A DNA stretch of 64,000 bases, taken from Bacillota bacterium (lineage in GTDB: Bacteria; Bacillota_I; Bacilli_A; RF39; UBA660). Where the stretch lies: NCBI GenBank assembly GCA_015059245.1, contig SVAU01000003.1, positions 62,001 through 126,000 of the forward strand, read 5' to 3'. Shown piece after piece: positions 1 through 64,000 of this stretch; positions within the stretch are counted from its first letter, which is position 1, and each line of letters begins with the position of its first letter. The translations under genes and the position numbers were made by a program. The notes beneath the pieces are model-generated. The model was not told the DNA's origin. It saw only the letters and a list, made by a program, of their open reading frames with translations, and ran no database searches.

Positions 1-3000
1 AATTTGATTTGGTATTAACTCTTCAGTATCTTGTTGATATAGTTTTGGTAAAATGCCTTCGCTTGATTTTGAGTAGTCGAATGCTTTGCCTAATTCTATA
101 ACATCAATATATGTAGTATCTACACTTAATTGTTCTCTTGTTAATGTTGATCCACCATATGCTTCAGATGACTCAACACCATTAATCAATGTATCTTCTA
201 ATGTGAAGTTTGTATCACCAAGTTCAATATTTGGGATTAATTTATCTCCATTTTTAGGAGTATAAATATTACCTAATGATAAGTTCTTTGTATATCCTGA
301 CGCTGCTGTTGTAGAGAATCCTACTAGACCTCCAACATATCCTAAGTCACCAGATACATTTACTGTAGTATAACTTGTTTCTACTGTACCTGTACATACA
401 CCAACTAGTCCACCAGTGTATATGTTGTTACTTACTATTTTACCTGTTGAGTATGTATTAGCTATGATTGTGTCTCCACCAGTTCCGTCATATGCGTGAC
501 CGATAAGTCCACCTACACCTTCAACACCAACTGATTTATCAACTTTAATATCTACATTTCTTGCAAAGTTGTTAATTACGTTACCACCGGCTGTTTTTCC
601 GATTAGTCCACCTATTGCAACTCCTGATGTTTGAGAATCACTTATAATTTTAATATTAGATGCTGAGCAGTTTTGATATTTACTTGCTGCTGAGTATCCT
701 ACGAATCCTCCAACATATAATGTTGATTGTTTTGATGTTTCTGGAATAGTTATTGTTATATCTTTTACATGTACATTATTGAATACTGCGTAAGCTGTAC
801 TTTCACCTATTACTCCACTATAAGGGGTATCAGTTGTTTTTTCTATGTTTTCGAATGTTAAGTTTCTCATAATACCGTTAAACTTATCGAATATTCCGCG
901 TTTACCACTAGTAGTTATCTTAGCGTCTCTAATAGTAAATCCATTTCCTTCTAGTGTTCCACTATAGTTTGCGATATAGAATGATGTATTATTGTAGAAT
1001 GATAAATCATTCATTAAAGCATAGTTTTGATTATTATGATCGTTTATTGTTTTCCAGTCTGCTATTGTACGAATTTCTTTAAAGAATTCTACATTGGCAT
1101 ATTTTTCACCATTTGCATATTCTCTTGTTGATTCGTATCCACTACTTGTTGATGTAATGCTTAAGATTGTATATTTTGAGTAGTAGTTTACTGGGTTTAA
1201 TAATTTAGCTCTTAAAATTGTATTTCCATCTTCGTATTCTTGGAATACTATATTACAATCTAAGTCTGAAATAGATATGTCAGTTATTTTAGCTCCTTCT
1301 GGATTACTAATACTGAATTCTACTTCTGCTGTAGTCATAGTTTTTTTGTCTTCAAGAACTTTCATTGAAACTATGTCTACTTCTTTTTTATCTAGTTTTT
1401 CTGGTAATGCAATGTATGGTTGTGTTGGCATTTTTGTTGTTGTGAAATTAACGTGTGGATAATATCCGATTTTAACCATTTCTTCTACATTGAATCCATC
1501 ACCTAAAACACTTTGTTGGAATGCAACGTCATTTAATGCTGTTGCTGTTGTTTTTTGTTGGTCAGCTTGTGTATATATTTTACTATTGTAATAATAGATG
1601 TCTTGTAAGTCTGCTGTAGCTCTAACCTCACCTACTGCAGGTCCTTTTGAGAATAAACTTCCGTTTGAATCACCAACTGTATAAACGCCTTTAATTTGAC
1701 CGTAAGTTTCATAAGCGATTAAACCACCTACTAATTTACTATCTTTTGGATAAACCATATTTGGTAAAACATAAACGTTTTCTACTCTAGATCTTACTCC
1801 ACCATATTGTTCAACTAATCCTAAGTTTGATGCGGTACTTGTATATACTGGATCAATTATGATATCTGAACCATAGATGTATCCATTCTTGATATCTCCA
1901 TAGTTTTGTCTAACTAGTAAACTTGAATGAGAATAGAAGTTTGTTTCGTTAACTACATTTACTACGAAGTTTTTAATAGTACCACCAACATAGTTTGTTG
2001 TTACTAATGGTGAAATGTATTGGTTTGGAAGATTTTCTTCTGTTTCATCTATAAAGTTAATATATACGTTTTCAATAGTACCATAGTTACTTACTATGAA
2101 ACCAGTTGAACCTGTTGAACGATATATTTGATCTTGGTGTACATCTAAAACTAAGTTTTTAATAACACCTGTCTTTTCAACTCTACCGATTATTGCAAGA
2201 CCATTTGTATCACTAGATGTTGTTGCTGATGAATATGTTGATAATGTATGTCCTTGGAAATCTATTTCTCCATAGAAATATCTATATCCATAACCTAAAC
2301 GTTCACCTGAATATTTTTCTAGTGATAAGTCATTTAATAATATGTAATGTCCATGAGGTTGGATGAATACCCAGTCGGAAACTGTTGATATACCCATAAC
2401 TTCATTTTCTGTTGATATTTCAAAATTTGATAATGCGTAGAAGCGTCCATTGATATATACGGATAGTTCTACTACGTATTGTTTACCTTCTTTTAAATCT
2501 ATTTGATGAACTACGTCTTTAATACCTTTAGTTCCATTATATACATTACATGGCGCTTTGTCTGAATTAGTAATTCCTGTTTTACTTGAGTCGTTTTCAC
2601 AAGTTACTTCTTTACCATTTTCATATATTCTTATGTAATATTTATCGTTGCTAATTTCGCCACGGATGTCTGCTAAATTAACTTTTACTTTTGTTATTAA
2701 ATCGTATTGATATTCATCATAGATTATTGGTTTCGTCGATGCTCGGAATTTCCTTATTGTAAATTCGACTTTTTCTGGTTTCAGTTCATCTGGCGACGAT
2801 GGATTTCTGAAGAATATCAACATCTTAGCTTTTACTGAAGGCCTATATGTTTGACCTGAAACAACATTTTCTATTGAAACTATTCTTGCATTCGTTTCTG
2901 CGTTGTAAATATAAATATATGCTGATTCTGTGTTGTAATTAAATTGATAATAAGTTCCAGCTTCTAGTTCAATGTATTCAGATACTCTAACGTCTAGATT

Positions 3001-6000
3001 TGATACTTTTCTGTTTCCAGAGCTATCATAGTAACCATTTTCATAGTTGATTTCTGGTTTGAATTCTTCTTCATCTTCTGATACTACTGCTTTTAATAAA
3101 GATATTTCGTATTCTGCTAGGAATGAATCTCCACCAGTAATATAGAATGTTAAGAAGTCACATCTATTTTTACCATTATGGTTTGCTGTATGACATACTA
3201 CTTTTCTGTTATCTGTTTTGTCATTTTTATATGAGCCTACGATAAATGAATATGTAAATGATTTAGGACTTGTAGAAATACCTGTGATTTCTTCGTTGTA
3301 ATTCCATGTTGTTGTACCACCTAAGTAGTTTGTAACATATACTCTTCTATTTGTTAACTCTGGAGTAAGTGTTTTTATTTGGAAAGTAACTGTTACTCTC
3401 TTACCATGATATTCACTTAAGTCGTAAGCATAATCTGCTGTACCACTCTTACTATAAAGGTGTAAGTTACCATTTTTATCTACTGTCTTTGGTATGTTAT
3501 ACCATTGTTCAGTTTGATACCATTTAACTTCTGATTTAACATCGATTAGGTTTTCACCTTTACTAACTCTTTCAGAAGATATAGGTTCGATTGTACCACT
3601 AATACCAGGTTCAGTAGTTATTGTTAATGTTTTTAAAGTATATTTAGTTTTATAATCTACTGGTTTATGAGTTTCGTTATATTCATTAGCATAGAAGTTG
3701 ATTTTGTATACTTGGTTAGCGACTAAGTTGTTATATGTTATTCTAACGAAATCTTCATTTGTTTTAACTAATTGAGTTTTGATTAAGTTATTTTTCTTAT
3801 CTCTTAATTCAACAACTATATCATCGGTTAAGATTGCGTGGTTTTTATCGTCAATCTTTATATCGAAGTCGATCATCTCTTGGTTAGCAAACATGTTAAT
3901 TACTTTAACTTCAACTGGTTGCTTACGAGTATATATAGGTTCTATAGTGTAGATACATTGTAAGTTGTAATCTGTATTACCTTGTTTTACCATTGATGAG
4001 AATTCTACACGATATTCAGTAAATGAATTTAAGTCTGTTATTTCAAATGTTTTACTTTTTCTATTTTTTAATGTATCAAGATCATCACCAGTGATATCTT
4101 TTGTTAACACTAATTTATTAGTATTTTTTTCGTAAATATTAAGTGTTAATTTTTGTAATAGTTTTGTTAATCTTGAATCTGTTCTGTTGTGATTTAGTTC
4201 AAGTTTTAATGATGCTGATGTATCTGTTATATCTGTAGATGATGCTTTTAAGTGAATATAACCTAAACTAGAGATTGGTAATGTTACAAGGTTGATGTCT
4301 TTTAACATTATGTCTTCTATTAGACCTTTACCATCGCCTAAATCCATGTCAGCATATATTTTTAAAGTAAATACTCTATCCGGATCTAGATTTGTTACTT
4401 GAACATATGGCCCTTCAACTTTTCCAGATTGAATGATGTCTTTTGCTGAATTGACGAGAATGTATCGATAGTTCTTTAATTCAACTTTATCATCGTTTCT
4501 TAAGTCGAGGCTTACTTTCATATTGATGTTATCATTATCAACTATTTTTAAGAACAATGTCGGCATGTTTTTACATGTCTTTGTTACACCAGTATTGTTT
4601 ATTGCATCAATTATGTTATTGTCTTTATCAAAGAATAATACTTCATATGTTACTGTTCTATTTGATTTTAAGATATCAGTTGATGTAACTGTTACTCTTT
4701 CACCTTTTAATAACGCTTGAGTAAGTTTTGTATTTAAGATGAATGTTTCACCTTCAACTCTTATACCTACTTTTTTAACACCACGGATAGCTTCACTATT
4801 TAATGATGATTTTATTTTTAGGTTTTTAAGTTCCATTTTACGTGGATATATTTGACCATTTTCAAATGAAATGTCTATTTTTCCAAGGGAACTTCTATCT
4901 TTTGTATGAACTGTTCCCATATAGAATGTTACTATTTTCTTTGTTTCCCAGTCACTATCCATGTAAGTATATGTTCCAACTATTACATATTCAGTTTCAG
5001 AAGATAATCCAGTGATTACTACATCACTTGATTGATAATATGTTCTTCTTGTTGAAACTTTATTATTTATATAAAGTGTAAATGTTGGTTCTTTTACTAT
5101 TACACCAGCTGGATCGTTTATTGTTATCTTTGATTCTAATGAATAAACTTGAGCCGTAAATTCAGTATTATCTACTGAAGGTTTTTCCCAATATCTTTCT
5201 GCAGGTGGTGCTGGTTCTTTATCAGGTTTTGGCTGAGGTTGTGGTCTTGGTTTATTTGGTTTTTGAGGTTTTGGTTTAGGTTCCGGTTCTGGTTCCGGTT
5301 CTGGTTCTACATATTTAGGTGGTTCTTCTTCTTGGATGTATACTGAACCAGTTAATGTAATTACTTCTTCATAAGTATATTCATAACTTTCGTTACCACC
5401 AATATAGTAGAATGTTACTTTACTCTTTAAGTCTACGTCACTTATTACTTTTCTAACAAAACCATTTTCTCCTCTTTCTAAGTAGTTAATTTGGTTTTCG
5501 AAGAAAAACATAAAACTATTTGTTGGTATTGTATATGTATTTAACATTGTTTCTATTTTAATATCATAAAGATTTATTAATATACCATCTTGATATGATA
5601 AGAATAAATATGATTCTTGATCTAATTGCGTATATGATACGTTATCGTATATTTTCCCGTATGATAATACTAAATTAGAAAAACCTGTTGTTCTTTCAAA
5701 ATCGGTACTTAGTAGGTTTATGTTATCGTTATAGTTGATGATAGTTAAACCATCATTAACGTATAAAGGATAATTTACATTTACAGTATTTCTATTTTCA
5801 TTTGCAATATAGTGGTCGAAACTATTTTTCATTATAGATTCTTCACGTTTTACTTCTACTGTTGTGATGTTTTCTACTTCTTCTGGTTCTTTTTCTTGTT
5901 TGATTGTATCAAGATTAGAACTACCAATCATATATCCATCGATATCTATTACAAATACTTCTTTGTAGTTGTTATATATTATTAAAAATGACAGTAATGT

Positions 6001-6087
6001 AATTAGCAATAATGCTGCGATAATTACTGGTATTTTATTGGCTAAAAATGAATTTTTGAATCTCTTTGAATTTTTTCTTTTTTTCAT
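1..6087 (-). CDS. Giant surface protein with GLUG-like repeats, 3' end outside window
   Basis: This reading frame is open from an ATG at 6087 to the window edge (2029 codons), so the C-terminus is missing. The start is preceded by AGAGGTG. The protein begins with a Lys/Arg-rich stretch and one hydrophobic helix (about residues 15-37), with no signal-peptidase site that I recognise, so it is probably a type II anchored extracellular protein. A Pro-rich linker of PEPEP/PKPQ type lies at about residues 252-300. Several hundred residues of beta-rich Ig/Fn3-like modules follow. The last part seen (about residues 1780-1990) has repeated GLUG-like motifs such as YVGGLVGFS, YTGGLVGVC and GGLIGHAYD, a repeat known from bacterial adhesins and IgA-protease-type surface proteins. 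It is the last gene of the ATPase-linked block and has its own promoter. Adhesion or substrate contact is inferred from the repeats only. Confidence 0.8.
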   Translation of the reverse strand, partial: MKKRKNSKRFKNSFLANKIPVIIAALLLITLLSFLIIYNNYKEVFVIDIDGYMIGSSNLDTIKQEKEPEEVENITTVEVKREESIMKNSFDHYIANENRNTVNVNYPLYVNDGLTIINYNDNINLLSTDFERTTGFSNLVLSYGKIYDNVSYTQLDQESYLFLSYQDGILINLYDIKIETMLNTYTIPTNSFMFFFENQINYLERGENGFVRKVISDVDLKSKVTFYYIGGNESYEYTYEEVITLTGSVYIQEEEPPKYVEPEPEPEPEPKPKPQKPNKPRPQPQPKPDKEPAPPAERYWEKPSVDNTEFTAQVYSLESKITINDPAGVIVKEPTFTLYINNKVSTRRTYYQSSDVVITGLSSETEYVIVGTYTYMDSDWETKKIVTFYMGTVHTKDRSSLGKIDISFENGQIYPRKMELKNLKIKSSLNSEAIRGVKKVGIRVEGETFILNTKLTQALLKGERVTVTSTDILKSNRTVTYEVLFFDKDNNIIDAINNTGVTKTCKNMPTLFLKIVDNDNINMKVSLDLRNDDKVELKNYRYILVNSAKDIIQSGKVEGPYVQVTNLDPDRVFTLKIYADMDLGDGKGLIEDIMLKDINLVTLPISSLGYIHLKASSTDITDTSASLKLELNHNRTDSRLTKLLQKLTLNIYEKNTNKLVLTKDITGDDLDTLKNRKSKTFEITDLNSFTEYRVEFSSMVKQGNTDYNLQCIYTIEPIYTRKQPVEVKVINMFANQEMIDFDIKIDDKNHAILTDDIVVELRDKKNNLIKTQLVKTNEDFVRITYNNLVANQVYKINFYANEYNETHKPVDYKTKYTLKTLTITTEPGISGTIEPISSERVSKGENLIDVKSEVKWYQTEQWYNIPKTVDKNGNLHLYSKSGTADYAYDLSEYHGKRVTVTFQIKTLTPELTNRRVYVTNYLGGTTTWNYNEEITGISTSPKSFTYSFIVGSYKNDKTDNRKVVCHTANHNGKNRCDFLTFYITGGDSFLAEYEISLLKAVVSEDEEEFKPEINYENGYYDSSGNRKVSNLDVRVSEYIELEAGTYYQFNYNTESAYIYIYNAETNARIVSIENVVSGQTYRPSVKAKMLIFFRNPSSPDELKPEKVEFTIRKFRASTKPIIYDEYQYDLITKVKVNLADIRGEISNDKYYIRIYENGKEVTCENDSSKTGITNSDKAPCNVYNGTKGIKDVVHQIDLKEGKQYVVELSVYINGRFYALSNFEISTENEVMGISTVSDWVFIQPHGHYILLNDLSLEKYSGERLGYGYRYFYGEIDFQGHTLSTYSSATTSSDTNGLAIIGRVEKTGVIKNLVLDVHQDQIYRSTGSTGFIVSNYGTIENVYINFIDETEENLPNQYISPLVTTNYVGGTIKNFVVNVVNETNFYSHSSLLVRQNYGDIKNGYIYGSDIIIDPVYTSTASNLGLVEQYGGVRSRVENVYVLPNMVYPKDSKLVGGLIAYETYGQIKGVYTVGDSNGSLFSKGPAVGEVRATADLQDIYYYNSKIYTQADQQKTTATALNDVAFQQSVLGDGFNVEEMVKIGYYPHVNFTTTKMPTQPYIALPEKLDKKEVDIVSMKVLEDKKTMTTAEVEFSISNPEGAKITDISISDLDCNIVFQEYEDGNTILRAKLLNPVNYYSKYTILSITSTSSGYESTREYANGEKYANVEFFKEIRTIADWKTINDHNNQNYALMNDLSFYNNTSFYIANYSGTLEGNGFTIRDAKITTSGKRGIFDKFNGIMRNLTFENIEKTTDTPYSGVIGESTAYAVFNNVHVKDITITIPETSKQSTLYVGGFVGYSAASKYQNCSASNIKIISDSQTSGVAIGGLIGKTAGGNVINNFARNVDIKVDKSVGVEGVGGLIGHAYDGTGGDTIIANTYSTGKIVSNNIYTGGLVGVCTGTVETSYTTVNVSGDLGYVGGLVGFSTTAASGYTKNLSLGNIYTPKNGDKLIPNIELGDTNFTLEDTLINGVESSEAYGGSTLTREQLSVDTTYIDVIELGKAFDYSKSSEGILPKLYQQDTEELIPNQI

Positions 6088-6114
6088 AGAAACACCTCTA
6101 TCCTCATTATTAAT

Positions 6115-6123
6115 ATTATATCA
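6115..6123 (-). promoter_or_regulatory. Extended -10 promoter of the giant surface protein gene
   Basis: On the minus strand the sequence reads TGATATAAT, an extended -10 box, 28 bases before the ATG at 6087. No good -35 box is visible. It lies just after the terminator of the ATPase unit, so the giant gene is probably transcribed separately. Confidence 0.55.
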
Positions 6124-6140
6124 TATATCTCCCTATTTTT

Positions 6141-6174
6141 AAGCAAAAAAAGAAAAAAGTGCATAAGCACTTTT
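6141..6174 (-). terminator. Terminator of the ATPase transcription unit
   Basis: An 8-bp stem (AAAAGTGC / GCACTTTT) with a 4-base loop overlaps the stop codon of the 257-aa gene. On the minus strand it is followed by TTCTTTTTTT, a rho-independent pattern. Confidence 0.75.
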
Positions 6175-6946
6175 ATTTATCAAATGTAGGCGCACTTTGT
6201 ACATTTTTGATTAGTAATCTATTTTGTTTTGAGTATATAATCATGTCTGTACTAAGGTTTAATTTATATTGTCCTATTTCTGCTACTACGTCTGTATTTA
6301 CAGATGGAATTTCTTTATAAGTATCAGCAGCTTTATTGTAATAAATTACGTCTCCTCCATATACTACTTGAGCATATGATAATGGTGATAATGTTATTTT
6401 TTGACCATTTATTGTTATAGGAGTTTCAAATAAGAATACATATAAGTCTACTCCATCGTATAGGAATGATGGTTCTAATTCTATATTACCATCATCTTTT
6501 ATTAGATAAGCACTATAGTTTTCTTGGTCTGCACCTATTCTTGTGAAACCAGGAAGTTTATAGTTTTTATTTGTTATTCTTGGTATATAGTATCCCATAG
6601 TTAGAGGGATAATCATTTCATTATCTATTTTTGAAAAATATATTGGAGTAGAATCTACTTCTATTTCAATATCGTTATATTTTAAGTTTACTACTTCACC
6701 ATCTTTTTTGAAGGATAGTTCGCCTGTATAGTCAAATCTAACTCCACTTAAGTATTGATATAAGTCATAATTTTCCATTTTTAATTCTGTTAAATCTTCA
6801 TATTTATCGTATGTTATGAAGAATATTATTACCATTATTAGTATGGCTAATAGAGAAAAAAGAAATATAGGAACACTCTTTTTTAGTTTAAGTTTTTTTC
6901 TTATTTTTTTTGTTTTTTCTTCTCTTAGAACCTTTTCTTTTTTCAT
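6173..6946 (-). CDS. Single-pass extracellular protein of the ATPase operon
   Basis: I do not recognise a family. The 257-aa product has a strongly basic N-terminus (about residues 1-26), one membrane helix (about 27-47) and a beta-rich remainder expected outside the cell. A good ribosome site (AAGGAGTG) precedes the ATG. It follows the polytopic 162-aa gene by 18 bases and ends in a terminator, so it is the last gene of the ATPase unit. Its architecture matches the other anchored proteins of the block, which suggests one external assembly. No catalytic motif was seen. Confidence 0.7.
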   Translation of the reverse strand: MKKEKVLREEKTKKIRKKLKLKKSVPIFLFSLLAILIMVIIFFITYDKYEDLTELKMENYDLYQYLSGVRFDYTGELSFKKDGEVVNLKYNDIEIEVDSTPIYFSKIDNEMIIPLTMGYYIPRITNKNYKLPGFTRIGADQENYSAYLIKDDGNIELEPSFLYDGVDLYVFLFETPITINGQKITLSPLSYAQVVYGGDVIYYNKAADTYKEIPSVNTDVVAEIGQYKLNLSTDMIIYSKQNRLLIKNVQSAPTFDK

Positions 6947-6964
6947 TTATATCACTCCTTAATT

Positions 6965-7439
6965 TTAGGCTTTTTTAAATAGTAGTTCTAGTTTTCTTGT
7001 TGTAGCATACATTAAGTATACTGCTATACCAACAGAGAATACTATACTTAAGATATTTATTAATTGATCAAAATGTACTTCCATTAAATATGATTTAATT
7101 AAGCTTAGTAGTATTAAAACTACTACAGTTATAGCATCATATACTAATTCTGCTATTGCATAATGAAGATTTAAAGAACATATTAAGGAAATTATGCAAC
7201 TTGCTATTATCATAGCTACATAAATAACACTAAAGTTTGAAATATTTATTATGCAATATGTAGAAACAATTAGATTTAGGGTGATACCTGCTAATAGGAT
7301 ACTTTGACTTTTGTTTAAGTCTAGGAAGAATCCTAGTATCTTTATTCTTTTTTTATTGAAATTCTTAGTTGCAAAAAAGATAATAGCTGATACTGTTAAT
7401 ACTATTAGACTAAAATATAAATAAAAATCTAGTAATAGT

Positions 7440-7453
<14 letters not shown>
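6965..7453 (-). CDS. Polytopic membrane protein of the ATPase operon
   Basis: This 162-aa protein has about five hydrophobic helices and no recognised family. I chose the ATG at 7453 because AGGTGAAT lies upstream at normal spacing; an in-frame GTG at 7462 overlaps that site. The gene overlaps the end of the epsilon gene by 14 bases, so translation is probably coupled. It sits where an F-ATPase operon normally ends and is the only multi-helix protein in the cluster other than subunit c. It does not look like subunit a: there is no arginine inside its helices and no conserved a-subunit motif. It could be a stator, anchor or coupling protein; that role is inference. Confidence 0.7.
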
Positions 7454-9878
<2,425 letters not shown>

Positions 9879-9879
9879 A

Positions 9880-11724
9880 TTATTTTACTCCATCTTCTTT
9901 GATTTCGAATGGATTTGTTTGAACTTCTGTACTATCTAATAAGAATTCTTCTTCTGTTACTTTTTGAGGTTTGTTTGGATCAATTGGTGTTGGTGCTTGT
10001 GCTGGAAGTGGTTCCATTGTTGGAGTTGGCACTGCTACTTCAGCAGGAACTGCAACTGGAGTTTCTTCTTTTTTCTCCTCTTCAAGTAATATTCTTGGCA
10101 TTAATACTGTTTTTTCAAGCATTACATCGTTATTCTCTGGTGCTTGAGTGTTTGTTATTTCAACAGGTTTTGCATCTTTTATTGCTTGTTTTTTTGCTTC
10201 TATTGCTTCATCAGTTATTTTTGTGTTTTGATTATCAGTTGGTGTTGGTTCAACTACTGGAGCTGGTGTTGGTTCTTGTGGTGTTTCTGGTTTCTTAGTT
10301 GTTTTTGTTGGTTTATTTTTATCTTTTGGTTTATCGTTTTTCTTTTTCTTTTCTTCTTGTTTTGGTTCTTCTGCTTTACTTTCTTCTTGTAGCATTGTCA
10401 TTGAACCACTCATAACGAAACCAAATGTTTCTATCATTTTTTGTTCTGATCTTGGTGAGAATTTAGGTTGTTTTAATAACTCTAACATTTTCTTACCACG
10501 ATATATTTTTTCTTGTAGGTCGCTAGACATTGAGTCTATTTTAACTAATTGATATACGTCTGCTGTTTCTAAGTAAGATAGTAATTCTCTTCTAACTACT
10601 GCTCCTACTGTTTTGATACTTGGTTTTTGAACTGCACCACCTAGACGTGATACTGAAAGTCCAAAGTTTACAGCAGGCTTTTGACCTTTTTTGAAGTTCT
10701 TTTCTGATAAAACTATTTGTCCATCAGTAATTGATATTATGTTTGTAGAAACGTAGTCTGTGATGTCTCCACCTTTTGTTTCTACTACTGGTAATATTGT
10801 TATAGAGCCACCATTTTTGTGTTGGCAACCTTTTTCTAGTAATCTTGAATGTGTGTAGAAAATATCTGCTGGATATGCTTCACGTCCAGTATTTTTTTCT
10901 GCGATAAGAGCAATTTCTCTACATGCATCGGCATGTTTTTTTAAGTCGTCGATACATACAAGAACGTCTTTTCCTTCTTTCATGTATTCTTCTGCCATTG
11001 ATAAAGCTGCATATGGAGTTAACTTTATTAATGGAGAAGTATCGTCGTTAAATGCTGCTACTATTGTTGTATATGCATTTGCTCCTTTTTCTACTAGTTT
11101 AGTATATAATCTTTTTATTTCTTTTTTTGTTTTACCAATTGAAACATAAAAGCATATTACATCTTTATTTTTTTGGTTAACTATTGTGTCTAGTAATATT
11201 TGTGTTTTACCAGTTTTTTTATCACCGATAATTAACTGTCTTTGTCCTCTACCTATTGGGAACATTAAATCGATACTAGATATACCTGTTTCTAATGGTC
11301 TATTAACTGATGTTCTATCCATGATAGGAATTTTATCTGTTTCTATTGGTATCATTTTTGTATCATTAAAGTGTTTTTCTGACATTCTATCGATACCGAA
11401 TAAGTCTACTATCATACCAATTGAATTTTTAGAGAAACTTGCTTCTAATGCTTCTCCTGTTGTTGTAATTGGATCTCCTATCGCTATTGTTCCATCAGTT
11501 TTTACTAAAGCTATATATACTTTACTTTCTTCAATTTTATCTACGTATCCTACGTTTTTTTCAGTGCCAATATATACCTTTTCAAAAAAGAAAGCGTCAT
11601 CAAGCCCAGTTGCTTCGATAACGAATTCATTTATTCTAACAACTTTACCTATGTGATAGATATTGTTTTTGTTAATTATACTTTCTATTTTTGAGTCTAT
11701 TAAGTCTTCTATATTGTTTTTCAC
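9880..11724 (-). CDS. atpA: F-type ATPase alpha-like subunit with long disordered tail
   Basis: The nucleotide-binding core is clear. Numbering from the in-frame GTG at 11733, Walker A GDKKTGKT is at 170-177 and VSRLGGA, carrying the arginine finger that acts on the beta site, is at 361-367. I chose the GTG at 11724 because GGAGG lies six bases upstream; the GTG at 11733 is inside that site. The folded part ends near residue 447, shorter than usual alpha (about 500). A tail of about 168 residues follows, rich in Lys, Glu, Pro and Thr, first basic-charged (EEKKKKNDKPK), then Pro-rich (PAPVVEPTP), then acidic. Such a tail is not part of known alpha subunits and may dock a partner in the cytoplasm. 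Confidence 0.93.
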   Translation of the reverse strand: MKNNIEDLIDSKIESIINKNNIYHIGKVVRINEFVIEATGLDDAFFFEKVYIGTEKNVGYVDKIEESKVYIALVKTDGTIAIGDPITTTGEALEASFSKNSIGMIVDLFGIDRMSEKHFNDTKMIPIETDKIPIMDRTSVNRPLETGISSIDLMFPIGRGQRQLIIGDKKTGKTQILLDTIVNQKNKDVICFYVSIGKTKKEIKRLYTKLVEKGANAYTTIVAAFNDDTSPLIKLTPYAALSMAEEYMKEGKDVLVCIDDLKKHADACREIALIAEKNTGREAYPADIFYTHSRLLEKGCQHKNGGSITILPVVETKGGDITDYVSTNIISITDGQIVLSEKNFKKGQKPAVNFGLSVSRLGGAVQKPSIKTVGAVVRRELLSYLETADVYQLVKIDSMSSDLQEKIYRGKKMLELLKQPKFSPRSEQKMIETFGFVMSGSMTMLQEESKAEEPKQEEKKKKNDKPKDKNKPTKTTKKPETPQEPTPAPVVEPTPTDNQNTKITDEAIEAKKQAIKDAKPVEITNTQAPENNDVMLEKTVLMPRILLEEEKKEETPVAVPAEVAVPTPTMEPLPAQAPTPIDPNKPQKVTEEEFLLDSTEVQTNPFEIKEDGVK

Positions 11725-11745
11725 ACTAGACACCTCCTATAGTTT

Positions 11746-12509
11746 TTAAATACTATAATCGTATATTTTTCCTTTATATTTAATTTTAAACCCCTCTGTT
11801 AGTTGTTCATCATATATTGTTTCTATTTGATCATCTAAATGATTAAAGTTTAAATTGATATTAGAAACATAAATATATATTTTTGGATCTGTTTGCATTA
11901 TTCTTGTTTCTAATTCGTTAACAAATTTTGCTACTGAGAATTTTTTTACATTTATTAAATCTTGAACATATTGTTTTATATCATCTTTTAATAGTTCGTT
12001 GATTATTATTTTTTGTTCTTCAGAGCTGTATGTAGAAATTTTGTATACTACTTTGTGAGTTAGATTTTCTTTAATACCCATATATATGTAATATAATTCA
12101 TCGTTTTCATCAACTTCTGTTTCTAAAAATTCTCGAACTTTATTTTCGTAACTAAAATTAAAAACCCCTTTTATCTTTCTATATTTTTCGAACATTTTGT
12201 CATCTTGGTAGTCTGCACCTTTTGGTATTACTACATCTATTTCTTCTAGTTCGATTTCATCTTTTTTGGCTTGTAATTTTTCGATACTATTTATTATATA
12301 TTGTTCTTCTTCTTTTCTAGCCTCAATTGTTTTATTTAGTTCTTCAATCTTTATTTCCTTGTCTTCTACTAGGAAATCATATTCTTGTAATTTATCTATG
12401 AAGTTTTTTCTTACAAGAACGTTAACACGTCTTATTGTGAACAAAAATAGTATTGTAAGTATTAATGTAAGTATTACTACTACTACAATTGCTAATATAA
12501 TTTCATTCA

Positions 12510-12510
<1 letters not shown>
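11746..12510 (-). CDS. F-type ATPase b-delta fusion (peripheral stalk)
   Basis: The 254-aa product joins two stator parts. Residues 3-26 form one membrane helix and 36-90 a charged coiled coil, as in subunit b. Residues 105-254 look like delta, ending in EGFKIKYKGKIYDYSI, which resembles the delta ending GGF-x-L-x-GDKVIDGS. The gene sits between c and alpha, exactly where b and delta genes normally lie. Its ATG overlaps the stop codon of c (TAATG) with no clear ribosome site, so it is probably translated by coupling. Fused b-delta genes are known in Actinobacteria, in a different arrangement. The delta assignment rests on the C-terminal pattern and on position. Confidence 0.75.
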
Positions 12511-12761
<251 letters not shown>

Positions 12762-12787
12762 TTACCTTACCTTTCATTCTATAATTA

Positions 12788-12797
12788 ATTATACCAT
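12788..12797 (-). promoter_or_regulatory. Promoter of the ATPase core unit
   Basis: On the minus strand an extended -10 TGGTATAAT lies 33 bases before the start of the c gene, just after the terminator of the upstream surface-protein unit. No strong -35 box is visible, which is common when the TG extension is present. Confidence 0.65.
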
Positions 12798-12825
12798 ATT
12801 TTTTAGTGCTTTCTATACTTTTTTC

Positions 12826-12854
12826 ATTAAAAATAAAAAAGACCGAAGTCTTTT
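12826..12854 (-). terminator. Terminator of the surface-protein unit
   Basis: A stem AAAAAAGAC / GTCTTTTTT with a TTCG loop (minus strand) lies right after the stop codon of the 489-aa gene, followed by a T-rich run. It separates the two surface-protein genes from the ATPase genes. Confidence 0.8.
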
Positions 12855-14324
12855 TTAATATGTAAATTTTTCTTTTACATTTAGTTCAACTAAATTACCA
12901 TTATATATAGCATCTTCTAGTCTTAGTTCAAGGATTGATCCTTCTGCTAATTTCATTTTTGAAGAGAAGCCTTTTTCACTTAATGCTTCTAGAGTTTTTA
13001 TATTTATTCTATTTATATATTGATCTCCTGCATATAATGCTATTGATCCACCTTCTAGAGCATATTCTTCTTTCATTTTGAATGTGAAATGAACGTATCC
13101 TTTAGATATTTTATCTATTTTGATACTTATATCAGGTTTGATTGTTCTTACATTGATTGTATCTTCTACTTGGTCTTGTAGAATCCATTCACCAGCTAAG
13201 TCTTTTACTCTTTCGATATATCCTAAACTGATTGTATATTCATGTCTAGGAGATAGTTTAGGGATTCTATATGTTGAACCATATTTGTCTAAAAGAACTT
13301 TTTCTGTTGTTTCTTCGCCATCAATAATACCTGTAACTAGTAGGTATACTACTTGATATTGATCTCCAACGTCTGATACTGCATAAGTAACATCAATGTG
13401 TGTTGAGTTAGCTATTGCACCTCTTAAACTTACCATTTTTGTAATGTTTGTAAGGTTGTTTGCAGTATTACCTGAGTTTGTTGTACCTTGTACAATACTA
13501 TTTGTTACATTGAAATTAGCATTGGCAAATATTGTATTTGCTGCATCTATGAATAATGTTGAATCATCAATATATTGTTGGAAACTTTCTACTAACGAAT
13601 TATATTGATCAGCTAAGTTTTCATAGTCTAAATCAACTTCGTCATTCATATGATGTTCTTTTTCTTTGTATTCATTAGTACTTCCTATTACTTGTTTCAA
13701 ATCTATATTTTTAGTATCTATTAATAGTTTTTCGTTAGCTATATCGAATTTGTATTTATCAAATACTAATGTTAATGGATTTATAGTTTTTAAGTTAATA
13801 CTATCATTTAATACTGATGCATTACCTTTTTTATCTAAGTATACTAAAAGATATTTACTTGCATAAATAGATTTATCTTCAGTATATATTTCTGGAGATA
13901 CTATTAGATATTCTCTATCTGCTAATTTGTAGAATTGAGTTTCTGAATAGTTAGTTATTTCAGTAAATTCTTCTCCTTCGATAATACTACCGTCTTTATT
14001 TACTAGGTAGTTTTGACCAAAGATTTCTATTTTATCTTTTGATTTTTCATATACAACTGGTATATCTCCTAGTTCATATTCAACATCATTAATATCTAAG
14101 TAGTAGTATGTACCATTCCAACGTTGTTTGATACTTCCACCTTTGGAAGTATCAATTAAGTTGGTTTCTGAATCAAATACTATACTGTTATTTGAAACGC
14201 TGTATACTGTGCTACCGTTTTTTTGAGCTATACCTACAGCAGATACTAGTATTACTATCATTACGACTACTATGATAGAGAATATTATGATAAATATTTT
14301 ATTTCTTCCGTTTAACTTTCTCAT
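12855..14324 (-). CDS. Anchored extracellular protein with Fn3-like domains, ATPase block
   Basis: The 489-aa product has a basic N-terminus and one membrane helix (about residues 10-31), then an extracellular region. Residues 40-215 are beta-rich and of unknown family. Residues 225-270 are probably helical. Two Fn3-like modules follow (about 290-395 and 395-489), with recurring strands such as HEYTISLGYI. There is no LPXTG motif, so anchoring is by the N-terminal helix. It starts 10 bases after the 1787-aa gene and shares its transcript. The layout copies the larger neighbour in miniature, which suggests paralogous or partner subunits of one surface assembly. Confidence 0.72.
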   Translation of the reverse strand: MRKLNGRNKIFIIIFSIIVVVMIVILVSAVGIAQKNGSTVYSVSNNSIVFDSETNLIDTSKGGSIKQRWNGTYYYLDINDVEYELGDIPVVYEKSKDKIEIFGQNYLVNKDGSIIEGEEFTEITNYSETQFYKLADREYLIVSPEIYTEDKSIYASKYLLVYLDKKGNASVLNDSINLKTINPLTLVFDKYKFDIANEKLLIDTKNIDLKQVIGSTNEYKEKEHHMNDEVDLDYENLADQYNSLVESFQQYIDDSTLFIDAANTIFANANFNVTNSIVQGTTNSGNTANNLTNITKMVSLRGAIANSTHIDVTYAVSDVGDQYQVVYLLVTGIIDGEETTEKVLLDKYGSTYRIPKLSPRHEYTISLGYIERVKDLAGEWILQDQVEDTINVRTIKPDISIKIDKISKGYVHFTFKMKEEYALEGGSIALYAGDQYINRINIKTLEALSEKGFSSKMKLAEGSILELRLEDAIYNGNLVELNVKEKFTY

Positions 14325-14334
14325 AAAAACCTCC

Positions 14335-17300
14335 CTAACTATAGTAATATGTAACTTCTGATTGTGCTTCTAATGCACCTTCTGCATTATAGAAGTTTAA
14401 TCCGATTATATAGATGTTGTTAATTGTAAATCCTGTTTCTTCTGTTGGTATTGTTATTGTAACATAATATAATTTTGTGCTTGGATTATATACAACTGTT
14501 GTATTGTTGAAACTTAAGTTTGATGAATATGAGAATTCAGTATCGTAGTTAGTAACAGTAAATTGCATTGATGCTACTGTTTCCATTAACTTATATGAGT
14601 CTTGGAATACTAAATCAATTGAGTATGCATTTGATGCGTTTTTAGACGCTGTTATTGAACCTAAGTTCAAACTTGAACCATATACGATACTCTTAGATAT
14701 TCTATATTCCTCTGCTTCAGCTGTATTTGTTAAGTCTAGATTTGATACTACTGAGAATGTATAAGTTTCTCCATCTTTTAATCCATGATCAGTAGCATTA
14801 AACGAGAATGTAACGTTTTTCTTTGATGTTAATTGTTGATTTGTTGTTCCAATTGTTGTTGCTACTATTGCACCTTGTGAGTCTTTTAATACATAGTCAT
14901 ATTTACCATTTATAATTACGAAGTCTAAGTCACTTACACTTACTGTAAATGATATTGTTGTATCTGTTTTTGATGCTCTTATACCTACTGTAGGTTGTTG
15001 AGCTGTTGGTACACTAATACTTGCCTCTGCTGTATTAAGATGTTTCTTAGTAGATACATCATCGCCTTCTTGAGTATATGGTCTTAATCTAATTGTATAA
15101 TCTTCACCGTATTTGATTGTTTGTGATGCTGATGGACTAGCTGAGATTTGGATACTCATTGTTGTTGTAAGTACTGTGTTTGTTCCACTCTTTATTACTT
15201 TTCCACTTGAATCTAATAATTCATAATCTATTCCTTTATAACCATAAACAATACTTGGAGAGAATGATACTGTTAATGTTTTATCAGCATATGACTTTTC
15301 AGTAAATGACGCTCTAATGTTTTTAATTGTAACTTCTTTAATTGTAATGAATGTATATTCTATTGTATTGCTATATTGATCTACGTCGTATAGTTGATAT
15401 CTCTTAAATCCTGTTGGATCTGTTGGATCACTAACATATGCAAAGAATTTTACACCGTATTTTTTATCTGGTGTTAAACCTGGAATAGTTACTTGATTAG
15501 CTAGTTGTTCTTTAGTAAATTCGTAGATTTCAGGATCTGTTCCATCATCTATATTTCTTATTTCAACTTCGATATTTCCGTTTATTTGAGAAGCAGCGGC
15601 TTCGATTATTTTTGCTTTAATAGTTGCTTCTGTTAATAAACCTGTGATGGCTATTTGACCATTGCTATCTAAAACTGAAATACCAGGAATAATTGTATCG
15701 AATTTTATTTGTTGAGTACTTGCTATATTGTAAGTTGCTAATTGTTTTAATGTAATGTAGTTTTTATTGTATTGAATACCACTCTTAGCTAGTTTGATAC
15801 CAACTCTTTTTGAACCACCACTATACGGAGTTAATGTTAATGTATGGTTACCATTTTGGTTAAATGATAATGATGATTTAAACATACTACCATTTAGCGA
15901 AGTGCTGCTTGTTAGGCCATCTCCACCTATTTTATAATAAACTTTATCTGTTGCTGATTTTGGTACTTGTTGTACTGCAGCATATCCACCGAATTGAGAT
16001 ATAACATCGAATCCTGTACGACCTGTATCGTAGTATACTTCTAATTCAACTTTAATATATTTTCCAATATAATCTTGAATACTTAGGAAGTCTATTGAAA
16101 TAGAGTTTCCTGATATCATTTGACCATCAAATCTTAGTTCTGACGGTGATATTCCTGAGTCTACTGGTTTTACGATAACATTTACTGAAGCTACTGAATT
16201 TAGTATAGCTTGGTTTTCAGGTGAGTTATCAAAATTAATTACTAATCTATTTGTTTCAGTTGTTATTGAATATTTAATTTCTTCAAATTCTTGTACCTTC
16301 GAGAAATATTCTGTCAATAATAATGCATTTTCAGCTACAGATAGTTTGTTTAAACGTTCACTCTTTTGTAGCATTATCATATTATCGCCTGTTATACCAC
16401 TAAATACTACTTGTGAGAAGTCTAAGTCATTTATATTTCCACTTGCTAAGGCATTTGTAGAATTTACTTCACCTTTAGCTGTAGGATCGCTTTTACCTTC
16501 TTCGTATAAATATAGTTCTGGCATACCATTTTCATTTTCTACTAATGCATGGTCTATATCATATATTCTATAATTCCATACATATTTATATGTTCCATCG
16601 GCATTTACATCTGAATATGAAGGATATATTTCTACTTTAGCACTTTGTTTTACTGTTAATATATCACGAGTTGTTAAGATAATCGGTTCTCCAGTATCGT
16701 TAAATAACGGATCGTCTGGGTATTGAATTTCTTCACCTTCTATATTAAGTTCAATAGTGTATCTAAAGTAATATTTATTACCTCTTCTTAATTCATCCAT
16801 ATCGATTGTTTCTTGGCTTGTACCTGAACTTATCTCAAATATAGTATATGGTAAGTCTTCTGTATCTTCTGGTACTTCTTGTACTTTGCTTAATGCTGGT
16901 ACAACTACCCAATCACCTTTTGTGATATCAAACATGTATACTTCCCATTTTATTTTTCTTGCTGTTGAACTTTCGTTGTTAAATTGAGGAGTTAATGCGT
17001 ACGCTAATGTTGTTGTATTATCTAATTCTAAATCTTTTGATAAACCAAATTCATTGGCATTTTTATTTGTTATTTCAGTAATATATACAGCATCCCTTGG
17101 TTTATCTGGAATTGTTGGTAATACGGCATTTAAGTCGAATGTAAATGCTCCTTCTTCGATAGGAATTTCATTCGGATGTTTTGTATAGTCGTATGCTTTT
17201 GTTACAACTAATGTATATTTTTGTTCTGTGAATTCTGACTTTTCAGCATTGAATGTATCAGGAGTAATTGTTATACCATCTCTATCATATAATTGATCTT

Positions 17301-19698
17301 TTAATGTACTTTCATATGGTGCTTCTTCTGTATCATATATAGTACGCGATTTGAATGGTTCTCCTTCAACGTTTTCACCTCTATATAATTCAAAAGTTAT
17401 TTTTGTAAGTGTTTTAGCTTCATAAGATGAATCCAGCCCTTCTGGATCACTCAGTGCTACTCTTAACGAGAATGCTTGAGTTTGATCACTAGCTTGAGCT
17501 ATATTTGCTTTTAAAGGTTGTGGTTCACCTGTTTGAACATAAACACTACCTATATATGCGTTTACTGGACCATTTCCATCTCCAAGATCTATTTTACCAG
17601 TTACTTGGAATGTATATGTATCGCTAGCACGTAAACCATTTACTGATATTGGAATTGTATATTGGTCATATGCATTTTTTCCTGATGTAATAACTCTTGT
17701 AGTTGATATATCTATTGAATTTTTATAAGTTACTATAAATTCATCGCTTTGAATTACTGAGTCTGGGTCTTCTATAATAAGTGTTGATTCATATTTTTCC
17801 CAAGTTAGGGCAGCATTTTCATCATCTACTTTTATAGTAGGATATTTGAATCCCGTTAAACTCATTGTATATCCCATATTTTTTGAATACTCTACAATTT
17901 TTTCGTTGTCAAAGAATTCTACTACAAGAACATAAGTATATGTTCTATCTCTTACTAGATTTACATCATCTACTTTTACTGGTGTTGTTTCTAGTACATT
18001 TTTATTTACTACTACAGAAGGTTTATCTTGCATTATATCTTCTTCTACGAAGTATACTTCATAACGATAATTTTGAATACCATAGTCTGGATCAGTTACT
18101 GATGTAACCGATAAGTTAAATGCACTATTTTTCTTATCTATATCGTATGCCAAATCTCCAATTGTAGGTTTTTGTTTTAATGTTTTAATTGTTTTAGAAA
18201 TTGAATATCCTTCGTCTACTATTACGTTTTGACTAGATATTTGTGTCATTTTTATAACATATTCACTATTACTAGTTAGTCCAACGAATTCTACTGTTTC
18301 TACTGAACCGTTTTCGAATCTTAATGTTCTATCGTCTATTTTGTCTCCGTTATCTTTATATAGTTCCATAACAACAGAGTTTACTTTTGAATAACCTTCT
18401 TTTGTTACTTCTACTGTTATACTATTATCTGTTAATAGAGAATGTTCGAATGATACACCAAGATCTTCTGATCTAAATATTTTTGATAAGAATACTCTTT
18501 CTATTTCTACTCCATCTATTACGTATGATGCTCTTGCGTAAATTGTATATTCTGTATCTGGTTGTAGGTCTGCACATGAGATATTTACTTCTGCATCTCC
18601 ACGTGTAGCTGATTCTTCAAATATTACTTTAGCTGTTTTATTTTCAACTATTTGTACTATTGTATCTGTACTAATTAAGTTATCTGCGTCGATGATTTCT
18701 ATTTTAGCTTCTATTTTTAAAGCACTAACTATTAATTCTGATACTTTGTATGAAGGAGTTTTTTCAATTTTATCTTTGTCTACTACTTCTTCTTTATCAT
18801 CGTTATCTCCAAGTGAACCACTTGTTTCATCATCTTTGTCGCCTTCAACAATTGATGTGTCTGGAGGTTGAATTGTTGGAACATCAATATCTCCATCTTC
18901 TAAATAAACTTCTTGTTTTTCTATCTTTTCTTCTAAAGCATCAATATTACCATCATTATTTACTACTAGGTTTGTTAAAGAAATGTATTCTTTTGAACCT
19001 TTAGATATAGTTGCTTTACTTAAATTAATTTTTACGTCACTTACTAATAGATGTGATTCGCTAGATATTGTTTGGTAGAATTTATCTTGGTTATAGATTT
19101 TAACTATGTTTCCATCCATGTATTCAAATTCAACATATTCTCCAAAATCTACGATATTATCACTACTTAATACTAATCTTACGTTTTTACCTGTTAGGAT
19201 AAATTTATTATCAGATATTCTCATAAGTAAGTTTTTAAATTTAACTTCGTTATCATTTTTTAATTTAATTGAATGTCCATCTGTTGTAGCAGTTATTTTT
19301 GTATCTTTATAGATGTTATAGTAGAAAATAATATTTCTATCTACTGTACTTACATCTATACCTACTACTTTTTTAAGTACTCCTAATGAACCATCAGAGT
19401 AATGCATAATTGTATTTTCATCTAATCTAACTTTTTCTTCTTCTACTTCAAAGTTGATTGTATTACTATTCTTTTTGTATTGATATTCAGAACCATTTTT
19501 AAATGAGTATGCTTGGGCTTTTGTGTTGTTTTGAGTACTGAAAGTTAGAGCATAACCATCTTTAGTAAATGTATAAATATCAGTATTCATTGCATCGTAT
19601 ACTAATACACCACCAAAAATACTAGCAGCTACTACTAATATTAAAAATAAAGCAAATATTATTTTTCCGTTTTTCTTCATTAATAATTCTACAAACAT
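14335..19698 (-). CDS. Very large anchored extracellular protein with Fn3-like repeats, ATPase block
   Basis: The 1787-aa product has one N-terminal membrane helix (about residues 13-35) and then only extracellular sequence. Residues 40-260 form a beta-rich domain that I cannot name. Residues 265-315 are an acidic Asp/Glu/Pro linker. About a dozen Fn3-like modules follow to the end, seen as recurring strands of YTIYARASY, YTFQVTGKI, YYFRYTIEL and YTIRLRPYT type. No enzyme motif and no sortase signal were seen. The ATG at 19698 has AAGGTG upstream; an ATG at 19680 has no ribosome site. It probably forms a long flexible or rod-like filament outside the cell. The function is not known. Confidence 0.75.
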   Translation of the reverse strand: MFVELLMKKNGKIIFALFLILVVAASIFGGVLVYDAMNTDIYTFTKDGYALTFSTQNNTKAQAYSFKNGSEYQYKKNSNTINFEVEEEKVRLDENTIMHYSDGSLGVLKKVVGIDVSTVDRNIIFYYNIYKDTKITATTDGHSIKLKNDNEVKFKNLLMRISDNKFILTGKNVRLVLSSDNIVDFGEYVEFEYMDGNIVKIYNQDKFYQTISSESHLLVSDVKINLSKATISKGSKEYISLTNLVVNNDGNIDALEEKIEKQEVYLEDGDIDVPTIQPPDTSIVEGDKDDETSGSLGDNDDKEEVVDKDKIEKTPSYKVSELIVSALKIEAKIEIIDADNLISTDTIVQIVENKTAKVIFEESATRGDAEVNISCADLQPDTEYTIYARASYVIDGVEIERVFLSKIFRSEDLGVSFEHSLLTDNSITVEVTKEGYSKVNSVVMELYKDNGDKIDDRTLRFENGSVETVEFVGLTSNSEYVIKMTQISSQNVIVDEGYSISKTIKTLKQKPTIGDLAYDIDKKNSAFNLSVTSVTDPDYGIQNYRYEVYFVEEDIMQDKPSVVVNKNVLETTPVKVDDVNLVRDRTYTYVLVVEFFDNEKIVEYSKNMGYTMSLTGFKYPTIKVDDENAALTWEKYESTLIIEDPDSVIQSDEFIVTYKNSIDISTTRVITSGKNAYDQYTIPISVNGLRASDTYTFQVTGKIDLGDGNGPVNAYIGSVYVQTGEPQPLKANIAQASDQTQAFSLRVALSDPEGLDSSYEAKTLTKITFELYRGENVEGEPFKSRTIYDTEEAPYESTLKDQLYDRDGITITPDTFNAEKSEFTEQKYTLVVTKAYDYTKHPNEIPIEEGAFTFDLNAVLPTIPDKPRDAVYITEITNKNANEFGLSKDLELDNTTTLAYALTPQFNNESSTARKIKWEVYMFDITKGDWVVVPALSKVQEVPEDTEDLPYTIFEISSGTSQETIDMDELRRGNKYYFRYTIELNIEGEEIQYPDDPLFNDTGEPIILTTRDILTVKQSAKVEIYPSYSDVNADGTYKYVWNYRIYDIDHALVENENGMPELYLYEEGKSDPTAKGEVNSTNALASGNINDLDFSQVVFSGITGDNMIMLQKSERLNKLSVAENALLLTEYFSKVQEFEEIKYSITTETNRLVINFDNSPENQAILNSVASVNVIVKPVDSGISPSELRFDGQMISGNSISIDFLSIQDYIGKYIKVELEVYYDTGRTGFDVISQFGGYAAVQQVPKSATDKVYYKIGGDGLTSSTSLNGSMFKSSLSFNQNGNHTLTLTPYSGGSKRVGIKLAKSGIQYNKNYITLKQLATYNIASTQQIKFDTIIPGISVLDSNGQIAITGLLTEATIKAKIIEAAASQINGNIEVEIRNIDDGTDPEIYEFTKEQLANQVTIPGLTPDKKYGVKFFAYVSDPTDPTGFKRYQLYDVDQYSNTIEYTFITIKEVTIKNIRASFTEKSYADKTLTVSFSPSIVYGYKGIDYELLDSSGKVIKSGTNTVLTTTMSIQISASPSASQTIKYGEDYTIRLRPYTQEGDDVSTKKHLNTAEASISVPTAQQPTVGIRASKTDTTISFTVSVSDLDFVIINGKYDYVLKDSQGAIVATTIGTTNQQLTSKKNVTFSFNATDHGLKDGETYTFSVVSNLDLTNTAEAEEYRISKSIVYGSSLNLGSITASKNASNAYSIDLVFQDSYKLMETVASMQFTVTNYDTEFSYSSNLSFNNTTVVYNPSTKLYYVTITIPTEETGFTINNIYIIGLNFYNAEGALEAQSEVTYYYS

Positions 19699-19781
19699 CT
19701 ATACACCTTAAAGCATATCCTTACAACTGTCTAAATATACTCTATATACCTTTCATATATGGTTTTCCATCATACATATTC

Positions 19782-19810
19782 ATTTTACTAGATTTCGTAC
19801 TAAATTTCAA
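19782..19810 (-). promoter_or_regulatory. Promoter of the large surface-protein unit
   Basis: On the minus strand TTGAAA (19805-19810) and TAAAAT (19782-19787) are separated by exactly 17 bases, a good housekeeping promoter. The predicted leader before the ATG at 19698 is about 75 bases. Confidence 0.65.
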
Positions 19811-19830
19811 GGGAACGAGTTCATTAATTC

Positions 19831-19863
19831 ATAAAAAAAGAAAGATAATTTGAATTATCTTTC
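19831..19863 (-). terminator. Terminator after ileS
   Basis: An 11-bp inverted repeat (GAAAGATAATT / AATTATCTTTC) overlaps the ileS stop codon and is followed on the minus strand by CTTTTTTTAT. Confidence 0.8.
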
Positions 19864-22800
19864 TACGTCGATATAACAGTCATGACCATTTAAGTCACAT
19901 TTTTCAGTTAATCCATCTTTTTTAACAATATCTAGTGATAATGTTTCGTTTTTAATGTATTCTGCGAAGTTTTCAACACATTTATCTACGTCTTCATCTC
20001 CACTATAGAATAGTGTAATTCTATCAGCTACATTGAAGTCTTTGTTTTTACGTAATTGTTGTACTTTAGATACCATTTCACGTGCAATACCTTCTAGGAT
20101 TAAGTCTTCTGTAAGTGTAGTGTCTAAGATGATGAAGTTATTGTTTTCCATACCTACATTGAATCCTTCTTTAGAAGAAATACGAATATCTACCATTTCT
20201 AGTGTTACTTCTTTTTCTTCTCCACCAATTTCCATATTAACTACTCCACCTTTTTGTAATGTAGAAATATCTTCACTACTTAGTGTTTCTAGTTTAGTTT
20301 GGAATTCTTTGATTAGCGGTCCAAATACTTTACCTACTACTTTGAAGTTAGGTTTTACTGATAAGTTCATGTATTCGTTTAAGTCATCAACAAATACTAC
20401 TTCTTTGATATTTAGTTCTTCTTGGATTAGAGGTACTAAATCAGCGATTAAATCTTTGTTTTTACCATCTAGTAATGCTTCACTTAGTGGTTGACGTACT
20501 TTGATCTTAGTTTCTTCACGTACGAATCTTCCAATTGAGATTAAACTTCTTACTAAATCCATTCTTTCTTCTACATGTTCATCAATTAGTTTCTTATCAT
20601 ATTTAGGATATGAAGCTAAGTGAACACTCTTTTCGCCTGTTAATTTAGTATAGATTTCATCTGTTACGAATGGTACTACTGGAGCAATCATTCTACATAA
20701 TCCTTCTAATACTTCATATGTAGTGATGTATACTGATTTCTTAGAGTTATCTAATTCAGAAGCCCAGAAACGTTTTCTATTTCTTCTGATATACCAGTTA
20801 GATAAATCTTCTGATACGAATTCAGTTACAGCTTTAACTACTTTATTTAAATCGTATTCATCGTAACTTTCTGTTACATATTTTAATAATTTATTATATT
20901 TAGATAATAACCATTTATCGATTTCTTCTCTTTTTGCATATGGTACTTTGCATTCATCAATATCAATATTATCTGTATTAGCATATAGTGCAAAGAAACT
21001 ATATGTATTTTTTAATGGGTTAAAGAATTTAGAATATACTTCTTTTAATCCATTGATATCAAATCTTAGTGGTGTCCATACTGGTGATACGTATGGTAGA
21101 TAGAATCTAACTACGTCAGCACCAAATTCTTTCATGGTTGTAAATGGTTCTACGATGTTACCTTTAGATTTAGACATCTTTTTACCTTCAGCATCTTGGA
21201 TTAGGTCATTAACTAATACACTTTTAAATGGTGAACATCCTTTTAAGAATACTGAGATAATCATTAATGTGTAGAACCAACCTCTTGTTTGGTCGATTCC
21301 TTCGCAGATGAAGTCTGCTGGGAATTGGTCTTCGAATTTTCCATCATTTGCAAATGGCCAATGATATTGAGCAAATGGCATTGCTCCTGAATCGAACCAA
21401 CAATCGATTACGTCTTTAGTACGAGTCATTGGTTTACCACATTTTGGACATTTTAGATGAACATCATCTACAAATGGTCTATGTAAATCGATAGTTTCGT
21501 CGATTTCTTCAATAGCTTTTTCAACTAGTTCTTTTCTAGAACCAATCATTTCATCATGACCGCATTCACAAGTCCAGTAAGGTAATGGTGTTCCCCAATA
21601 TCTACTTCTTGAGATAGCCCAGTCATTCATGTTTTCTAACCAGTTACCAAATCTCTTTTCTCCTACATATTTAGGATACCAGTTAACTTTTTTATTAGCA
21701 GCGATGATATCATCTTTGATTTCAGTAACTTTTAAGTAATATGATGGTTTTGAATAATATAAAAGTGGTGAATCACATCTCCAGCAGTGTGGATAGTTGT
21801 GAACCATTTTTTGTTTTTTAAATAATTTATCATTTTCTCTTAAGTAAGCAATTACTTCTTTATCAGCATCAAATACTAGAGTACCAGCCCATGGACCTTC
21901 AGTATATTTACCATCTTCTCCTACTGGATTTAAGTATGGTAAATTATATTTTCTTCCTACGTTAGCATCGTCTTCACCAAATGCTGGAGCGATATGTACG
22001 ATACCAGTTCCGTCTTCAGCTGTTACGTATTCATCACAACATACAAAGAATGCTTTTTTATCTACTGATAATGCTGGAATTAATTGTTCATATTCCATGT
22101 ATTCTAAATCAGTACCTTTATATTTTTCAAGTACTTCTACTTCTTCTCCTAGTACTTTTCCTACTAGAGATTCAGCTAAGATAAATGTATAATCTCCTGA
22201 TTTAACTTTTACGTAAGTTAGTTCTGGATGTACACATAGTGCAACGTTAGATAATAATGTCCATGGTGTAGTTGTCCATACTAGGAAGTATACATCTTCA
22301 TCTTTTTTCTTCATTGGAACGATTACTGTTTCAACTGTATCTTCTTTATAACCTTGTGCTACTTCGTGTGAAGCAAGTCCTGTTCCACAACGTGGGCAGT
22401 ATGGTAAAATTTTATGTCCTTCATAGAATAATCCTTTTTTAAAGAATTCTTTTAGGATATACCATTCTGTTTCAATGTAATCACAATCATATGTTACATA
22501 AGGGTTATCGATATCGATAAATTGTCCCATTTTACTTGTTAAGTCAGTAAATGATTCTTTATTTTTAAATACTGAGTCTTTACATTTTTCATTGAATTCT
22601 TTGATACCATATTTTTCGATATCTTGTTTACCACTAAATCCTAATTCTTTTTCAATAGCAAGTTCTACTGGTAGACCATGTGTGTCCCATCCTACTTTTC
22701 TTACTACTTTTTTACCATTCATTGTATGATATTTACAGAATGAGTCTTTTAAGAATTTAGCAAGCATATGGTGTAATCCAGGATATCCATTTGCTGTTGC

Positions 22801-22947
22801 TGGTCCATCAAAGAATACAAACTTTTTATCATTTGCATGAGCTTCTAAAGTTTCGTCATAAATTTTCTTAACACCGCCCCAACGAACAAGCGTGTCTGCT
22901 TCTACTTCTGAAGCTACTCTTTTATCTAATTCTTCGAATTTTCTCAT
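19855..22947 (-). CDS. ileS: Isoleucyl-tRNA synthetase
   Basis: This enzyme charges tRNA-Ile. The HIGH-type signature appears as PGLHHML near the N-terminus, with WDTHGLP in the editing-domain entry, and KMSKS as GKKMSKSKGN. The C-terminus has no type 1 zinc finger, and the whole resembles the eukaryote-like type 2 IleRS, the class often insensitive to mupirocin; that subtype is inferred from pattern only. I chose the ATG at 22947, which has GGAGGAG at good spacing; an in-frame start at 22968 would overlap the upstream gene. It is the second gene of a T-box operon whose specifier reads ATC. Confidence 0.95.
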   Translation of the reverse strand: MRKFEELDKRVASEVEADTLVRWGGVKKIYDETLEAHANDKKFVFFDGPATANGYPGLHHMLAKFLKDSFCKYHTMNGKKVVRKVGWDTHGLPVELAIEKELGFSGKQDIEKYGIKEFNEKCKDSVFKNKESFTDLTSKMGQFIDIDNPYVTYDCDYIETEWYILKEFFKKGLFYEGHKILPYCPRCGTGLASHEVAQGYKEDTVETVIVPMKKKDEDVYFLVWTTTPWTLLSNVALCVHPELTYVKVKSGDYTFILAESLVGKVLGEEVEVLEKYKGTDLEYMEYEQLIPALSVDKKAFFVCCDEYVTAEDGTGIVHIAPAFGEDDANVGRKYNLPYLNPVGEDGKYTEGPWAGTLVFDADKEVIAYLRENDKLFKKQKMVHNYPHCWRCDSPLLYYSKPSYYLKVTEIKDDIIAANKKVNWYPKYVGEKRFGNWLENMNDWAISRSRYWGTPLPYWTCECGHDEMIGSRKELVEKAIEEIDETIDLHRPFVDDVHLKCPKCGKPMTRTKDVIDCWFDSGAMPFAQYHWPFANDGKFEDQFPADFICEGIDQTRGWFYTLMIISVFLKGCSPFKSVLVNDLIQDAEGKKMSKSKGNIVEPFTTMKEFGADVVRFYLPYVSPVWTPLRFDINGLKEVYSKFFNPLKNTYSFFALYANTDNIDIDECKVPYAKREEIDKWLLSKYNKLLKYVTESYDEYDLNKVVKAVTEFVSEDLSNWYIRRNRKRFWASELDNSKKSVYITTYEVLEGLCRMIAPVVPFVTDEIYTKLTGEKSVHLASYPKYDKKLIDEHVEERMDLVRSLISIGRFVREETKIKVRQPLSEALLDGKNKDLIADLVPLIQEELNIKEVVFVDDLNEYMNLSVKPNFKVVGKVFGPLIKEFQTKLETLSSEDISTLQKGGVVNMEIGGEEKEVTLEMVDIRISSKEGFNVGMENNNFIILDTTLTEDLILEGIAREMVSKVQQLRKNKDFNVADRITLFYSGDEDVDKCVENFAEYIKNETLSLDIVKKDGLTEKCDLNGHDCYIDVER

Positions 22948-22948
22948 T

Positions 22949-23494
22949 TTATTTCTCCTCCATTTCAAAATTTAAATCAGCTAGATGTTCGCCATCAAAT
23001 CCATAATGATCATAGATACTAGCAACATCTAGTGTTACTATCTTCTCTTTATCTATTCCTAATTTAGTAAGTGTTTCTTCTACTTCTTCAATAGAATGAC
23101 CTTCTATTTCCATATATTCTGGAATAAGTGGCCATCTATCTAAGTCTATTTCTACTCCATCAAGTATGTATTGTGTACGTTTATTTTGTTGGAATCCCCT
23201 ATTTTTATAACCTAATTCTTCTAATATACTATTAGTTTTATCAAAGTCATCTACTACTATTTCTAGTTCTTTAGTACCATCTATTGTTTTAGCTTGCAGA
23301 TCTTTTATAGTAAGTGTTGTTTTTTTACCATCTGTTCTAAGACGTATCCATTTATTATCTTGTTTAGGTTTTACATCATATACATATCTTTGTTGTAATG
23401 AAGAAAACTTAAATTCTGCGCCTAGACTTTCTAGTTTTTTTATCATTTCGTCATGATTAATTTCTAGTACTCTTACTTCGTATTCAGTGTTCAT
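22949..23494 (-). CDS. CYTH-domain protein (triphosphate-binding tunnel fold)
   Basis: The 181-aa protein has the CYTH start EYEVRVLEI, matching the E-x-E-x-K/R metal and phosphate motif. Tunnel-strand residues follow (WIRLRTDG, LTIKD, ELEIVVDD, EIDLDRWPLIPEYMEIE). CYTH enzymes act on triphosphates (thiamine triphosphatase, tripolyphosphatase, class IV adenylate cyclase); which substrate applies cannot be told here. The stop codon lies one base from the ileS start, and both sit behind the isoleucine T-box, so it is made when charged tRNA-Ile is scarce. Confidence 0.8.
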   Translation of the reverse strand: MNTEYEVRVLEINHDEMIKKLESLGAEFKFSSLQQRYVYDVKPKQDNKWIRLRTDGKKTTLTIKDLQAKTIDGTKELEIVVDDFDKTNSILEELGYKNRGFQQNKRTQYILDGVEIDLDRWPLIPEYMEIEGHSIEEVEETLTKLGIDKEKIVTLDVASIYDHYGFDGEHLADLNFEMEEK

Positions 23495-23512
23495 TTTACC
23501 AACTCCTTTAAA

Positions 23513-23740
23513 TAAAAAAAGTTCATAATCTAAGGGCGCAATATATGCGTGGTACCACCTTAGTTTATGAACTTATCATACACTTAATCTCTTAACGCGA
23601 GTAACGTTTAATTCTTACTAAATTCAGAATAACACATCAGAAGTGATCTTCAATATCTTTTTATTTATTACTCTCTCACCATTATGAGCAACTCTCTTGA
23701 AACTACTTGGATATTGACGTCTTCATCAATTGCTTTCATA
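23513..23740 (-). promoter_or_regulatory. T-box riboswitch, isoleucine type
   Basis: On the minus strand the leader carries the T-box core AAGGTGGTACCACG inside a long terminator/antiterminator region (23513-23572; stem GTTCATAA..CTAAGG with CCTTAG..TTATGAAC, then a T run). In stem I, GAAGATCACTTC presents ATC, an isoleucine codon, followed by A as is typical of specifier loops. It controls the CYTH-ileS operon. The specifier is my reading, supported by the downstream ileS. Confidence 0.92.
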
Positions 23741-23746
23741 GTCAGT

Positions 23747-23774
23747 ATTATACTCGAATGCGCAAAAATGTCAA
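23747..23774 (-). promoter_or_regulatory. Promoter of the T-box CYTH-ileS operon
   Basis: The minus strand has consensus TTGACA (23769-23774), a 16-base spacer and consensus TATAAT (23747-23752). The -35 box lies only eight bases past the stop codon of the upstream peptidase gene. Confidence 0.85.
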
Positions 23775-23781
23775 ATACAAC

Positions 23782-24792
23782 TTAACGCATTCCAAATGCA
23801 GCCCATGGGTCTGTTACGCAAGCACGAGAACCTTTTTCATGGATCTCTACATGTAGGTGTGGTCCAAGAGAATTACCTGTTGTACCAGTCCATCCTATTA
23901 GTTGACCTTTTTTTACTGTTACTTCGGCTACTTGTGTACTTGTCATACCTGATGAGCAATGACCTGCACCACATTTAGAACCACTACTGTTTTTATTAGT
24001 ACAGTCTTGAGTAATAGGCATATTTATTCCGTCTGGAAATTTACTAAAGTGTGCATATGTAATATATGTTCCATCATCTTTAAATACTCTTACTTGATTA
24101 CCAAAACTATATAATACGCCATTACAATTTGATTGAATGTATCTTGCTGTTCCATCGTATGGGGCATATACTGGGGTTCCAATAGATGCTGATATATCGT
24201 GATATACAGGGGATGAATTACTGCATCCACCTGTTGTAGATGCACCACTTGGATGATGAGAACCACCTTGGAATGGTGCGAAGTATTGTCCTTCAGTACC
24301 TGATGATAACACTTCTCCGTCTAAGGCTCCGCCATTATTATATTCTTCTCTTTCTTGTTTTATTATTTCGTTTCTTGCTGATTCAATAGCTTCTCTATCT
24401 TCGCCAGCTTCTAGAAGTTGTTCTTCACGATCTTCTCTTTCTTCCTTTAATAATTGTTCTTCGTTGATTGAAGCGCTTTCTATTCCATCCAAAGTAGCAT
24501 TAGTCCAACAAGATGCAAAATCAACTTCTATAGATACTAATGTTGTAAAGATAAAATTTAAAATACTAGGTATTAAAAATACTATTAGTGCAGATATTAA
24601 TCTTTTGACATTTTTAGTGAATACTTCCTTTAAGGAGTCACTTTTACCATCTGTTACAACTTTAAAACAATCTACTATAAACATCGCTATTACTATTATA
24701 GGTAAGATAGTTGTTACTAAAGATAAACATATTTTTAAAATATAAAAAGTTCTTAGTACTCCACTTGATTCACAAATATTTAATAAATACAT
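23782..24792 (-). CDS. Membrane-anchored M23-type peptidase-like protein
   Basis: The 336-aa protein has two membrane helices near the N-terminus (about residues 15-45 and 60-85), then a Glu/Arg-rich coiled region, then an M23/LytM-like domain (about residues 190-336). Seen in the domain are GTPVYAPYDG, YAHFSKFP and GPHLHVEIH. The usual first zinc motif H-x3-D is changed: it reads YHDISASIGTPV, so the Asp is in place but the His is next to it rather than four residues before. It may cut peptidoglycan cross-links or be a non-catalytic relative. I chose the ATG at 24792 because CAGGTGATT precedes it. Confidence 0.8.
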   Translation of the reverse strand: MYLLNICESSGVLRTFYILKICLSLVTTILPIIVIAMFIVDCFKVVTDGKSDSLKEVFTKNVKRLISALIVFLIPSILNFIFTTLVSIEVDFASCWTNATLDGIESASINEEQLLKEEREDREEQLLEAGEDREAIESARNEIIKQEREEYNNGGALDGEVLSSGTEGQYFAPFQGGSHHPSGASTTGGCSNSSPVYHDISASIGTPVYAPYDGTARYIQSNCNGVLYSFGNQVRVFKDDGTYITYAHFSKFPDGINMPITQDCTNKNSSGSKCGAGHCSSGMTSTQVAEVTVKKGQLIGWTGTTGNSLGPHLHVEIHEKGSRACVTDPWAAFGMR

Positions 24793-24834
24793 ATTAATCA
24801 CCTGAATATATAATAACATTTTTTCACTAATATA

Positions 24835-24843
24835 TGTTATAAT
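24835..24843 (+). promoter_or_regulatory. Extended -10 promoter of the phosphohexomutase gene
   Basis: TGTTATAAT lies 23 bases before the ATG of the phosphomutase gene, with GGAGAGAGG as ribosome site between. No clear -35 box was seen. Confidence 0.55.
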
Positions 24844-24866
24844 TTAGGAGAATGGAGAGAGGTTAA

Positions 24867-26240
24867 ATGAATAAGAATATTTTTAGAGAATATGATATTC
24901 GTGGTGTGTATCCTACTGATATAAACGAAGAAGCTGCTTATACAATAGGTAGAAGTTATGGATCTTATATTCAAGAAAAAATAAAAAGAAACATTTGTGG
25001 TGTAGGTAGAGATAATAGATTATCTAGTCCTAGTTTAGCACAAGAATTAATTAGAGGTATTACTGATTCAGGATGTAATGTTGTTGATTTTGGATTAGTT
25101 ACTACACCAATGTTTTATTATGGATGTTTAAAATCTAATGTAATAATTGGTATTATGGTTACAGCTTCTCATAATCCTAAAGATGATAATGGCTTTAAAT
25201 TTAGTTTTGACCATTATGGTACTGCTCGTGGTGAACAAGTATATGACTTTAGAGATTATACTTTAGAAGGCAAATTCTTAGAAGGTAAAGGAGAAGTTAC
25301 TCAATTTGATCCTAGAGATTATTATGCAAGTTTTATTAAAGAAAATATCGATATGGGAGATAGAAAACTTAAAGTTGTATTAGATTGTGGTAATGGTACT
25401 TCATCTTTATATGCTGAAAAGATATATAAACAATTCCCTAACTTAGATATTACTATGATATGTGATGAAAGTGATGCTACATTCCCTAATCATCATCCAG
25501 ATCCAAGTGTTCCTGAAAATAATAAAATGCTTATTGATAAAGTATTAGAAGTTAAAGCAGATATTGGATTAGGTTTTGACGGTGATGGAGACAGAGTTGG
25601 ATTTGTTACTGAGAATGGTGAGTTAATGCCAATAGACTATGCTATGATTGCATATATTAGAAGTATTAATGATAAAGTATCTAATAAATCTTATCTATTT
25701 GATGTTAAATGCTCTAAAGCATTAGAAGATGAAATAATTAATTTAGGAGGTACTCCTATTTGGTATAGAACTGGTGCTTCATGGACTAAGTATGGTACTA
25801 ATAAAGATAAATTACCATTTGGTGGTGAGTTCTCTGGACATATGTACTTTACTGATAGATGGCCAGGATTTGATAGTGGATTATATAATGGTTTAAGAAT
25901 GTTAGAAATATTAAGTAAAACTAATTTGAATTTTTCTAGATTAATTGCTGGTACTAATAAATACTATAGTATTCCTGAAACTAAAGTAAGAGTTACTGAT
26001 GATACTAAGTTTAATATTGTTGCTGATGTATTAAAGTATGTTCAAGATAAAGGTTATAAGTATATTGACTTAGATGGAGTTAGAGTTCAATTTGAAGATG
26101 GTTGGGCTTTAGTTAGAGCAAGTAATACTGGACCTAATTTAACTATTAGATATGAAGCTACTACAGAAGAAAGATTAGAAGAAATTAAGAAAGAATTTAA
26201 TACTGTTGTAGATGAATTACTTGTAAAATATGGTATTTAA
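24867..26240 (+). CDS. Phosphomannomutase/phosphoglucomutase
   Basis: The 457-aa enzyme belongs to the alpha-D-phosphohexomutase family, which moves phosphate between C6 and C1 of glucose or mannose for sugar-nucleotide synthesis. All four family motifs are present: FREYDIRGVYP at the N-terminus, the phosphoserine loop TASHNPKDDNGFK, the metal loop GFDGDGDRVG, and the sugar loop GGEFSGHMYF. The C-terminal phosphate-binding domain has VRASNTGPNLTIRYE. Full length for the family. It is transcribed alone, divergent from the peptidase gene, and likely feeds surface polysaccharide synthesis. Mannose and glucose forms cannot be separated by eye. Confidence 0.9.
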   Translation: MNKNIFREYDIRGVYPTDINEEAAYTIGRSYGSYIQEKIKRNICGVGRDNRLSSPSLAQELIRGITDSGCNVVDFGLVTTPMFYYGCLKSNVIIGIMVTASHNPKDDNGFKFSFDHYGTARGEQVYDFRDYTLEGKFLEGKGEVTQFDPRDYYASFIKENIDMGDRKLKVVLDCGNGTSSLYAEKIYKQFPNLDITMICDESDATFPNHHPDPSVPENNKMLIDKVLEVKADIGLGFDGDGDRVGFVTENGELMPIDYAMIAYIRSINDKVSNKSYLFDVKCSKALEDEIINLGGTPIWYRTGASWTKYGTNKDKLPFGGEFSGHMYFTDRWPGFDSGLYNGLRMLEILSKTNLNFSRLIAGTNKYYSIPETKVRVTDDTKFNIVADVLKYVQDKGYKYIDLDGVRVQFEDGWALVRASNTGPNLTIRYEATTEERLEEIKKEFNTVVDELLVKYGI

Positions 26241-26266
26241 AAAGAGGAATAGTTTTATTCCTCTTT
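26241..26266. terminator. Bidirectional terminator between convergent genes
   Basis: The stem AAAGAGGAATA / TATTCCTCTTT (11 bp, GTTT loop) lies between the phosphomutase gene and the convergent GH25 gene and has A/T flanks that serve both strands. Confidence 0.8.
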
Positions 26267-27571
26267 ATTTTTGTAATAAACGTTTATGTCTACATTACCA
26301 GAGATACCTGGTACTTTACCATTACTACATAGTTGCCAATAAGTATATTTACCTGAATAGTTAGTTTCCCATGTATAATGAGCTAACCATACTGGGTAAT
26401 CTATATCAAACCATACTTTATTTAAGTAGTTAGCACTACTATATAGTAGGCCGTCGTATCCGGCTTTTTTCATTGTATCTAAGAATGCTTTGGCATTCAT
26501 ACTAGTACTATAGAAACTTTGATGATAGTCATCGAATATTGACCAGTTTTCCCAGTCATATACTATAGGTAAATCTATTTTATATCCTTTTATTTGGTTT
26601 AATACCCATTTAGCATCTTTGATTGCTTCTTCTCTACTTGATGCATATGAATAATAATATATACCAACTGGTATACCTACTTCGTTAAAGCCTTTTACAT
26701 TATTTATAAATTGACTATCTACAAAGTACTCTGTAGCACTTTTTTTACTACCTACTCTAATGAAGGCAAATTCTACTCCAGCTTCTTTTACTTTTTGAAA
26801 ATCTATATTGCCTTGCCATGATGAAACATCTATACCAATGGATGTATTTTCATTCTTATGACGTTTTATTACTTCTTTAATATCTGTTTTTTTATTACTA
26901 GATGGTTTTGTTGTTGATGATGAACCACTACTTGTTGATGGTTCTTTTACTTTAAGGGTAAATTCTTTAGCAGTTATGTTTCCTGATTTATCAGTTGCTT
27001 TATAAGTTAATTTATAATTACCTACTTTATTATAGTCATAGTTACCTATTACTTCACATTTAGGATTGTCATCTAAGTTATCAGCACAATTAATTTTATC
27101 AAATATATTACCTGTATAACCTACTGTTACTGAATATGATGAATTCATCCATAAAGATGGAGATATATCATCTACAACATTAATTGTATATGCATATGGT
27201 ATCTTTATATTTTCTTCGTTTATGTATTCGAATTTTACTTTTCTTTTACCTAATGATTTTGTATTAATTTTATAATCATCTACTATTGTTCCATTTATAT
27301 TAGTGATGAAGTCGCTTACTTTAACATCTTCATAGAAAGAAACATTTAAATCTTCTTTTAAATCCACTACAATTGTAGCTGTCTTTAAGATTTCTTCTAT
27401 TCTTTCTTCTTCTGATATAGCTGGATAATTAGCGTATGCAGGAATAATAATTTTAGTTATAAGTAAAGTATCTAGAGCAAGGTATAAAAGAATTATTAGA
27501 ACTAATGCTTTTTTACTAACCTTCTTCGTGGGTTTCTTCACTTTCAACGATTTCAATTCTACTGTTTTCAT
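26255..27571 (-). CDS. Membrane-anchored GH25 muramidase with Ig-like domain
   Basis: The 438-aa protein has one N-terminal membrane helix (about residues 24-43), an Ig/cadherin-like bacterial domain (about 125-210, with the recurring end GNYKLTYKATDKSGN), a Ser/Thr linker, and a GH25 domain (about 245-438). The catalytic pattern is visible: GIDVSSWQGNIDF at the start of the barrel and VYDWENW carrying the acidic pair. GH25 enzymes cut the MurNAc-GlcNAc bond of peptidoglycan. The gene overlaps the upstream DUF3592-like gene by 56 bases in another frame, so the two are co-transcribed. Confidence 0.88.
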   Translation of the reverse strand: MKTVELKSLKVKKPTKKVSKKALVLIILLYLALDTLLITKIIIPAYANYPAISEEERIEEILKTATIVVDLKEDLNVSFYEDVKVSDFITNINGTIVDDYKINTKSLGKRKVKFEYINEENIKIPYAYTINVVDDISPSLWMNSSYSVTVGYTGNIFDKINCADNLDDNPKCEVIGNYDYNKVGNYKLTYKATDKSGNITAKEFTLKVKEPSTSSGSSSTTKPSSNKKTDIKEVIKRHKNENTSIGIDVSSWQGNIDFQKVKEAGVEFAFIRVGSKKSATEYFVDSQFINNVKGFNEVGIPVGIYYYSYASSREEAIKDAKWVLNQIKGYKIDLPIVYDWENWSIFDDYHQSFYSTSMNAKAFLDTMKKAGYDGLLYSSANYLNKVWFDIDYPVWLAHYTWETNYSGKYTYWQLCSNGKVPGISGNVDINVYYKNKEE

Positions 27572-28280
27572 CTTCCACCTTGTTACTTTCGTTAATAATT
27601 ACACTATTTAAATCTACATAATATATATTGGTATTAGTTTTATCTAAATATACTGTTATAGTAGCATTTTCATAGTTAGGATATTTTATTTTTAAATTTT
27701 CATATGTATAAGCACTATCAAATGTATACTCTTTATCATCTTGAGGATTTAAATATCTAGCACGTATACGATAAGCTAAATCTTCTTTTCTTCTAGGTGC
27801 TGTTACATCAATATAGATATCAACTATTTTAGATTCTAGTTTAATACCTGTTTCTTTTAATTGTTTTAAATATTTATAATCTTTTATTATACGTATTGTT
27901 CTATTAGTAGTTATTGCTACTCCAAATAATGATATAAATACAATAATAAGGATTTCTGTTAAATGTTCATTATATATAGCTTTTCCTGGATTGTTAATAT
28001 TATACTTTATTGTTAATTTTTCATTAACTGCTATTTCATCTTCTTCATTTAAAGGTGTTGATACTATGTAGTCAAAGCCTTCTACATTATAAGTTACTGT
28101 TGCATATTTTTGGCTTTTATCATAATCAATTGATAATACTTTAGCATCTGTTTGTACTGATACTGTTTCTAAGTAAGAATCTCTTATAAAAAGAATTATT
28201 GAAAATAATACACCTAATATACTAATTAAAGTTATTACAGGGATAATTAATTCTAATTTACTATTATGTTTATTTCTCAT
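27516..28280 (-). CDS. DUF3592-like two-helix membrane protein
   Basis: The 254-aa protein has membrane helices near residues 10-32 and 100-118. The part between reads like DUF3592: a VLSIDYDKSQKYATVTYNV strand pair followed by VNEKLTIKYNINNPGKAIY, the usual V-x-Y-x-P-x-NP pattern. A second similar beta region follows at the C-terminus. No enzymatic motif is known for this family. It precedes and overlaps the GH25 gene, so the pair may act together in wall maintenance; this is inferred from position only. Confidence 0.6.
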   Translation of the reverse strand: MRNKHNSKLELIIPVITLISILGVLFSIILFIRDSYLETVSVQTDAKVLSIDYDKSQKYATVTYNVEGFDYIVSTPLNEEDEIAVNEKLTIKYNINNPGKAIYNEHLTEILIIVFISLFGVAITTNRTIRIIKDYKYLKQLKETGIKLESKIVDIYIDVTAPRRKEDLAYRIRARYLNPQDDKEYTFDSAYTYENLKIKYPNYENATITVYLDKTNTNIYYVDLNSVIINESNKVEDENSRIEIVESEETHEEG

Positions 28281-28350
28281 ACTAACACCTATTTCTTAAA
28301 CCCCTACTACTAATAATTATATAATTTTATTTTATATATGTAAATCAATA

Positions 28351-28376
28351 TAAAAAAGGATTACTAAGTAATCCTT
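28351..28376 (-). terminator. Terminator after miaB
   Basis: The stem AAGGATTAC / GTAATCCTT with a 3-base loop ends at the miaB stop codon and is followed by a T run on the minus strand. Confidence 0.8.
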
Positions 28377-29781
28377 AAATAGCTTCTCCATCTAAACTAA
28401 AACTTTTTGCATCAGTTATTTTAACATCAATAATTTGACCTATTTTATCTTGGGCATTAATTACATTAACTAATTTCATTGTGTCTGTATATCCAAATAC
28501 TTTGTTTGGATCTTTTTCACTTATGCCTTCGATAAGTACTGGTACTACTTTGTTTAAGTATGCTTGATTAGCAGCGTTACTATATGAATTTATTAATTCA
28601 TTTAATTTATATAATCTTTCTTCTTTTGTTTTCATATCTATTGCATCAGGCATTTTAGCAGCTGGTGTTCCTTCACGAGGACTATAGATAAATGTGAAAG
28701 CACTATCGTATTTACAATGATTAACTACATTTAATGTTTCTTCGTAGTCTTCGTCTGATTCATTAGGGAATCCTACTATAATATCTGTAGTTATTGAACA
28801 GTTTGGTACTGTGTTTCTTATCTTATCATATAATTCAATATATTCTTCTTTAGTATATCTTCTACCCATTAGTTTTAAAATACGAGATGATCCTGATTGT
28901 AATGGTAAATGAATATATGGCATTATGTTATCTTTTTCTGCTATAACTTTAATCATTTCATCAGTAAAATCCCAAGGATGTGATGTAACGAATCTTACTC
29001 TTGGTATACCTATTTCACTTACTTTAGATAGTAATTCTGCAAATGATAATTCACCAGGTAATTCTTTACCATAAGCATTAACATTTTGACCTAATAAAGT
29101 TATTTCTTTGTATCCTTTATCTTTTAGTTCTTGTACTTCTTTTAGAATTTCAGAACTTTTTCTACTACGTTGTTTTCCTCTTGTATAAGGTACTATACAA
29201 TAAGTACAAAATTTATCACAACCATATTGAATATTTACCCATGCTTTAATTTCGGAGTCTCTTTTATATGGAATATTTTCATATACTTTACCTTCACATG
29301 AATATACTTGAATATTTTGTTTTTCTTTTCTTTCTAGAATTAAATCTTGTAGTTCATGGATGTTATGTGTACCGAATACTATATCTACATATGGATGTTT
29401 TTTCATTAGTTCTTCTACTACATTTTCTTCTTGAGCCATGCAACCACAAATACCGATAATTAAGTCTTTATTATTTTTTTCTTTTTCATGTTTACATCTA
29501 CCTAAGAATCCATATAGTTTGTCATGAGCATTTTCTCTAATAGCACATGTATTTAGAATTACTATGTCAGCTTCAGTTAATTCTTCTGTACTAGTAAAAC
29601 CTAGAGTTTCTAAACGAGCTGCTATTTCTTCACCGTCATGAACATTCATTTGGCAACCATAAGTTCTTAAGAAATATTTTTGATTTTTAAATGTATTGGC
29701 ATCATAATTTTGATCTAATGTAACGAATTCTATTTCGTTTTTAGTTCTTTTACGTGCTTCATCTAAATTTGGTAATTTCAT
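28375..29781 (-). CDS. miaB: tRNA-2-methylthio-N6-dimethylallyladenosine synthase
   Basis: MiaB adds a methylthio group to i6A37 of tRNAs that read UNN codons. The N-terminal UPF0004 domain has its three cluster cysteines in YGCQMN, NTCAIRE and GICGCMAQ. The radical-SAM domain has CDKFCTYCIVPYTRG (the CxxxCxxC motif), followed by the typical LLGQNVNAYG and a C-terminal TRAM-like region. I chose the ATG at 29781, eight bases after GGAAG; a GTG at 29790 overlaps that site. At 468 aa it is the usual length. It appears to be a single gene here, without the mutS neighbour seen in some Bacilli. Confidence 0.93.
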   Translation of the reverse strand: MKLPNLDEARKRTKNEIEFVTLDQNYDANTFKNQKYFLRTYGCQMNVHDGEEIAARLETLGFTSTEELTEADIVILNTCAIRENAHDKLYGFLGRCKHEKEKNNKDLIIGICGCMAQEENVVEELMKKHPYVDIVFGTHNIHELQDLILERKEKQNIQVYSCEGKVYENIPYKRDSEIKAWVNIQYGCDKFCTYCIVPYTRGKQRSRKSSEILKEVQELKDKGYKEITLLGQNVNAYGKELPGELSFAELLSKVSEIGIPRVRFVTSHPWDFTDEMIKVIAEKDNIMPYIHLPLQSGSSRILKLMGRRYTKEEYIELYDKIRNTVPNCSITTDIIVGFPNESDEDYEETLNVVNHCKYDSAFTFIYSPREGTPAAKMPDAIDMKTKEERLYKLNELINSYSNAANQAYLNKVVPVLIEGISEKDPNKVFGYTDTMKLVNVINAQDKIGQIIDVKITDAKSFSLDGEAI

Positions 29782-29819
29782 AATAATCACTTCCAGTTAC
29801 TAATTATAACAAATAAATG

Positions 29820-29840
29820 CAATAAAAAAAAGGCTTAGTA
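29820..29840 (-). terminator. Short terminator-like hairpin after the dCMP deaminase gene
   Basis: A 4-5-bp GGCT/AGCC stem overlaps the stop codon and is followed by eight T on the minus strand. The stem is short, so confidence is moderate. Confidence 0.45.
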
Positions 29841-30323
29841 GCCCATTGAACCTTCTAAAGATTCGTCATTATCAATAAATTCTTGAACATCTATTTCACG
29901 ATATTCTTCTTTATTATCTCTGATAATTACTTTTTCAATACCACTATTGATAATTGTTCTTTTACACATTGCACATGGCATTGATTTTTCTACGTATTCA
30001 CGTGTTTTAGCATCTACACCTACAATGTATAATGTCGCTCCAATTGTATCTCTACGTGAAGCTGATATTATAGCATTTTGTTCTGCGTGAACACTACGGC
30101 ATAGTTCGTATCTTTCACCACGTGGTACGTTTAGTTTTTCTCTAATACAAAAGCCTACATCAGTACAGTTTTTTCTTCCTCTAGGTGCTCCATTGTATCC
30201 TGTTGAAATTATTTCATCATTTTTTACAATTACTGCTCCCCAACATCTTCTTAGACATGTTGCTCTTTCTGTTACAGTTTCAGCTATGTCTAAATAATAA
30301 TTAATCTTATCAATTCTACCCAT
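29835..30323 (-). CDS. dCMP deaminase family protein
   Basis: The zinc cytidine/deoxycytidylate deaminase motifs are present: CRSVHAEQNAI (catalytic His and Glu) and PCAMCKRTI (the two zinc cysteines). An extra Cys/His-containing insert (CTDVGFCIREK) is typical of dCMP deaminase/ComEB proteins. The enzyme turns dCMP into dUMP for dTMP synthesis. I chose the ATG at 30323, which has GGTGATTAG upstream, rather than the in-frame ATG at 30341. Product 162 aa, usual length. The neighbours give no competence context. Confidence 0.88.
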   Translation of the reverse strand: MGRIDKINYYLDIAETVTERATCLRRCWGAVIVKNDEIISTGYNGAPRGRKNCTDVGFCIREKLNVPRGERYELCRSVHAEQNAIISASRRDTIGATLYIVGVDAKTREYVEKSMPCAMCKRTIINSGIEKVIIRDNKEEYREIDVQEFIDNDESLEGSMGY

Positions 30324-30371
30324 TCTAATCACCATATTCATTATATCAAGTTGTAGTTATTTATAAAAGAA

Positions 30372-30395
30372 AAAAGTAGACTTTTGTCTACTTTT
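30372..30395 (-). terminator. Terminator after the zinc-ribbon repeat protein
   Basis: The stem AAAAGTAGAC / GTCTACTTTT with a 4-base loop is followed by TTTCTTTTAT on the minus strand. Confidence 0.8.
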
Positions 30396-30396
30396 A

Positions 30397-32406
30397 TTAA
30401 TCTATTGGATTTCCACATGAAGGACAAATGCTTGTTCCTTCAGTGATCATTATTCCACAACTTTCACAAAAACTTGTATCTCCGTTTTCAGCAACTAATA
30501 CTTGAAGTGCTTCTTCTTTTAGTTCTGCTAATTCTTGTTCAGTTGTTTGTTCAACTGGTTGTGGTGTTTCTGCTACCGGAGCAGTTTCTACAACTACTGG
30601 TGTTGGTTCCGCTACTGGAACTGGTTCAACTGCAGGTTCTACTACTGGTTGTACTTCTTGTACTGGTTGTGTCTCAACTACAGGTTGTTCAACTACAGGT
30701 GTAGGTTCAACAACTGGTGCAGGTTCTACTACAGGTGTAGGTTCAACAACTGGTTGTGCTTCTACAACTGGTGCTGCTTCTACAACTGCAGGAGTTTCTT
30801 CTACTACTGGTTGTGGTTCAACTGCTGGAACTTCAACTACCGGAGTTGGTTCTTCTTGAACTTGTATTGTAGGTTGTTCTGTAGTTATTACAGGAGTTAC
30901 TTCTACTGCAGGTTCTTCTACTACAGGAGCAGATTCAACTACTGGAGTTGGTTCTTCTACTACAGGTGTAGATTCAACTACTGGAGTTGGTTCTGTAACT
31001 ACAGGTGTTTCTTCTACTGGAGCAGATGTACCTAAATTTAGTTCTACTACTTCTTCTTGAATAATTGGAACTAAAGGTGTTTCTTCAACTGCAGGTGTTT
31101 CAGTAACAACTTCTTGTACTGGTTGAGTTTCAACCACTGGTTGTGTTTCAACTACTGGAGTTTCTTCTACTACAGCTTGTTCAACTGTAGGTTGTTCAAC
31201 TACAGGTACTGGTGTTTCTACTGGAGGAAGTATTGGTTCTACATTTGTTTCTTCAACTACTGGTTGTGTTTCAACTACTGGAGTTTCTTCTACAACTGGT
31301 GCTTCCTCAACTATTTGAGTTGGTTCAACTATAGGTTGTGCTTCTATAACAGGTGCTGGTTCAGCAACTGGTTCATTTTGTTTTATTTCTACAATACCAG
31401 GTATATCTGTTTCTTCTTCAATAGGTGTTTGTTCTTCTACTACTGGTGTTGTTTCTGCTACTTCTTTATTTTGATTATCTATTATTTCTTGTGGTAATAC
31501 CACTTCGTCTTGAGCAACTATGTCTTCCACTACTTCATCAGTAACTGGTTGTTCTGCTAGTGGAACTTCATCTGCTGCTACTGGTTTAGCAACTGGTTGT
31601 GCTTCAACAACTGGCTGTGTTTCAACTACAGGAGCAGGTTCTACTACTGGTTGTTCTACAACTAGAGTTGGCTCAACTACTGGTGTAGGTTCTACTATTG
31701 GAGTTGATTCAACTATAGGTTGTTCTACAACTGGTTGTGTTTCAACTACAGGTGTAGATTCAACTACTGGTGGTTCTACTGTAGGTTCAGGTACTGGTTG
31801 TGTCTCAACTACTTGTTGTTCTACTACAGGAGTTGGTTCTACTACTGGAGTTTCTGCTATAGGTTGTTCTACTGCTATAGGTTGAACTTCAGGTACTGGT
31901 TGTGTTTCTGCTATTGGAGCAGCTTCTACAACTGGTTGTACTTCAGCTACTGGTTGTTCAGCTACTGGTTGTGCTTCAACTACTGGTTGTTCAACAACTT
32001 GTGTTGCATCTACTTGTGGTACTGCTGCTGGTGGGATTGCTTCCGTACTGATTGCTTGACCAGGCATTAGTTCTTGTTGAACTACTTCTGTTACTAGTCT
32101 TGTTATTTCATCAGTAATATTATTTCCACCCTCGAATATTTCTTCAGCATTTACACCTAATGCAACTTGTTGTTCTACTTGAGGAGTTGGAGTATCAACT
32201 ACTGCTGCAGTATCTGCAGCAACCTCATTAACATTTTGAATTTGCATTTCAGCAAGTGGTACTTCGACTGGTTGTGGCTCTATATTTGGAGTAGCTCCAG
32301 CACTAAATACATTGTTAGTTTGTACTGGTTCCGTAACTGCTTGCACCTCCGTTACAGTAGTTTCGTTAGTAGCAACTGCAGTTTGTGTTTCATTTGCTTG
32401 TTCCAC
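30397..32406 (-). CDS. Pro/Val/Glu repeat protein with C-terminal zinc ribbon
   Basis: Nearly all of the about 669-aa product is a degenerate repeat of PVVE-x-x-PVVEPTP type, running from about residue 60 to 630, with no membrane helix. The last 25 residues are a zinc ribbon, CESCG-x8-9-CPSCG. The rest looks disordered and negatively charged. I chose the GTG at 32406 with GGATGTGAT upstream; a TTG at 32421 lacks a site. I know no function for it. Zinc ribbons at one end of a long flexible chain often mark membrane or regulatory scaffold proteins. The repeat motif PAPVVEPTP also occurs in the tail of the alpha-like ATPase subunit in this window. Confidence 0.7.
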   Translation of the reverse strand: MEQANETQTAVATNETTVTEVQAVTEPVQTNNVFSAGATPNIEPQPVEVPLAEMQIQNVNEVAADTAAVVDTPTPQVEQQVALGVNAEEIFEGGNNITDEITRLVTEVVQQELMPGQAISTEAIPPAAVPQVDATQVVEQPVVEAQPVAEQPVAEVQPVVEAAPIAETQPVPEVQPIAVEQPIAETPVVEPTPVVEQQVVETQPVPEPTVEPPVVESTPVVETQPVVEQPIVESTPIVEPTPVVEPTLVVEQPVVEPAPVVETQPVVEAQPVAKPVAADEVPLAEQPVTDEVVEDIVAQDEVVLPQEIIDNQNKEVAETTPVVEEQTPIEEETDIPGIVEIKQNEPVAEPAPVIEAQPIVEPTQIVEEAPVVEETPVVETQPVVEETNVEPILPPVETPVPVVEQPTVEQAVVEETPVVETQPVVETQPVQEVVTETPAVEETPLVPIIQEEVVELNLGTSAPVEETPVVTEPTPVVESTPVVEEPTPVVESAPVVEEPAVEVTPVITTEQPTIQVQEEPTPVVEVPAVEPQPVVEETPAVVEAAPVVEAQPVVEPTPVVEPAPVVEPTPVVEQPVVETQPVQEVQPVVEPAVEPVPVAEPTPVVVETAPVAETPQPVEQTTEQELAELKEEALQVLVAENGDTSFCESCGIMITEGTSICPSCGNPID
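30430..32230 (-). repeat. Degenerate in-gene repeat encoding PVVE units
   Basis: The DNA consists of imperfect short repeats such as ACTACTGGTGTAGGTTC and variants (plus strand) that encode PVVEPTP/PVVETQP units. It creates long spurious open frames on the other strand and is probably prone to length change by slippage or recombination. Confidence 0.75.
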
Positions 32407-32506
32407 TATAATCACATCCAATCTTTTTATTCTATTTATACATAGTTCCCTATCTTATATCAATTATTATAACATAAAAATGCTTTTTAGAAAGATTTTT
32501 TAAATT

Positions 32507-32532
32507 AAAAAAGCAAGTAATTACTTGCTTTT
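32507..32532 (-). terminator. Terminator after the glycosyltransferase gene
   Basis: The stem is built on the perfect palindrome GCAAGTAATTACTTGC flanked by A and T runs, at the stop codon of the minus-strand gene. Confidence 0.75.
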
Positions 32533-33597
32533 GTATATTAATTCTAGTTTTTTAACATTCTTTTCTAAATTAAATTCATCTGGTTTATTATATCTAGTAT
32601 GTTCATTATTAGTTCTTCTTGTATACTCTATTGCTCTTAACCAGTCATTTTGACTATCTAATGGTAGGAATAATGATTTTTTACTTATGTCTACTTCTTC
32701 TACACATTTATCTGAATATATACATGGTAATCCATTCATTTGTGCTTCGATACCTACTATACCTAGCCCTTCGTAGATACTTGGTAAGCAGAATATATCC
32801 ATAGTATTGTAATAATCTTTTACATTACTTTTAAATCCTGGCATTAGGACTCTATTCTTTATACCTAGTTGTTCTGCTTGAGTTTTTAGTTCTTCTTCTA
32901 ATTCTCCTTGACCTATAATAAGTAAGTAAGCATTAGGATTTATTTTTAAATATTTATTAAATACTTCAATTAGAAATTTTTGATTCTTTTGTGAATGTAG
33001 TCTTCCTACGTTACCAATAACAAATGAATCTTCTGGTATACCTAGTTCTTCTCTTTTTTCTTTCCTCATTTCACTATTATATGCAAATTCTTTAGGATCA
33101 ATAGCATTATCAAATACTTCGAATGGAGCGTTACCAAACATAAATTGTCCAGCAGATTTTGAACAAGCTAGTCTTTGTATTTTTAATCTTTTAGTTACAA
33201 ATTTATTTAAGTGATGTAATACAATTTTTAGTTTACTTACTTCCATACCATTGTTATGAGAATGAACTATAATTTTTGGTACTTTACCTTGTATTGCTGT
33301 TAATACTGGTAGAATATTAGCAAATGAACTTATATTTATATGTATAACATCATAGTTATTTTGTTTGATTATTTCTAGTAGTTGTTTATATGATAAAAAA
33401 GGATTTTTTCTTGGACCTATTACTCTATATACATTTGCACCTAGAGCTTTTACTTCTTCTTCAAATGACATTGTATCTTTGTATGCTATGAAGTCGAATT
33501 GTATTTCTTCTTTATTTATTCCTTTGTAATGGTTGTATAAAAATACTTCTGTTCCACCTGTTTCATAGCTCATACCTATTTGTAATACTTTTATCAT
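32521..33597 (-). CDS. Glycosyltransferase, GT4 type
   Basis: The 358-aa protein is a GT-B fold retaining glycosyltransferase. The N-terminal domain starts VLQIGMSYETGGTEVFLYN and the C-terminal donor-binding domain has VGRLHSQKNQKFLIEVF and the E-x7-E region PSIYEGLGIVGIEAQMNGLPCI. The family transfers sugars from nucleotide donors to polysaccharides or lipids of the cell surface; the acceptor is unknown. I chose the ATG at 33597 because GGGGTGATT precedes it. It stands alone rather than in a capsule cluster. Confidence 0.85.
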   Translation of the reverse strand: MIKVLQIGMSYETGGTEVFLYNHYKGINKEEIQFDFIAYKDTMSFEEEVKALGANVYRVIGPRKNPFLSYKQLLEIIKQNNYDVIHINISSFANILPVLTAIQGKVPKIIVHSHNNGMEVSKLKIVLHHLNKFVTKRLKIQRLACSKSAGQFMFGNAPFEVFDNAIDPKEFAYNSEMRKEKREELGIPEDSFVIGNVGRLHSQKNQKFLIEVFNKYLKINPNAYLLIIGQGELEEELKTQAEQLGIKNRVLMPGFKSNVKDYYNTMDIFCLPSIYEGLGIVGIEAQMNGLPCIYSDKCVEEVDISKKSLFLPLDSQNDWLRAIEYTRRTNNEHTRYNKPDEFNLEKNVKKLELIYKSK

Positions 33598-33612
33598 ATA
33601 ATCACCCCACAT

Positions 33613-33651
33613 AAAAAACACTCATTATTATAGTTGTAATGAGTGTTTTAG
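33613..33651 (-). terminator. Terminator after the XTP/dITP pyrophosphatase gene
   Basis: The stem AAAACACTCATT / AATGAGTGTTTT with an 11-base loop is followed by a T run on the minus strand. It lies between the stop codon of rdgB and the start of the glycosyltransferase gene. Confidence 0.7.
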
Positions 33652-33668
33652 TAAATGTTATTATTTGT

Positions 33669-34235
33669 TTACTTTACATTACTTTGTAATTTTCTTTTTA
33701 AATCAAGTGCTGCAAGGTATCTTGCACTTGTTATGTTCTTTTCTTCGCTAGTTAGCTCAGCAAGTGTTTTTCCTGATTCTAGTTCAAAGATAGGATCAAA
33801 GCCGAAACCATTAGTACCTCTTGGTGATACTATGTTTCCTTTTAGTATACCTTCTCCTACTATTATATTTGTTCCATCATAGTAAACTAAGTTACATATT
33901 ACTTTTGCTTTTTTATTAATTTCATTATTTAATTTGTTTACCATGATACTGTTTCTTTCTTCATCAGATGCTTCTTCACCTGCAAATCTATGTGTTAATA
34001 CACCTGGCCAATCATTTAATGCATCAATACATATACCTGAGTCATCAGCTATTACTGGAATGTTAGTTAATTCAAATATTTCTTTAGCTTTCTTTAATGC
34101 ATTTCCATAGAATGAATCAGTATCTTCTTCTACTTCAATATCTACATTAGCTTCTTTTAAAGATATTATTTCTTCTTCGTTAAAAATACTTTTTATTTCT
34201 TTTATTTTGCCTTTGTTGTTACTTGCAAATATCAT
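33669..34235 (-). CDS. rdgB: XTP/dITP diphosphatase (HAM1 family)
   Basis: This house-cleaning enzyme hydrolyses dITP, XTP and dXTP to monophosphates so they are not built into nucleic acids. The family blocks are clear: FASNNKGKIKEI at the N-terminus, YGNALKKAKE, VIADDSGICIDAL, WPGVLTHRFAG, TNGFGFDPIFE, and a C-terminal ARYLAALDLKRKL. The 188-aa length is normal. Its start follows the stop of the upstream 284-aa gene by one base, so the two are translated from one transcript, with a terminator after it. Confidence 0.92.
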   Translation of the reverse strand: MIFASNNKGKIKEIKSIFNEEEIISLKEANVDIEVEEDTDSFYGNALKKAKEIFELTNIPVIADDSGICIDALNDWPGVLTHRFAGEEASDEERNSIMVNKLNNEINKKAKVICNLVYYDGTNIIVGEGILKGNIVSPRGTNGFGFDPIFELESGKTLAELTSEEKNITSARYLAALDLKRKLQSNVK

Positions 34236-34236
34236 A

Positions 34237-35091
34237 TTAATTATCCTTTCTTAATGTATTTTGTCTTGGTGATAAATATGGTTTTATTAAATAATCATAT
34301 TCATTTAAGAAGTTTATTGCTACGAAATGAATAAACTCTTTTACTACTTCTTCATCAAAGACTTGTAAGTCAGTTTCTTTACTACTATAACTGTCTTCTA
34401 TGAAAGATTTGGTTTTTGAAATTATTTCTCTTATTTTAGAATAATCTACTTCTTCTATTCCAGGATTATTAAAATTATTATTTGAGAATTCTAATAACGT
34501 ATCTGGATTAAATGAAGTACCAAAATGTTCTAATAATATTTTATTTAAAATAGTATAGTCACTATAGATACTTAATGGAGATGTTCCTGTCCAGAATACT
34601 TTATCTAGTACTACTTCATTATTCTTGATAATACGAATAGAATGTGATTCTTTTTCTTTAGTAGCTATAGTACCATCACTTTTTAATGATATAAATGTTT
34701 TAGGGAATAGATATGAAAAGAATAATCTATCTGTATATAGATGGAATAAATATCCTAATACTGATATATCTTTAGTAATAAGATGTTGATATTTGTTAAC
34801 AAATAGTGTTGGTTCAGGAAGTTTTAAGACGTTATCTTCGTTGTCGGGATTTCTAAAATGTGTACTTACTTTTTCTTGTCTATTTTTTCTTTTTAATTCC
34901 ATCTTGTAATCTACTAATTCTTGACCTTCTAAATTACTTGGAATAGACATATCTAATTTTAGAGAATCTACTATTAAATTACCTAGTAAGAATTTATTAA
35001 TGTCTTCATTACTTAAAGATACTCCATACTTAGATTCTACTTCTTTAAGTAGTGTTTCTGCTGATATAGTATGTATTACGAATGATGCCAT
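34237..35091 (-). CDS. Putative zinc-dependent phospholipase C-like hydrolase
   Basis: The 284-aa protein has no membrane helix. Features that recall the zinc-dependent phospholipase C-like family of Bacillota are an early His (FVIHTISAETLL), FLLGNLIVDS, a THF motif (VSTHFRNP) and LGYLFHLYTDRLFF with a conserved His and Asp. These would be the metal ligands. The family call is tentative and the substrate unknown. It has AAGGAGG before its ATG and forms an operon with rdgB. Confidence 0.5.
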   Translation of the reverse strand: MASFVIHTISAETLLKEVESKYGVSLSNEDINKFLLGNLIVDSLKLDMSIPSNLEGQELVDYKMELKRKNRQEKVSTHFRNPDNEDNVLKLPEPTLFVNKYQHLITKDISVLGYLFHLYTDRLFFSYLFPKTFISLKSDGTIATKEKESHSIRIIKNNEVVLDKVFWTGTSPLSIYSDYTILNKILLEHFGTSFNPDTLLEFSNNNFNNPGIEEVDYSKIREIISKTKSFIEDSYSSKETDLQVFDEEVVKEFIHFVAINFLNEYDYLIKPYLSPRQNTLRKDN

Positions 35092-35112
35092 ATATATTCC
35101 TCCTTAAATCAC

Positions 35113-35141
35113 TTGTATTATAACTTATTTTTAATTATAAT
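35113..35141 (+). promoter_or_regulatory. Overlapping divergent promoters between the hydrolase and LysR genes
   Basis: On the plus strand TTGTAT (35113-35118) and TATAAT (35136-35141) are 17 bases apart. On the minus strand a second TATAAT (35117-35122) overlaps the plus-strand -35 box and would serve the hydrolase-rdgB pair. The LysR protein might therefore control both directions, as is common for this family. Confidence 0.6.
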
Positions 35142-35200
35142 AAAAATGATTTTTGTTGATATCAAATATAACTGATAGTTATGTTTATTGGGGTGGTTTT

Positions 35201-36097
35201 ATGAATATCAATTTAGACTTATATAAAGTATTTTATCATGTAGCAAAGAACAAGAATATAACTAAAGCTGCTAATGAATTAAATATTACACAACCAGGTA
35301 TTAGTAAAGCTATTAAGAATTTAGAAGAACAATTAGGTTGCTCATTATTTATACGTACTAAATCTGGGGTAATACTTACTGATGAAGGTAAAGTATTCTT
35401 TGATCAAATTAAGCAGGCTATAGAGATAATAGATAATGCTGAAGATAAATTAAAAGAAATGATTGATTTAGATTTTGGTTCTTTAAATATAGGTGTTAGT
35501 AATACTATAGTAAAAAAATATTTAATGCCATATATTAAAGAATTTCATGATAAGTATCCTAATATTAAGATAACTATATATACTAATCCTACTTTTCATT
35601 TAATACAAAGGATGAGAAATGGACTTATAGATTTTATTATACTTAATATGCCTTATGATGTTCCTGGTGATATGGATACATATAAATTAATGGATGTACA
35701 TGATTGTTTTATTAGTACTGATAAATATGATGAATTAAAGAATAAAGTTATACCTTTAAGAGATTTAAATAAGTATCCTTTAATACTTGTTTCTAAGGGA
35801 TCTAATACTAGATATTCTTTAGATAACTTTACTAATTCTTTAGGATTTAGTTTTAATCCAGAGATGGATTTATCTAGTACTTCTTTAGTAGTTGATTTTA
35901 CTAAGATGGGATTTGGTGTAGGTATTGCTACTAAGGAATATTTAGATGATGAATTAAGTGATGGTACTTTATTTGAAGTAAAGACTAATCCAGAGTTACC
36001 TACTAGATATATTGGCGTTATGCATTTGAAGAATAAGATTCTTAGTAGATGTAGTCAAGAGTTTTTAGATATGTTAAATGAAAAAAAGGAAAAATAA
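35201..36097 (+). CDS. LysR-family transcriptional regulator
   Basis: The product has an N-terminal winged helix-turn-helix (about residues 1-60: DLYKVFYHVAKNKNITKAANELNITQPGISKAIKNLEEQLG) and a substrate-binding domain (about 85-298). I chose the ATG at 35201 with GGGGTGG upstream; an in-frame codon at 35153 lies upstream of that site. Its effector is unknown. It is divergent from the hydrolase-rdgB pair and may regulate it and itself. A second LysR gene lies at 45.6-46.5 kb with a similar N-terminus. Confidence 0.9.
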   Translation: MNINLDLYKVFYHVAKNKNITKAANELNITQPGISKAIKNLEEQLGCSLFIRTKSGVILTDEGKVFFDQIKQAIEIIDNAEDKLKEMIDLDFGSLNIGVSNTIVKKYLMPYIKEFHDKYPNIKITIYTNPTFHLIQRMRNGLIDFIILNMPYDVPGDMDTYKLMDVHDCFISTDKYDELKNKVIPLRDLNKYPLILVSKGSNTRYSLDNFTNSLGFSFNPEMDLSSTSLVVDFTKMGFGVGIATKEYLDDELSDGTLFEVKTNPELPTRYIGVMHLKNKILSRCSQEFLDMLNEKKEK

Positions 36098-36110
36098 TTT
36101 TCCTTTTTTT
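36081..36110. terminator. Bidirectional terminator between lysR and serS
   Basis: The stem AAAAAGGAAAA / TTTTCCTTTTT with an ATAA loop lies between convergent genes and has A and T flanks on both sides. Confidence 0.78.
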
Positions 36111-36111
36111 A

Positions 36112-37401
36112 TTATTTATTTACTGGAGTAAGTACTTCTTTACCGCCCATGTATGGTTGTAATACTTTAGGTACTTTAACAGTTCCATCTTCTTGGTAAT
36201 TATTTTCTAGTAATGCAATTAGTCCTCTAGGAGTTGCTACTACTGTATTATTTAATGTATGTAAGTAGTATGTTCCTTTTTCTCCTTTTGTTCTAATACC
36301 TAGTCTTCTTGCTTGAGCTTCACCTAAGTTAGAGCAACTTGCTACTTCGAAGTATTTTTGTTGTCTTGGACTCCATGCTTCAATATCACAAGATTTAACT
36401 TTAAGGTCTGCTAAGTCTCCACTACAGCATTCTAATTGACGTACTGGAATATCCCATTGTCTAAATAAATCTACTGTTAATTTCCACATCTTGTTGTACC
36501 AATCCATTGATTCTTCTGGTTCACAGATTACGATCATTTCTTGTTTTTCGAATTGATGAACTCTATATAGTCCTCTTTCTTCTAGACCATGAGATCCACC
36601 TTCTTTACGGAAGCAAGGACTGTAAGATGTCATGTTAACTGGTAGTGCTTCTTTCTTTAATATTTGATCTTTAAATTTACCAATCATTGAGTGTTCACTT
36701 GTACCAATTAGGTATAGATCTTCACCTTCTATTTTGTACATCATAGCTTCCATTTCTGGGAATGACATAACTCCTGTTACTACATCGCTATGAATCATGA
36801 ATGGTGGAATTGCATAAGTAAATCCATGATCAATCATGTAATCTCTTGCATAAGCAATCATTGCTTCATGAAGTCTTGCAATATCTCCCATTAGGAAATA
36901 GAATCCTTCACCACTTGTACGACCAGCAGCTTCTTTATCTAATCCATTAAATGATGCTGCTATATCTGCATGGTATGGAATTTCATATTCAGGAACTATT
37001 GGTTCTCCGAATTTTTCTACTTCTACGTTTTCTGTATCATCTTTACCAATAGGTACTGATGGATCCATGATATTTGGAATTACTAACATACGATCTTTTA
37101 TTTCTTTAGTTAGTTCTTCTTGTGTTTTTTCTAGTTCAGCTATTTCTTCTGCCATTTTAGCAATATCTGCTTTGATAGCATTAGCTTCATCGATTTTTTT
37201 ATCTTTCATTAATTTACCGATTTCGCCGCTCATTTTATTTTTTTCTGCTTTTAAGTTATCTGCTTTTGTTTGAGCATCTCTAACTTTAATATCCATTTCA
37301 AATACTTCATCTACTAATGGAAGTTTTTCGTCTTGGAATTTCTTTTTGATGTTTTCTTTTACTACATCTCTGTTTTCTCTTATTAATTTAATATCTATCA
37401 T
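36112..37401 (-). CDS. serS: Seryl-tRNA synthetase
   Basis: The 429-aa class II synthetase charges tRNA-Ser. An N-terminal antiparallel coiled coil (about residues 30-105) binds the long variable arm. The catalytic core has motif 2 in FRKEGGSHGLEERGLYRVHQFEKQE and motif 3 in LNNTVVATPRGLIALLENN. Length is normal. Its ATG overlaps the stop codon of the NUDIX gene (ATGA), and both are behind a T-box with a serine specifier. Confidence 0.96.
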   Translation of the reverse strand: MIDIKLIRENRDVVKENIKKKFQDEKLPLVDEVFEMDIKVRDAQTKADNLKAEKNKMSGEIGKLMKDKKIDEANAIKADIAKMAEEIAELEKTQEELTKEIKDRMLVIPNIMDPSVPIGKDDTENVEVEKFGEPIVPEYEIPYHADIAASFNGLDKEAAGRTSGEGFYFLMGDIARLHEAMIAYARDYMIDHGFTYAIPPFMIHSDVVTGVMSFPEMEAMMYKIEGEDLYLIGTSEHSMIGKFKDQILKKEALPVNMTSYSPCFRKEGGSHGLEERGLYRVHQFEKQEMIVICEPEESMDWYNKMWKLTVDLFRQWDIPVRQLECCSGDLADLKVKSCDIEAWSPRQQKYFEVASCSNLGEAQARRLGIRTKGEKGTYYLHTLNNTVVATPRGLIALLENNYQEDGTVKVPKVLQPYMGGKEVLTPVNK

Positions 37402-37826
37402 TTTATATTTCCTCTTTTCTTATATTCTTCTATCATATTTTTTGATGGTGTATATAGATTATTTGGTAAATCGTTTAAGTTAAACCATTTCCACTCATTT
37501 ATTTTTTCTGGTTCCATTACTTTTAATTCTCCCTCATACGAGGAGGAGATTACTCCAATTGTTACGAAGTGTCTATCAGTTTGGAATTCATCTGTTGCTG
37601 TGAATACTTGGACATCTTTTAACAGTAAGTTCGTTTCTTCTTTTGTTTCGCGAATTGCTGTTTCTAGTACTGTTTCATTATATTCTTGTTTGCCTCCTGG
37701 ACATGTCCATGAGTCTGGTTCATATATACCACCAGTATCTTTTTGTTTTGGTACTCTATGACCTAATAATATTTTATTATCGTTTAGTACTAGGACTCCT
37801 ATCCCTGTTTTAATTATCTTATCCAT
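37398..37826 (-). CDS. NUDIX hydrolase
   Basis: The 142-aa protein has a NUDIX box GGKQEYNETVLETAIRETKEE (start residue near 44), matching G-x5-E-x7-RE-x2-EE. Family members cleave nucleoside diphosphates linked to another moiety. The surrounding residues (WTCPGGKQE) resemble ADP-ribose or oxidised-nucleotide pyrophosphatases, but the substrate cannot be told. It is the first gene of the T-box(Ser)-serS operon, overlaps serS by four bases, and so should be induced when charged tRNA-Ser falls. Confidence 0.88.
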   Translation of the reverse strand: MDKIIKTGIGVLVLNDNKILLGHRVPKQKDTGGIYEPDSWTCPGGKQEYNETVLETAIRETKEETNLLLKDVQVFTATDEFQTDRHFVTIGVISSSYEGELKVMEPEKINEWKWFNLNDLPNNLYTPSKNMIEEYKKRGNIK

Positions 37827-37847
37827 ATTACACCTCTCTTTCTAAAA

Positions 37848-38049
37848 AATAAAAGAGAATGGTACCAAAGGAGTGCTTGCGCACGGTACCATCCTCTTAA
37901 TTTACTTAATTTAGATAACGGTTATTACAACCGGCAGTGATTAGCTGCTCTAGAAAGTAGATTCATTTATTTATCCAGTTCCATTTTCATCAACCATGGA
38001 CTTTCTACGCTTTTTAAATAAACTACTGGTCTTTCTTTAACGATTTATG
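37848..38049 (-). promoter_or_regulatory. T-box riboswitch, serine type
   Basis: On the minus strand the leader has the T-box core GAGGATGGTACCGTGCG, overlapping a terminator stem (37852-37899, GGTACC arms, followed by a T-rich run). In stem I, GAATCTACTTTC presents TCT, a serine codon, in the same setting (codon followed by ACTT) as ATC in the isoleucine T-box of this window. It controls NUDIX-serS. Confidence 0.9.
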
Positions 38050-38055
38050 AACATT

Positions 38056-38084
38056 ATTTTAAACTCTTTTTTATTTATTGTCAA
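38056..38084 (-). promoter_or_regulatory. Promoter of the T-box NUDIX-serS operon
   Basis: On the minus strand TTGACA (38079-38084) and TAAAAT (38056-38061) are 17 bases apart. The -35 box almost touches the stop codon of the upstream 458-aa gene. Confidence 0.82.
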
Positions 38085-38088
38085 ATAG

Positions 38089-39465
38089 TTACATATTCAT
38101 TTTACTTATTGCGTATATAGCTAGTAATACTATAACTATAGTTGCACATAGTATAAATGCTACTATTGCTGTAAGTATTGTACTTCCTTTAGATGGTTCT
38201 TCGTATTCATCAGATACATAGTTTTCCATAAATGGAGCAATACGTTCATTATATAAAGCATCATTAGTTTTATTTATTTCTTCATCATCTTCTGTATCAT
38301 GTGTAGATATTTTCTTTAATGCTACGCATTCTTCAATCATTACAATATTATCTGTAATTACTTTATAATACTTATTATATTCATCATAGTTTAAATGTTC
38401 TTTTATTATTTGACTTATTATAGGTAATAATGATTTTTTGTTATTAGCTATTAAAGTTAATAATTGTTTAATATCTTTATAATAATTTTGAATTAGAGTA
38501 TTTAGTAATTCTCTTTTATTTACTATGAAGAAGTTACAAATTGTTTCTTCACTGTTTAGTGTTTCTAATTCAGTAGTATATTTATTATATGATGGAGATA
38601 ATCTATATGTATATTTTTTAGATTCTTTATTTACTATGATACCAAAGTTACTTAGATTATTATTTAAACTATTAGTTAATAGTTCGAATACTTTCATATT
38701 AAAGTATGATTTTTTTAATTCATTTAAGTTCTTAGTAGTGATATCTGGTAATGCTTTAAATAAATCTATAACATATTCAATATTATCTTTATAATCTTTT
38801 TTATTTTTTATTTGCTTTAAACCAAATCTTACTTGTTTATCATGATAATCTTTTAATTTTTGAGTAAGTGTAAATGATGGAGATTCTTCTTCTATGAAAC
38901 GTAGTGCTTCTTCAAGAGTTAAGAATCTTTCATTTTCTTCTTCGAAGTTAATATTTATAACTCCTTTAGGTTCCATATTTTTATCAAATACTCTATATGT
39001 TTTAGCATAGTCAATATTTAATAAATAAGCTATATCACTCATGATAAGTTCGTAGTCGTTACTTACACTGTTTTCTTTTTGTGTACCTTTATTTACTTTA
39101 TTAATACTTACTACATTTAAATATGGATTTAATTCTTTTAATACTTTTACATTAGCTTGTTCTAATACTTTAATACCTTGATCATATGATAATAGATAAC
39201 AGTTATTGCCTCTTTTTAATTTATCTATACTAGATATATAGTATTCTTTTAGAGATGCTAAATAATTATTATGATTTACTTTTCTTACTTGATTAGAAAA
39301 TTTATTATCTATTAAAGTATATATTTCTCCTATTGTTTTGTCAGTCTTAGATAGGTTTTCTGCTAGATTGTTTATTTTTTCTTCAGAATATACTTCACCT
39401 AGTTCTTCTAATTCAGTAATTCTCTTTTTAATATGTTTAATTATTGTACTTTTCTTTTCATCCAT
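38089..39465 (-). CDS. Uncharacterised tail-anchored protein
   Basis: I do not recognise this 458-aa protein. It is mostly helical and Lys/Asn/Glu-rich, with no signal peptide, and has one membrane helix at the very C-terminus (about residues 432-453), so the bulk should be in the cytoplasm. A region near residues 100-190 (LSYDQGIKVLEQANV, YDELIMSDIAYLL, YRVFDKNMEPKG) recalls HipA/kinase-like protein-recognition folds, but no catalytic motif is clear. AGAGGTAAT precedes the ATG. It is transcribed in the same direction as the signal peptidase gene. Confidence 0.55.
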   Translation of the reverse strand: MDEKKSTIIKHIKKRITELEELGEVYSEEKINNLAENLSKTDKTIGEIYTLIDNKFSNQVRKVNHNNYLASLKEYYISSIDKLKRGNNCYLLSYDQGIKVLEQANVKVLKELNPYLNVVSINKVNKGTQKENSVSNDYELIMSDIAYLLNIDYAKTYRVFDKNMEPKGVININFEEENERFLTLEEALRFIEEESPSFTLTQKLKDYHDKQVRFGLKQIKNKKDYKDNIEYVIDLFKALPDITTKNLNELKKSYFNMKVFELLTNSLNNNLSNFGIIVNKESKKYTYRLSPSYNKYTTELETLNSEETICNFFIVNKRELLNTLIQNYYKDIKQLLTLIANNKKSLLPIISQIIKEHLNYDEYNKYYKVITDNIVMIEECVALKKISTHDTEDDEEINKTNDALYNERIAPFMENYVSDEYEEPSKGSTILTAIVAFILCATIVIVLLAIYAISKMNM

Positions 39466-39515
39466 ATTTATTACCTCTATTCTTTATATATTATAACATA
39501 AAATAATAGTATTTT

Positions 39516-40037
39516 TTATAATACATATTTAACTTTGCATATTATCTTATCTACTCTTATATCTCCTATATTGTAGTGTCTACTATCTAGGGAATTTCCT
39601 CTATTGTCTCCTAAGACAAAGTAACTATGTGGTTCTACTGTATGAGGCATAGGTATTTCTGTTTCTCCGAATACAGTACTACTTAAATACTCTTCTTTTA
39701 ATAGATTACCATTTACTGTTACTTCACCTTTTTTATTTATATTTACTACATCACCTTCAGTAGCTATTACTCTTTTTATCTTAGTTTCACCACGTGAATC
39801 AAATGCTATAATATCTCCTTTATTTATTTCTTTTGATTTAATACATACTACAATTGAATCATCATTTATTGTAGGTTGCATACTGTGTCCATGAGTATTG
39901 AATACTTTTATATAAGTAAAACCTACTAAGAATAATACTATAGATATGGGTACTACAAATAATAGAAAAATTATGGGGTGAGCTTTTCTTTTAGGTTTAT
40001 AATTATTATCATTTACTTGTGTAGGAATATTATACAT
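39516..40037 (-). CDS. lepB: Signal peptidase I
   Basis: The enzyme removes signal peptides from exported proteins. One N-terminal membrane helix (about residues 20-42) is followed by the catalytic serine motif GHSMQPTI, the catalytic lysine block KIKRVIATEGD, and the conserved GDNRGNSLDSR box. I chose the ATG at 40037 because the upstream in-frame TTG overlaps the -10 box TATAAT (40059-40064); GAAGATGAT serves as ribosome site. The 173-aa length fits single-helix Gram-positive SipS-type enzymes. Confidence 0.93.
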   Translation of the reverse strand: MYNIPTQVNDNNYKPKRKAHPIIFLLFVVPISIVLFLVGFTYIKVFNTHGHSMQPTINDDSIVVCIKSKEINKGDIIAFDSRGETKIKRVIATEGDVVNINKKGEVTVNGNLLKEEYLSSTVFGETEIPMPHTVEPHSYFVLGDNRGNSLDSRHYNIGDIRVDKIICKVKYVL

Positions 40038-40058
40038 TTTATCATCTTCTTTTATATT

Positions 40059-40064
40059 ATTATA
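40059..40064 (-). promoter_or_regulatory. -10 box of the signal peptidase gene
   Basis: TATAAT on the minus strand lies 22 bases before the ATG at 40037, giving a short leader. The -35 region falls in an AT-only terminator hairpin and is not recognisable. Confidence 0.5.
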
Positions 40065-40071
40065 CAAGAAA

Positions 40072-40099
40072 AAAATATACTATAAAAGTATATTTTTAA
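40072..40099 (-). terminator. Terminator after the CotF-like gene
   Basis: The AT-rich stem AAAATATACT / AGTATATTTT with a 5-base loop overlaps the stop codon and is followed by TTTTTCTTG on the minus strand. Confidence 0.65.
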
Positions 40100-40410
40100 T
40101 TTGATAGTTCATCTAATTTTTTTTGTAATTCTTTTTCTTTTTGATTTATTTTAGTTTTTTCTGCTTCTTCTAAAACATACCAACCATTGTTCCATGCTAG
40201 TTCATATGTTTCTCTTTGAAGTTGTTCTATTGTATCAAAGAATTTTAGAATATCTTTTTTTAAGTTTTCATTACTTGCTTCTGTTAAAGCTGTAGTAGTA
40301 TTTACTAAAATAGTTTTTTCATTGTATAAGATATCATTTAAGTAATCTCTATCATTTAGATCAAGAGATGAGGATACTTTAATTTCATCACAACATACTT
40401 TACTAGACAT
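40096..40410 (-). CDS. CotF-like ferritin-fold protein
   Basis: The 104-aa helical protein has the spore coat CotF-family pattern: DLNDRDYLNDILYNEKTIL, TTALTEASNENLKKDI, and NNGWYVLEEAEKTKI. The family has a four-helix ferritin-like bundle and occurs in spore coats but also in non-sporulating Bacilli. No other sporulation gene is visible in this window, so a coat role is not supported here. The ATG overlaps the stop codon of the preceding 68-aa gene (TAATG), so the two are co-translated. Confidence 0.7.
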   Translation of the reverse strand: MSSKVCCDEIKVSSSLDLNDRDYLNDILYNEKTILVNTTTALTEASNENLKKDILKFFDTIEQLQRETYELAWNNGWYVLEEAEKTKINQKEKELQKKLDELSN

Positions 40411-40616
40411 TAATTATCAGCTCCTAACATAGTTACTATTTTTTCTAATATTTTTTCATGTTTTTTTGCTACTTCTATTAAATGATTACTAATTGTTTCA
40501 TCACATACTAAGTCACTATAATAATAAGCTTTTTTACATAAGACAAAATGCCAATTAAACATATCTTCTAAATAAGATAAATCTTTAGTAGATATAATAT
40601 TTGGGATTTTTTTCAT
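40410..40616 (-). CDS. Small helical protein paired with the CotF-like protein
   Basis: This 68-aa protein looks like a two-helix half of a ferritin-like bundle (SYLEDMFNWHFVLCKKAYYY, then ISNHLIEVAKKHEKILEKIV). Small partners of this kind often precede CotF-like genes in Bacillota. AAAGGAATGAT precedes the ATG, and the gene overlaps the next by one base. Function unknown. Confidence 0.6.
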   Translation of the reverse strand: MKKIPNIISTKDLSYLEDMFNWHFVLCKKAYYYSDLVCDETISNHLIEVAKKHEKILEKIVTMLGADN

Positions 40617-40714
40617 ATTATCATTCCTTTCTAATATTAGTATTTACTAGATTATATTTTTTATACTTGTATGTAATTTAGTTTAAATATAAAATATAAT
40701 TATAGGGTGATGTT

Positions 40715-41476
40715 ATGAATTATGATATAGATAAGTTAAAAGAAGAATTTAGAAATAAGTGTGGTTATGAACCTAGTCAAAAAGAATTATTTAATTATAT
40801 GAAAGATAAAATGGCATTGGAAAATCCTGGTAAAAAGCAACAAAAGATGGGATTTCAAGGTTGGTTAGTTATTATATGGTTCTTATGTTCTTTTGCTGCT
40901 TTGTTTTATTTAAGTGGATTTGAAAGAACTATAGAATTAATGCTTATATTTGGACATTATTTTTTGGTGTTTGGTATTATGATTGTTTTATCTAATAAAG
41001 GTGTAAAGAATTTAGCTTGGTTGTTTATTGCCGGACTTATATTTATAGGAGTTGTTGTATTCTATCCGGAATTAATTACTATAAAAATAAATGAAGATAA
41101 ATTAATGTTTATTGTTATGGGGGGTATATTTGCTGGAGCTGGAATACTTGTTTATTCTTTAACTACTGGTTCTTTAGGAGATAGAGAAGAATACCAAAGT
41201 GTACAAGCTATAGTTAGTGGTTATGTTAAAGGTAGAAAAAGAATGGTTGCTTGTACATATGAATATGAATTTAACGGTATGAAATATAATAATTGTGATA
41301 ACTATTATACGAATGTTAGTGTGCCTGAGTTAGGAAGTATTGTTCATTTAAGAGTTAATCCTGAAGATCCAAATATATTCGTAGTAAAAAGAAAGAAAAC
41401 TATTGGAGATTTTTTATTCTCTGCAATCTTTGTTGTAGTTGGATTAATAATGATTATTGCTGGTTTATTTGTATAA
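40715..41476 (+). CDS. DUF3592-like membrane protein
   Basis: The 253-aa protein begins with a soluble helical stretch (DKLKEEFRNKCGYEPSQKEL), then has about four membrane helices (near 48-66, 70-88, 95-113, 125-145), a beta region like DUF3592 (VSGYVKGRKRMVACTYEYEFNG, LGSIVHLRVNPEDPNIF) and one last helix (about 232-252). The GGTGAT ribosome site precedes the ATG. Function unknown; it is the second DUF3592-like protein in the window (see 27516-28280), but with another domain layout. Confidence 0.6.
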   Translation: MNYDIDKLKEEFRNKCGYEPSQKELFNYMKDKMALENPGKKQQKMGFQGWLVIIWFLCSFAALFYLSGFERTIELMLIFGHYFLVFGIMIVLSNKGVKNLAWLFIAGLIFIGVVVFYPELITIKINEDKLMFIVMGGIFAGAGILVYSLTTGSLGDREEYQSVQAIVSGYVKGRKRMVACTYEYEFNGMKYNNCDNYYTNVSVPELGSIVHLRVNPEDPNIFVVKRKKTIGDFLFSAIFVVVGLIMIIAGLFV

Positions 41477-41477
41477 T

Positions 41478-41503
41478 AAAAGAGAATCTATTGATTCTCT
41501 TTT
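41478..41503. terminator. Bidirectional terminator between the DUF3592-like gene and sufU
   Basis: The 11-bp stem AAAAGAGAATC / GATTCTCTTTT with a TATT loop lies between convergent genes. Confidence 0.8.
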
Positions 41504-41922
41504 TCATATTTAGTAATTGCTTTTTCAATTCCTTTCCAAGGAATTGTTGCACAACCTTTTCTATTTTGTTGTTTACATATACCACTATAGCAACATGCTT
41601 CTTTTAATATATCTTCGTTATATTCTTTTTCATCTATCATATTATAATAATTATTTATTAGTTCTTTTACTTCTGTAATAGTTTTACCTATTAATAGTTT
41701 TATCATAATAGATGTTGCTGATGTAGATATAGCACAGGCTTCTCCATTAAAGTGAATATCTGCTATTTTATTGTCTTCGAATTTAATGTATAAGTCTATA
41801 TCGTCGATACATGATTCACTATTTGAATTTACTTTTTTATATGTTGGATCTTCTATAGTGTTTTTGTTTATAGGATTTTGATAATGTTCCATAATTATTT
41901 CTCTTTTTATATTTTCATCCAT
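41488..41922 (-). CDS. sufU: SufU-type sulfur-transfer protein
   Basis: SufU takes persulfide sulfur from SufS in a zinc-dependent exchange for iron-sulfur cluster assembly. The 144-aa protein has the family's ligands: a Cys in the GEACAISTSATS loop, an Asp near SCIDDI, and the C-terminal Cys in GCATIPW. An extra CC..C stretch (ACCYSGICKQ) is typical of the Bacilli form. It is the last gene of the sufC-D-S-U set, 12 bases after sufS. Confidence 0.9.
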   Translation of the reverse strand: MDENIKREIIMEHYQNPINKNTIEDPTYKKVNSNSESCIDDIDLYIKFEDNKIADIHFNGEACAISTSATSIMIKLLIGKTITEVKELINNYYNMIDEKEYNEDILKEACCYSGICKQQNRKGCATIPWKGIEKAITKYEKENQ

Positions 41923-41933
41923 GTTATCAACTC

Positions 41934-43130
41934 CTATAGCATTTCGTTTAATATTTTATTTTTGTCTTTTAGTAAGTTTATTAATGTATCTATTTCTTCT
42001 TTAGTATTGTATAGATAGATACTTACACGTACTGTGTTTTTTACTCCTACTTCATTTTTTAATATTTTTGCACAATGGTTACCTGCTCTTACACAGATAT
42101 TATATTTATTTAAATATACTGCTACGTCTTGAGCGAATATATCATCTACATTGAATGCTACTATACCACTATCACTTTCTTCATTAATGATAGTAATGTG
42201 AGGTATTTGTTTTAGTTCTTTTACTAAGTAGTTTCTTAGTGTTTGTTCATGAGTAGTTATATTGTCTAGACCTATTTTAGTTATGTATTCTATTGAAGCA
42301 CCAAGACCGATTGCTCCTTCGATGTTTGGTGTACCTGCTTCTAATCTAGTTGGTAGTGGTTTTAGATATACTTCTTCGATGGAATCAAATGATTCGTTCA
42401 TTCCACCACCTAGATTTTGTGGCTCTAATTCGTTTAATAGTTCATATTTACCATATAGTATACCAATACCAGTAGGTCCACACATTTTGTGTCCTGAGAA
42501 GGCTAAAAAGTCGCAATCTAGATCTTGTACGTCTGTTTTTATATGTGGAACACTTTGAGCACCATCTACTACAACAAATATATTATTTTGATGAGCAAAT
42601 TCGCTTATTTCTTTTATTGGTCTTAAGTCACCTATTACATTAGTTATCATAGCTAGTGATATTACTTTAGTATTAGGTGTTACTATACTTTTTAAATTAT
42701 TTAATGTTACGTAGTGATTATCATCTAAAGGACAGTATTTTACTATGATACCATTATCTTTAGCTAATCTGTACCAAGGTAATATATTAGATGCATGTTC
42801 ACTTTCAGAGATAATTACTTCATCTCCAGGTTCTAAATGATTTCTAAAGAAACCATCTACTATCATGTTAAGTGAGTTTGTTGTACCACTAGTAAATACT
42901 ATTTCTTGTCTAGTTTTAGCGTTGATAAATTCTTTTACTAGATCTCGTGCATTTTCGTATTCATTATCTACTTTTAATGAAATGTCATAGTCTCCTCTAT
43001 GAGCATTTGCTGTATATTTAGTATAGTATTCATTTATTTTATCTACTACGCATTTAGGCTTCCATGTAGTAGCTCCATTATCTAAATAAATATAGTTAGT
43101 GTTTAGCATCGGAAAATCTTCACGATTCAT
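41934..43130 (-). CDS. sufS: Cysteine desulfurase SufS
   Basis: This PLP enzyme takes sulfur from cysteine. Features: TYLDNGATTWKP-type start, SGTTNSLN, the Schiff-base lysine in FSGHKMCGPTGIG, and the catalytic cysteine in RAGNHCAKIL. About 398 aa, usual length. I chose the ATG at 43130 because GGAGGTG lies nine bases before it; a GTG at 43139 is inside that site. It lies between sufD and sufU, overlapping or nearly touching both, so it is co-translated. Confidence 0.94.
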   Translation of the reverse strand: MNREDFPMLNTNYIYLDNGATTWKPKCVVDKINEYYTKYTANAHRGDYDISLKVDNEYENARDLVKEFINAKTRQEIVFTSGTTNSLNMIVDGFFRNHLEPGDEVIISESEHASNILPWYRLAKDNGIIVKYCPLDDNHYVTLNNLKSIVTPNTKVISLAMITNVIGDLRPIKEISEFAHQNNIFVVVDGAQSVPHIKTDVQDLDCDFLAFSGHKMCGPTGIGILYGKYELLNELEPQNLGGGMNESFDSIEEVYLKPLPTRLEAGTPNIEGAIGLGASIEYITKIGLDNITTHEQTLRNYLVKELKQIPHITIINEESDSGIVAFNVDDIFAQDVAVYLNKYNICVRAGNHCAKILKNEVGVKNTVRVSIYLYNTKEEIDTLINLLKDKNKILNEML

Positions 43131-43131
43131 A

Positions 43132-43824
43132 TTATTCACCTCCTATTAACTCCATTATTTGGTCTTTTATATTTTTATTTATATCTAAGTTATTGATTAA
43201 ATAACCATTTTTTATTAATTTAGTAGCTGCTTCGTTACTTAGACCTTTACTGTTTAAGTAAAAAAGATAATCTTGTGGTATTCCACTTATTGTTGCAGCA
43301 TGGTTTACTTCTACTTCATTTGATGATACTAGTAAGTTTGGTATACAGATACTTTCTTCATCATTAAGTAATAATATTTTAATACTTTCAAGTAAGTTAT
43401 TATTTTCTATTTTAGGTAGAACATCTGCTGTAGATGTTATTATTACTTTACCTTTTTGTTCTGTTACTGATGCTACTTTGATAGATGTTTCATTGTCATT
43501 ACCTGATAGTGTGCTATTTATTCTTAGTTCAACTTTATCAGTTGCTACTATGGAATAATTAAATGAAACATTACTAGTATTATCTTGATTTATTGTTATA
43601 TTATTATTTGCTTTGTTATGTAGAATAAATCTATTGTAGATAAGTGAACTTTTTGGTTCTATGTTAATTGTTAAATTAAGTTCTTCATTATCTTTATGAC
43701 ATATTTCATTTATTAAGACACTACCTTTTATGTTTAAAGTTAGGTCTTTTACTTTTATATCTAGTTCTACTGCATTATCTTTTATTTCTATATTATTTTC
43801 TTTATCTATTAATATTTTATTCAT
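43132..43824 (-). CDS. Short SufB/SufD-family protein
   Basis: Only 230 aa, against 400-470 aa for usual SufD or SufB. The beta-helix core and the C-terminal pattern are present: VNHAATISGIPQDYLFYLNSKGLSNEAA matches the family block with the conserved His and the D-x-LFYL-x-SRG motif. The N-terminal domain of the family is missing. It lies between sufC and sufS, where sufD sits in Bacilli, so I call it SufD-like. No second, larger SufB gene is present in the cluster. It may serve as the only scaffold with SufC, or sufB may be elsewhere. Confidence 0.8.
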   Translation of the reverse strand: MNKILIDKENNIEIKDNAVELDIKVKDLTLNIKGSVLINEICHKDNEELNLTINIEPKSSLIYNRFILHNKANNNITINQDNTSNVSFNYSIVATDKVELRINSTLSGNDNETSIKVASVTEQKGKVIITSTADVLPKIENNNLLESIKILLLNDEESICIPNLLVSSNEVEVNHAATISGIPQDYLFYLNSKGLSNEAATKLIKNGYLINNLDINKNIKDQIMELIGGE

Positions 43825-43848
43825 TTTATTAATTACTTTCTATGTTTA

Positions 43849-44580
43849 TTAATTAGATATTTCTTTAAAACCAGTTTTTTCTATTTCTTCTGCAAGTGAT
43901 GCATCACCTGTTTTAATTATCTTTTTATCTTTTAATATATGAATATAATCTGGTTTTAAGATATCTAGAAGTTTTGGATTATGAGTTATTAATAATATAG
44001 AACAGTTTGTTTCTGATTGATATTCTTTTAGTGAATTAGCTACTATTTTTAATGCATCTACATCTAGACCTGAATCTACTTCATCTAGAATTAAGAAACT
44101 TGGTTTTAACATCCAAATATGTAACATTTCATTTTTCTTTCTTTCGCCACCTGACATACCATTGTTGATTTCTCTATGTAGGAAGTTTTGTGGTATGTGT
44201 AGTTTTTCACAAATAGCTTTGGCTTCTTTGGCGAATTCAAAGATATCAACTCTTTCTTGTGTTTTTTCTGATAAAGCTAGTCTTAGCATTTCGGCGTTAG
44301 TAACACCTTCAATAGCTATAGGGTTTTGAGCTATCATCATGATACCTAATCTACTTATATCAGTTGTAGTTAAATCTTTTAAGTCTTTATCTTTATATGT
44401 AATAGTTCCTTTTGTTACTTCATAGTTTGAATCTTTAAGGATTGCTCTACAAATAGTTGATTTACCTACTCCATTAGGTCCCATAATACAATGAGTTTCT
44501 CCATCATTTATATTTAAGTTAAAATTTTCTAATATTTCTTTGTTATCAGCAACTACTGATAGATTATTAATAGTTAGCAT
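43849..44580 (-). CDS. sufC: SufC ATPase
   Basis: SufC is the ABC-type ATPase of the SUF scaffold. Walker A GPNGVGKST, the signature NNGMSGGERKKNEM and Walker B FLILDEVDSGLD are all intact, and the Q-loop is MMIAQNP. I chose the ATG at 44580 because GGTGATGAA sits just before it; in-frame starts at 44586 and 44607 fit worse. It begins the cluster sufC-D-S-U on the minus strand. Confidence 0.94.
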   Translation of the reverse strand: MLTINNLSVVADNKEILENFNLNINDGETHCIMGPNGVGKSTICRAILKDSNYEVTKGTITYKDKDLKDLTTTDISRLGIMMIAQNPIAIEGVTNAEMLRLALSEKTQERVDIFEFAKEAKAICEKLHIPQNFLHREINNGMSGGERKKNEMLHIWMLKPSFLILDEVDSGLDVDALKIVANSLKEYQSETNCSILLITHNPKLLDILKPDYIHILKDKKIIKTGDASLAEEIEKTGFKEISN

Positions 44581-44646
44581 TTTCATCACCAATTCATATT
44601 TTAACACCTTTTATTTTAGATGTCTATATATACCCCTTGGGGTATA

Positions 44647-45600
44647 TTATTTTCTAAGAGATAATCCTAGTTTTATACCATCTTCTATAGCTTCTTTAGA
44701 CATAGGTACTCTATTTTTAATATTTACTAATATACTATTATCTCTTTCTGATAATGAACGATAATAGGTTCTTTTTGATAATTCTTTTCTTAATAATTCT
44801 ATATAGTCTTTTAATTCTATATTTATTAGTTTGCGTGCTGCTATTAATTTCATTCTTCTTAAGATAGTTTCTTCGGTATGTGGTTCAGTGTCGTATTCTT
44901 TTTCTAATATAAAGTCTCCACCACCTATTTTACATTCAGCTAAAGCAAGTTTTTTATCATAGTCATATAGTCTTATTAAATTAGCTACTATAGCCATTGA
45001 TACTAAATACTCATCTTGTTCTTTATATGGTTCATATCTATAATATGGTTCAGGTATATATGCTCCATAAGTATCATCATATGTTGCTATACATCTTGCT
45101 TGTTTAATATATGGTGTTATGTATGCTTCTCTTTTACCATTAGATATGTATGTAGTTGGTGTTACTATGATAGATGGATTTTTTGTAGATAAGTGTCTTA
45201 AGTTATCATATTCTAATTTTACTGTACCTAGTGGTGTTGATGGTTGACCTACTAATAGAGTATCTATAGTATCTGGTCTTTTTATTACATATACTAGTTC
45301 TGTATCGCCATAGTTTATAAATTCTATAGTAGATGATGGAATAGATGTAGAGATATCTCGTAAGAATGATCTTGTTATAGATACTTCTTCTTGTCTACTT
45401 TGATTACTATTTAATATATGATAACTGTAGTCTGAATCTGGTATACCAAGTTGTTCTTTTATATCAGTTTCTTTTTCCCAAGTACTAGATTTAGATTCTA
45501 CTACTTCTATAGGTGTTGTTTCTAACATAGATAGAAAGTCTTTTATTTGTTGTTCTGTTAAGCCTTGATCTTTTAAATAAGCTATTAATTGTTTATTCAT
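44647..45600 (-). CDS. Uncharacterised cytoplasmic protein
   Basis: I do not recognise this 317-aa protein. It has no signal peptide or membrane helix. The N-terminus looks like a small helical hairpin (QLIAYLKDQGLTEQQIKDFLSML). The middle is beta-rich with ELVYVIKRP and a run of Tyr residues (AYIPEPYYRYEPYKEQ). A conserved-looking LAECKIGGGDFIL follows, and the C-terminus is helical. There is a clear AAAGGAAGAT ribosome site. It lies upstream of sufC in the same direction but is separated by 66 bases and an inverted repeat. Confidence 0.5.
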   Translation of the reverse strand: MNKQLIAYLKDQGLTEQQIKDFLSMLETTPIEVVESKSSTWEKETDIKEQLGIPDSDYSYHILNSNQSRQEEVSITRSFLRDISTSIPSSTIEFINYGDTELVYVIKRPDTIDTLLVGQPSTPLGTVKLEYDNLRHLSTKNPSIIVTPTTYISNGKREAYITPYIKQARCIATYDDTYGAYIPEPYYRYEPYKEQDEYLVSMAIVANLIRLYDYDKKLALAECKIGGGDFILEKEYDTEPHTEETILRRMKLIAARKLINIELKDYIELLRKELSKRTYYRSLSERDNSILVNIKNRVPMSKEAIEDGIKLGLSLRK

Positions 45601-45618
45601 ATTTATCTTCCTTTTTAA

Positions 45619-45648
45619 AATAACTATAAGTTTTGGCTTATAGTTATT
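45619..45648 (-). terminator. Terminator after the second LysR gene
   Basis: A 12-bp stem AATAACTATAAG / CTTATAGTTATT with a 6-base loop overlaps the end of the gene and is followed by TTTAAAAAG on the minus strand; the T run is short. Confidence 0.6.
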
Positions 45649-46531
45649 GGTTTGTAATCATGTTAATAAATTCTCTTGAAGATGTAGTTAATGATTCATC
45701 ATTATAGATTAATACAATAGTTTCTTCTGGTAATTTATCTTCGATATTTATTATTTCTAAATTTTCATTTTGTTCTGCTATATGTTTTTGAATATAACCG
45801 ATACCTAATCCTTCTTTGATATAATTTAGCATTGTTTCACTAGATTCTAATTCCATTATTGGAGTACTAATAATACTTTTTGTTCCTAGTATTTTTTCTA
45901 GTTCTATACGTTGTTTAGATTTCTTTAATGGAAGTAATACTTGATTATTAAATATATCTTCTAAAGTTTTTATTTCTGGTAATTCTAGTTTTGTTTTATC
46001 ATATGCAAAGCAATATTCTGTTTTTGATAGTTCTATTGATTTATAATCTTTGTTAGAGTTATATTCTCCTGTTGTAATAAGTAAATCTAAATTATGTTGT
46101 TGTAATAGTTCAAATAATATTACATCATTATGATTGCTAATATTTATTACTATATTAGGATGTGTTTTCATAAAGTCTTTTATATATTTATTTAAATAAT
46201 AGATACTTAGGTGAGTTGATGTTCCAATTGACACTGTTCCTTTTGTTAGTTCTTTTCCTTCTTGTAATTCTCTTTCACCCAGCATTAAATAATTGTATGC
46301 TTTTTCTACGTATACAAGTAATGCTTTAGCTTCTGGAGTAAGTTCTATACCTCTATTAGTTCTATAGAATAAAAGTGTATTTAATTCATATTCTAAATTT
46401 TGAATATGTTTTGATATTGCTGGTTGCGAAATATGAAGGGTTCTTGATGACTCAGAGAAGCTCTTGGTTTTAGCAACTGTATAGAATACTCTATATAGGT
46501 TTAAATTCATATTATTACAAGGTAGTGCCAA
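45644..46531 (-). CDS. LysR-family transcriptional regulator
   Basis: The helix-turn-helix (NLYRVFYTVAKTKSFSESSRTLHISQPAISKHIQNLEYEL) and the C-terminal effector domain (about residues 95-295) are standard for the family. The start is probably the TTG at 46531, which has GGGGG eight bases upstream; an ATG at 46510 has no ribosome site. That TTG and the GGGGG lie within an 11-bp inverted repeat. The effector is unknown. It is followed by a terminator and is transcribed alone. Confidence 0.88.
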   Translation of the reverse strand: MALPCNNMNLNLYRVFYTVAKTKSFSESSRTLHISQPAISKHIQNLEYELNTLLFYRTNRGIELTPEAKALLVYVEKAYNYLMLGERELQEGKELTKGTVSIGTSTHLSIYYLNKYIKDFMKTHPNIVINISNHNDVILFELLQQHNLDLLITTGEYNSNKDYKSIELSKTEYCFAYDKTKLELPEIKTLEDIFNNQVLLPLKKSKQRIELEKILGTKSIISTPIMELESSETMLNYIKEGLGIGYIQKHIAEQNENLEIINIEDKLPEETIVLIYNDESLTTSSREFINMITNQ

Positions 46532-46555
46532 ATTGAAAACCCCCTTTTCAATTTG
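46529..46555 (-). promoter_or_regulatory. Inverted repeat around the start of the LysR gene
   Basis: A perfect 11-bp inverted repeat (CAAATTGAAAA / TTTTCAATTTG) encloses a five-base loop, GGGGG on the minus strand, which is also the putative ribosome site. The arm ends at the TTG start codon. It could be an autoregulatory operator or a hairpin that shows the ribosome site in its loop. Confidence 0.55.
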
Positions 46556-46604
46556 ATTTTTATTATATAGTATTTATATTAAAAGTCAATACTAGATATA
46601 ACTA

Positions 46605-46641
46605 AAAATAAAACAACTATAACATTTAATTATAGTTGTTT
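46605..46641 (-). terminator. Terminator after the thioredoxin-like gene
   Basis: An 11-bp stem AAACAACTATA / TATAGTTGTTT with a 9-base loop is followed by TATTTTTAG on the minus strand. Confidence 0.65.
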
Positions 46642-46644
46642 CTA

Positions 46645-47637
46645 TTATTTATTATGATTTATCCAATCTAGAAGTTCTTTCTTTTCTTTTTTACCAACTA
46701 ATTCATTTTTTACTACACCTTTTTTGATAGTAAATATTGTTGGTGCTTTTTTATAAGCATAATAACTTCTAAATCTCGCGTCTTCTGCATCAGTTAAACT
46801 AATTATGTTTATTCTATATATTTTTTCATCTAATTCTTTAAAAACATCATTTACGATTGGTTCATATTCTATACAATAAAAACATGTTGTACTACTTACT
46901 AATACTATCATATCTTCATTTTCTAGAATCTTTTTTTCAAATTGACCTAATGTTAAATCTTCGATATTTTTATATTCTTCATTAGTTAGTTCACTATCAG
47001 TTTTTTTTTCTGTATCTATATCATTAATGTTTCCATAATGGTTTGATACTTTATCATAAATATTGCTATTTAATGTTTGACTGCTTCTTATTCTTGTTAC
47101 TTCGCAATGAATTATGTAGAATGTTGTTGCAATTATAACTACAAATATTAATGCAGTTAATACCATTACGGCAATCTTTTTACCTTTACTTCTTTTTATT
47201 ATTTTATCTTCTAATACTACATTTTCTTCTTCTAACTTTTGTACTACTTCTGCTAGATTTTGATTTTCTCTTCCATCAAATATTAAAGTTTTTTCTAGAA
47301 GTGATTCTTCTTCATTAGTTTCTGTTTCAATTTCAATAACTTTTTCTATTTCTTTTGTTACTATAGGTTGTTCAATTTCTTCAGTAACTTCTAATTCAAC
47401 TTTTTCTACTTTAGGTTCTTCTACTTTTTTTGGAGCAACTTTCTTTGTTGGTTGTTTCTTAGGTGCTACTTTTTTTACTTGTTTTTTTGGTTGTTGTTTA
47501 GTTGCTTGAGTAGTTTTCTTTACTTGTTTTTTATTTTTATTATTTGTTTTCTTTGTTGTAGTTGTTTTTTTAGTATTGTTTACTTTTTTTGTAGTAGTTG
47601 ATTTTGTAGTATTTTTTTTCTTTTTTTCTTCTGCCAT
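46645..47637 (-). CDS. Membrane-anchored thioredoxin-like protein with Lys/Thr-rich N-terminus
   Basis: The 330-aa protein has three parts. Residues 1-75 are a Lys/Thr/Gln low-complexity tract, followed by a Glu/Val-rich region to about 150. A membrane helix spans about 154-177. An extracellular thioredoxin-like domain (about 225-330) has CFYC at 252-255 and a cis-Pro motif at APT (about 298-300). It probably acts as a thiol-disulfide protein on the outer face. The very basic cytoplasmic arm is unusual and could contact nucleic acid or acidic lipids; this is inference. Confidence 0.75.
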   Translation of the reverse strand: MAEEKKKKNTTKSTTTKKVNNTKKTTTTKKTNNKNKKQVKKTTQATKQQPKKQVKKVAPKKQPTKKVAPKKVEEPKVEKVELEVTEEIEQPIVTKEIEKVIEIETETNEEESLLEKTLIFDGRENQNLAEVVQKLEEENVVLEDKIIKRSKGKKIAVMVLTALIFVVIIATTFYIIHCEVTRIRSSQTLNSNIYDKVSNHYGNINDIDTEKKTDSELTNEEYKNIEDLTLGQFEKKILENEDMIVLVSSTTCFYCIEYEPIVNDVFKELDEKIYRINIISLTDAEDARFRSYYAYKKAPTIFTIKKGVVKNELVGKKEKKELLDWINHNK

Positions 47638-47686
47638 TTTACTTCACCTTATCATTCTCTTATATTTTAACATCTTTTTAGTATTA

Positions 47687-47714
47687 AAAAAAGACTTTTT
47701 TATTAAGCCTTTTC
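47687..47714 (-). terminator. Terminator after the cyclophilin gene
   Basis: A 7-bp stem (AAGGCTT / AAGTCTT with one G-U pair) overlaps the end of the gene and is followed by TTTTT on the minus strand. Confidence 0.6.
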
Positions 47715-48353
47715 TACTGTTATGAATTTGATTGATTTAATCTTTTGTTCAGTTAATGGACGATCGTTACCATCAGTCTTTACTGTAGCTATTTTATCTA
47801 GAGTATCAAATCCAGCAAATACTTTTCCAAATGCTGCATAATCACCATCTAAATGTGATGAGTCTTGATGTACTATAAAGAATTGACTTGATGCTGAATT
47901 AGGATTATTTGAACGAGCCATTGATATAACTCCTCTAACGTGTTTCATATCATTTGCTACACCATTAGATGTAAATTCTCCTTTGATTGTAGGAATTGAA
48001 TTATCTCCATAACCTGTACCAGTTGGATCGCCACCTTGAATCATAAAGTTTTCGATAACTCTATGGAATATTAATCCATTATATGTACCCTTTTGTACAT
48101 GATTTTTGAAGTTTTCAATAGTTATTGGAGTTTGTGAGTTAGATAATACTATTAACATAATATCTCCATTATTCATTTGAATTCTTACTCTATCTGTTAC
48201 TTCATCAGTTACTGTAAATTTGTAACCATCTACTATTCCTTCTAATATTTCTTCTTTCACAATTTGTTCCTCGCTTTCTTTCTTTTCCCCACAAGCTGTT
48301 ATTGTTAATACAGCTAGTAACATAAATAAAATACTTATTAATTTTCTTTTCAT
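47703..48353 (-). CDS. Lipoprotein peptidyl-prolyl isomerase (cyclophilin type)
   Basis: The product starts with a lipoprotein signal, MKRKLISIL..LTITAC, with the lipobox cysteine at about residue 21. A cyclophilin domain follows with FKNHVQKGTYNGLIFHRVIENFMIQGGDPTGTG and SASSQFFIVHQD, which carries the catalytic Arg and substrate-groove residues. It speeds cis-trans proline turnover and would help fold secreted proteins at the outer face. I chose the ATG at 48353 with AAAGGTGAT upstream. Length is normal for bacterial extracytoplasmic cyclophilins. Confidence 0.9.
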   Translation of the reverse strand: MKRKLISILFMLLAVLTITACGEKKESEEQIVKEEILEGIVDGYKFTVTDEVTDRVRIQMNNGDIMLIVLSNSQTPITIENFKNHVQKGTYNGLIFHRVIENFMIQGGDPTGTGYGDNSIPTIKGEFTSNGVANDMKHVRGVISMARSNNPNSASSQFFIVHQDSSHLDGDYAAFGKVFAGFDTLDKIATVKTDGNDRPLTEQKIKSIKFITVEKA

Positions 48354-48382
48354 TTTTATCACCTTTTATATAATATCAAATA

Positions 48383-49096
48383 TTATTTTCTTTTTAAAGT
48401 ATTAAGATAATCTTTCTCTTCTTTAGATATACGATATGATTCTCTTATTTTACTTATTGATTTATTATGAGTAAAATTATTTAATTTATTATTTTTTAAA
48501 TATTTTTCTGTTTCTTGTGAATAATAAATATATAATTCACATATTAACCAAGCTTGGGCCATATTAATATAGTATTTATCACTAGTAATAGAATCTAAGA
48601 TATTAAATATATCTTTTAAATATTCTTGTTTTATAAAATAATTTAATATTATTATTAGACCTACTCTTGATATGAATTCTTCATTGGATAAAGATAATTC
48701 TTTACATAGATTAAAATACTTAATGGGATTTTTAGTTACTATATTTAAACTATTACAGAAAGAATCACATATACCCCAGTTATCTATTTTAGATATATAT
48801 TTATTAAAGTATTTATCAAATATAGATTCATCTTTAATAGTAGATATTACTAAACCTTCTATTAGTACTTCTTCATAGTATTTAGACTTAGTTAGTTTTA
48901 AGAAATCTTCGTAATTAGTTTTAGATATTTGTTTAGCTATCTTTCTTATTATAGGTAGTCTTATACCTAGTATTTCATATTTAGTGAAACATAATTTAGA
49001 ATGGAATTCTTTGTACTTATCTTCTTTAATAGATATAAGATAATTTATATATTCTTGATATGTTTCTTTTGTCCATATAGTTGGTAAATCTAACAT
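48383..49096 (-). CDS. AlkD-like DNA alkylation repair protein
   Basis: The protein is built of HEAT-like helix pairs and matches the AlkD family: YEILGIRLPIIRKIAKQI near the N-terminus, a Y-Y-E-E block (SKYYEEVLIEGLVI), the DNWGICDSFC segment with the Trp and Asp that contact the lesion, and AQAWLICELYI. AlkD is a DNA glycosylase for N3/N7-alkylpurines. I chose the ATG at 49096, with CCAGGTGAT upstream. It is divergent from the LexA-controlled Pol Y gene, and its upstream region reaches towards the same box. Confidence 0.85.
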   Translation of the reverse strand: MLDLPTIWTKETYQEYINYLISIKEDKYKEFHSKLCFTKYEILGIRLPIIRKIAKQISKTNYEDFLKLTKSKYYEEVLIEGLVISTIKDESIFDKYFNKYISKIDNWGICDSFCNSLNIVTKNPIKYFNLCKELSLSNEEFISRVGLIIILNYFIKQEYLKDIFNILDSITSDKYYINMAQAWLICELYIYYSQETEKYLKNNKLNNFTHNKSISKIRESYRISKEEKDYLNTLKRK

Positions 49097-49142
49097 ATTT
49101 ATCACCTGGTAATTAGTATATCATGATTGGTATTTTTTTACA

Positions 49143-49171
49143 TTGAAATAATATATGAATTGAGTTATAAT
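49143..49171 (+). promoter_or_regulatory. Promoter of the Pol Y-YolD operon
   Basis: TTGAAA (49143-49148) and TATAAT (49166-49171) are separated by exactly 17 bases. The LexA-type box lies just downstream at the expected transcription start. Confidence 0.82.
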
Positions 49172-49177
49172 TTTCGT

Positions 49178-49191
49178 AGAACGAATGTTCG
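49178..49191 (+). promoter_or_regulatory. LexA (SOS) box
   Basis: AGAACGAATGTTCG matches the Bacillota LexA operator (GAAC-N4-GTTC core) and sits over the transcription start of the Pol Y operon, so the genes should be repressed until DNA damage. Confidence 0.8.
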
Positions 49192-49207
49192 TGGTTGGTG
49201 ATATGAT

Positions 49208-50476
49208 ATGAATAAAGAATTATATCCTGAAAGACACATCTTAAGTATAGACTTAAAGAGTTTTTTTGCGTCTTGTGAATGTGTTTTAAGAGGACTTGAT
49301 CCATTTAAGGTTCCTTTAGTAGTTGCTAATCCTCATCAAGGTGGAGGTGCGATTACATTAGCTGTTACTCCCTATTTAAAAAGTAAAGGAGTTAAGTCTA
49401 GAGGAAGAATATATGAGATACCTAAAAATATTGCTTATGCTATTGTTCCACCACGAATGAGTATGTATATAAAATATAGTGAAAAAGTATTAGATGTTTA
49501 TTTAGATTATGTTGCTAAGGAAGACTTACATGTCTACTCTATTGATGAATGTTTTTTAGATGTTACTGATTATTTAAAGTTATATAAAAAGACAGATTAT
49601 GAATTGGCTGAAGAAATATTAAGTGAAATAACTAAAAGAACTGGTTTAACTGCTACTTGTGGAATTGGACCTAATATATTATTAGCTAAAATAGCAATGG
49701 ATACTGAAGCCAAAAAGTATAAGAATGGTATTGCTAAGTGGGAATATAAAGATATACCTAGTAAGTTATGGACTATTAGTCCTTTATCAAAGATGTGGGG
49801 TATTGGGCCTCGTATGGAGAAAAGGCTTAATAATATTGGGATACGTTCTATTGGTGATTTGGCTAAGTATGATAAGAATAGATTAAAAGATAAATTTGGG
49901 GTTATGGGATTAGAGTTATGGGAACATGCTAATGGTATTGATTTGTCTAGAATAAAAGATATGCAAGAATATAAACCTAAAGATAAGTCATATTCTAATA
50001 GTCAGGTTTTATTTAAAGATTATGATGGCGATAATGTTAGAATTATTATTCATGAAATGGTTGATATGGTATGTAAGAGATTACGTAATGGTAATAAACA
50101 ATGTAGTGTTGTTGGATTAGCTATTGGGTATTCTAAACATACTGGTGGTGGATTTTATCATGTTATGAAGTTAGATACACCTACTGATGTTAATAAAGTA
50201 GTATTAGATTGTTGTATGTTATTATTTGATAGGTATTATACTGGTTTACCTATCAGGAAGGTTGGTGTTAGTGCTGGTAGATTAAGTAATAAAGATTCTA
50301 TTCAATTGAATTTATTTGAAAGTTTTGAGGATACTAAAAAAGAGGAAGTAAAAGAAAAAACTATCGATGAGATTACTAGTAAGTTTGGAAAGAATAGTAT
50401 CTTGAAAGCTTCTGCTCTACTTGAAGATTCAACTGTTAAAGATAGGAATAATAAGATTGGAGGTCATAATGCATGA
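49208..50476 (+). CDS. Y-family DNA polymerase (UvrX/UmuC-like)
   Basis: The 422-aa enzyme is an error-prone translesion polymerase. The catalytic acidic residues are in ILSIDLKSFFASCE (Asp15) and HVYSIDECFLDVT (about residues 114-115). A steric-gate region and the GIGPNILLAKIA helix of the palm are present, followed by the thumb (MWGIGPRMEKRLNNIGI) and a little-finger domain. LNLFE near the C-terminus fits a beta-clamp-binding motif. It overlaps the YolD-like gene by four bases, the standard pairing in Bacillota, and is behind a LexA box. Confidence 0.93.
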   Translation: MNKELYPERHILSIDLKSFFASCECVLRGLDPFKVPLVVANPHQGGGAITLAVTPYLKSKGVKSRGRIYEIPKNIAYAIVPPRMSMYIKYSEKVLDVYLDYVAKEDLHVYSIDECFLDVTDYLKLYKKTDYELAEEILSEITKRTGLTATCGIGPNILLAKIAMDTEAKKYKNGIAKWEYKDIPSKLWTISPLSKMWGIGPRMEKRLNNIGIRSIGDLAKYDKNRLKDKFGVMGLELWEHANGIDLSRIKDMQEYKPKDKSYSNSQVLFKDYDGDNVRIIIHEMVDMVCKRLRNGNKQCSVVGLAIGYSKHTGGGFYHVMKLDTPTDVNKVVLDCCMLLFDRYYTGLPIRKVGVSAGRLSNKDSIQLNLFESFEDTKKEEVKEKTIDEITSKFGKNSILKASALLEDSTVKDRNNKIGGHNA

Positions 50477-50772
50477 GTTCTAAATGGAATCCATTTAATG
50501 CCGTAGCTCCTGGTGGGTTTATGGTTAATGAAGTATTAAGAGAAAAGAATAAAATAGATATGCCTGTTTTATCTGATGATCAAAAGACAGCAATACAAGA
50601 AAGAATATTAGAAGTACATAATAATCAAGAAATAGTTAAAATTAAGTATTTTAGAGGCGGAAGACTCTATATTACGGAAGGAAAAGTCGAAAAAATAGAC
50701 GTAAATGCCCATAAAATCGTACTAAACGGCGGTTTTTCAGTGTTTTTTTCACAAATTGTTGAAATTTTGTAA
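50473..50772 (+). CDS. YolD-like protein
   Basis: The 99-aa protein has the YolD-like pattern: an N-terminal WNPFNAV stretch, the middle block for SDDQKTAIQERI, then a small beta barrel with the IKYFRGGRLYITEGKVEKID and ILNGGFSVFFSQIVEI-type strands. YolD proteins are cognate partners of Y-family polymerases in Bacillota. The ATG overlaps the polymerase stop codon (ATGA), with GGAGG upstream, so it is co-translated and shares the SOS control. Confidence 0.88.
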   Translation: MSSKWNPFNAVAPGGFMVNEVLREKNKIDMPVLSDDQKTAIQERILEVHNNQEIVKIKYFRGGRLYITEGKVEKIDVNAHKIVLNGGFSVFFSQIVEIL

Positions 50773-50786
50773 AAAAATGCTTGCAT

Positions 50787-50815
50787 GGTCTGAGAATATA
50801 TGTTATTATGGATAT
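50787..50815 (+). promoter_or_regulatory. Promoter of tRNA-Ala
   Basis: TTGCAT and TATTAT are 17 bases apart, with the -10 box ending about ten bases before the tRNA. Confidence 0.6.
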
Positions 50816-50821
50816 GTTCTC

Positions 50822-50898
50822 GGGGGATTAGCTCAGTTGGCTAGAGCACCTGCCTTGCACGCAGGGGGTCGCGGGTTCGAGTCCCACATCCTCCACCA
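50822..50898 (+). tRNA. tRNA-Ala (anticodon UGC)
   Basis: A full cloverleaf can be folded: acceptor stem GGGGGAT/ATCCTCC with one G-U pair, D arm GCTC...GAGC, anticodon stem CCTGC/GCAGG with loop CTTGCAC (anticodon TGC at 50856-50858), and T arm with TTCGAGT loop. CCA is encoded. The T stem GCGGG/CCCAC has one C-A mismatch. Confidence 0.95.
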
Positions 50899-50908
50899 TT
50901 GAGAATTT

Positions 50909-50934
50909 AAACCACAGTAATGTGGTTTTTTATT
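50909..50934 (+). terminator. Terminator after tRNA-Ala
   Basis: An 8-bp stem AAACCACA / TGTGGTTT with a GTAA loop is followed by TTTATTT. Confidence 0.8.
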
Positions 50935-50996
50935 TGCCTAAATTTTATTTTTTTTAATGTTTATGTTATTATATACAGCACTTAAGGGGTGTTAGT

Positions 50997-51695
50997 ATGA
51001 CTGATGAAAGAAAAGCAAAATGGTATTGGAAGAAACATAACTTTTTAATGAAATTAGGTATTAAACATAAAATGATTGGCGGATATAGCGATACATATTT
51101 AGAAAAACTTAGAGATGTATATTATGGTGGTATACCTGCTTCTATTATCTTATTAGATCCTGCTCGTTGTAGAGGTAAATGTTATGATAGAGCTGTACTT
51201 GCGGCTACTGGATTACAAGATATGGATTATAGAGTTGTTCATGCTGATATAGATGGTATTAGATATAATAAGCATACAATGGCTGAAGTTAAATATTGGC
51301 AAGATAAAGGAGAACAAATAAGTGAACATTATGCTAATCATTGTTATTTAGAGTTTGATGAAGGTGGATTAACCTGGGTACTTGATACTACAGATGGTTT
51401 GATATATGAGAAGCATTTATATCAATTAATTCATAGACCTAAAGTTAATTGTGTAAGAACTAAAGAAGAAACGTTAGCATTTCCTGATTATATAGATATA
51501 GTGGAAGCTGATATGAATAGAGACAAGTATATTGTACCTACTCTCCTACCTATTATTGAAGCAGAAATTGAAAAATATTCTATGTATAAAGAACAAGCTC
51601 GTAGAGAAATTGAATTATTTAAGAAGAAAATAGATTATGATGCATTATGTGCTGAAATAGAAGATGATAAAAGAAGAAGAGGAATTATATCTTAG
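50997..51695 (+). CDS. Uncharacterised protein with a possible Cys-His-Asp site
   Basis: I do not recognise this 232-aa cytoplasmic protein. The order and spacing of Cys62 (RGKCYDRA), His115 (ANHCYLEF) and Asp130 (WVLDTTDGL) fit the transglutaminase/papain-like fold, in which a helix carries Cys and two beta strands carry His and Asp. The C-terminus is helical and basic. GGGGTG lies before the ATG. It stands between the tRNA and another unknown gene in the same direction; no terminator was seen between them, but the second gene has its own -10 box. An enzyme function is inference from three residues. Confidence 0.6.
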   Translation: MTDERKAKWYWKKHNFLMKLGIKHKMIGGYSDTYLEKLRDVYYGGIPASIILLDPARCRGKCYDRAVLAATGLQDMDYRVVHADIDGIRYNKHTMAEVKYWQDKGEQISEHYANHCYLEFDEGGLTWVLDTTDGLIYEKHLYQLIHRPKVNCVRTKEETLAFPDYIDIVEADMNRDKYIVPTLLPIIEAEIEKYSMYKEQARREIELFKKKIDYDALCAEIEDDKRRRGIIS

Positions 51696-51732
51696 TACTC
51701 TTCTTTTTCTTTTATTTTAATTATAAATACTT

Positions 51733-51738
51733 TATAAT
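51733..51738 (+). promoter_or_regulatory. -10 box of the 269-aa gene
   Basis: TATAAT lies 22 bases before the ATG at 51760, with AGGTG as ribosome site. No clear -35 box was found in the T-rich upstream region. Confidence 0.45.
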
Positions 51739-51759
51739 AGTAACCATTAGGTGATGAAT

Positions 51760-52569
51760 ATGAAAACAGTAGTAGAACAAAGACAAGAATTAACTGAAGA
51801 TATTAAATCAATGAAAAAAGGTAGTTATGAACAAATGTGGTTAATAACTATGTATGGATTAGGATCTTATTTTAAATCATTATTTAGATTTGGTAATAGT
51901 AATGTAACTAGAGATAATTTAAATGTTATAAAAGAAATGTTTGGTATTTTAAAAACAGAACGTGAAATGCTTAATTTTATTCTAAAAAATCTTGATAGAT
52001 TCGAGATTAATTCTACACAAGATGTAGTTCAAATGTTAGATGAATTAAATGATAAAACTGTTGAGTATTATTATGAAGTTATAGAAGAAATAGAAGATGC
52101 TGTTGATATAGGTGAAGAAAGACGTGGTATTCGACCTGTTAAGCATTTCCCTACTCTAATTCAATCTAGTAGTTATGCTAATGAAGTTAAGGCATTAGCT
52201 CTTGATAAGAAAGCTATTAAAGAGTTTTTAGGATATGAAGAAGAATTTTGGAACTATATAAGTTCTATGGATAAAACAGACGTTAGAGTTCCTTATGAAG
52301 GTGCTGTAAATATGGCTTATGCTATTCCACTTTATGATGGTGATACAGGAATGGTTGAGGGAATTAAGATGTATATACCTGAGATTTCTGACTTATCTAC
52401 TGCATTATTAGCAATTCAAATATATGAGAAAGCTTATAGCATTTGGAAATGTTTAGGTAAGGAATATGTTCCTATTGAATTTACTTTTGAAAGACAAGAA
52501 GAATTTGAAAAAACATATCTTCCTAAATTAGATGAGGAAAAATTATTACAAAAGAAAAAGATATCTTAA
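51760..52569 (+). CDS. Uncharacterised helical protein
   Basis: I do not recognise this 269-aa protein. It is soluble and largely helical, with charged heptad-like stretches (TVEYYYEVIEEIEDAV) and a middle segment RGIRPVKHFPTLIQSS. No signal peptide, membrane helix or catalytic motif is visible. I chose the ATG at 51760 with AGGTG six bases upstream; in-frame GTG and ATG codons at 51751 and 51754 lie within or next to that site. It ends in a strong terminator. Confidence 0.5.
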   Translation: MKTVVEQRQELTEDIKSMKKGSYEQMWLITMYGLGSYFKSLFRFGNSNVTRDNLNVIKEMFGILKTEREMLNFILKNLDRFEINSTQDVVQMLDELNDKTVEYYYEVIEEIEDAVDIGEERRGIRPVKHFPTLIQSSSYANEVKALALDKKAIKEFLGYEEEFWNYISSMDKTDVRVPYEGAVNMAYAIPLYDGDTGMVEGIKMYIPEISDLSTALLAIQIYEKAYSIWKCLGKEYVPIEFTFERQEEFEKTYLPKLDEEKLLQKKKIS

Positions 52570-52583
52570 TAGATATCTTTTTT
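52557..52583 (+). terminator. Terminator between the 269-aa gene and the TasA-like gene
   Basis: The 10-bp stem AAAGATATCT / AGATATCTTT with a TAAT loop holds the stop codon of the plus-strand gene and is followed by TTTC. It may also serve the convergent gene. Confidence 0.75.
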
Positions 52584-53117
52584 CTAGGTCGGACAACCGC
52601 TTGGTGCAGTAGATGCCGTTGCATTAATAGAAACATCTATTGTAGTTTCGCTATCAGCGCTTGCGATTGGAGTCTTTTTTAATTTAACCGTCAAAATTAA
52701 ATAGTTATAGTCAATTGATTGTGAACTACTTGGACACATTACACTTGGATATTGAACTGAAGCTGTAACATCAAAATACGTTGGGTTACTATTTGTAATA
52801 CTACCTACTGAAATTAAAGCCCCAACATCAGTTTCTTCATTTGCTATTTTATATTTTACTGTTACTGTTTCATTTAAAGTCATATTAGAGATAGCTAATG
52901 AAGCTGTTTTAGATTCGGTAGTTACTGTTGGTGTTACTGTTGCTGTCGCAGTCTTGGATATTTCTGTCTCTCCTGTAAAGAATGTGTTTATCTCTTCACT
53001 TCCGGCTCCGGCGCTACCTGTTATTGTTAGTGTTACTGAGTTAACTACTGCATAACCTATACTTAAGAATAATACTAGTCCTAGTATAAGAAACATTTTA
53101 TAATTCTTCTTTTTCAT
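52584..53117 (-). CDS. Exported TasA/camelysin-like surface protein
   Basis: The 177-aa protein has a signal peptide or anchor (MFLILGLVLFLSIGYAVVN) and then a small Thr/Ser-rich beta domain. The LSIGYAVVNSVTLTITGSAGA start is the pattern of many small TasA/CalY-like proteins of Bacilli; TasA forms biofilm fibres. Two cysteines (VMCPSSSQ and SGCPT) could form a disulfide. No dedicated SipW gene is beside it. AGAGGAG precedes the ATG. The fibre role is inferred from family resemblance. Confidence 0.6.
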   Translation of the reverse strand: MKKKNYKMFLILGLVLFLSIGYAVVNSVTLTITGSAGAGSEEINTFFTGETEISKTATATVTPTVTTESKTASLAISNMTLNETVTVKYKIANEETDVGALISVGSITNSNPTYFDVTASVQYPSVMCPSSSQSIDYNYLILTVKLKKTPIASADSETTIDVSINATASTAPSGCPT

Positions 53118-53161
53118 TCTATATACTCCTCTACTCTATATTAATATTACTATTGAGCAAT

Positions 53162-53186
53162 AAAAAAAGCAATCTTTCGATTGCTT
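53162..53186 (-). terminator. Terminator after rpoC
   Basis: The stem AAGCAATC / GATTGCTT with a 4-base loop is followed by TTTTTA on the minus strand, ten bases past the rpoC stop. Confidence 0.8.
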
Positions 53187-53195
53187 CTTTATTTA

Positions 53196-56100
53196 TTATT
53201 CGCTTAATTGTTCAGCTAATTCAGATTCAACTGATTCACCAAGAATCATAGCTTCTTCTCTGATTTCGTCATCATCAATTAATTGTTCTTCAAGGAATTC
53301 ACTTGGTTCATCACTCATGAATTCTTTTTCTAACATCATTTCGATATTGCTGTATTGTTTTGCTCCAGTACCAGCTGGGATTAATTTACCAATGATAACA
53401 TTTTCTTTTAATCCGATTAATTCATCTGTTTTACCTTTAATTGCAGCTTCTGTTAAAACTCTTGTAGTTTCTTGGAATGATGCAGCAGATAACCATGAAT
53501 CTGTTTCTAATGATGATTTAGTAATACCTAACATTACAGGACGACCTGTTGCTGGTACACCACCATTTAGGATAACTGGTTTGTTAGCAGCATTGAAATC
53601 ATGGATAGATACTGATAGACCTTCAACAAGTCCTGTATCTCCTCCGTCAACAATTTTCATCTTAGAAATCATACGACGTACGATAACTTCGATATGTTTG
53701 TCAGAAATATCAACACCTTGTGATTTATAAACTTTTTGAATTTCTTTTAAGATATAACTTTCTGCAGTTATTGGATCAGTAACAGCAAGTAATTCTTTAG
53801 GACTTACAGAACCTTCAGTTAATTGTTCACCTGCAACTACTTCTTGTCCAATTTCTACACGTACTTTTGAGTTATATAGTGTTGTGTGTTCACGAGATTC
53901 AACTTCGTTTTCAACAACGATTTTATGTTTTCCATTAGCAGCTTCGATGCTTACTACTTTACCATTGATTTCAGATATTGTAGCTTTTGCTTTTGGATTA
54001 CGAGCTTCGAATAATTCTTCAACACGTGGAAGACCTTGTGTGATATCGGCGTCACCACCATGCGCAACACCTCCTGAGTGGAATGTACGCATTGTTAATT
54101 GTGTACCTGGTTCACCAATTGATTGAGCAGCCATTACACCAACAGCTTCACCTGTTTCAACTAGGTTACCAGTAGCAAGGTTACGTCCATAACATTTTTG
54201 ACATACACCATGTTGTGATTTACATGTTAGAGCACTACGGATTTCAACTTTCTTGATTCCAGCTTTAACAATTTTCTTAGCTATATTTTCATTAATCATT
54301 TCGTTTTTATCAATAATTAATTCTTTTGTTTCAGGATTAATTACTTTAGTAGCAGTATATCTACCAACGATACGATCTTCTAATGGTTCAATTACGTTTC
54401 CAACTTTTTCATCAATGAAGTCACTAACTTCGATACCAGAAATAGCACCACAGTCAGCTTCTTTTACGATGATATCTTGAGCAACGTCTACTAAACGACG
54501 AGTCATGTATCCAGAGTCAGCAGTACGTAGAGCTGTATCGGCAGAACCTTTACGAGCACCGTGTGTACTTAAGAAGAATTCTGACACTGAAAGTCCATCA
54601 ATAAAGTTAGATTTAATTGGGATTTCAACTGGTTGTCCATTTGGTTTAGCCATCAGACCACGCATACCAGCTAATTGTGTAAAGTTTCCAGCGTTACCAC
54701 GAGCTCCAGAGTTCATCATCATGAAGATTGGGTTCTTATGATCACTACCAGAAATTTGTTTTAATTCAGCTTCAACGTCGTCTTTTGTATCATTCCATAC
54801 TTGGATAACATTGTTGAATCTTTCTTCTTCTGTAATTAAACCTCTTTGGAATTGTTTATTAATTTTATCAACTTTAGATTGAGCTTCTTCGATTCTTTGA
54901 TCAGTATCTTCAGCTTTCTTGATATCGAATGCAGAAACAGTGATACCAGCTACAGTTGAATATTTGAATCCTAAATCTTTCATCGCGTCTAGAACAGCTG
55001 ATGTTTCAATTGTTTTATAACGTTTGAAGATTTGAGCGATTATTTGTGATAAGTTTTTCTTAATGAATGGAGTTACAGGTTCCATCTTAGCGATTTCTTC
55101 TTTAATATTAACACCCATTGGTAAGAAGAACTTACTTGGAGTAATGTTTTCAATGTTTTCTTTACTTGCTTCATTAACATATGGGAATGAGTCAGGTAAG
55201 ATTTCATTGAATATTAATTTACCAGCAGTAGTTACTAAATATTTATCTTTTTGATCATCTGTAAATAGTTTATATTTAAATGAACTAACTGGAATAGCGA
55301 TTCTAGTATGTAAAGTTATTTCTCTTCTTTCATAAGCCATGATAGCTTCGTTAGAGTTTTTATAAACTTTACCTTCGTTTTCTTCACCTGGTTCTTCAAT
55401 AGATAGATAGTAGTTACCTAATACCATATCTTGTGATGGAGTAACGATTGGTTTTCCTGATTTTGGATCAAGAATGTTTTGAGCACCTAACATTAGAAGT
55501 CTAGCTTCTGCTTTTGCTTCTTCTGATAATGGTACGTGAACAGCCATTTGGTCACCATCGAAGTCAGCGTTGAATCCTGTACAAACTAATGGGTGAAGTC
55601 TAATTGCTTTACCACCAACTAGTTTAGGTTCGAATGCTTGAATACCAAGTCTATGTAGTGTAGGTGCACGGTTTAACATTACTGGATGTTCTGTGATGCA
55701 ATCCTCTACTACGTCCCAAACACATTCATCACGAGTTTCGATTAATTTCTTAGCTCCTTTAATATTGTGAGCAAGTCCTCTTTCTACTAATCCATGAATT
55801 ACATGTGGTTTGAATAATTCTAAAGCCATTTCTTTAGGAATACCACATTGGTACATTTTTAAGTTTGGACCAACGCAGATAACTGAACGTCCTGAGTAGT
55901 CAACACGTTTTCCTAATAAGTTTTGACGGAAACGACCTTGTTTACCTTTTAACATGCTAGATAATGATTTTAATGGTCTATTACCAGCAGCTGTAATACT
56001 TCTTCCACGACGACCATTATCGAATAATGAGTCTACTGCTTCTTGAAGCATACGTTTTTCGTTTTGTACGATGATTGTAGGAGCTGATAACTCAATTAAC

Positions 56101-56909
56101 TTTTTAAGACGATTGTTTCTGTTAATAATTCTTCTATATAAGTCATTTAAGTCAGATGTAGCGAATCTACCACCATCTAATTGAATCATTGGTCTAATAT
56201 CTGGTGGAATTACTGGAAGTGCTTCTAGTATCATCCATTCAGGTCTATTACCAGATTCTTCAAATGCAACTAAGCAGTCTAAACGTTTTACTAAACGAAT
56301 ACGTTTTTGACCTGTTGTATTTTCTAATTCTTCTCTTAATGCTGCTACTTCTTCAGAAACATTAACTTCTTTTAATAATTCTTGAATAGCTTCAGCACCC
56401 ATTCCAACTCTGAATGTATTTCCATATTTTTCATAATATGCTCTATATTCTTTGTCAGAAAGTGTTTGTTTTTTCTCTAAAGGAGCTTGTCCTGGATCAA
56501 TTACTACATAACTTACGAAATATAGTACTTCTTCTAAGTCTCTTGGAGACATGTCTAGAACTAGACCCATTTTTGAAGGAACACCTTTAAAGAACCAAAT
56601 GTGTGAACATGGAGAAGCAAGTTCAATGTGACCCATACGTTCACGTCTTACTTTAGAACTTGTTACTTCTACTCCACATCTATCACATATAACGTTTTTA
56701 TATCTTAATCTCTTGTATTTTCCACAAGAACATTCGAAATCTTTTGAAGGTCCAAAGATTTTTTCGCAGAATAATCCGTCACGTTCAGGTTTTAAAGTAC
56801 GATAATTGATTGTTTCTGGTTTTTTAACTTCTCCGAAAGACCAACTTCTGATTTTTTCTGGAGATGCGATACCAATTCTGATACCTTTAAAGCTATTAGC
56901 ATCTATCAT
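53196..56909 (-). CDS. rpoC: RNA polymerase beta' subunit
   Basis: The 1237-aa protein has the N-terminal zinc site ([20 protein letters not shown]), the catalytic [12 protein letters not shown] triad loop, the second zinc site with [13 protein letters not shown], and the trigger-loop region. I chose the ATG at 56909, with GGAGGTTG upstream; an in-frame start at 56933 lies within the rpoB end. It follows rpoB directly (stop of rpoB one base before the start). The C-terminus ends in a short acidic tail. Confidence 0.97.
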
Positions 56910-56910
56910 A

Positions 56911-59900
56911 CTATTCAACCTCCATTTCTTCACCTGGATATTCGATATCGTCTAATGAATCAAATTCATCTTCTTCATCTTCGTATCCATCGTCTTCTGT
57001 AGGAATATCTTCTGGTTCACCAGGTAATTCTTCTCCTACTAATTCTTTACCAATTTCATTTACTGAAATTGCTTCATCTTCTTCTTCGTCATGTTCTAAG
57101 TCTTGAATGTCGCATAATTCGTCATTTTCGTTTACTACTTGTAGATCTAAGCCTAGAGCTTGGAATTCTTTTAGTAATACTCTGAATGATTCTGGCATAC
57201 CAGCTTGACTTATAGTCTTACCTTTTACCATTGCTTCATATATCTTAACACGACCAACTACGTCGTCTGATTTAACAGTCATCATTTCTTGAAGAACGTG
57301 TGCAGCACCATAAGCATATAATGCCCAAACTTCCATTTCTCCGAATCTTTGTCCACCGAATTGAGCTTTACCACCAAGAGGTTGTTGTGTAACCATTGAG
57401 TATGGTCCAGTAGAACGAGCATGTAGCTTGTCATCAACCATGTGATGTAGTTTGATCATGTACATAACACCAACTGAAACTCTATTTTCGAATGGTTCAC
57501 CAGTACGTCCATTGTATAGGATTGTTTTTCCATCTGGATCAATACCAGCTTCAGCAAGTTCAGCACTTAATTCGTCCATTGTAGCACCATCAAATACTGG
57601 AGTTGCATATTTAATACCAAGTTTTTTACCAGCCATACCTAAGTGTAATTCTAGGATTTGTCCAATGTTCATACGTGATGGAACACCTTGTGGGTTAAGA
57701 ACTATATCAACTGGTCTACCATCTGGTAAGTATGGCATATCTTCTTCTGGTAAGATTAGAGAGATAACACCTTTGTTACCATGACGTCCTGACATTTTGT
57801 CACCAACTTGGATTTTACGTTTTTGGATAATATATACACGAACAACTTTTGAAACACCAGCAGGTAGTTCATCAGAGTTTTCTTTTGTATATATCTTAAC
57901 ATCGTGAACGATTCCGCCAGCTCCGTGATCTACTCTTAATGAAGTATCTCTAACTTCACGAGTTTTTTCACCGAAGATAGCATGTAATAATTTTTCTTCA
58001 CTTGTTAATTCTTGTACTCCTTTTGGAGTTACTTTACCAACTAAGATATCACCATCTTTAACTTCAGTACCAATTCTTACGATACCATTAGCATCAAGAT
58101 TTTTACGAGCTTCTTCACCAACGTTAGGAATATCTCTTGTGATTTCTTCTGGTCCTAATTTTGTATCACGGCAATCAATGTCGTAATGTTCAATATGTAG
58201 AGATGTATAAACATCTTCTTTTACTAATTTTTCATTTAATACAACAGCATCTTCGTAGTTATAACCATTACATGTCATGAATGCAATTGTCATGTTTTTA
58301 CCTAATGCTAATTCTCCTTTGTCAGTAGATGGTCCATCAGCAATAACCATGCCTTTATGAACTTTGTCACCTTTTCTAACAAGTGGATGATGATTAACAT
58401 TTGATGCATCGTTACTTCTTTCGAAGTTAGCTAGGTAGTAAGTATCTTGTCCACCAGCTGTTTTTACTAATATCTTTTTACCATCAGCGTATTCAACTAC
58501 TCCGTCAGCTTTACATACGATTGTAGAACCTGAATCACGAGCAGCAATGTATTCCATACCTGTACCTACGATTGGTGATTCTGTAGTTAATAGTGGAACT
58601 GCTTGACGTTGCATGTTGGCACCCATTAGGGCACGAGTAGCATCGTCGTGTTCAAGGAATGGTATACAACTTGTTGTAATAGATACGATTTGGTTTGGAG
58701 CAACGTCAACGAAGTTAACTTGATTTTTGCTTACCATAACTGTATCGCCATTTATACGTGCGATTACTTTATCATCTACGATTTCGTTATCATCATTTAC
58801 ATTTAAAGTAGCTTGAGAAATATAATAATCAGCTTCTTCATCTGCAGTTAAGTAAACGATTTCGTCTGTTAATTTTGAATCAACAACTTTTCTATATGGA
58901 GTCATGATGAATCCATAATCATTTATTTTAGCGTATGATGCTAATGATGTGATAAGACCGATGTTTTGTCCTTCTGGAGATTCAATTGGACAAATACGTC
59001 CGTAGTGACTTGGATTAACGTCACGTACTTCCATACCAGCTCTTTCACGTGATAGACCTCCAGGTCCTAAGCATGATAAACGTCTCTTATCTGTTAATTC
59101 AGCAATTGGATTGATTTGATCCATGAATTTTGATAATTGTGATGAACCAAAGAATTCTTTTAAGCATGCTGTAACTGGGCGAATGTTAATTAAAGTTTTT
59201 GGAGTAACTGCATCAATTTCTTGAGTAGTCATTCTTTCTCTAATAACTCTTTCCATACGAGACATACCAACACGGAATTGAGTTTGGATTAATTCACCAA
59301 CTTGACGTACACGTCTATTTCCTAAGTGGTCGATTTCATCATCATTACCAATTCCATATTGTAGATTTAAATAATATGAAACTGATGCATAGATATCTGA
59401 AATTGTTAGACGACGTGAATCAATTGATTGATCGTTACCAATTATCTTATGAATAATTGTTTCGTCATCTTTGTCATATACTTTGATTTCTTGAATTTTG
59501 TTGTATTCATCTAATTCTTCGTTAATAGTTACTTCTTTTACTCCATAACCAGCTTCGAATAATGGACGAATGCTTTCAAGAATATCTTTTGTAATTACTG
59601 TTCCTTCTGGAACTACTACTTTTTTACCATCTTTAATATCTTCAGCTATTTTTTGACCTAGTAATCTTTCTAGAACATTTAATTTCTTATTGAATTTGTA
59701 ACGTCCTACTTTTTGTAAGTCATATCTGAATTTATCGAAGAATCTAGTAATTAATTGGTTCTTAGCAGAATCCAATGTTGCAGGTTCTCCTGGTCTTAAT
59801 TTTTCGTAAATTTCAATTAAAGCTTCATCAGCATTTTTAGTACTATCTTTTTCTAATGTATTAATTAAGTATTTGTCTTCTCCGAATACTTCTAATATTT

Positions 59901-60513
59901 CTTCATTAGATGAAAGTCCTAATGCTCTTAAGAAAGCAGTAATAACTACTTTACGAGTTCTGTCGATACGAACATAGTAGATATCTCTAGCATCTAGTTC
60001 ATATTCTAACCAAGTACCTTTGTTAGGGATTATTTCACCAGAAATTATTTTTCTTCCGTTTTTATCAATTTCTTTTTTGTAGTAAACTGATGGGCTTCTA
60101 ACTAATTGAGAAACGATTACACGTTCTGCACCATTGATAATGAATGTACCAGCTTCAGTCATTAATGGTAAGTCGCCTAAGAAGATTTCTTGTTCTTTTA
60201 CTTCACCTGTTTCATGAATGAATACACGAGCTTGAACTTTTAAAGGAGCCGCATAGTTAACCATACGTTCTTTTGATTCTTTTACTGTGTATCTAGGTGT
60301 TTCTAAATAGTAGTCACCTAGTTCAAGTGAAATGTTACCAGTGAAACTTTCTACAGGAAATAATTCTTCAAATACTTCCTTGATTCCTTCTTCTAGAAAT
60401 CTTTGGTATGATTTCTTTTGAATTTCTAATAAGTCTGTCAATTCTAAGGTGTTTTTGATTTTTGAGAATGCTTTTCTTTCAGCATGGTCCCCAAATTTTG
60501 CAATTTTTGCCAT
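56911..60513 (-). CDS. rpoB: RNA polymerase beta subunit
   Basis: The 1200-aa protein is a full-length Bacillota RpoB: the rifampicin-pocket region [30 protein letters not shown] is normal with no obvious resistance substitution, and [10 protein letters not shown] and the C-terminal clamp [25 protein letters not shown] are conserved. It ends with an acidic tail of about 60 residues ([21 protein letters not shown]), longer than in Bacillus. Upstream is the RsmC-type methyltransferase gene, as in Bacillus (ybxB-rpoB-rpoC). Confidence 0.97.
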
Positions 60514-60600
60514 ATTTGTGTTTCACCCCTATACCTAAATTTAGTGTTGTTTTTCGCCGAAAAAACCCTACACCATATTTCTATGTTGCAAGATTTAGTA

Positions 60601-61200
60601 TCAACGTTTTGTGGCTTTTACTATGTAAAAACCTTTGCTTTTAGTTACTACTTCAACATCGTAGTTTTCTTCTACGTGTTTGATAGTACTTTTAGCTCCT
60701 TGATCTTTTCGTATAACGAACCACAGCTCACCCTTCGCTTTAAGACGGTCTCTTGCTCCATCCAATATTCCGTAGACAACATTCTTGCCTGCTCTTATCG
60801 GAGGATTTGTTATGATTAAATCATATATATCAGTGATATTCTGGTAGATATCACTTTCTATCACTTTAACAGAATCAGCAACACCGTTTTCGGCTGCATT
60901 CTTTTCTGCTAAGTGTAGAGCTCTTTTATTAACATCGCACATTGTTACTTGTGCATTTTTTATTTTGGCCAAAGATACGCCCATGAAGCCATATCCACAA
61001 CCAACATCTAATATATCTAAATTATCATTATTAATATTTTGAAATACTGTCTCTAACAATAATGTACTTCCAAAATCTAATTTATCTTTTGAGAAAACTC
61101 CGTTATCGCTAAAAAAGGACATAGTTAGCCCTTGATATTTATATACTATGTTACGCAGTTCACTTTTTAGATTTGGGTTGTTTGTAAAATATTGTTCCAA
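60601..61200 (-). CDS. RsmC-type class I methyltransferase (YbxB-like)
   Basis: The 200-aa protein is a SAM-dependent methyltransferase of the RsmC/RlmG type. SAM motif I is LDVGCGYGFMG, and the catalytic motif IV NPPIRAGKNVV is that of N2-guanine methylation of 16S rRNA. The start is a TTG at 61200, preceded by GGTGATTC. The in-frame upstream region up to 61269 is the promoter itself, so the longer reading is wrong. It lies 87 bases upstream of rpoB, a conserved Bacillota arrangement. Confidence 0.9.
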   Translation of the reverse strand: MEQYFTNNPNLKSELRNIVYKYQGLTMSFFSDNGVFSKDKLDFGSTLLLETVFQNINNDNLDILDVGCGYGFMGVSLAKIKNAQVTMCDVNKRALHLAEKNAAENGVADSVKVIESDIYQNITDIYDLIITNPPIRAGKNVVYGILDGARDRLKAKGELWFVIRKDQGAKSTIKHVEENYDVEVVTKSKGFYIVKATKR

Positions 61201-61240
61201 AGAATCACCATCTTCTTTTTGTAAGACAATAATATATTTA

Positions 61241-61269
61241 ATTATATTATTTTTGACTTGTAAAGTCAA
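61241..61269 (-). promoter_or_regulatory. Promoter of the methyltransferase gene
   Basis: On the minus strand TTGACT (61264-61269) and TATAAT (61241-61246) are 17 bases apart. It may also drive rpoB-rpoC, since no terminator is clear between them. Confidence 0.8.
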
Positions 61270-61350
61270 TAAATGTGATTATTATTGTACTTATTTTTAC
61301 AAAAAAATGCAACCTTTAATTGGACTTTTTTCAAAAAAAATAAAAAAGAC

Positions 61351-62292
61351 CTATTTTTTAATAGTAAATAGGTCCTTTTTTGATATATTTTCTTTTATTT
61401 TAGTTACTTTCCCTGTCCAAGAACTAGATGGTTTTGCTGCAGAACCAGTTACGTATGTACCTGAGAATGCATAAATTTCTTCATTTGTCATTTCTTTAGC
61501 ATCTATCTTGTTTTTATCAGCAATATTCTTTACTGATAATACATGTGCTAGAACTCCAGCTTCTAAAGTTGTATATGTTTTCCATGTACCACCTATTCCT
61601 CTGTGTCCGCCTACATTATTCTTGTTTGTAAATAAGTAACTTGATTGGTATCCTGATTCTAGATTAATAATTGCTAGTGTAAATGCAGGATCAATTTCAT
61701 ATAAACTACATATATGTCCAACGTATTGTTCAAAAGTTAATCCATTGTCCATAATTATTTTACCTTTAGTTTTTGTTTTTATTGTTGGTGATTCATCTAA
61801 TCTAATTTCGTATATACTTGAACCATATCTTTCTGGGTAACGGTATAAGTCTCTTGCAAAGTATGCAGCACCTGCTTCAAAACTTGGAAAACTACCTTTA
61901 CTATTTTTTACTGATTTTGGTCCGATTACGAAGTTTTTATTAAACTCTGGATCTTCATAATTTTTAGTATATTTATAAGCTATTTCTAAAGTTTTATCTA
62001 TGTCTAATTTAAATATGCTAGCATAGTATATAATTGTATTATCTTTTTGTCTCTTTTCAACAAATTTGTAGAATTCTTGAAAATATTTTAAATCTGATAA
62101 TTGAAAATCACTTTTATTTTGTGTGTCATTTATTTTTTGTGAAGATAGATTTTCTTGTTTATCTACTTCAACAGCCAGTGTATGATTTCTTGTTATTATT
62201 ATTGTTAATGATAATAATGTAAGAAGTATTACTACTGGTAACAAATAAATAACTTGTTTTCTAAGACGTAATCTATTTTTATTTGTCTTCAT
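61351..62292 (-). CDS. Anchored lysozyme-fold cell-wall hydrolase
   Basis: The 313-aa protein has a basic N-terminus, one membrane helix (about residues 14-34), a linker with a helical region, and a C-terminal domain (about 175-300) with the lysozyme/glucosaminidase pattern: GLTFEQYVGHICSLYEIDP, LAIINLESGYQSS (catalytic Glu in INLES) and a later GGTWKTYTTLEAGVLAHVLSVKN. Such enzymes cut peptidoglycan glycan strands. Glucosaminidase and lytic transglycosylase cannot be told apart by eye. AAAGGAG precedes the ATG; a T-rich hairpin-like stretch follows at 61320-61375. Confidence 0.75.
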   Translation of the reverse strand: MKTNKNRLRLRKQVIYLLPVVILLTLLSLTIIITRNHTLAVEVDKQENLSSQKINDTQNKSDFQLSDLKYFQEFYKFVEKRQKDNTIIYYASIFKLDIDKTLEIAYKYTKNYEDPEFNKNFVIGPKSVKNSKGSFPSFEAGAAYFARDLYRYPERYGSSIYEIRLDESPTIKTKTKGKIIMDNGLTFEQYVGHICSLYEIDPAFTLAIINLESGYQSSYLFTNKNNVGGHRGIGGTWKTYTTLEAGVLAHVLSVKNIADKNKIDAKEMTNEEIYAFSGTYVTGSAAKPSSSWTGKVTKIKENISKKDLFTIKK

Positions 62293-62393
62293 ACAAATTC
62301 TCCTTTGTATGTCTTAATTTTACTTTATATTTTTACTCAAGTCAAACACCCTATTTTTTATAATGTATATTAACATTTTTATTTACATTTATA

Positions 62394-63623
62394 TTATTTG
62401 AATGTTTCACTGAAGTTACCATTTTCAAAAATAGTTATTTCTTTTCCTTCTTGAGTTATTCCAGTTATGTTTAAATCTTTTGTTCCAATCATGAAGTCTA
62501 CGTGATTAGTACAATTATTTAATCCTTCTTTTTCTAGTTCTTCTGTTTTTTTGCCAGTACCGTCTTTAATACATTCTGCGAATGAACCACCTAGTGCAAG
62601 ATGGCATGCTGCATTTTCATCATATAGTGTTTCATAGAATACTATTCCTGATTGTGATATTGATGAATCATATTCTACTAGTGCTACTTCTCCAAGTTTG
62701 TTGGCTCCTTTACATGATGTTATTAGGTTACCTAATACTTCTGCTCCTTCTTTTGCATCCCAATTAATAGCTTCTCCATTTTTGAATTCAATCCAGAAGT
62801 TATCGATTATGTTGTCTTGATATGCTAATGGTTTTCCTGAGTATACTATTCCATTTGCTGTATCACAGTGAGGAGATGTAAATACTTCTTCTGTTGGGAA
62901 GTTTACTAATACTTCTTTACCATTTGCTAATTTAGAATTACCTGATTCCCAAATATGGTTAGTTGGTAAGTCTATAGTAAAGTTTGTTCCTATACTATTA
63001 GTATATTTTAATGTTTTGAAATTATATTCATTTAATTTTTTACATCTATTAGATAATAATTCTGTTTTTTTATTCCATATTTCTTCTGGGTTTTCTTCGT
63101 TAATATTACATATTTCAAATATCTTATTCCATAGTTCTTCTAGGGCATTATTTGAGTTTGGGAATAATTGGTTAGCCCAACTTTCTGTTGGTACTGCTGC
63201 TATACACCAAGGTACCATTGCTTTATCTCTTAAATCATCAAATTCTTTTCTAGTTTCATAAGCATATATTGTTAAGTCGCTTAACACTTTAGAATCAATA
63301 TCTTTCATTAGACCAGGATTTTCTGATGCTAACATTACGAATGCAGCACCTTTCTTAGCATATTCATTCCACATTTGTTTATTCCAAAATGATAGTTTTT
63401 TTAATTCTTCATATTCTAAGTTTTTTAATGCATCATGTTTTAATTGTACATCTGTTAAATCGAAGTATATATCTTTTACACCTATTTCATAAGCTACATT
63501 AGCTAGTATTCTTACGAAGTCTACTCTTTCGTAATTAGCACTAATAAATAGTGGTTGGTTCTTTTCTACTTTTAAGCAAGATTTTAATATTACACTTGCA
63601 TATTTTTTTAATAATTCATTCAT
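62394..63623 (-). CDS. M29-family aminopeptidase
   Basis: The 409-aa enzyme matches the thermophilic (AmpS/AmpT, M29) metallo-aminopeptidase family. Its metal-binding blocks are present: PTEEVFTSPHCDTANG, GEVALVEYDSSISQSGIVFYETLYDENAACHLALG and NHVDFMIGTKDLNITG, which carry the Glu, His and Asp ligands. It trims N-terminal residues from peptides in the cytoplasm. AGGAGAG lies before the ATG. Length is usual. It appears to be a single-gene unit. Confidence 0.9.
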   Translation of the reverse strand: MNELLKKYASVILKSCLKVEKNQPLFISANYERVDFVRILANVAYEIGVKDIYFDLTDVQLKHDALKNLEYEELKKLSFWNKQMWNEYAKKGAAFVMLASENPGLMKDIDSKVLSDLTIYAYETRKEFDDLRDKAMVPWCIAAVPTESWANQLFPNSNNALEELWNKIFEICNINEENPEEIWNKKTELLSNRCKKLNEYNFKTLKYTNSIGTNFTIDLPTNHIWESGNSKLANGKEVLVNFPTEEVFTSPHCDTANGIVYSGKPLAYQDNIIDNFWIEFKNGEAINWDAKEGAEVLGNLITSCKGANKLGEVALVEYDSSISQSGIVFYETLYDENAACHLALGGSFAECIKDGTGKKTEELEKEGLNNCTNHVDFMIGTKDLNITGITQEGKEITIFENGNFSETFK

Positions 63624-63677
63624 GTTTATCTCTCCTCTACTTATTTATTATACCATTATATTTATAAATATATTCTA

Positions 63678-63712
63678 ATTAAAAAATAGACTTATTTGTC
63701 TACTTTTTTTAG
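63678..63712 (-). terminator. Terminator after the partial 3' gene
   Basis: The stem AAAAAATAGAC / GTCTACTTTTTT (one bulge) overlaps the stop codon and is followed by a T run on the minus strand. Confidence 0.7.
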
Positions 63713-64000
63713 TTTCTTTTGATATTCTATTTCTTCTATATGCATTTGATGATAATCTGGATCATATTCTTGTAGTTGTTGATACATTTTCATAAACACT
63801 ATATTTAATGGGTCGTATGTACTACCTGAATTTCTAAATCTTATTGTAAGTGTTCCAGGTATTCTAAATCCTAGTGTTTTTAGTGTATTTTCTGGACGAT
63901 AGAATTCTAGGAGAATAGAATCTTCTAATTCAGTAATCATTACTCTATCTGCATCTGCATAGTAGTCATCATCACTATGCCATCTAATATTTTCTCCATC
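63692..64000 (-). CDS. Uncharacterised protein, 5' end outside window
   Basis: The frame stays open from the stop at 63692 to the window edge (103 codons), so an ATG at 63940 is probably internal. The visible part has an acidic start (WHSDDDYYADADR), a beta-rich middle (ILLEFYRPENTLKTLGFRIPGTLTIRF) and a helical, charged C-terminus with tyrosines. I do not recognise a family. Confidence 0.5.
   Translation of the reverse strand, partial: DGENIRWHSDDDYYADADRVMITELEDSILLEFYRPENTLKTLGFRIPGTLTIRFRNSGSTYDPLNIVFMKMYQQLQEYDPDYHQMHIEEIEYQKKLKKVDK

Follow-up and report, generated by a model that had tools for sequence, protein, structure and literature searches.

An F1-like ATPase with a c-like protein lacking the ion-binding carboxylate in a conserved row of surface protein genes

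Introduction

The stretch of DNA analyzed here (64,000 nucleotides; the window) begins with a row of genes in which homologues of F-type ATPase subunits are placed among predicted surface proteins, some of them very large. We wanted to know what such a machine does: does it make ATP or pump ions, or does it use ATP to move the surface proteins with which it is encoded? Precedents for the latter come from mycoplasmas, where the Type 2 F1-like ATPase drives gliding and the Type 3 ATPase works with antibody cleavage (PMC12994834); the initial annotation of the window had these two assignments swapped. For the Type 2 enzyme of gliding mycoplasmas, the G1-ATPase, it has been proposed that rotation is passed to the surface protein Gli521, and that its GliD subunit is of b-delta origin (PMC11864180). 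For the Type 3 ATPase with MIB-MIP, ATPase activity is required for the surface function (PMC12994834).

Results

The row contains eleven genes on one strand

The eleven open reading frames occupy positions 1-19698 of the window, all on the minus strand and in the standard code. Read along this strand, the row starts with surface protein 1 (1787 aa, 14335..19698), which has an N-terminal membrane helix, a membrane-proximal domain and fn3-like repeats, and with its homologue surface protein 2 (489 aa, 12855..14324), which also has an N-terminal membrane helix. Next are a c-like protein (81 aa, 12510..12755), a predicted ring-former with Ser60 instead of the carboxylate of helix 2, and a predicted b-delta fusion-like stalk protein (254 aa, 11746..12510), in which a membrane helix leads into a long helix and a delta/OSCP-like domain. 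They are followed by an alpha-like subunit (617 aa, 9880..11733) with a C-terminal tail rich in Pro, Lys and Glu, a gamma-like subunit (270 aa, 9066..9878), a beta-like catalytic subunit with intact catalytic motifs (452 aa, 7711..9069) and an epsilon-like subunit (93 aa, 7440..7721), the latter assigned by its position and by the first reading of the sequence. The row ends with a five-helix membrane protein (165 aa, 6965..7462) that has a polar residue (Asn63) within helix 2, surface protein 3 (257 aa, 6173..6946), which has a single membrane helix and an ectodomain modelled as all-beta in a relative, and surface protein 4 (1..6087), whose frame is cut by the window edge after the N-terminal 2029 aa. 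No accepted Pfam match was obtained for epsilon, b-delta or the 165-, 257- and 489-aa proteins.

The initial annotation had described c-to-epsilon genes in standard order among surface proteins on one strand, and all 11 reading frames lie as it had placed them. Its "matched promoters" stand only as individual sites: the count of promoter-like sites is not raised (110, versus 121.4 +/- 13.2 in shuffled sequences), and 10-of-12 matches are present on the minus strand at positions 19810, 12815 and 6142. A terminator-like hairpin is located at 6174-6155.

The catalytic motifs of alpha and beta are intact

The alpha and beta proteins match PF00006 with 239.8 and 224.9 bits, respectively, and gamma matches PF00231 with 84.6 bits (cut-off 39.9). 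In the related loci, and with the window included, the P-loop and the Arg finger of alpha are present in 71/71 sequences, a count from which the fragment L054 is excluded by its length. Likewise, Walker A and the catalytic GERSREG motif are present in all 68 beta sequences and Walker B in 67, the remaining row being gapped there. The best scores of alpha and beta were obtained with F-type models. Nevertheless, alpha, beta, gamma and c all stay under the cut-offs of the NCBI F1Fo models, beta narrowly so (455.9 versus 462.85), and they are far below those of the N-ATPase models (beta 398.1 versus 752, alpha 354.0 versus 750.5, c 18.7 versus 130.85). Neither b-delta nor epsilon matched any of the NCBIfam models. 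Toward its C-terminus, beta exceeds the cut-off of PF22919, the V/A type C-terminal domain (36.2 versus 24.7). The epsilon-like protein, with its 93 aa, leaves no room for the C-terminal helices that an ordinary epsilon has. When the predicted fold of the 254-aa protein was compared using Foldseek, the best 36 rows were all F-type ATP synthase chains, and this modelled structure argues with modest strength for a b-delta fusion-like stalk.

Phylogenetic trees were based on 28 of the 68 new beta sequences (window included), all 15 ordinary and 15 of the 23 mycoplasma sequences. The new beta sequences form one strongly supported clade, which has the mycoplasma X clade as its neighbor (SH-aLRT 100), but AU tests keep the alternatives (p 0.553 and 0.506). 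In the alpha tree, the new and the mycoplasma sequences are not joined, nor is their joining rejected (p 0.14); support for the new alpha sequences as one group is only 72.

The c-like protein has no ion-binding carboxylate

In ATP synthases, the c ring bears acidic residues that bind the transported ion. The c-like protein of the window matches PF00137 over the cut-off (39.0 bits), and relatives of it bear the name "F-type H+-transporting ATPase subunit c" in database sources. A Gly-rich helix 1 and an Asn-Pro near the outer C-terminus are conserved. However, the column corresponding to E. coli Asp61 contains no acid in the window or in any of the 72 related loci showing c; the residues found in these 73 rows are Thr (29), Ala (28), Ser (14), Met (1) and Val (1). 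The control locus L026, an ordinary Chloroflexi atp locus from the same scan, has Glu at this column. Ser or Ala is present at the ion-site column in each of the 120 relatives listed, out of 168 found in the protein database, and no acid at a conserved position was found in either membrane helix of the c-like family. In one locus (L056), c has an Asp one place before the Asp61 column.

The missing carboxylate had not been noticed in the earlier reading, and, judged from the sequences, it is the key point of this locus. With a c-like protein that lacks the ion-carrying acid, the machine probably spends ATP on moving surface proteins rather than making ATP, which much strengthens the earlier claim that it is not for energy storage.

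The five-helix membrane protein follows epsilon

The five-helix protein is present after epsilon in 64 of the 65 loci with an epsilon gene: alone in 54, and in 10 fused to the small surface protein (surface 3). At a buried position of its helix 2, Arg or Lys was found in all 10 fusions and in 45 of 55 rows; the same position is occupied by Asn in the window (Asn63) and eight relatives, and by Gln in one. With this buried basic residue, the five-helix protein is possibly a functional stand-in for subunit a. The subunit a family itself (PF00119) was matched neither within the row of the window nor by the five-helix proteins of eight relatives (seven stand-alone, one fusion).

Two surface proteins have repeats in matched number

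Of the two kinds of repeat reported initially in the surface proteins, the Fn3-like one was recovered in surface protein 1 (28.7 versus cut-off 25), whereas the GLUG-like one in surface protein 4 stayed below threshold (17.1 versus cut-off 20.5). Both surface proteins 1 and 2 are present in 58 loci, of which 24 have glycine repeats in both proteins, three in one only and 31 in none. In the 24 relatives, to which the window does not belong, surface protein 1 has a collagen-like Gly-X-Y stretch behind the membrane-proximal domain (PF01391 scores of 48.1 bits in L014 and 47.2 bits in L070), and surface protein 2 has a Gly-Gly-X stretch whose number of repeats is matched to that of its partner (Pearson 0.992). 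L014 and L070 are the loci of Kineothrix alysoides KNHs209 and Chakrabartyella piscis BP5G, for which 27-32 triplets would give rods about 23-28 nm long. Corrected for kinship, the match persists (22 phylogenetic contrasts, r = 0.98; none of 20000 permutations as high). These matched numbers make it likely that the two proteins combine into a single composite rod.

Surface protein 4 was fetched in full from six relatives, in which it is 3242-4044 aa long. All six have a second hydrophobic helix at the extreme C-terminus, as judged by hydropathy, and the giant protein, previously described as single-pass, is therefore probably anchored at both ends. Its central domain is exchangeable: an ALK-type glycine-rich domain is present in two of the five full-length proteins scanned (L117 and L118), and the window has another central sequence between conserved flanks. 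Scans of the surface proteins gave no accepted match to a protease or to a known ligand-binding domain that they have in common.

The row is conserved in three bacterial classes

The row is conserved in Bacilli, Clostridia and Coriobacteriales; its carriers are scattered among bacteria, and many are from animal guts. In loci with enough contig, the motor genes were found in 68/72 (b-delta), 71/71 (alpha), 68/68 (gamma), 67/67 (beta) and 65/67 (epsilon) cases, and the surface genes in 55/57 (surface 1), 62/65 (surface 2), 62/63 (surface 3) and 43/49 (surface 4). These counts exclude the control L026 and L074, whose contig ends inside c. All nine families scored were detected by BLAST in 33 of the 42 loci with room for them, and the synteny scan found no family on the opposite strand in related loci. 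Thus, the co-occurrence in relatives on which the initial annotation had hinged is real: across three classes, the genes from c to epsilon and those of the surface proteins lie in synteny.

It had also been asked whether a carrier has a separate, normal F1Fo. Among the host genomes of 24 relatives, 12 have a separate F-ATPase operon, in which subunit a adjoins other alpha/beta genes. The other 12 show no PF00119 match, and a further PF00006 match is absent or only weak. Hence in none of the 24 is the cluster the sole F-ATPase alongside a subunit a encoded elsewhere. A survey of the order of genome G001, giving lower bounds, found b-delta strongly in at least 16 of 193 genomes (G001 included), none of which is one of the two genomes where subunit a exceeds the cut-off. 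All 24 host genomes contain PF00905 (cell-wall genes), and V_ATPase_I exceeds the cut-off in two, away from the row.

Discussion

The proposed machine and its alternatives

We judge the chance to be a little above even that this conserved eleven-gene locus uses ATP-driven rotation to move surface proteins rather than to pump ions. At the sequence level, the basis for this reading comprises the catalytic motifs, the acid-free c, the lack of a recognizable subunit a in the row, the gene order, the matched repeats and the joining of the five-helix protein and surface protein 3 in one frame in ten relatives. In the proposed mechanism, alpha3beta3 would hydrolyze ATP and turn gamma-epsilon, which in turn would rotate the c-like ring; rather than an ion turbine, this ring would be a bearing or coupling within the membrane. 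A stator made up of the b-delta stalk, the five-helix protein and surface protein 3 would keep the motor still, and the buried Arg/Lys/Asn of the five-helix protein may contact the ring in the manner of the subunit a arginine. The collagen/polyglycine-like composite rod of surface proteins 1 and 2 would receive the motion at the ring's outer face, and the giant, doubly anchored surface protein 4 would bind a substrate or host surface via its exchangeable central domain; the output might be motion over this surface, attachment to it or detachment from it. A more specific version, which we hold tentatively and at somewhat less than even chance, is a transmembrane machine of a new class, an ATP crankshaft in walled bacteria: F1 would turn a non-ion c ring by mechanical coupling, thereby twisting or stroking a two-protein rod of species-specific length, so that giant adhesins move or grip.

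A doubtful but serious alternative is a catch-and-release device, in which ATP would pull open or reset surface proteins gripping a ligand (a host glycan, an antibody or a particle), as has been proposed for Type 3/MIB-MIP. Besides this precedent, with its need for ATPase activity (PMC12994834), the probable double anchoring of surface protein 4 (6/6) and its exchangeable center are in line with such a device. However, neither a protease nor a known ligand-binding domain was accepted as common to the scanned surface proteins, the retention of c and of a b-delta-like protein points to genuine rotation relative to a stationary stator, and the matching of rod lengths is at least equally compatible with transmission. 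Another alternative is an export or assembly machine driving the secretion, folding or polymerization of the giant surface proteins or other cargo; against it, too, the row retains gamma, the b-delta-like protein and c, as would be expected of a rotary motor with a stalk. We regard this as unlikely, even though FliI/SctN export ATPases are kin (beta scores 222.7 bits against the FliI model, though 455.9 against atpD) and putative cargo is encoded in the row itself: no export-apparatus component was recognized in the row, and the surface proteins have ordinary N-terminal membrane helices, for which the Sec route would presumably be enough.

It is more improbable still that the locus encodes an unusual ion pump or ATP synthase with a different ion site and the five-helix protein as subunit a. 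The F-ATPase order of c, b-delta, alpha, gamma, beta and epsilon, the 12 of 24 hosts in which neither subunit a nor more than a weak further PF00006 match was found, and the buried Arg/Lys of most five-helix proteins would agree with it, but c has no acid at a conserved position in either membrane helix, the basic residue is replaced by Asn or Gln in the window and nine relatives, and the five-helix proteins of the window and of eight relatives do not match PF00119. The decay of an ATP synthase operon beside unrelated surface genes might first remove subunit a and the carboxylate, but the motifs are intact, gene order and surface genes are kept together in three classes, and the beta clade is strongly supported; this conservation refutes decay in the main, and we give it very little credence.

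Significance and comparison with known systems

A family with ring protein, stalk and catalytic head but no acid would offer a natural way to test whether F-type motors can turn into purely mechanical devices. If the preferred reading, movement of surface proteins by rotation, is correct, it would extend the principle of an F1 motor driving surface proteins from mycoplasmas, which lack a wall, to members of Bacillota and Actinomycetota that have cell-wall genes. As a caution, such loci should not be annotated as ATP synthase, given that half of the 24 hosts have no subunit a that could be found.

The row shares with F1Fo ATP synthase six of its subunits (b-delta as a predicted one), their order and the catalytic residues, but it has no recognizable subunit a or c carboxylate, and its gamma and epsilon are divergent. 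N-ATPases, the second F-type ATPases of patchy spread, are ion pumps whose c bears the carboxylate; the present proteins are far under the cut-offs of the N-ATPase models, and their c lacks it. In contrast to V/A-type ATPases, alpha and beta are closest to F-type models. As in known collagen-like and Gly-Gly-X stalks, Gly-X-Y and Gly-Gly-X repeats appear as extended spacers; here, however, two proteins of one motor row have one repeat type each, in matched number, a pairing for which no other case occurs among the matches listed.

In its logic, the proposed motor resembles the mycoplasma gliding and MIB-MIP ATPases, yet it departs from them in defining features. Like the row described here, Type 3 (MIB-MIP) has a seven-gene F1-like cluster adjoining surface protein genes (PMC12994834). 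Using Type 3 profiles built from six of twelve regions (leaving out L119-L123, in which no 12-helix frame was found, and L130), alpha and beta match (100%), whereas gamma reaches 8.3% and other non-alpha/beta pairs stay below 8%. Against the eleven proteins, the best values were 0.3% for Protein 1, 0.4% for Protein 2 and 5.8% for Protein 5, and no 12-helix protein is found among the eleven. Types 2 and 3 have no c, b or delta, whereas here a PF00137 c is present and a b-delta-like fold is predicted. Type 2 (the G1-ATPase of M. mobile) is alike in its F1-derived alpha, beta, gamma and epsilon and, acting through the membrane, is believed to drive surface proteins. It has 12-helix and two-helix membrane proteins and an N-terminal beta extension of its own, without c or a membrane-anchored b-delta. 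The row described here, by contrast, keeps c and a membrane-anchored b-delta-like protein without a 12-helix protein, includes four surface proteins, and is found in hosts with cell-wall genes.

Conservation and Spread of the Gene Row

The eleven minus-strand reading frames proposed in the initial annotation proved to be real and contiguous in the window. In gene order, they encode surface protein 1 (14335-19698, 1787 aa), surface protein 2 (12855-14324, 489 aa), the predicted ring protein c (12510-12755), the predicted stalk protein b-delta (11746-12510), alpha (9880-11733), gamma (9066-9878), beta (7711-9069), epsilon (7440-7721), a five-helix protein (6965-7462), surface protein 3 (6173-6946) and surface protein 4 (1-6087, truncated at the window boundary). 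Helix counts are based on hydropathy or on one predicted model. According to Pfam, alpha, beta, gamma and c are F-type, yet all four score below the NCBI F1Fo cut-offs. Upstream of the row lies a gene for a class I tRNA synthetase (PF00133). The window also encodes, at 23782-24819, a protein that begins with hydrophobic helices and ends in an M23 peptidase domain (PF01551) and, at 26255-27571, a GH25 lysozyme-like protein that includes a bacterial Ig-like domain.

Scanning an alignment of c against one genome per GTDB species resulted in 74 loci. Counting only loci whose contigs are long enough for the gene in question, surface proteins 1 to 4 are present in 55/57, 62/65, 62/63 and 43/49 loci, and b-delta, alpha, gamma, beta and epsilon in 68/72, 71/71, 68/68, 67/67 and 65/67, respectively, all on the same strand as c. 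Some absences are BLAST misses with a right-sized frame in place, for instance b-delta of Chakrabartyella piscis. All nine scored families occur together in 33 of the 42 loci with room for nine. One locus (L028) contains an additional 256-aa frame with a hydrophobic stretch between gamma and beta (12032-12802). The C-terminal tail of alpha, which could tie the motor to something intracellular, is very variable in length in many loci lacking rod repeats (lengths of alpha: window, 617 aa; L034, 829 aa; L056, 890 aa); alpha has 438-469 aa in the 23 rod-bearing loci that show it, and 1416 aa in L006, a locus not classed by rod.

The named hosts include Bacilli, Lachnospiraceae (with the named species Kineothrix alysoides and C. 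piscis), Oscillospiraceae, Family XIII and Coriobacteriales, and the spread is patchy. Counting the central genome in each case, b-delta was found in at least 16 of 193 genomes of the order of host G001 (E < 1e-38, leaving out eight further matches with E values of 3e-5 to 8e-4), at least three of the 398 genomes from the K. alysoides phylum, and at least one of 149 in the class of one Coriobacteriales host.

Other ATPases in the Host Genomes

Subunit a (PF00119), with additional alpha/beta genes beside it, was found in 12 of 24 host genomes and not in the other 12. Eight of the latter have exactly two PF00006 matches, and four have a third, weak match (~85-100 bits), which is probably Rho. 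V_ATPase_I exceeded the cut-off in two of the 24 hosts, both of which also have subunit a. Within the order of G001, characterized by small genomes, PF00119 exceeded the cut-off in just two of the 193 genomes sampled, neither of which belongs to the 16 with b-delta; most of this order may therefore live without an F1Fo ATPase. Incomplete MAGs could account for single absences of subunit a, but hardly for the whole pattern. In C. piscis, a gap of only ~6-10 kb separates the new row from ordinary atp genes upstream of it (G023 contig C1, ~643-663 kb and 632-637 kb, respectively).

The Ring Protein and the Five-Helix Protein

The position of E. coli Asp61 is occupied by Ser (73) or Ala (47) in the 120 c relatives listed of 168 matches. 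In the alignment of the window and 72 loci, this column contains T (29), A (28), S (14), M (1) and V (1); Glu was present only in L026, the ordinary Chloroflexi atp operon that served as control, and the sequence of L074 stops within c. An Asp one place before the column (L056 only) and an acidic residue close to where helix 1 begins on the outer side (seven loci) are not conserved. Judged by this alignment, c is a predicted ring protein without an ion site. The Gly-rich motif of helix 1, which packs c rings, is retained, as is, in all related loci, an Asn-Pro close to the outer C-terminus, which suggests that c has a partner on the outer side.

In 64 of 65 loci, epsilon is followed by the five-helix protein, either as a separate frame (54 loci) or as part of a fusion with surface protein 3 (10 loci). 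In profile comparisons, the fusions matched the five-helix family at 97.4% and surface protein 3 at 100%; for the five-helix match, a reversed control gave 0.8% and a shuffled one 0.1%. Across 55 rows, one position inside helix 2 holds Arg (32), Lys (13), Asn (nine, namely the window and eight loci) or Gln (one), and all 10 fusions have Arg there. In subunit a, an arginine within the membrane faces the ring and is essential, and the five-helix protein may therefore stand in for subunit a at the ring. The helix-2 Arg/Lys is the best argument for the rival reading of the row as an unusual ion pump with the five-helix protein as its subunit a. PF00119 did not match the five-helix protein of the window or of the eight relatives scanned, and because there is no carboxylate opposite, we read the buried Arg/Lys/Asn as a stator contact rather than part of an ion path.

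The Surface Proteins

K. alysoides and C. piscis have collagen repeats (PF01391) in surface protein 1 and Gly-Gly-X repeats in surface protein 2. Across the 24 loci having both, the repeat numbers agree nearly one to one (27/28, 31/32, 39/40 and 68/69, for example; at worst 22/27, 22/26 and 12/8), with a median difference of 1 and a Pearson correlation of 0.992 (0.986 minus the longest). After phylogenetic contrasts (22), it was 0.98, which none of 20000 permutations reached. The simplest reading would have the two proteins run alongside each other within a single mixed rod, whose 8-69 triplets would span roughly 7-60 nm at a rise of 0.29 nm per residue; alternatively, each would form its own stalk, with both stalks fitted to the wall they share. 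The N-terminal parts of surface proteins 1 and 2 matched at 99.1% over 425 columns (reversed control, 7.3%), and at 93.0% over 93 columns after removal of helix and repeats (reversed control, 1.2%); on these matches they are homologous, whereas kinship with surface proteins 3 and 4 is only suggestive.

Surface protein 4 has 3242-4044 aa and a second, C-terminal helix in all six extended relatives; no LPXTG-type motif was found in it. Two of the five surface 4 proteins scanned contain in a central slot a glycine-rich domain of the ALK/LTK type (PF12810), which is otherwise familiar from the receptors of animals (L117, residues 1016-1245, 155.5 bits; L118, residues 1027-1241, 144.4 bits). The window protein has a different sequence in this slot between conserved flanks. 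Such exchange of a central domain would be typical of ligand-binding tips.

Discussion

Because the ion site and a recognizable subunit a are gone while head, shaft, ring protein and stalk are kept, the remaining work of the motor would be mechanical, and the gene row and the fusions of five-helix protein and surface protein 3 point to the surface proteins as its load. ATP would turn gamma-epsilon and the c ring against a stator of b-delta and the five-helix/surface 3 pair, the surface 1/2 rod would carry the motion outward and surface protein 4 would do the binding. The assignment of parts to sides is inferred, as is the form of the output, be it rotation, stroke or release.

In the beta tree, the new family forms a single clade (28 rows, SH-aLRT 100) adjoining the mycoplasma X clade (100), although other placements survive AU tests. 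The alpha tree unites the new family at a support of only 72 and does not join it with the mycoplasma clade. Compared with profiles of six Type 3 loci, the new row shows matches in alpha and beta only. In its logic, the new row would resemble the mycoplasma G1-ATPase of gliding and the Type 3 ATPase of MIB-MIP (PMC3369863, PMC12994834, PMC11864180). The new row lacks the mycoplasma 12-helix protein, Protein 2 and Protein 5 and, unlike both mycoplasma systems, contains c and a b-delta-like protein.
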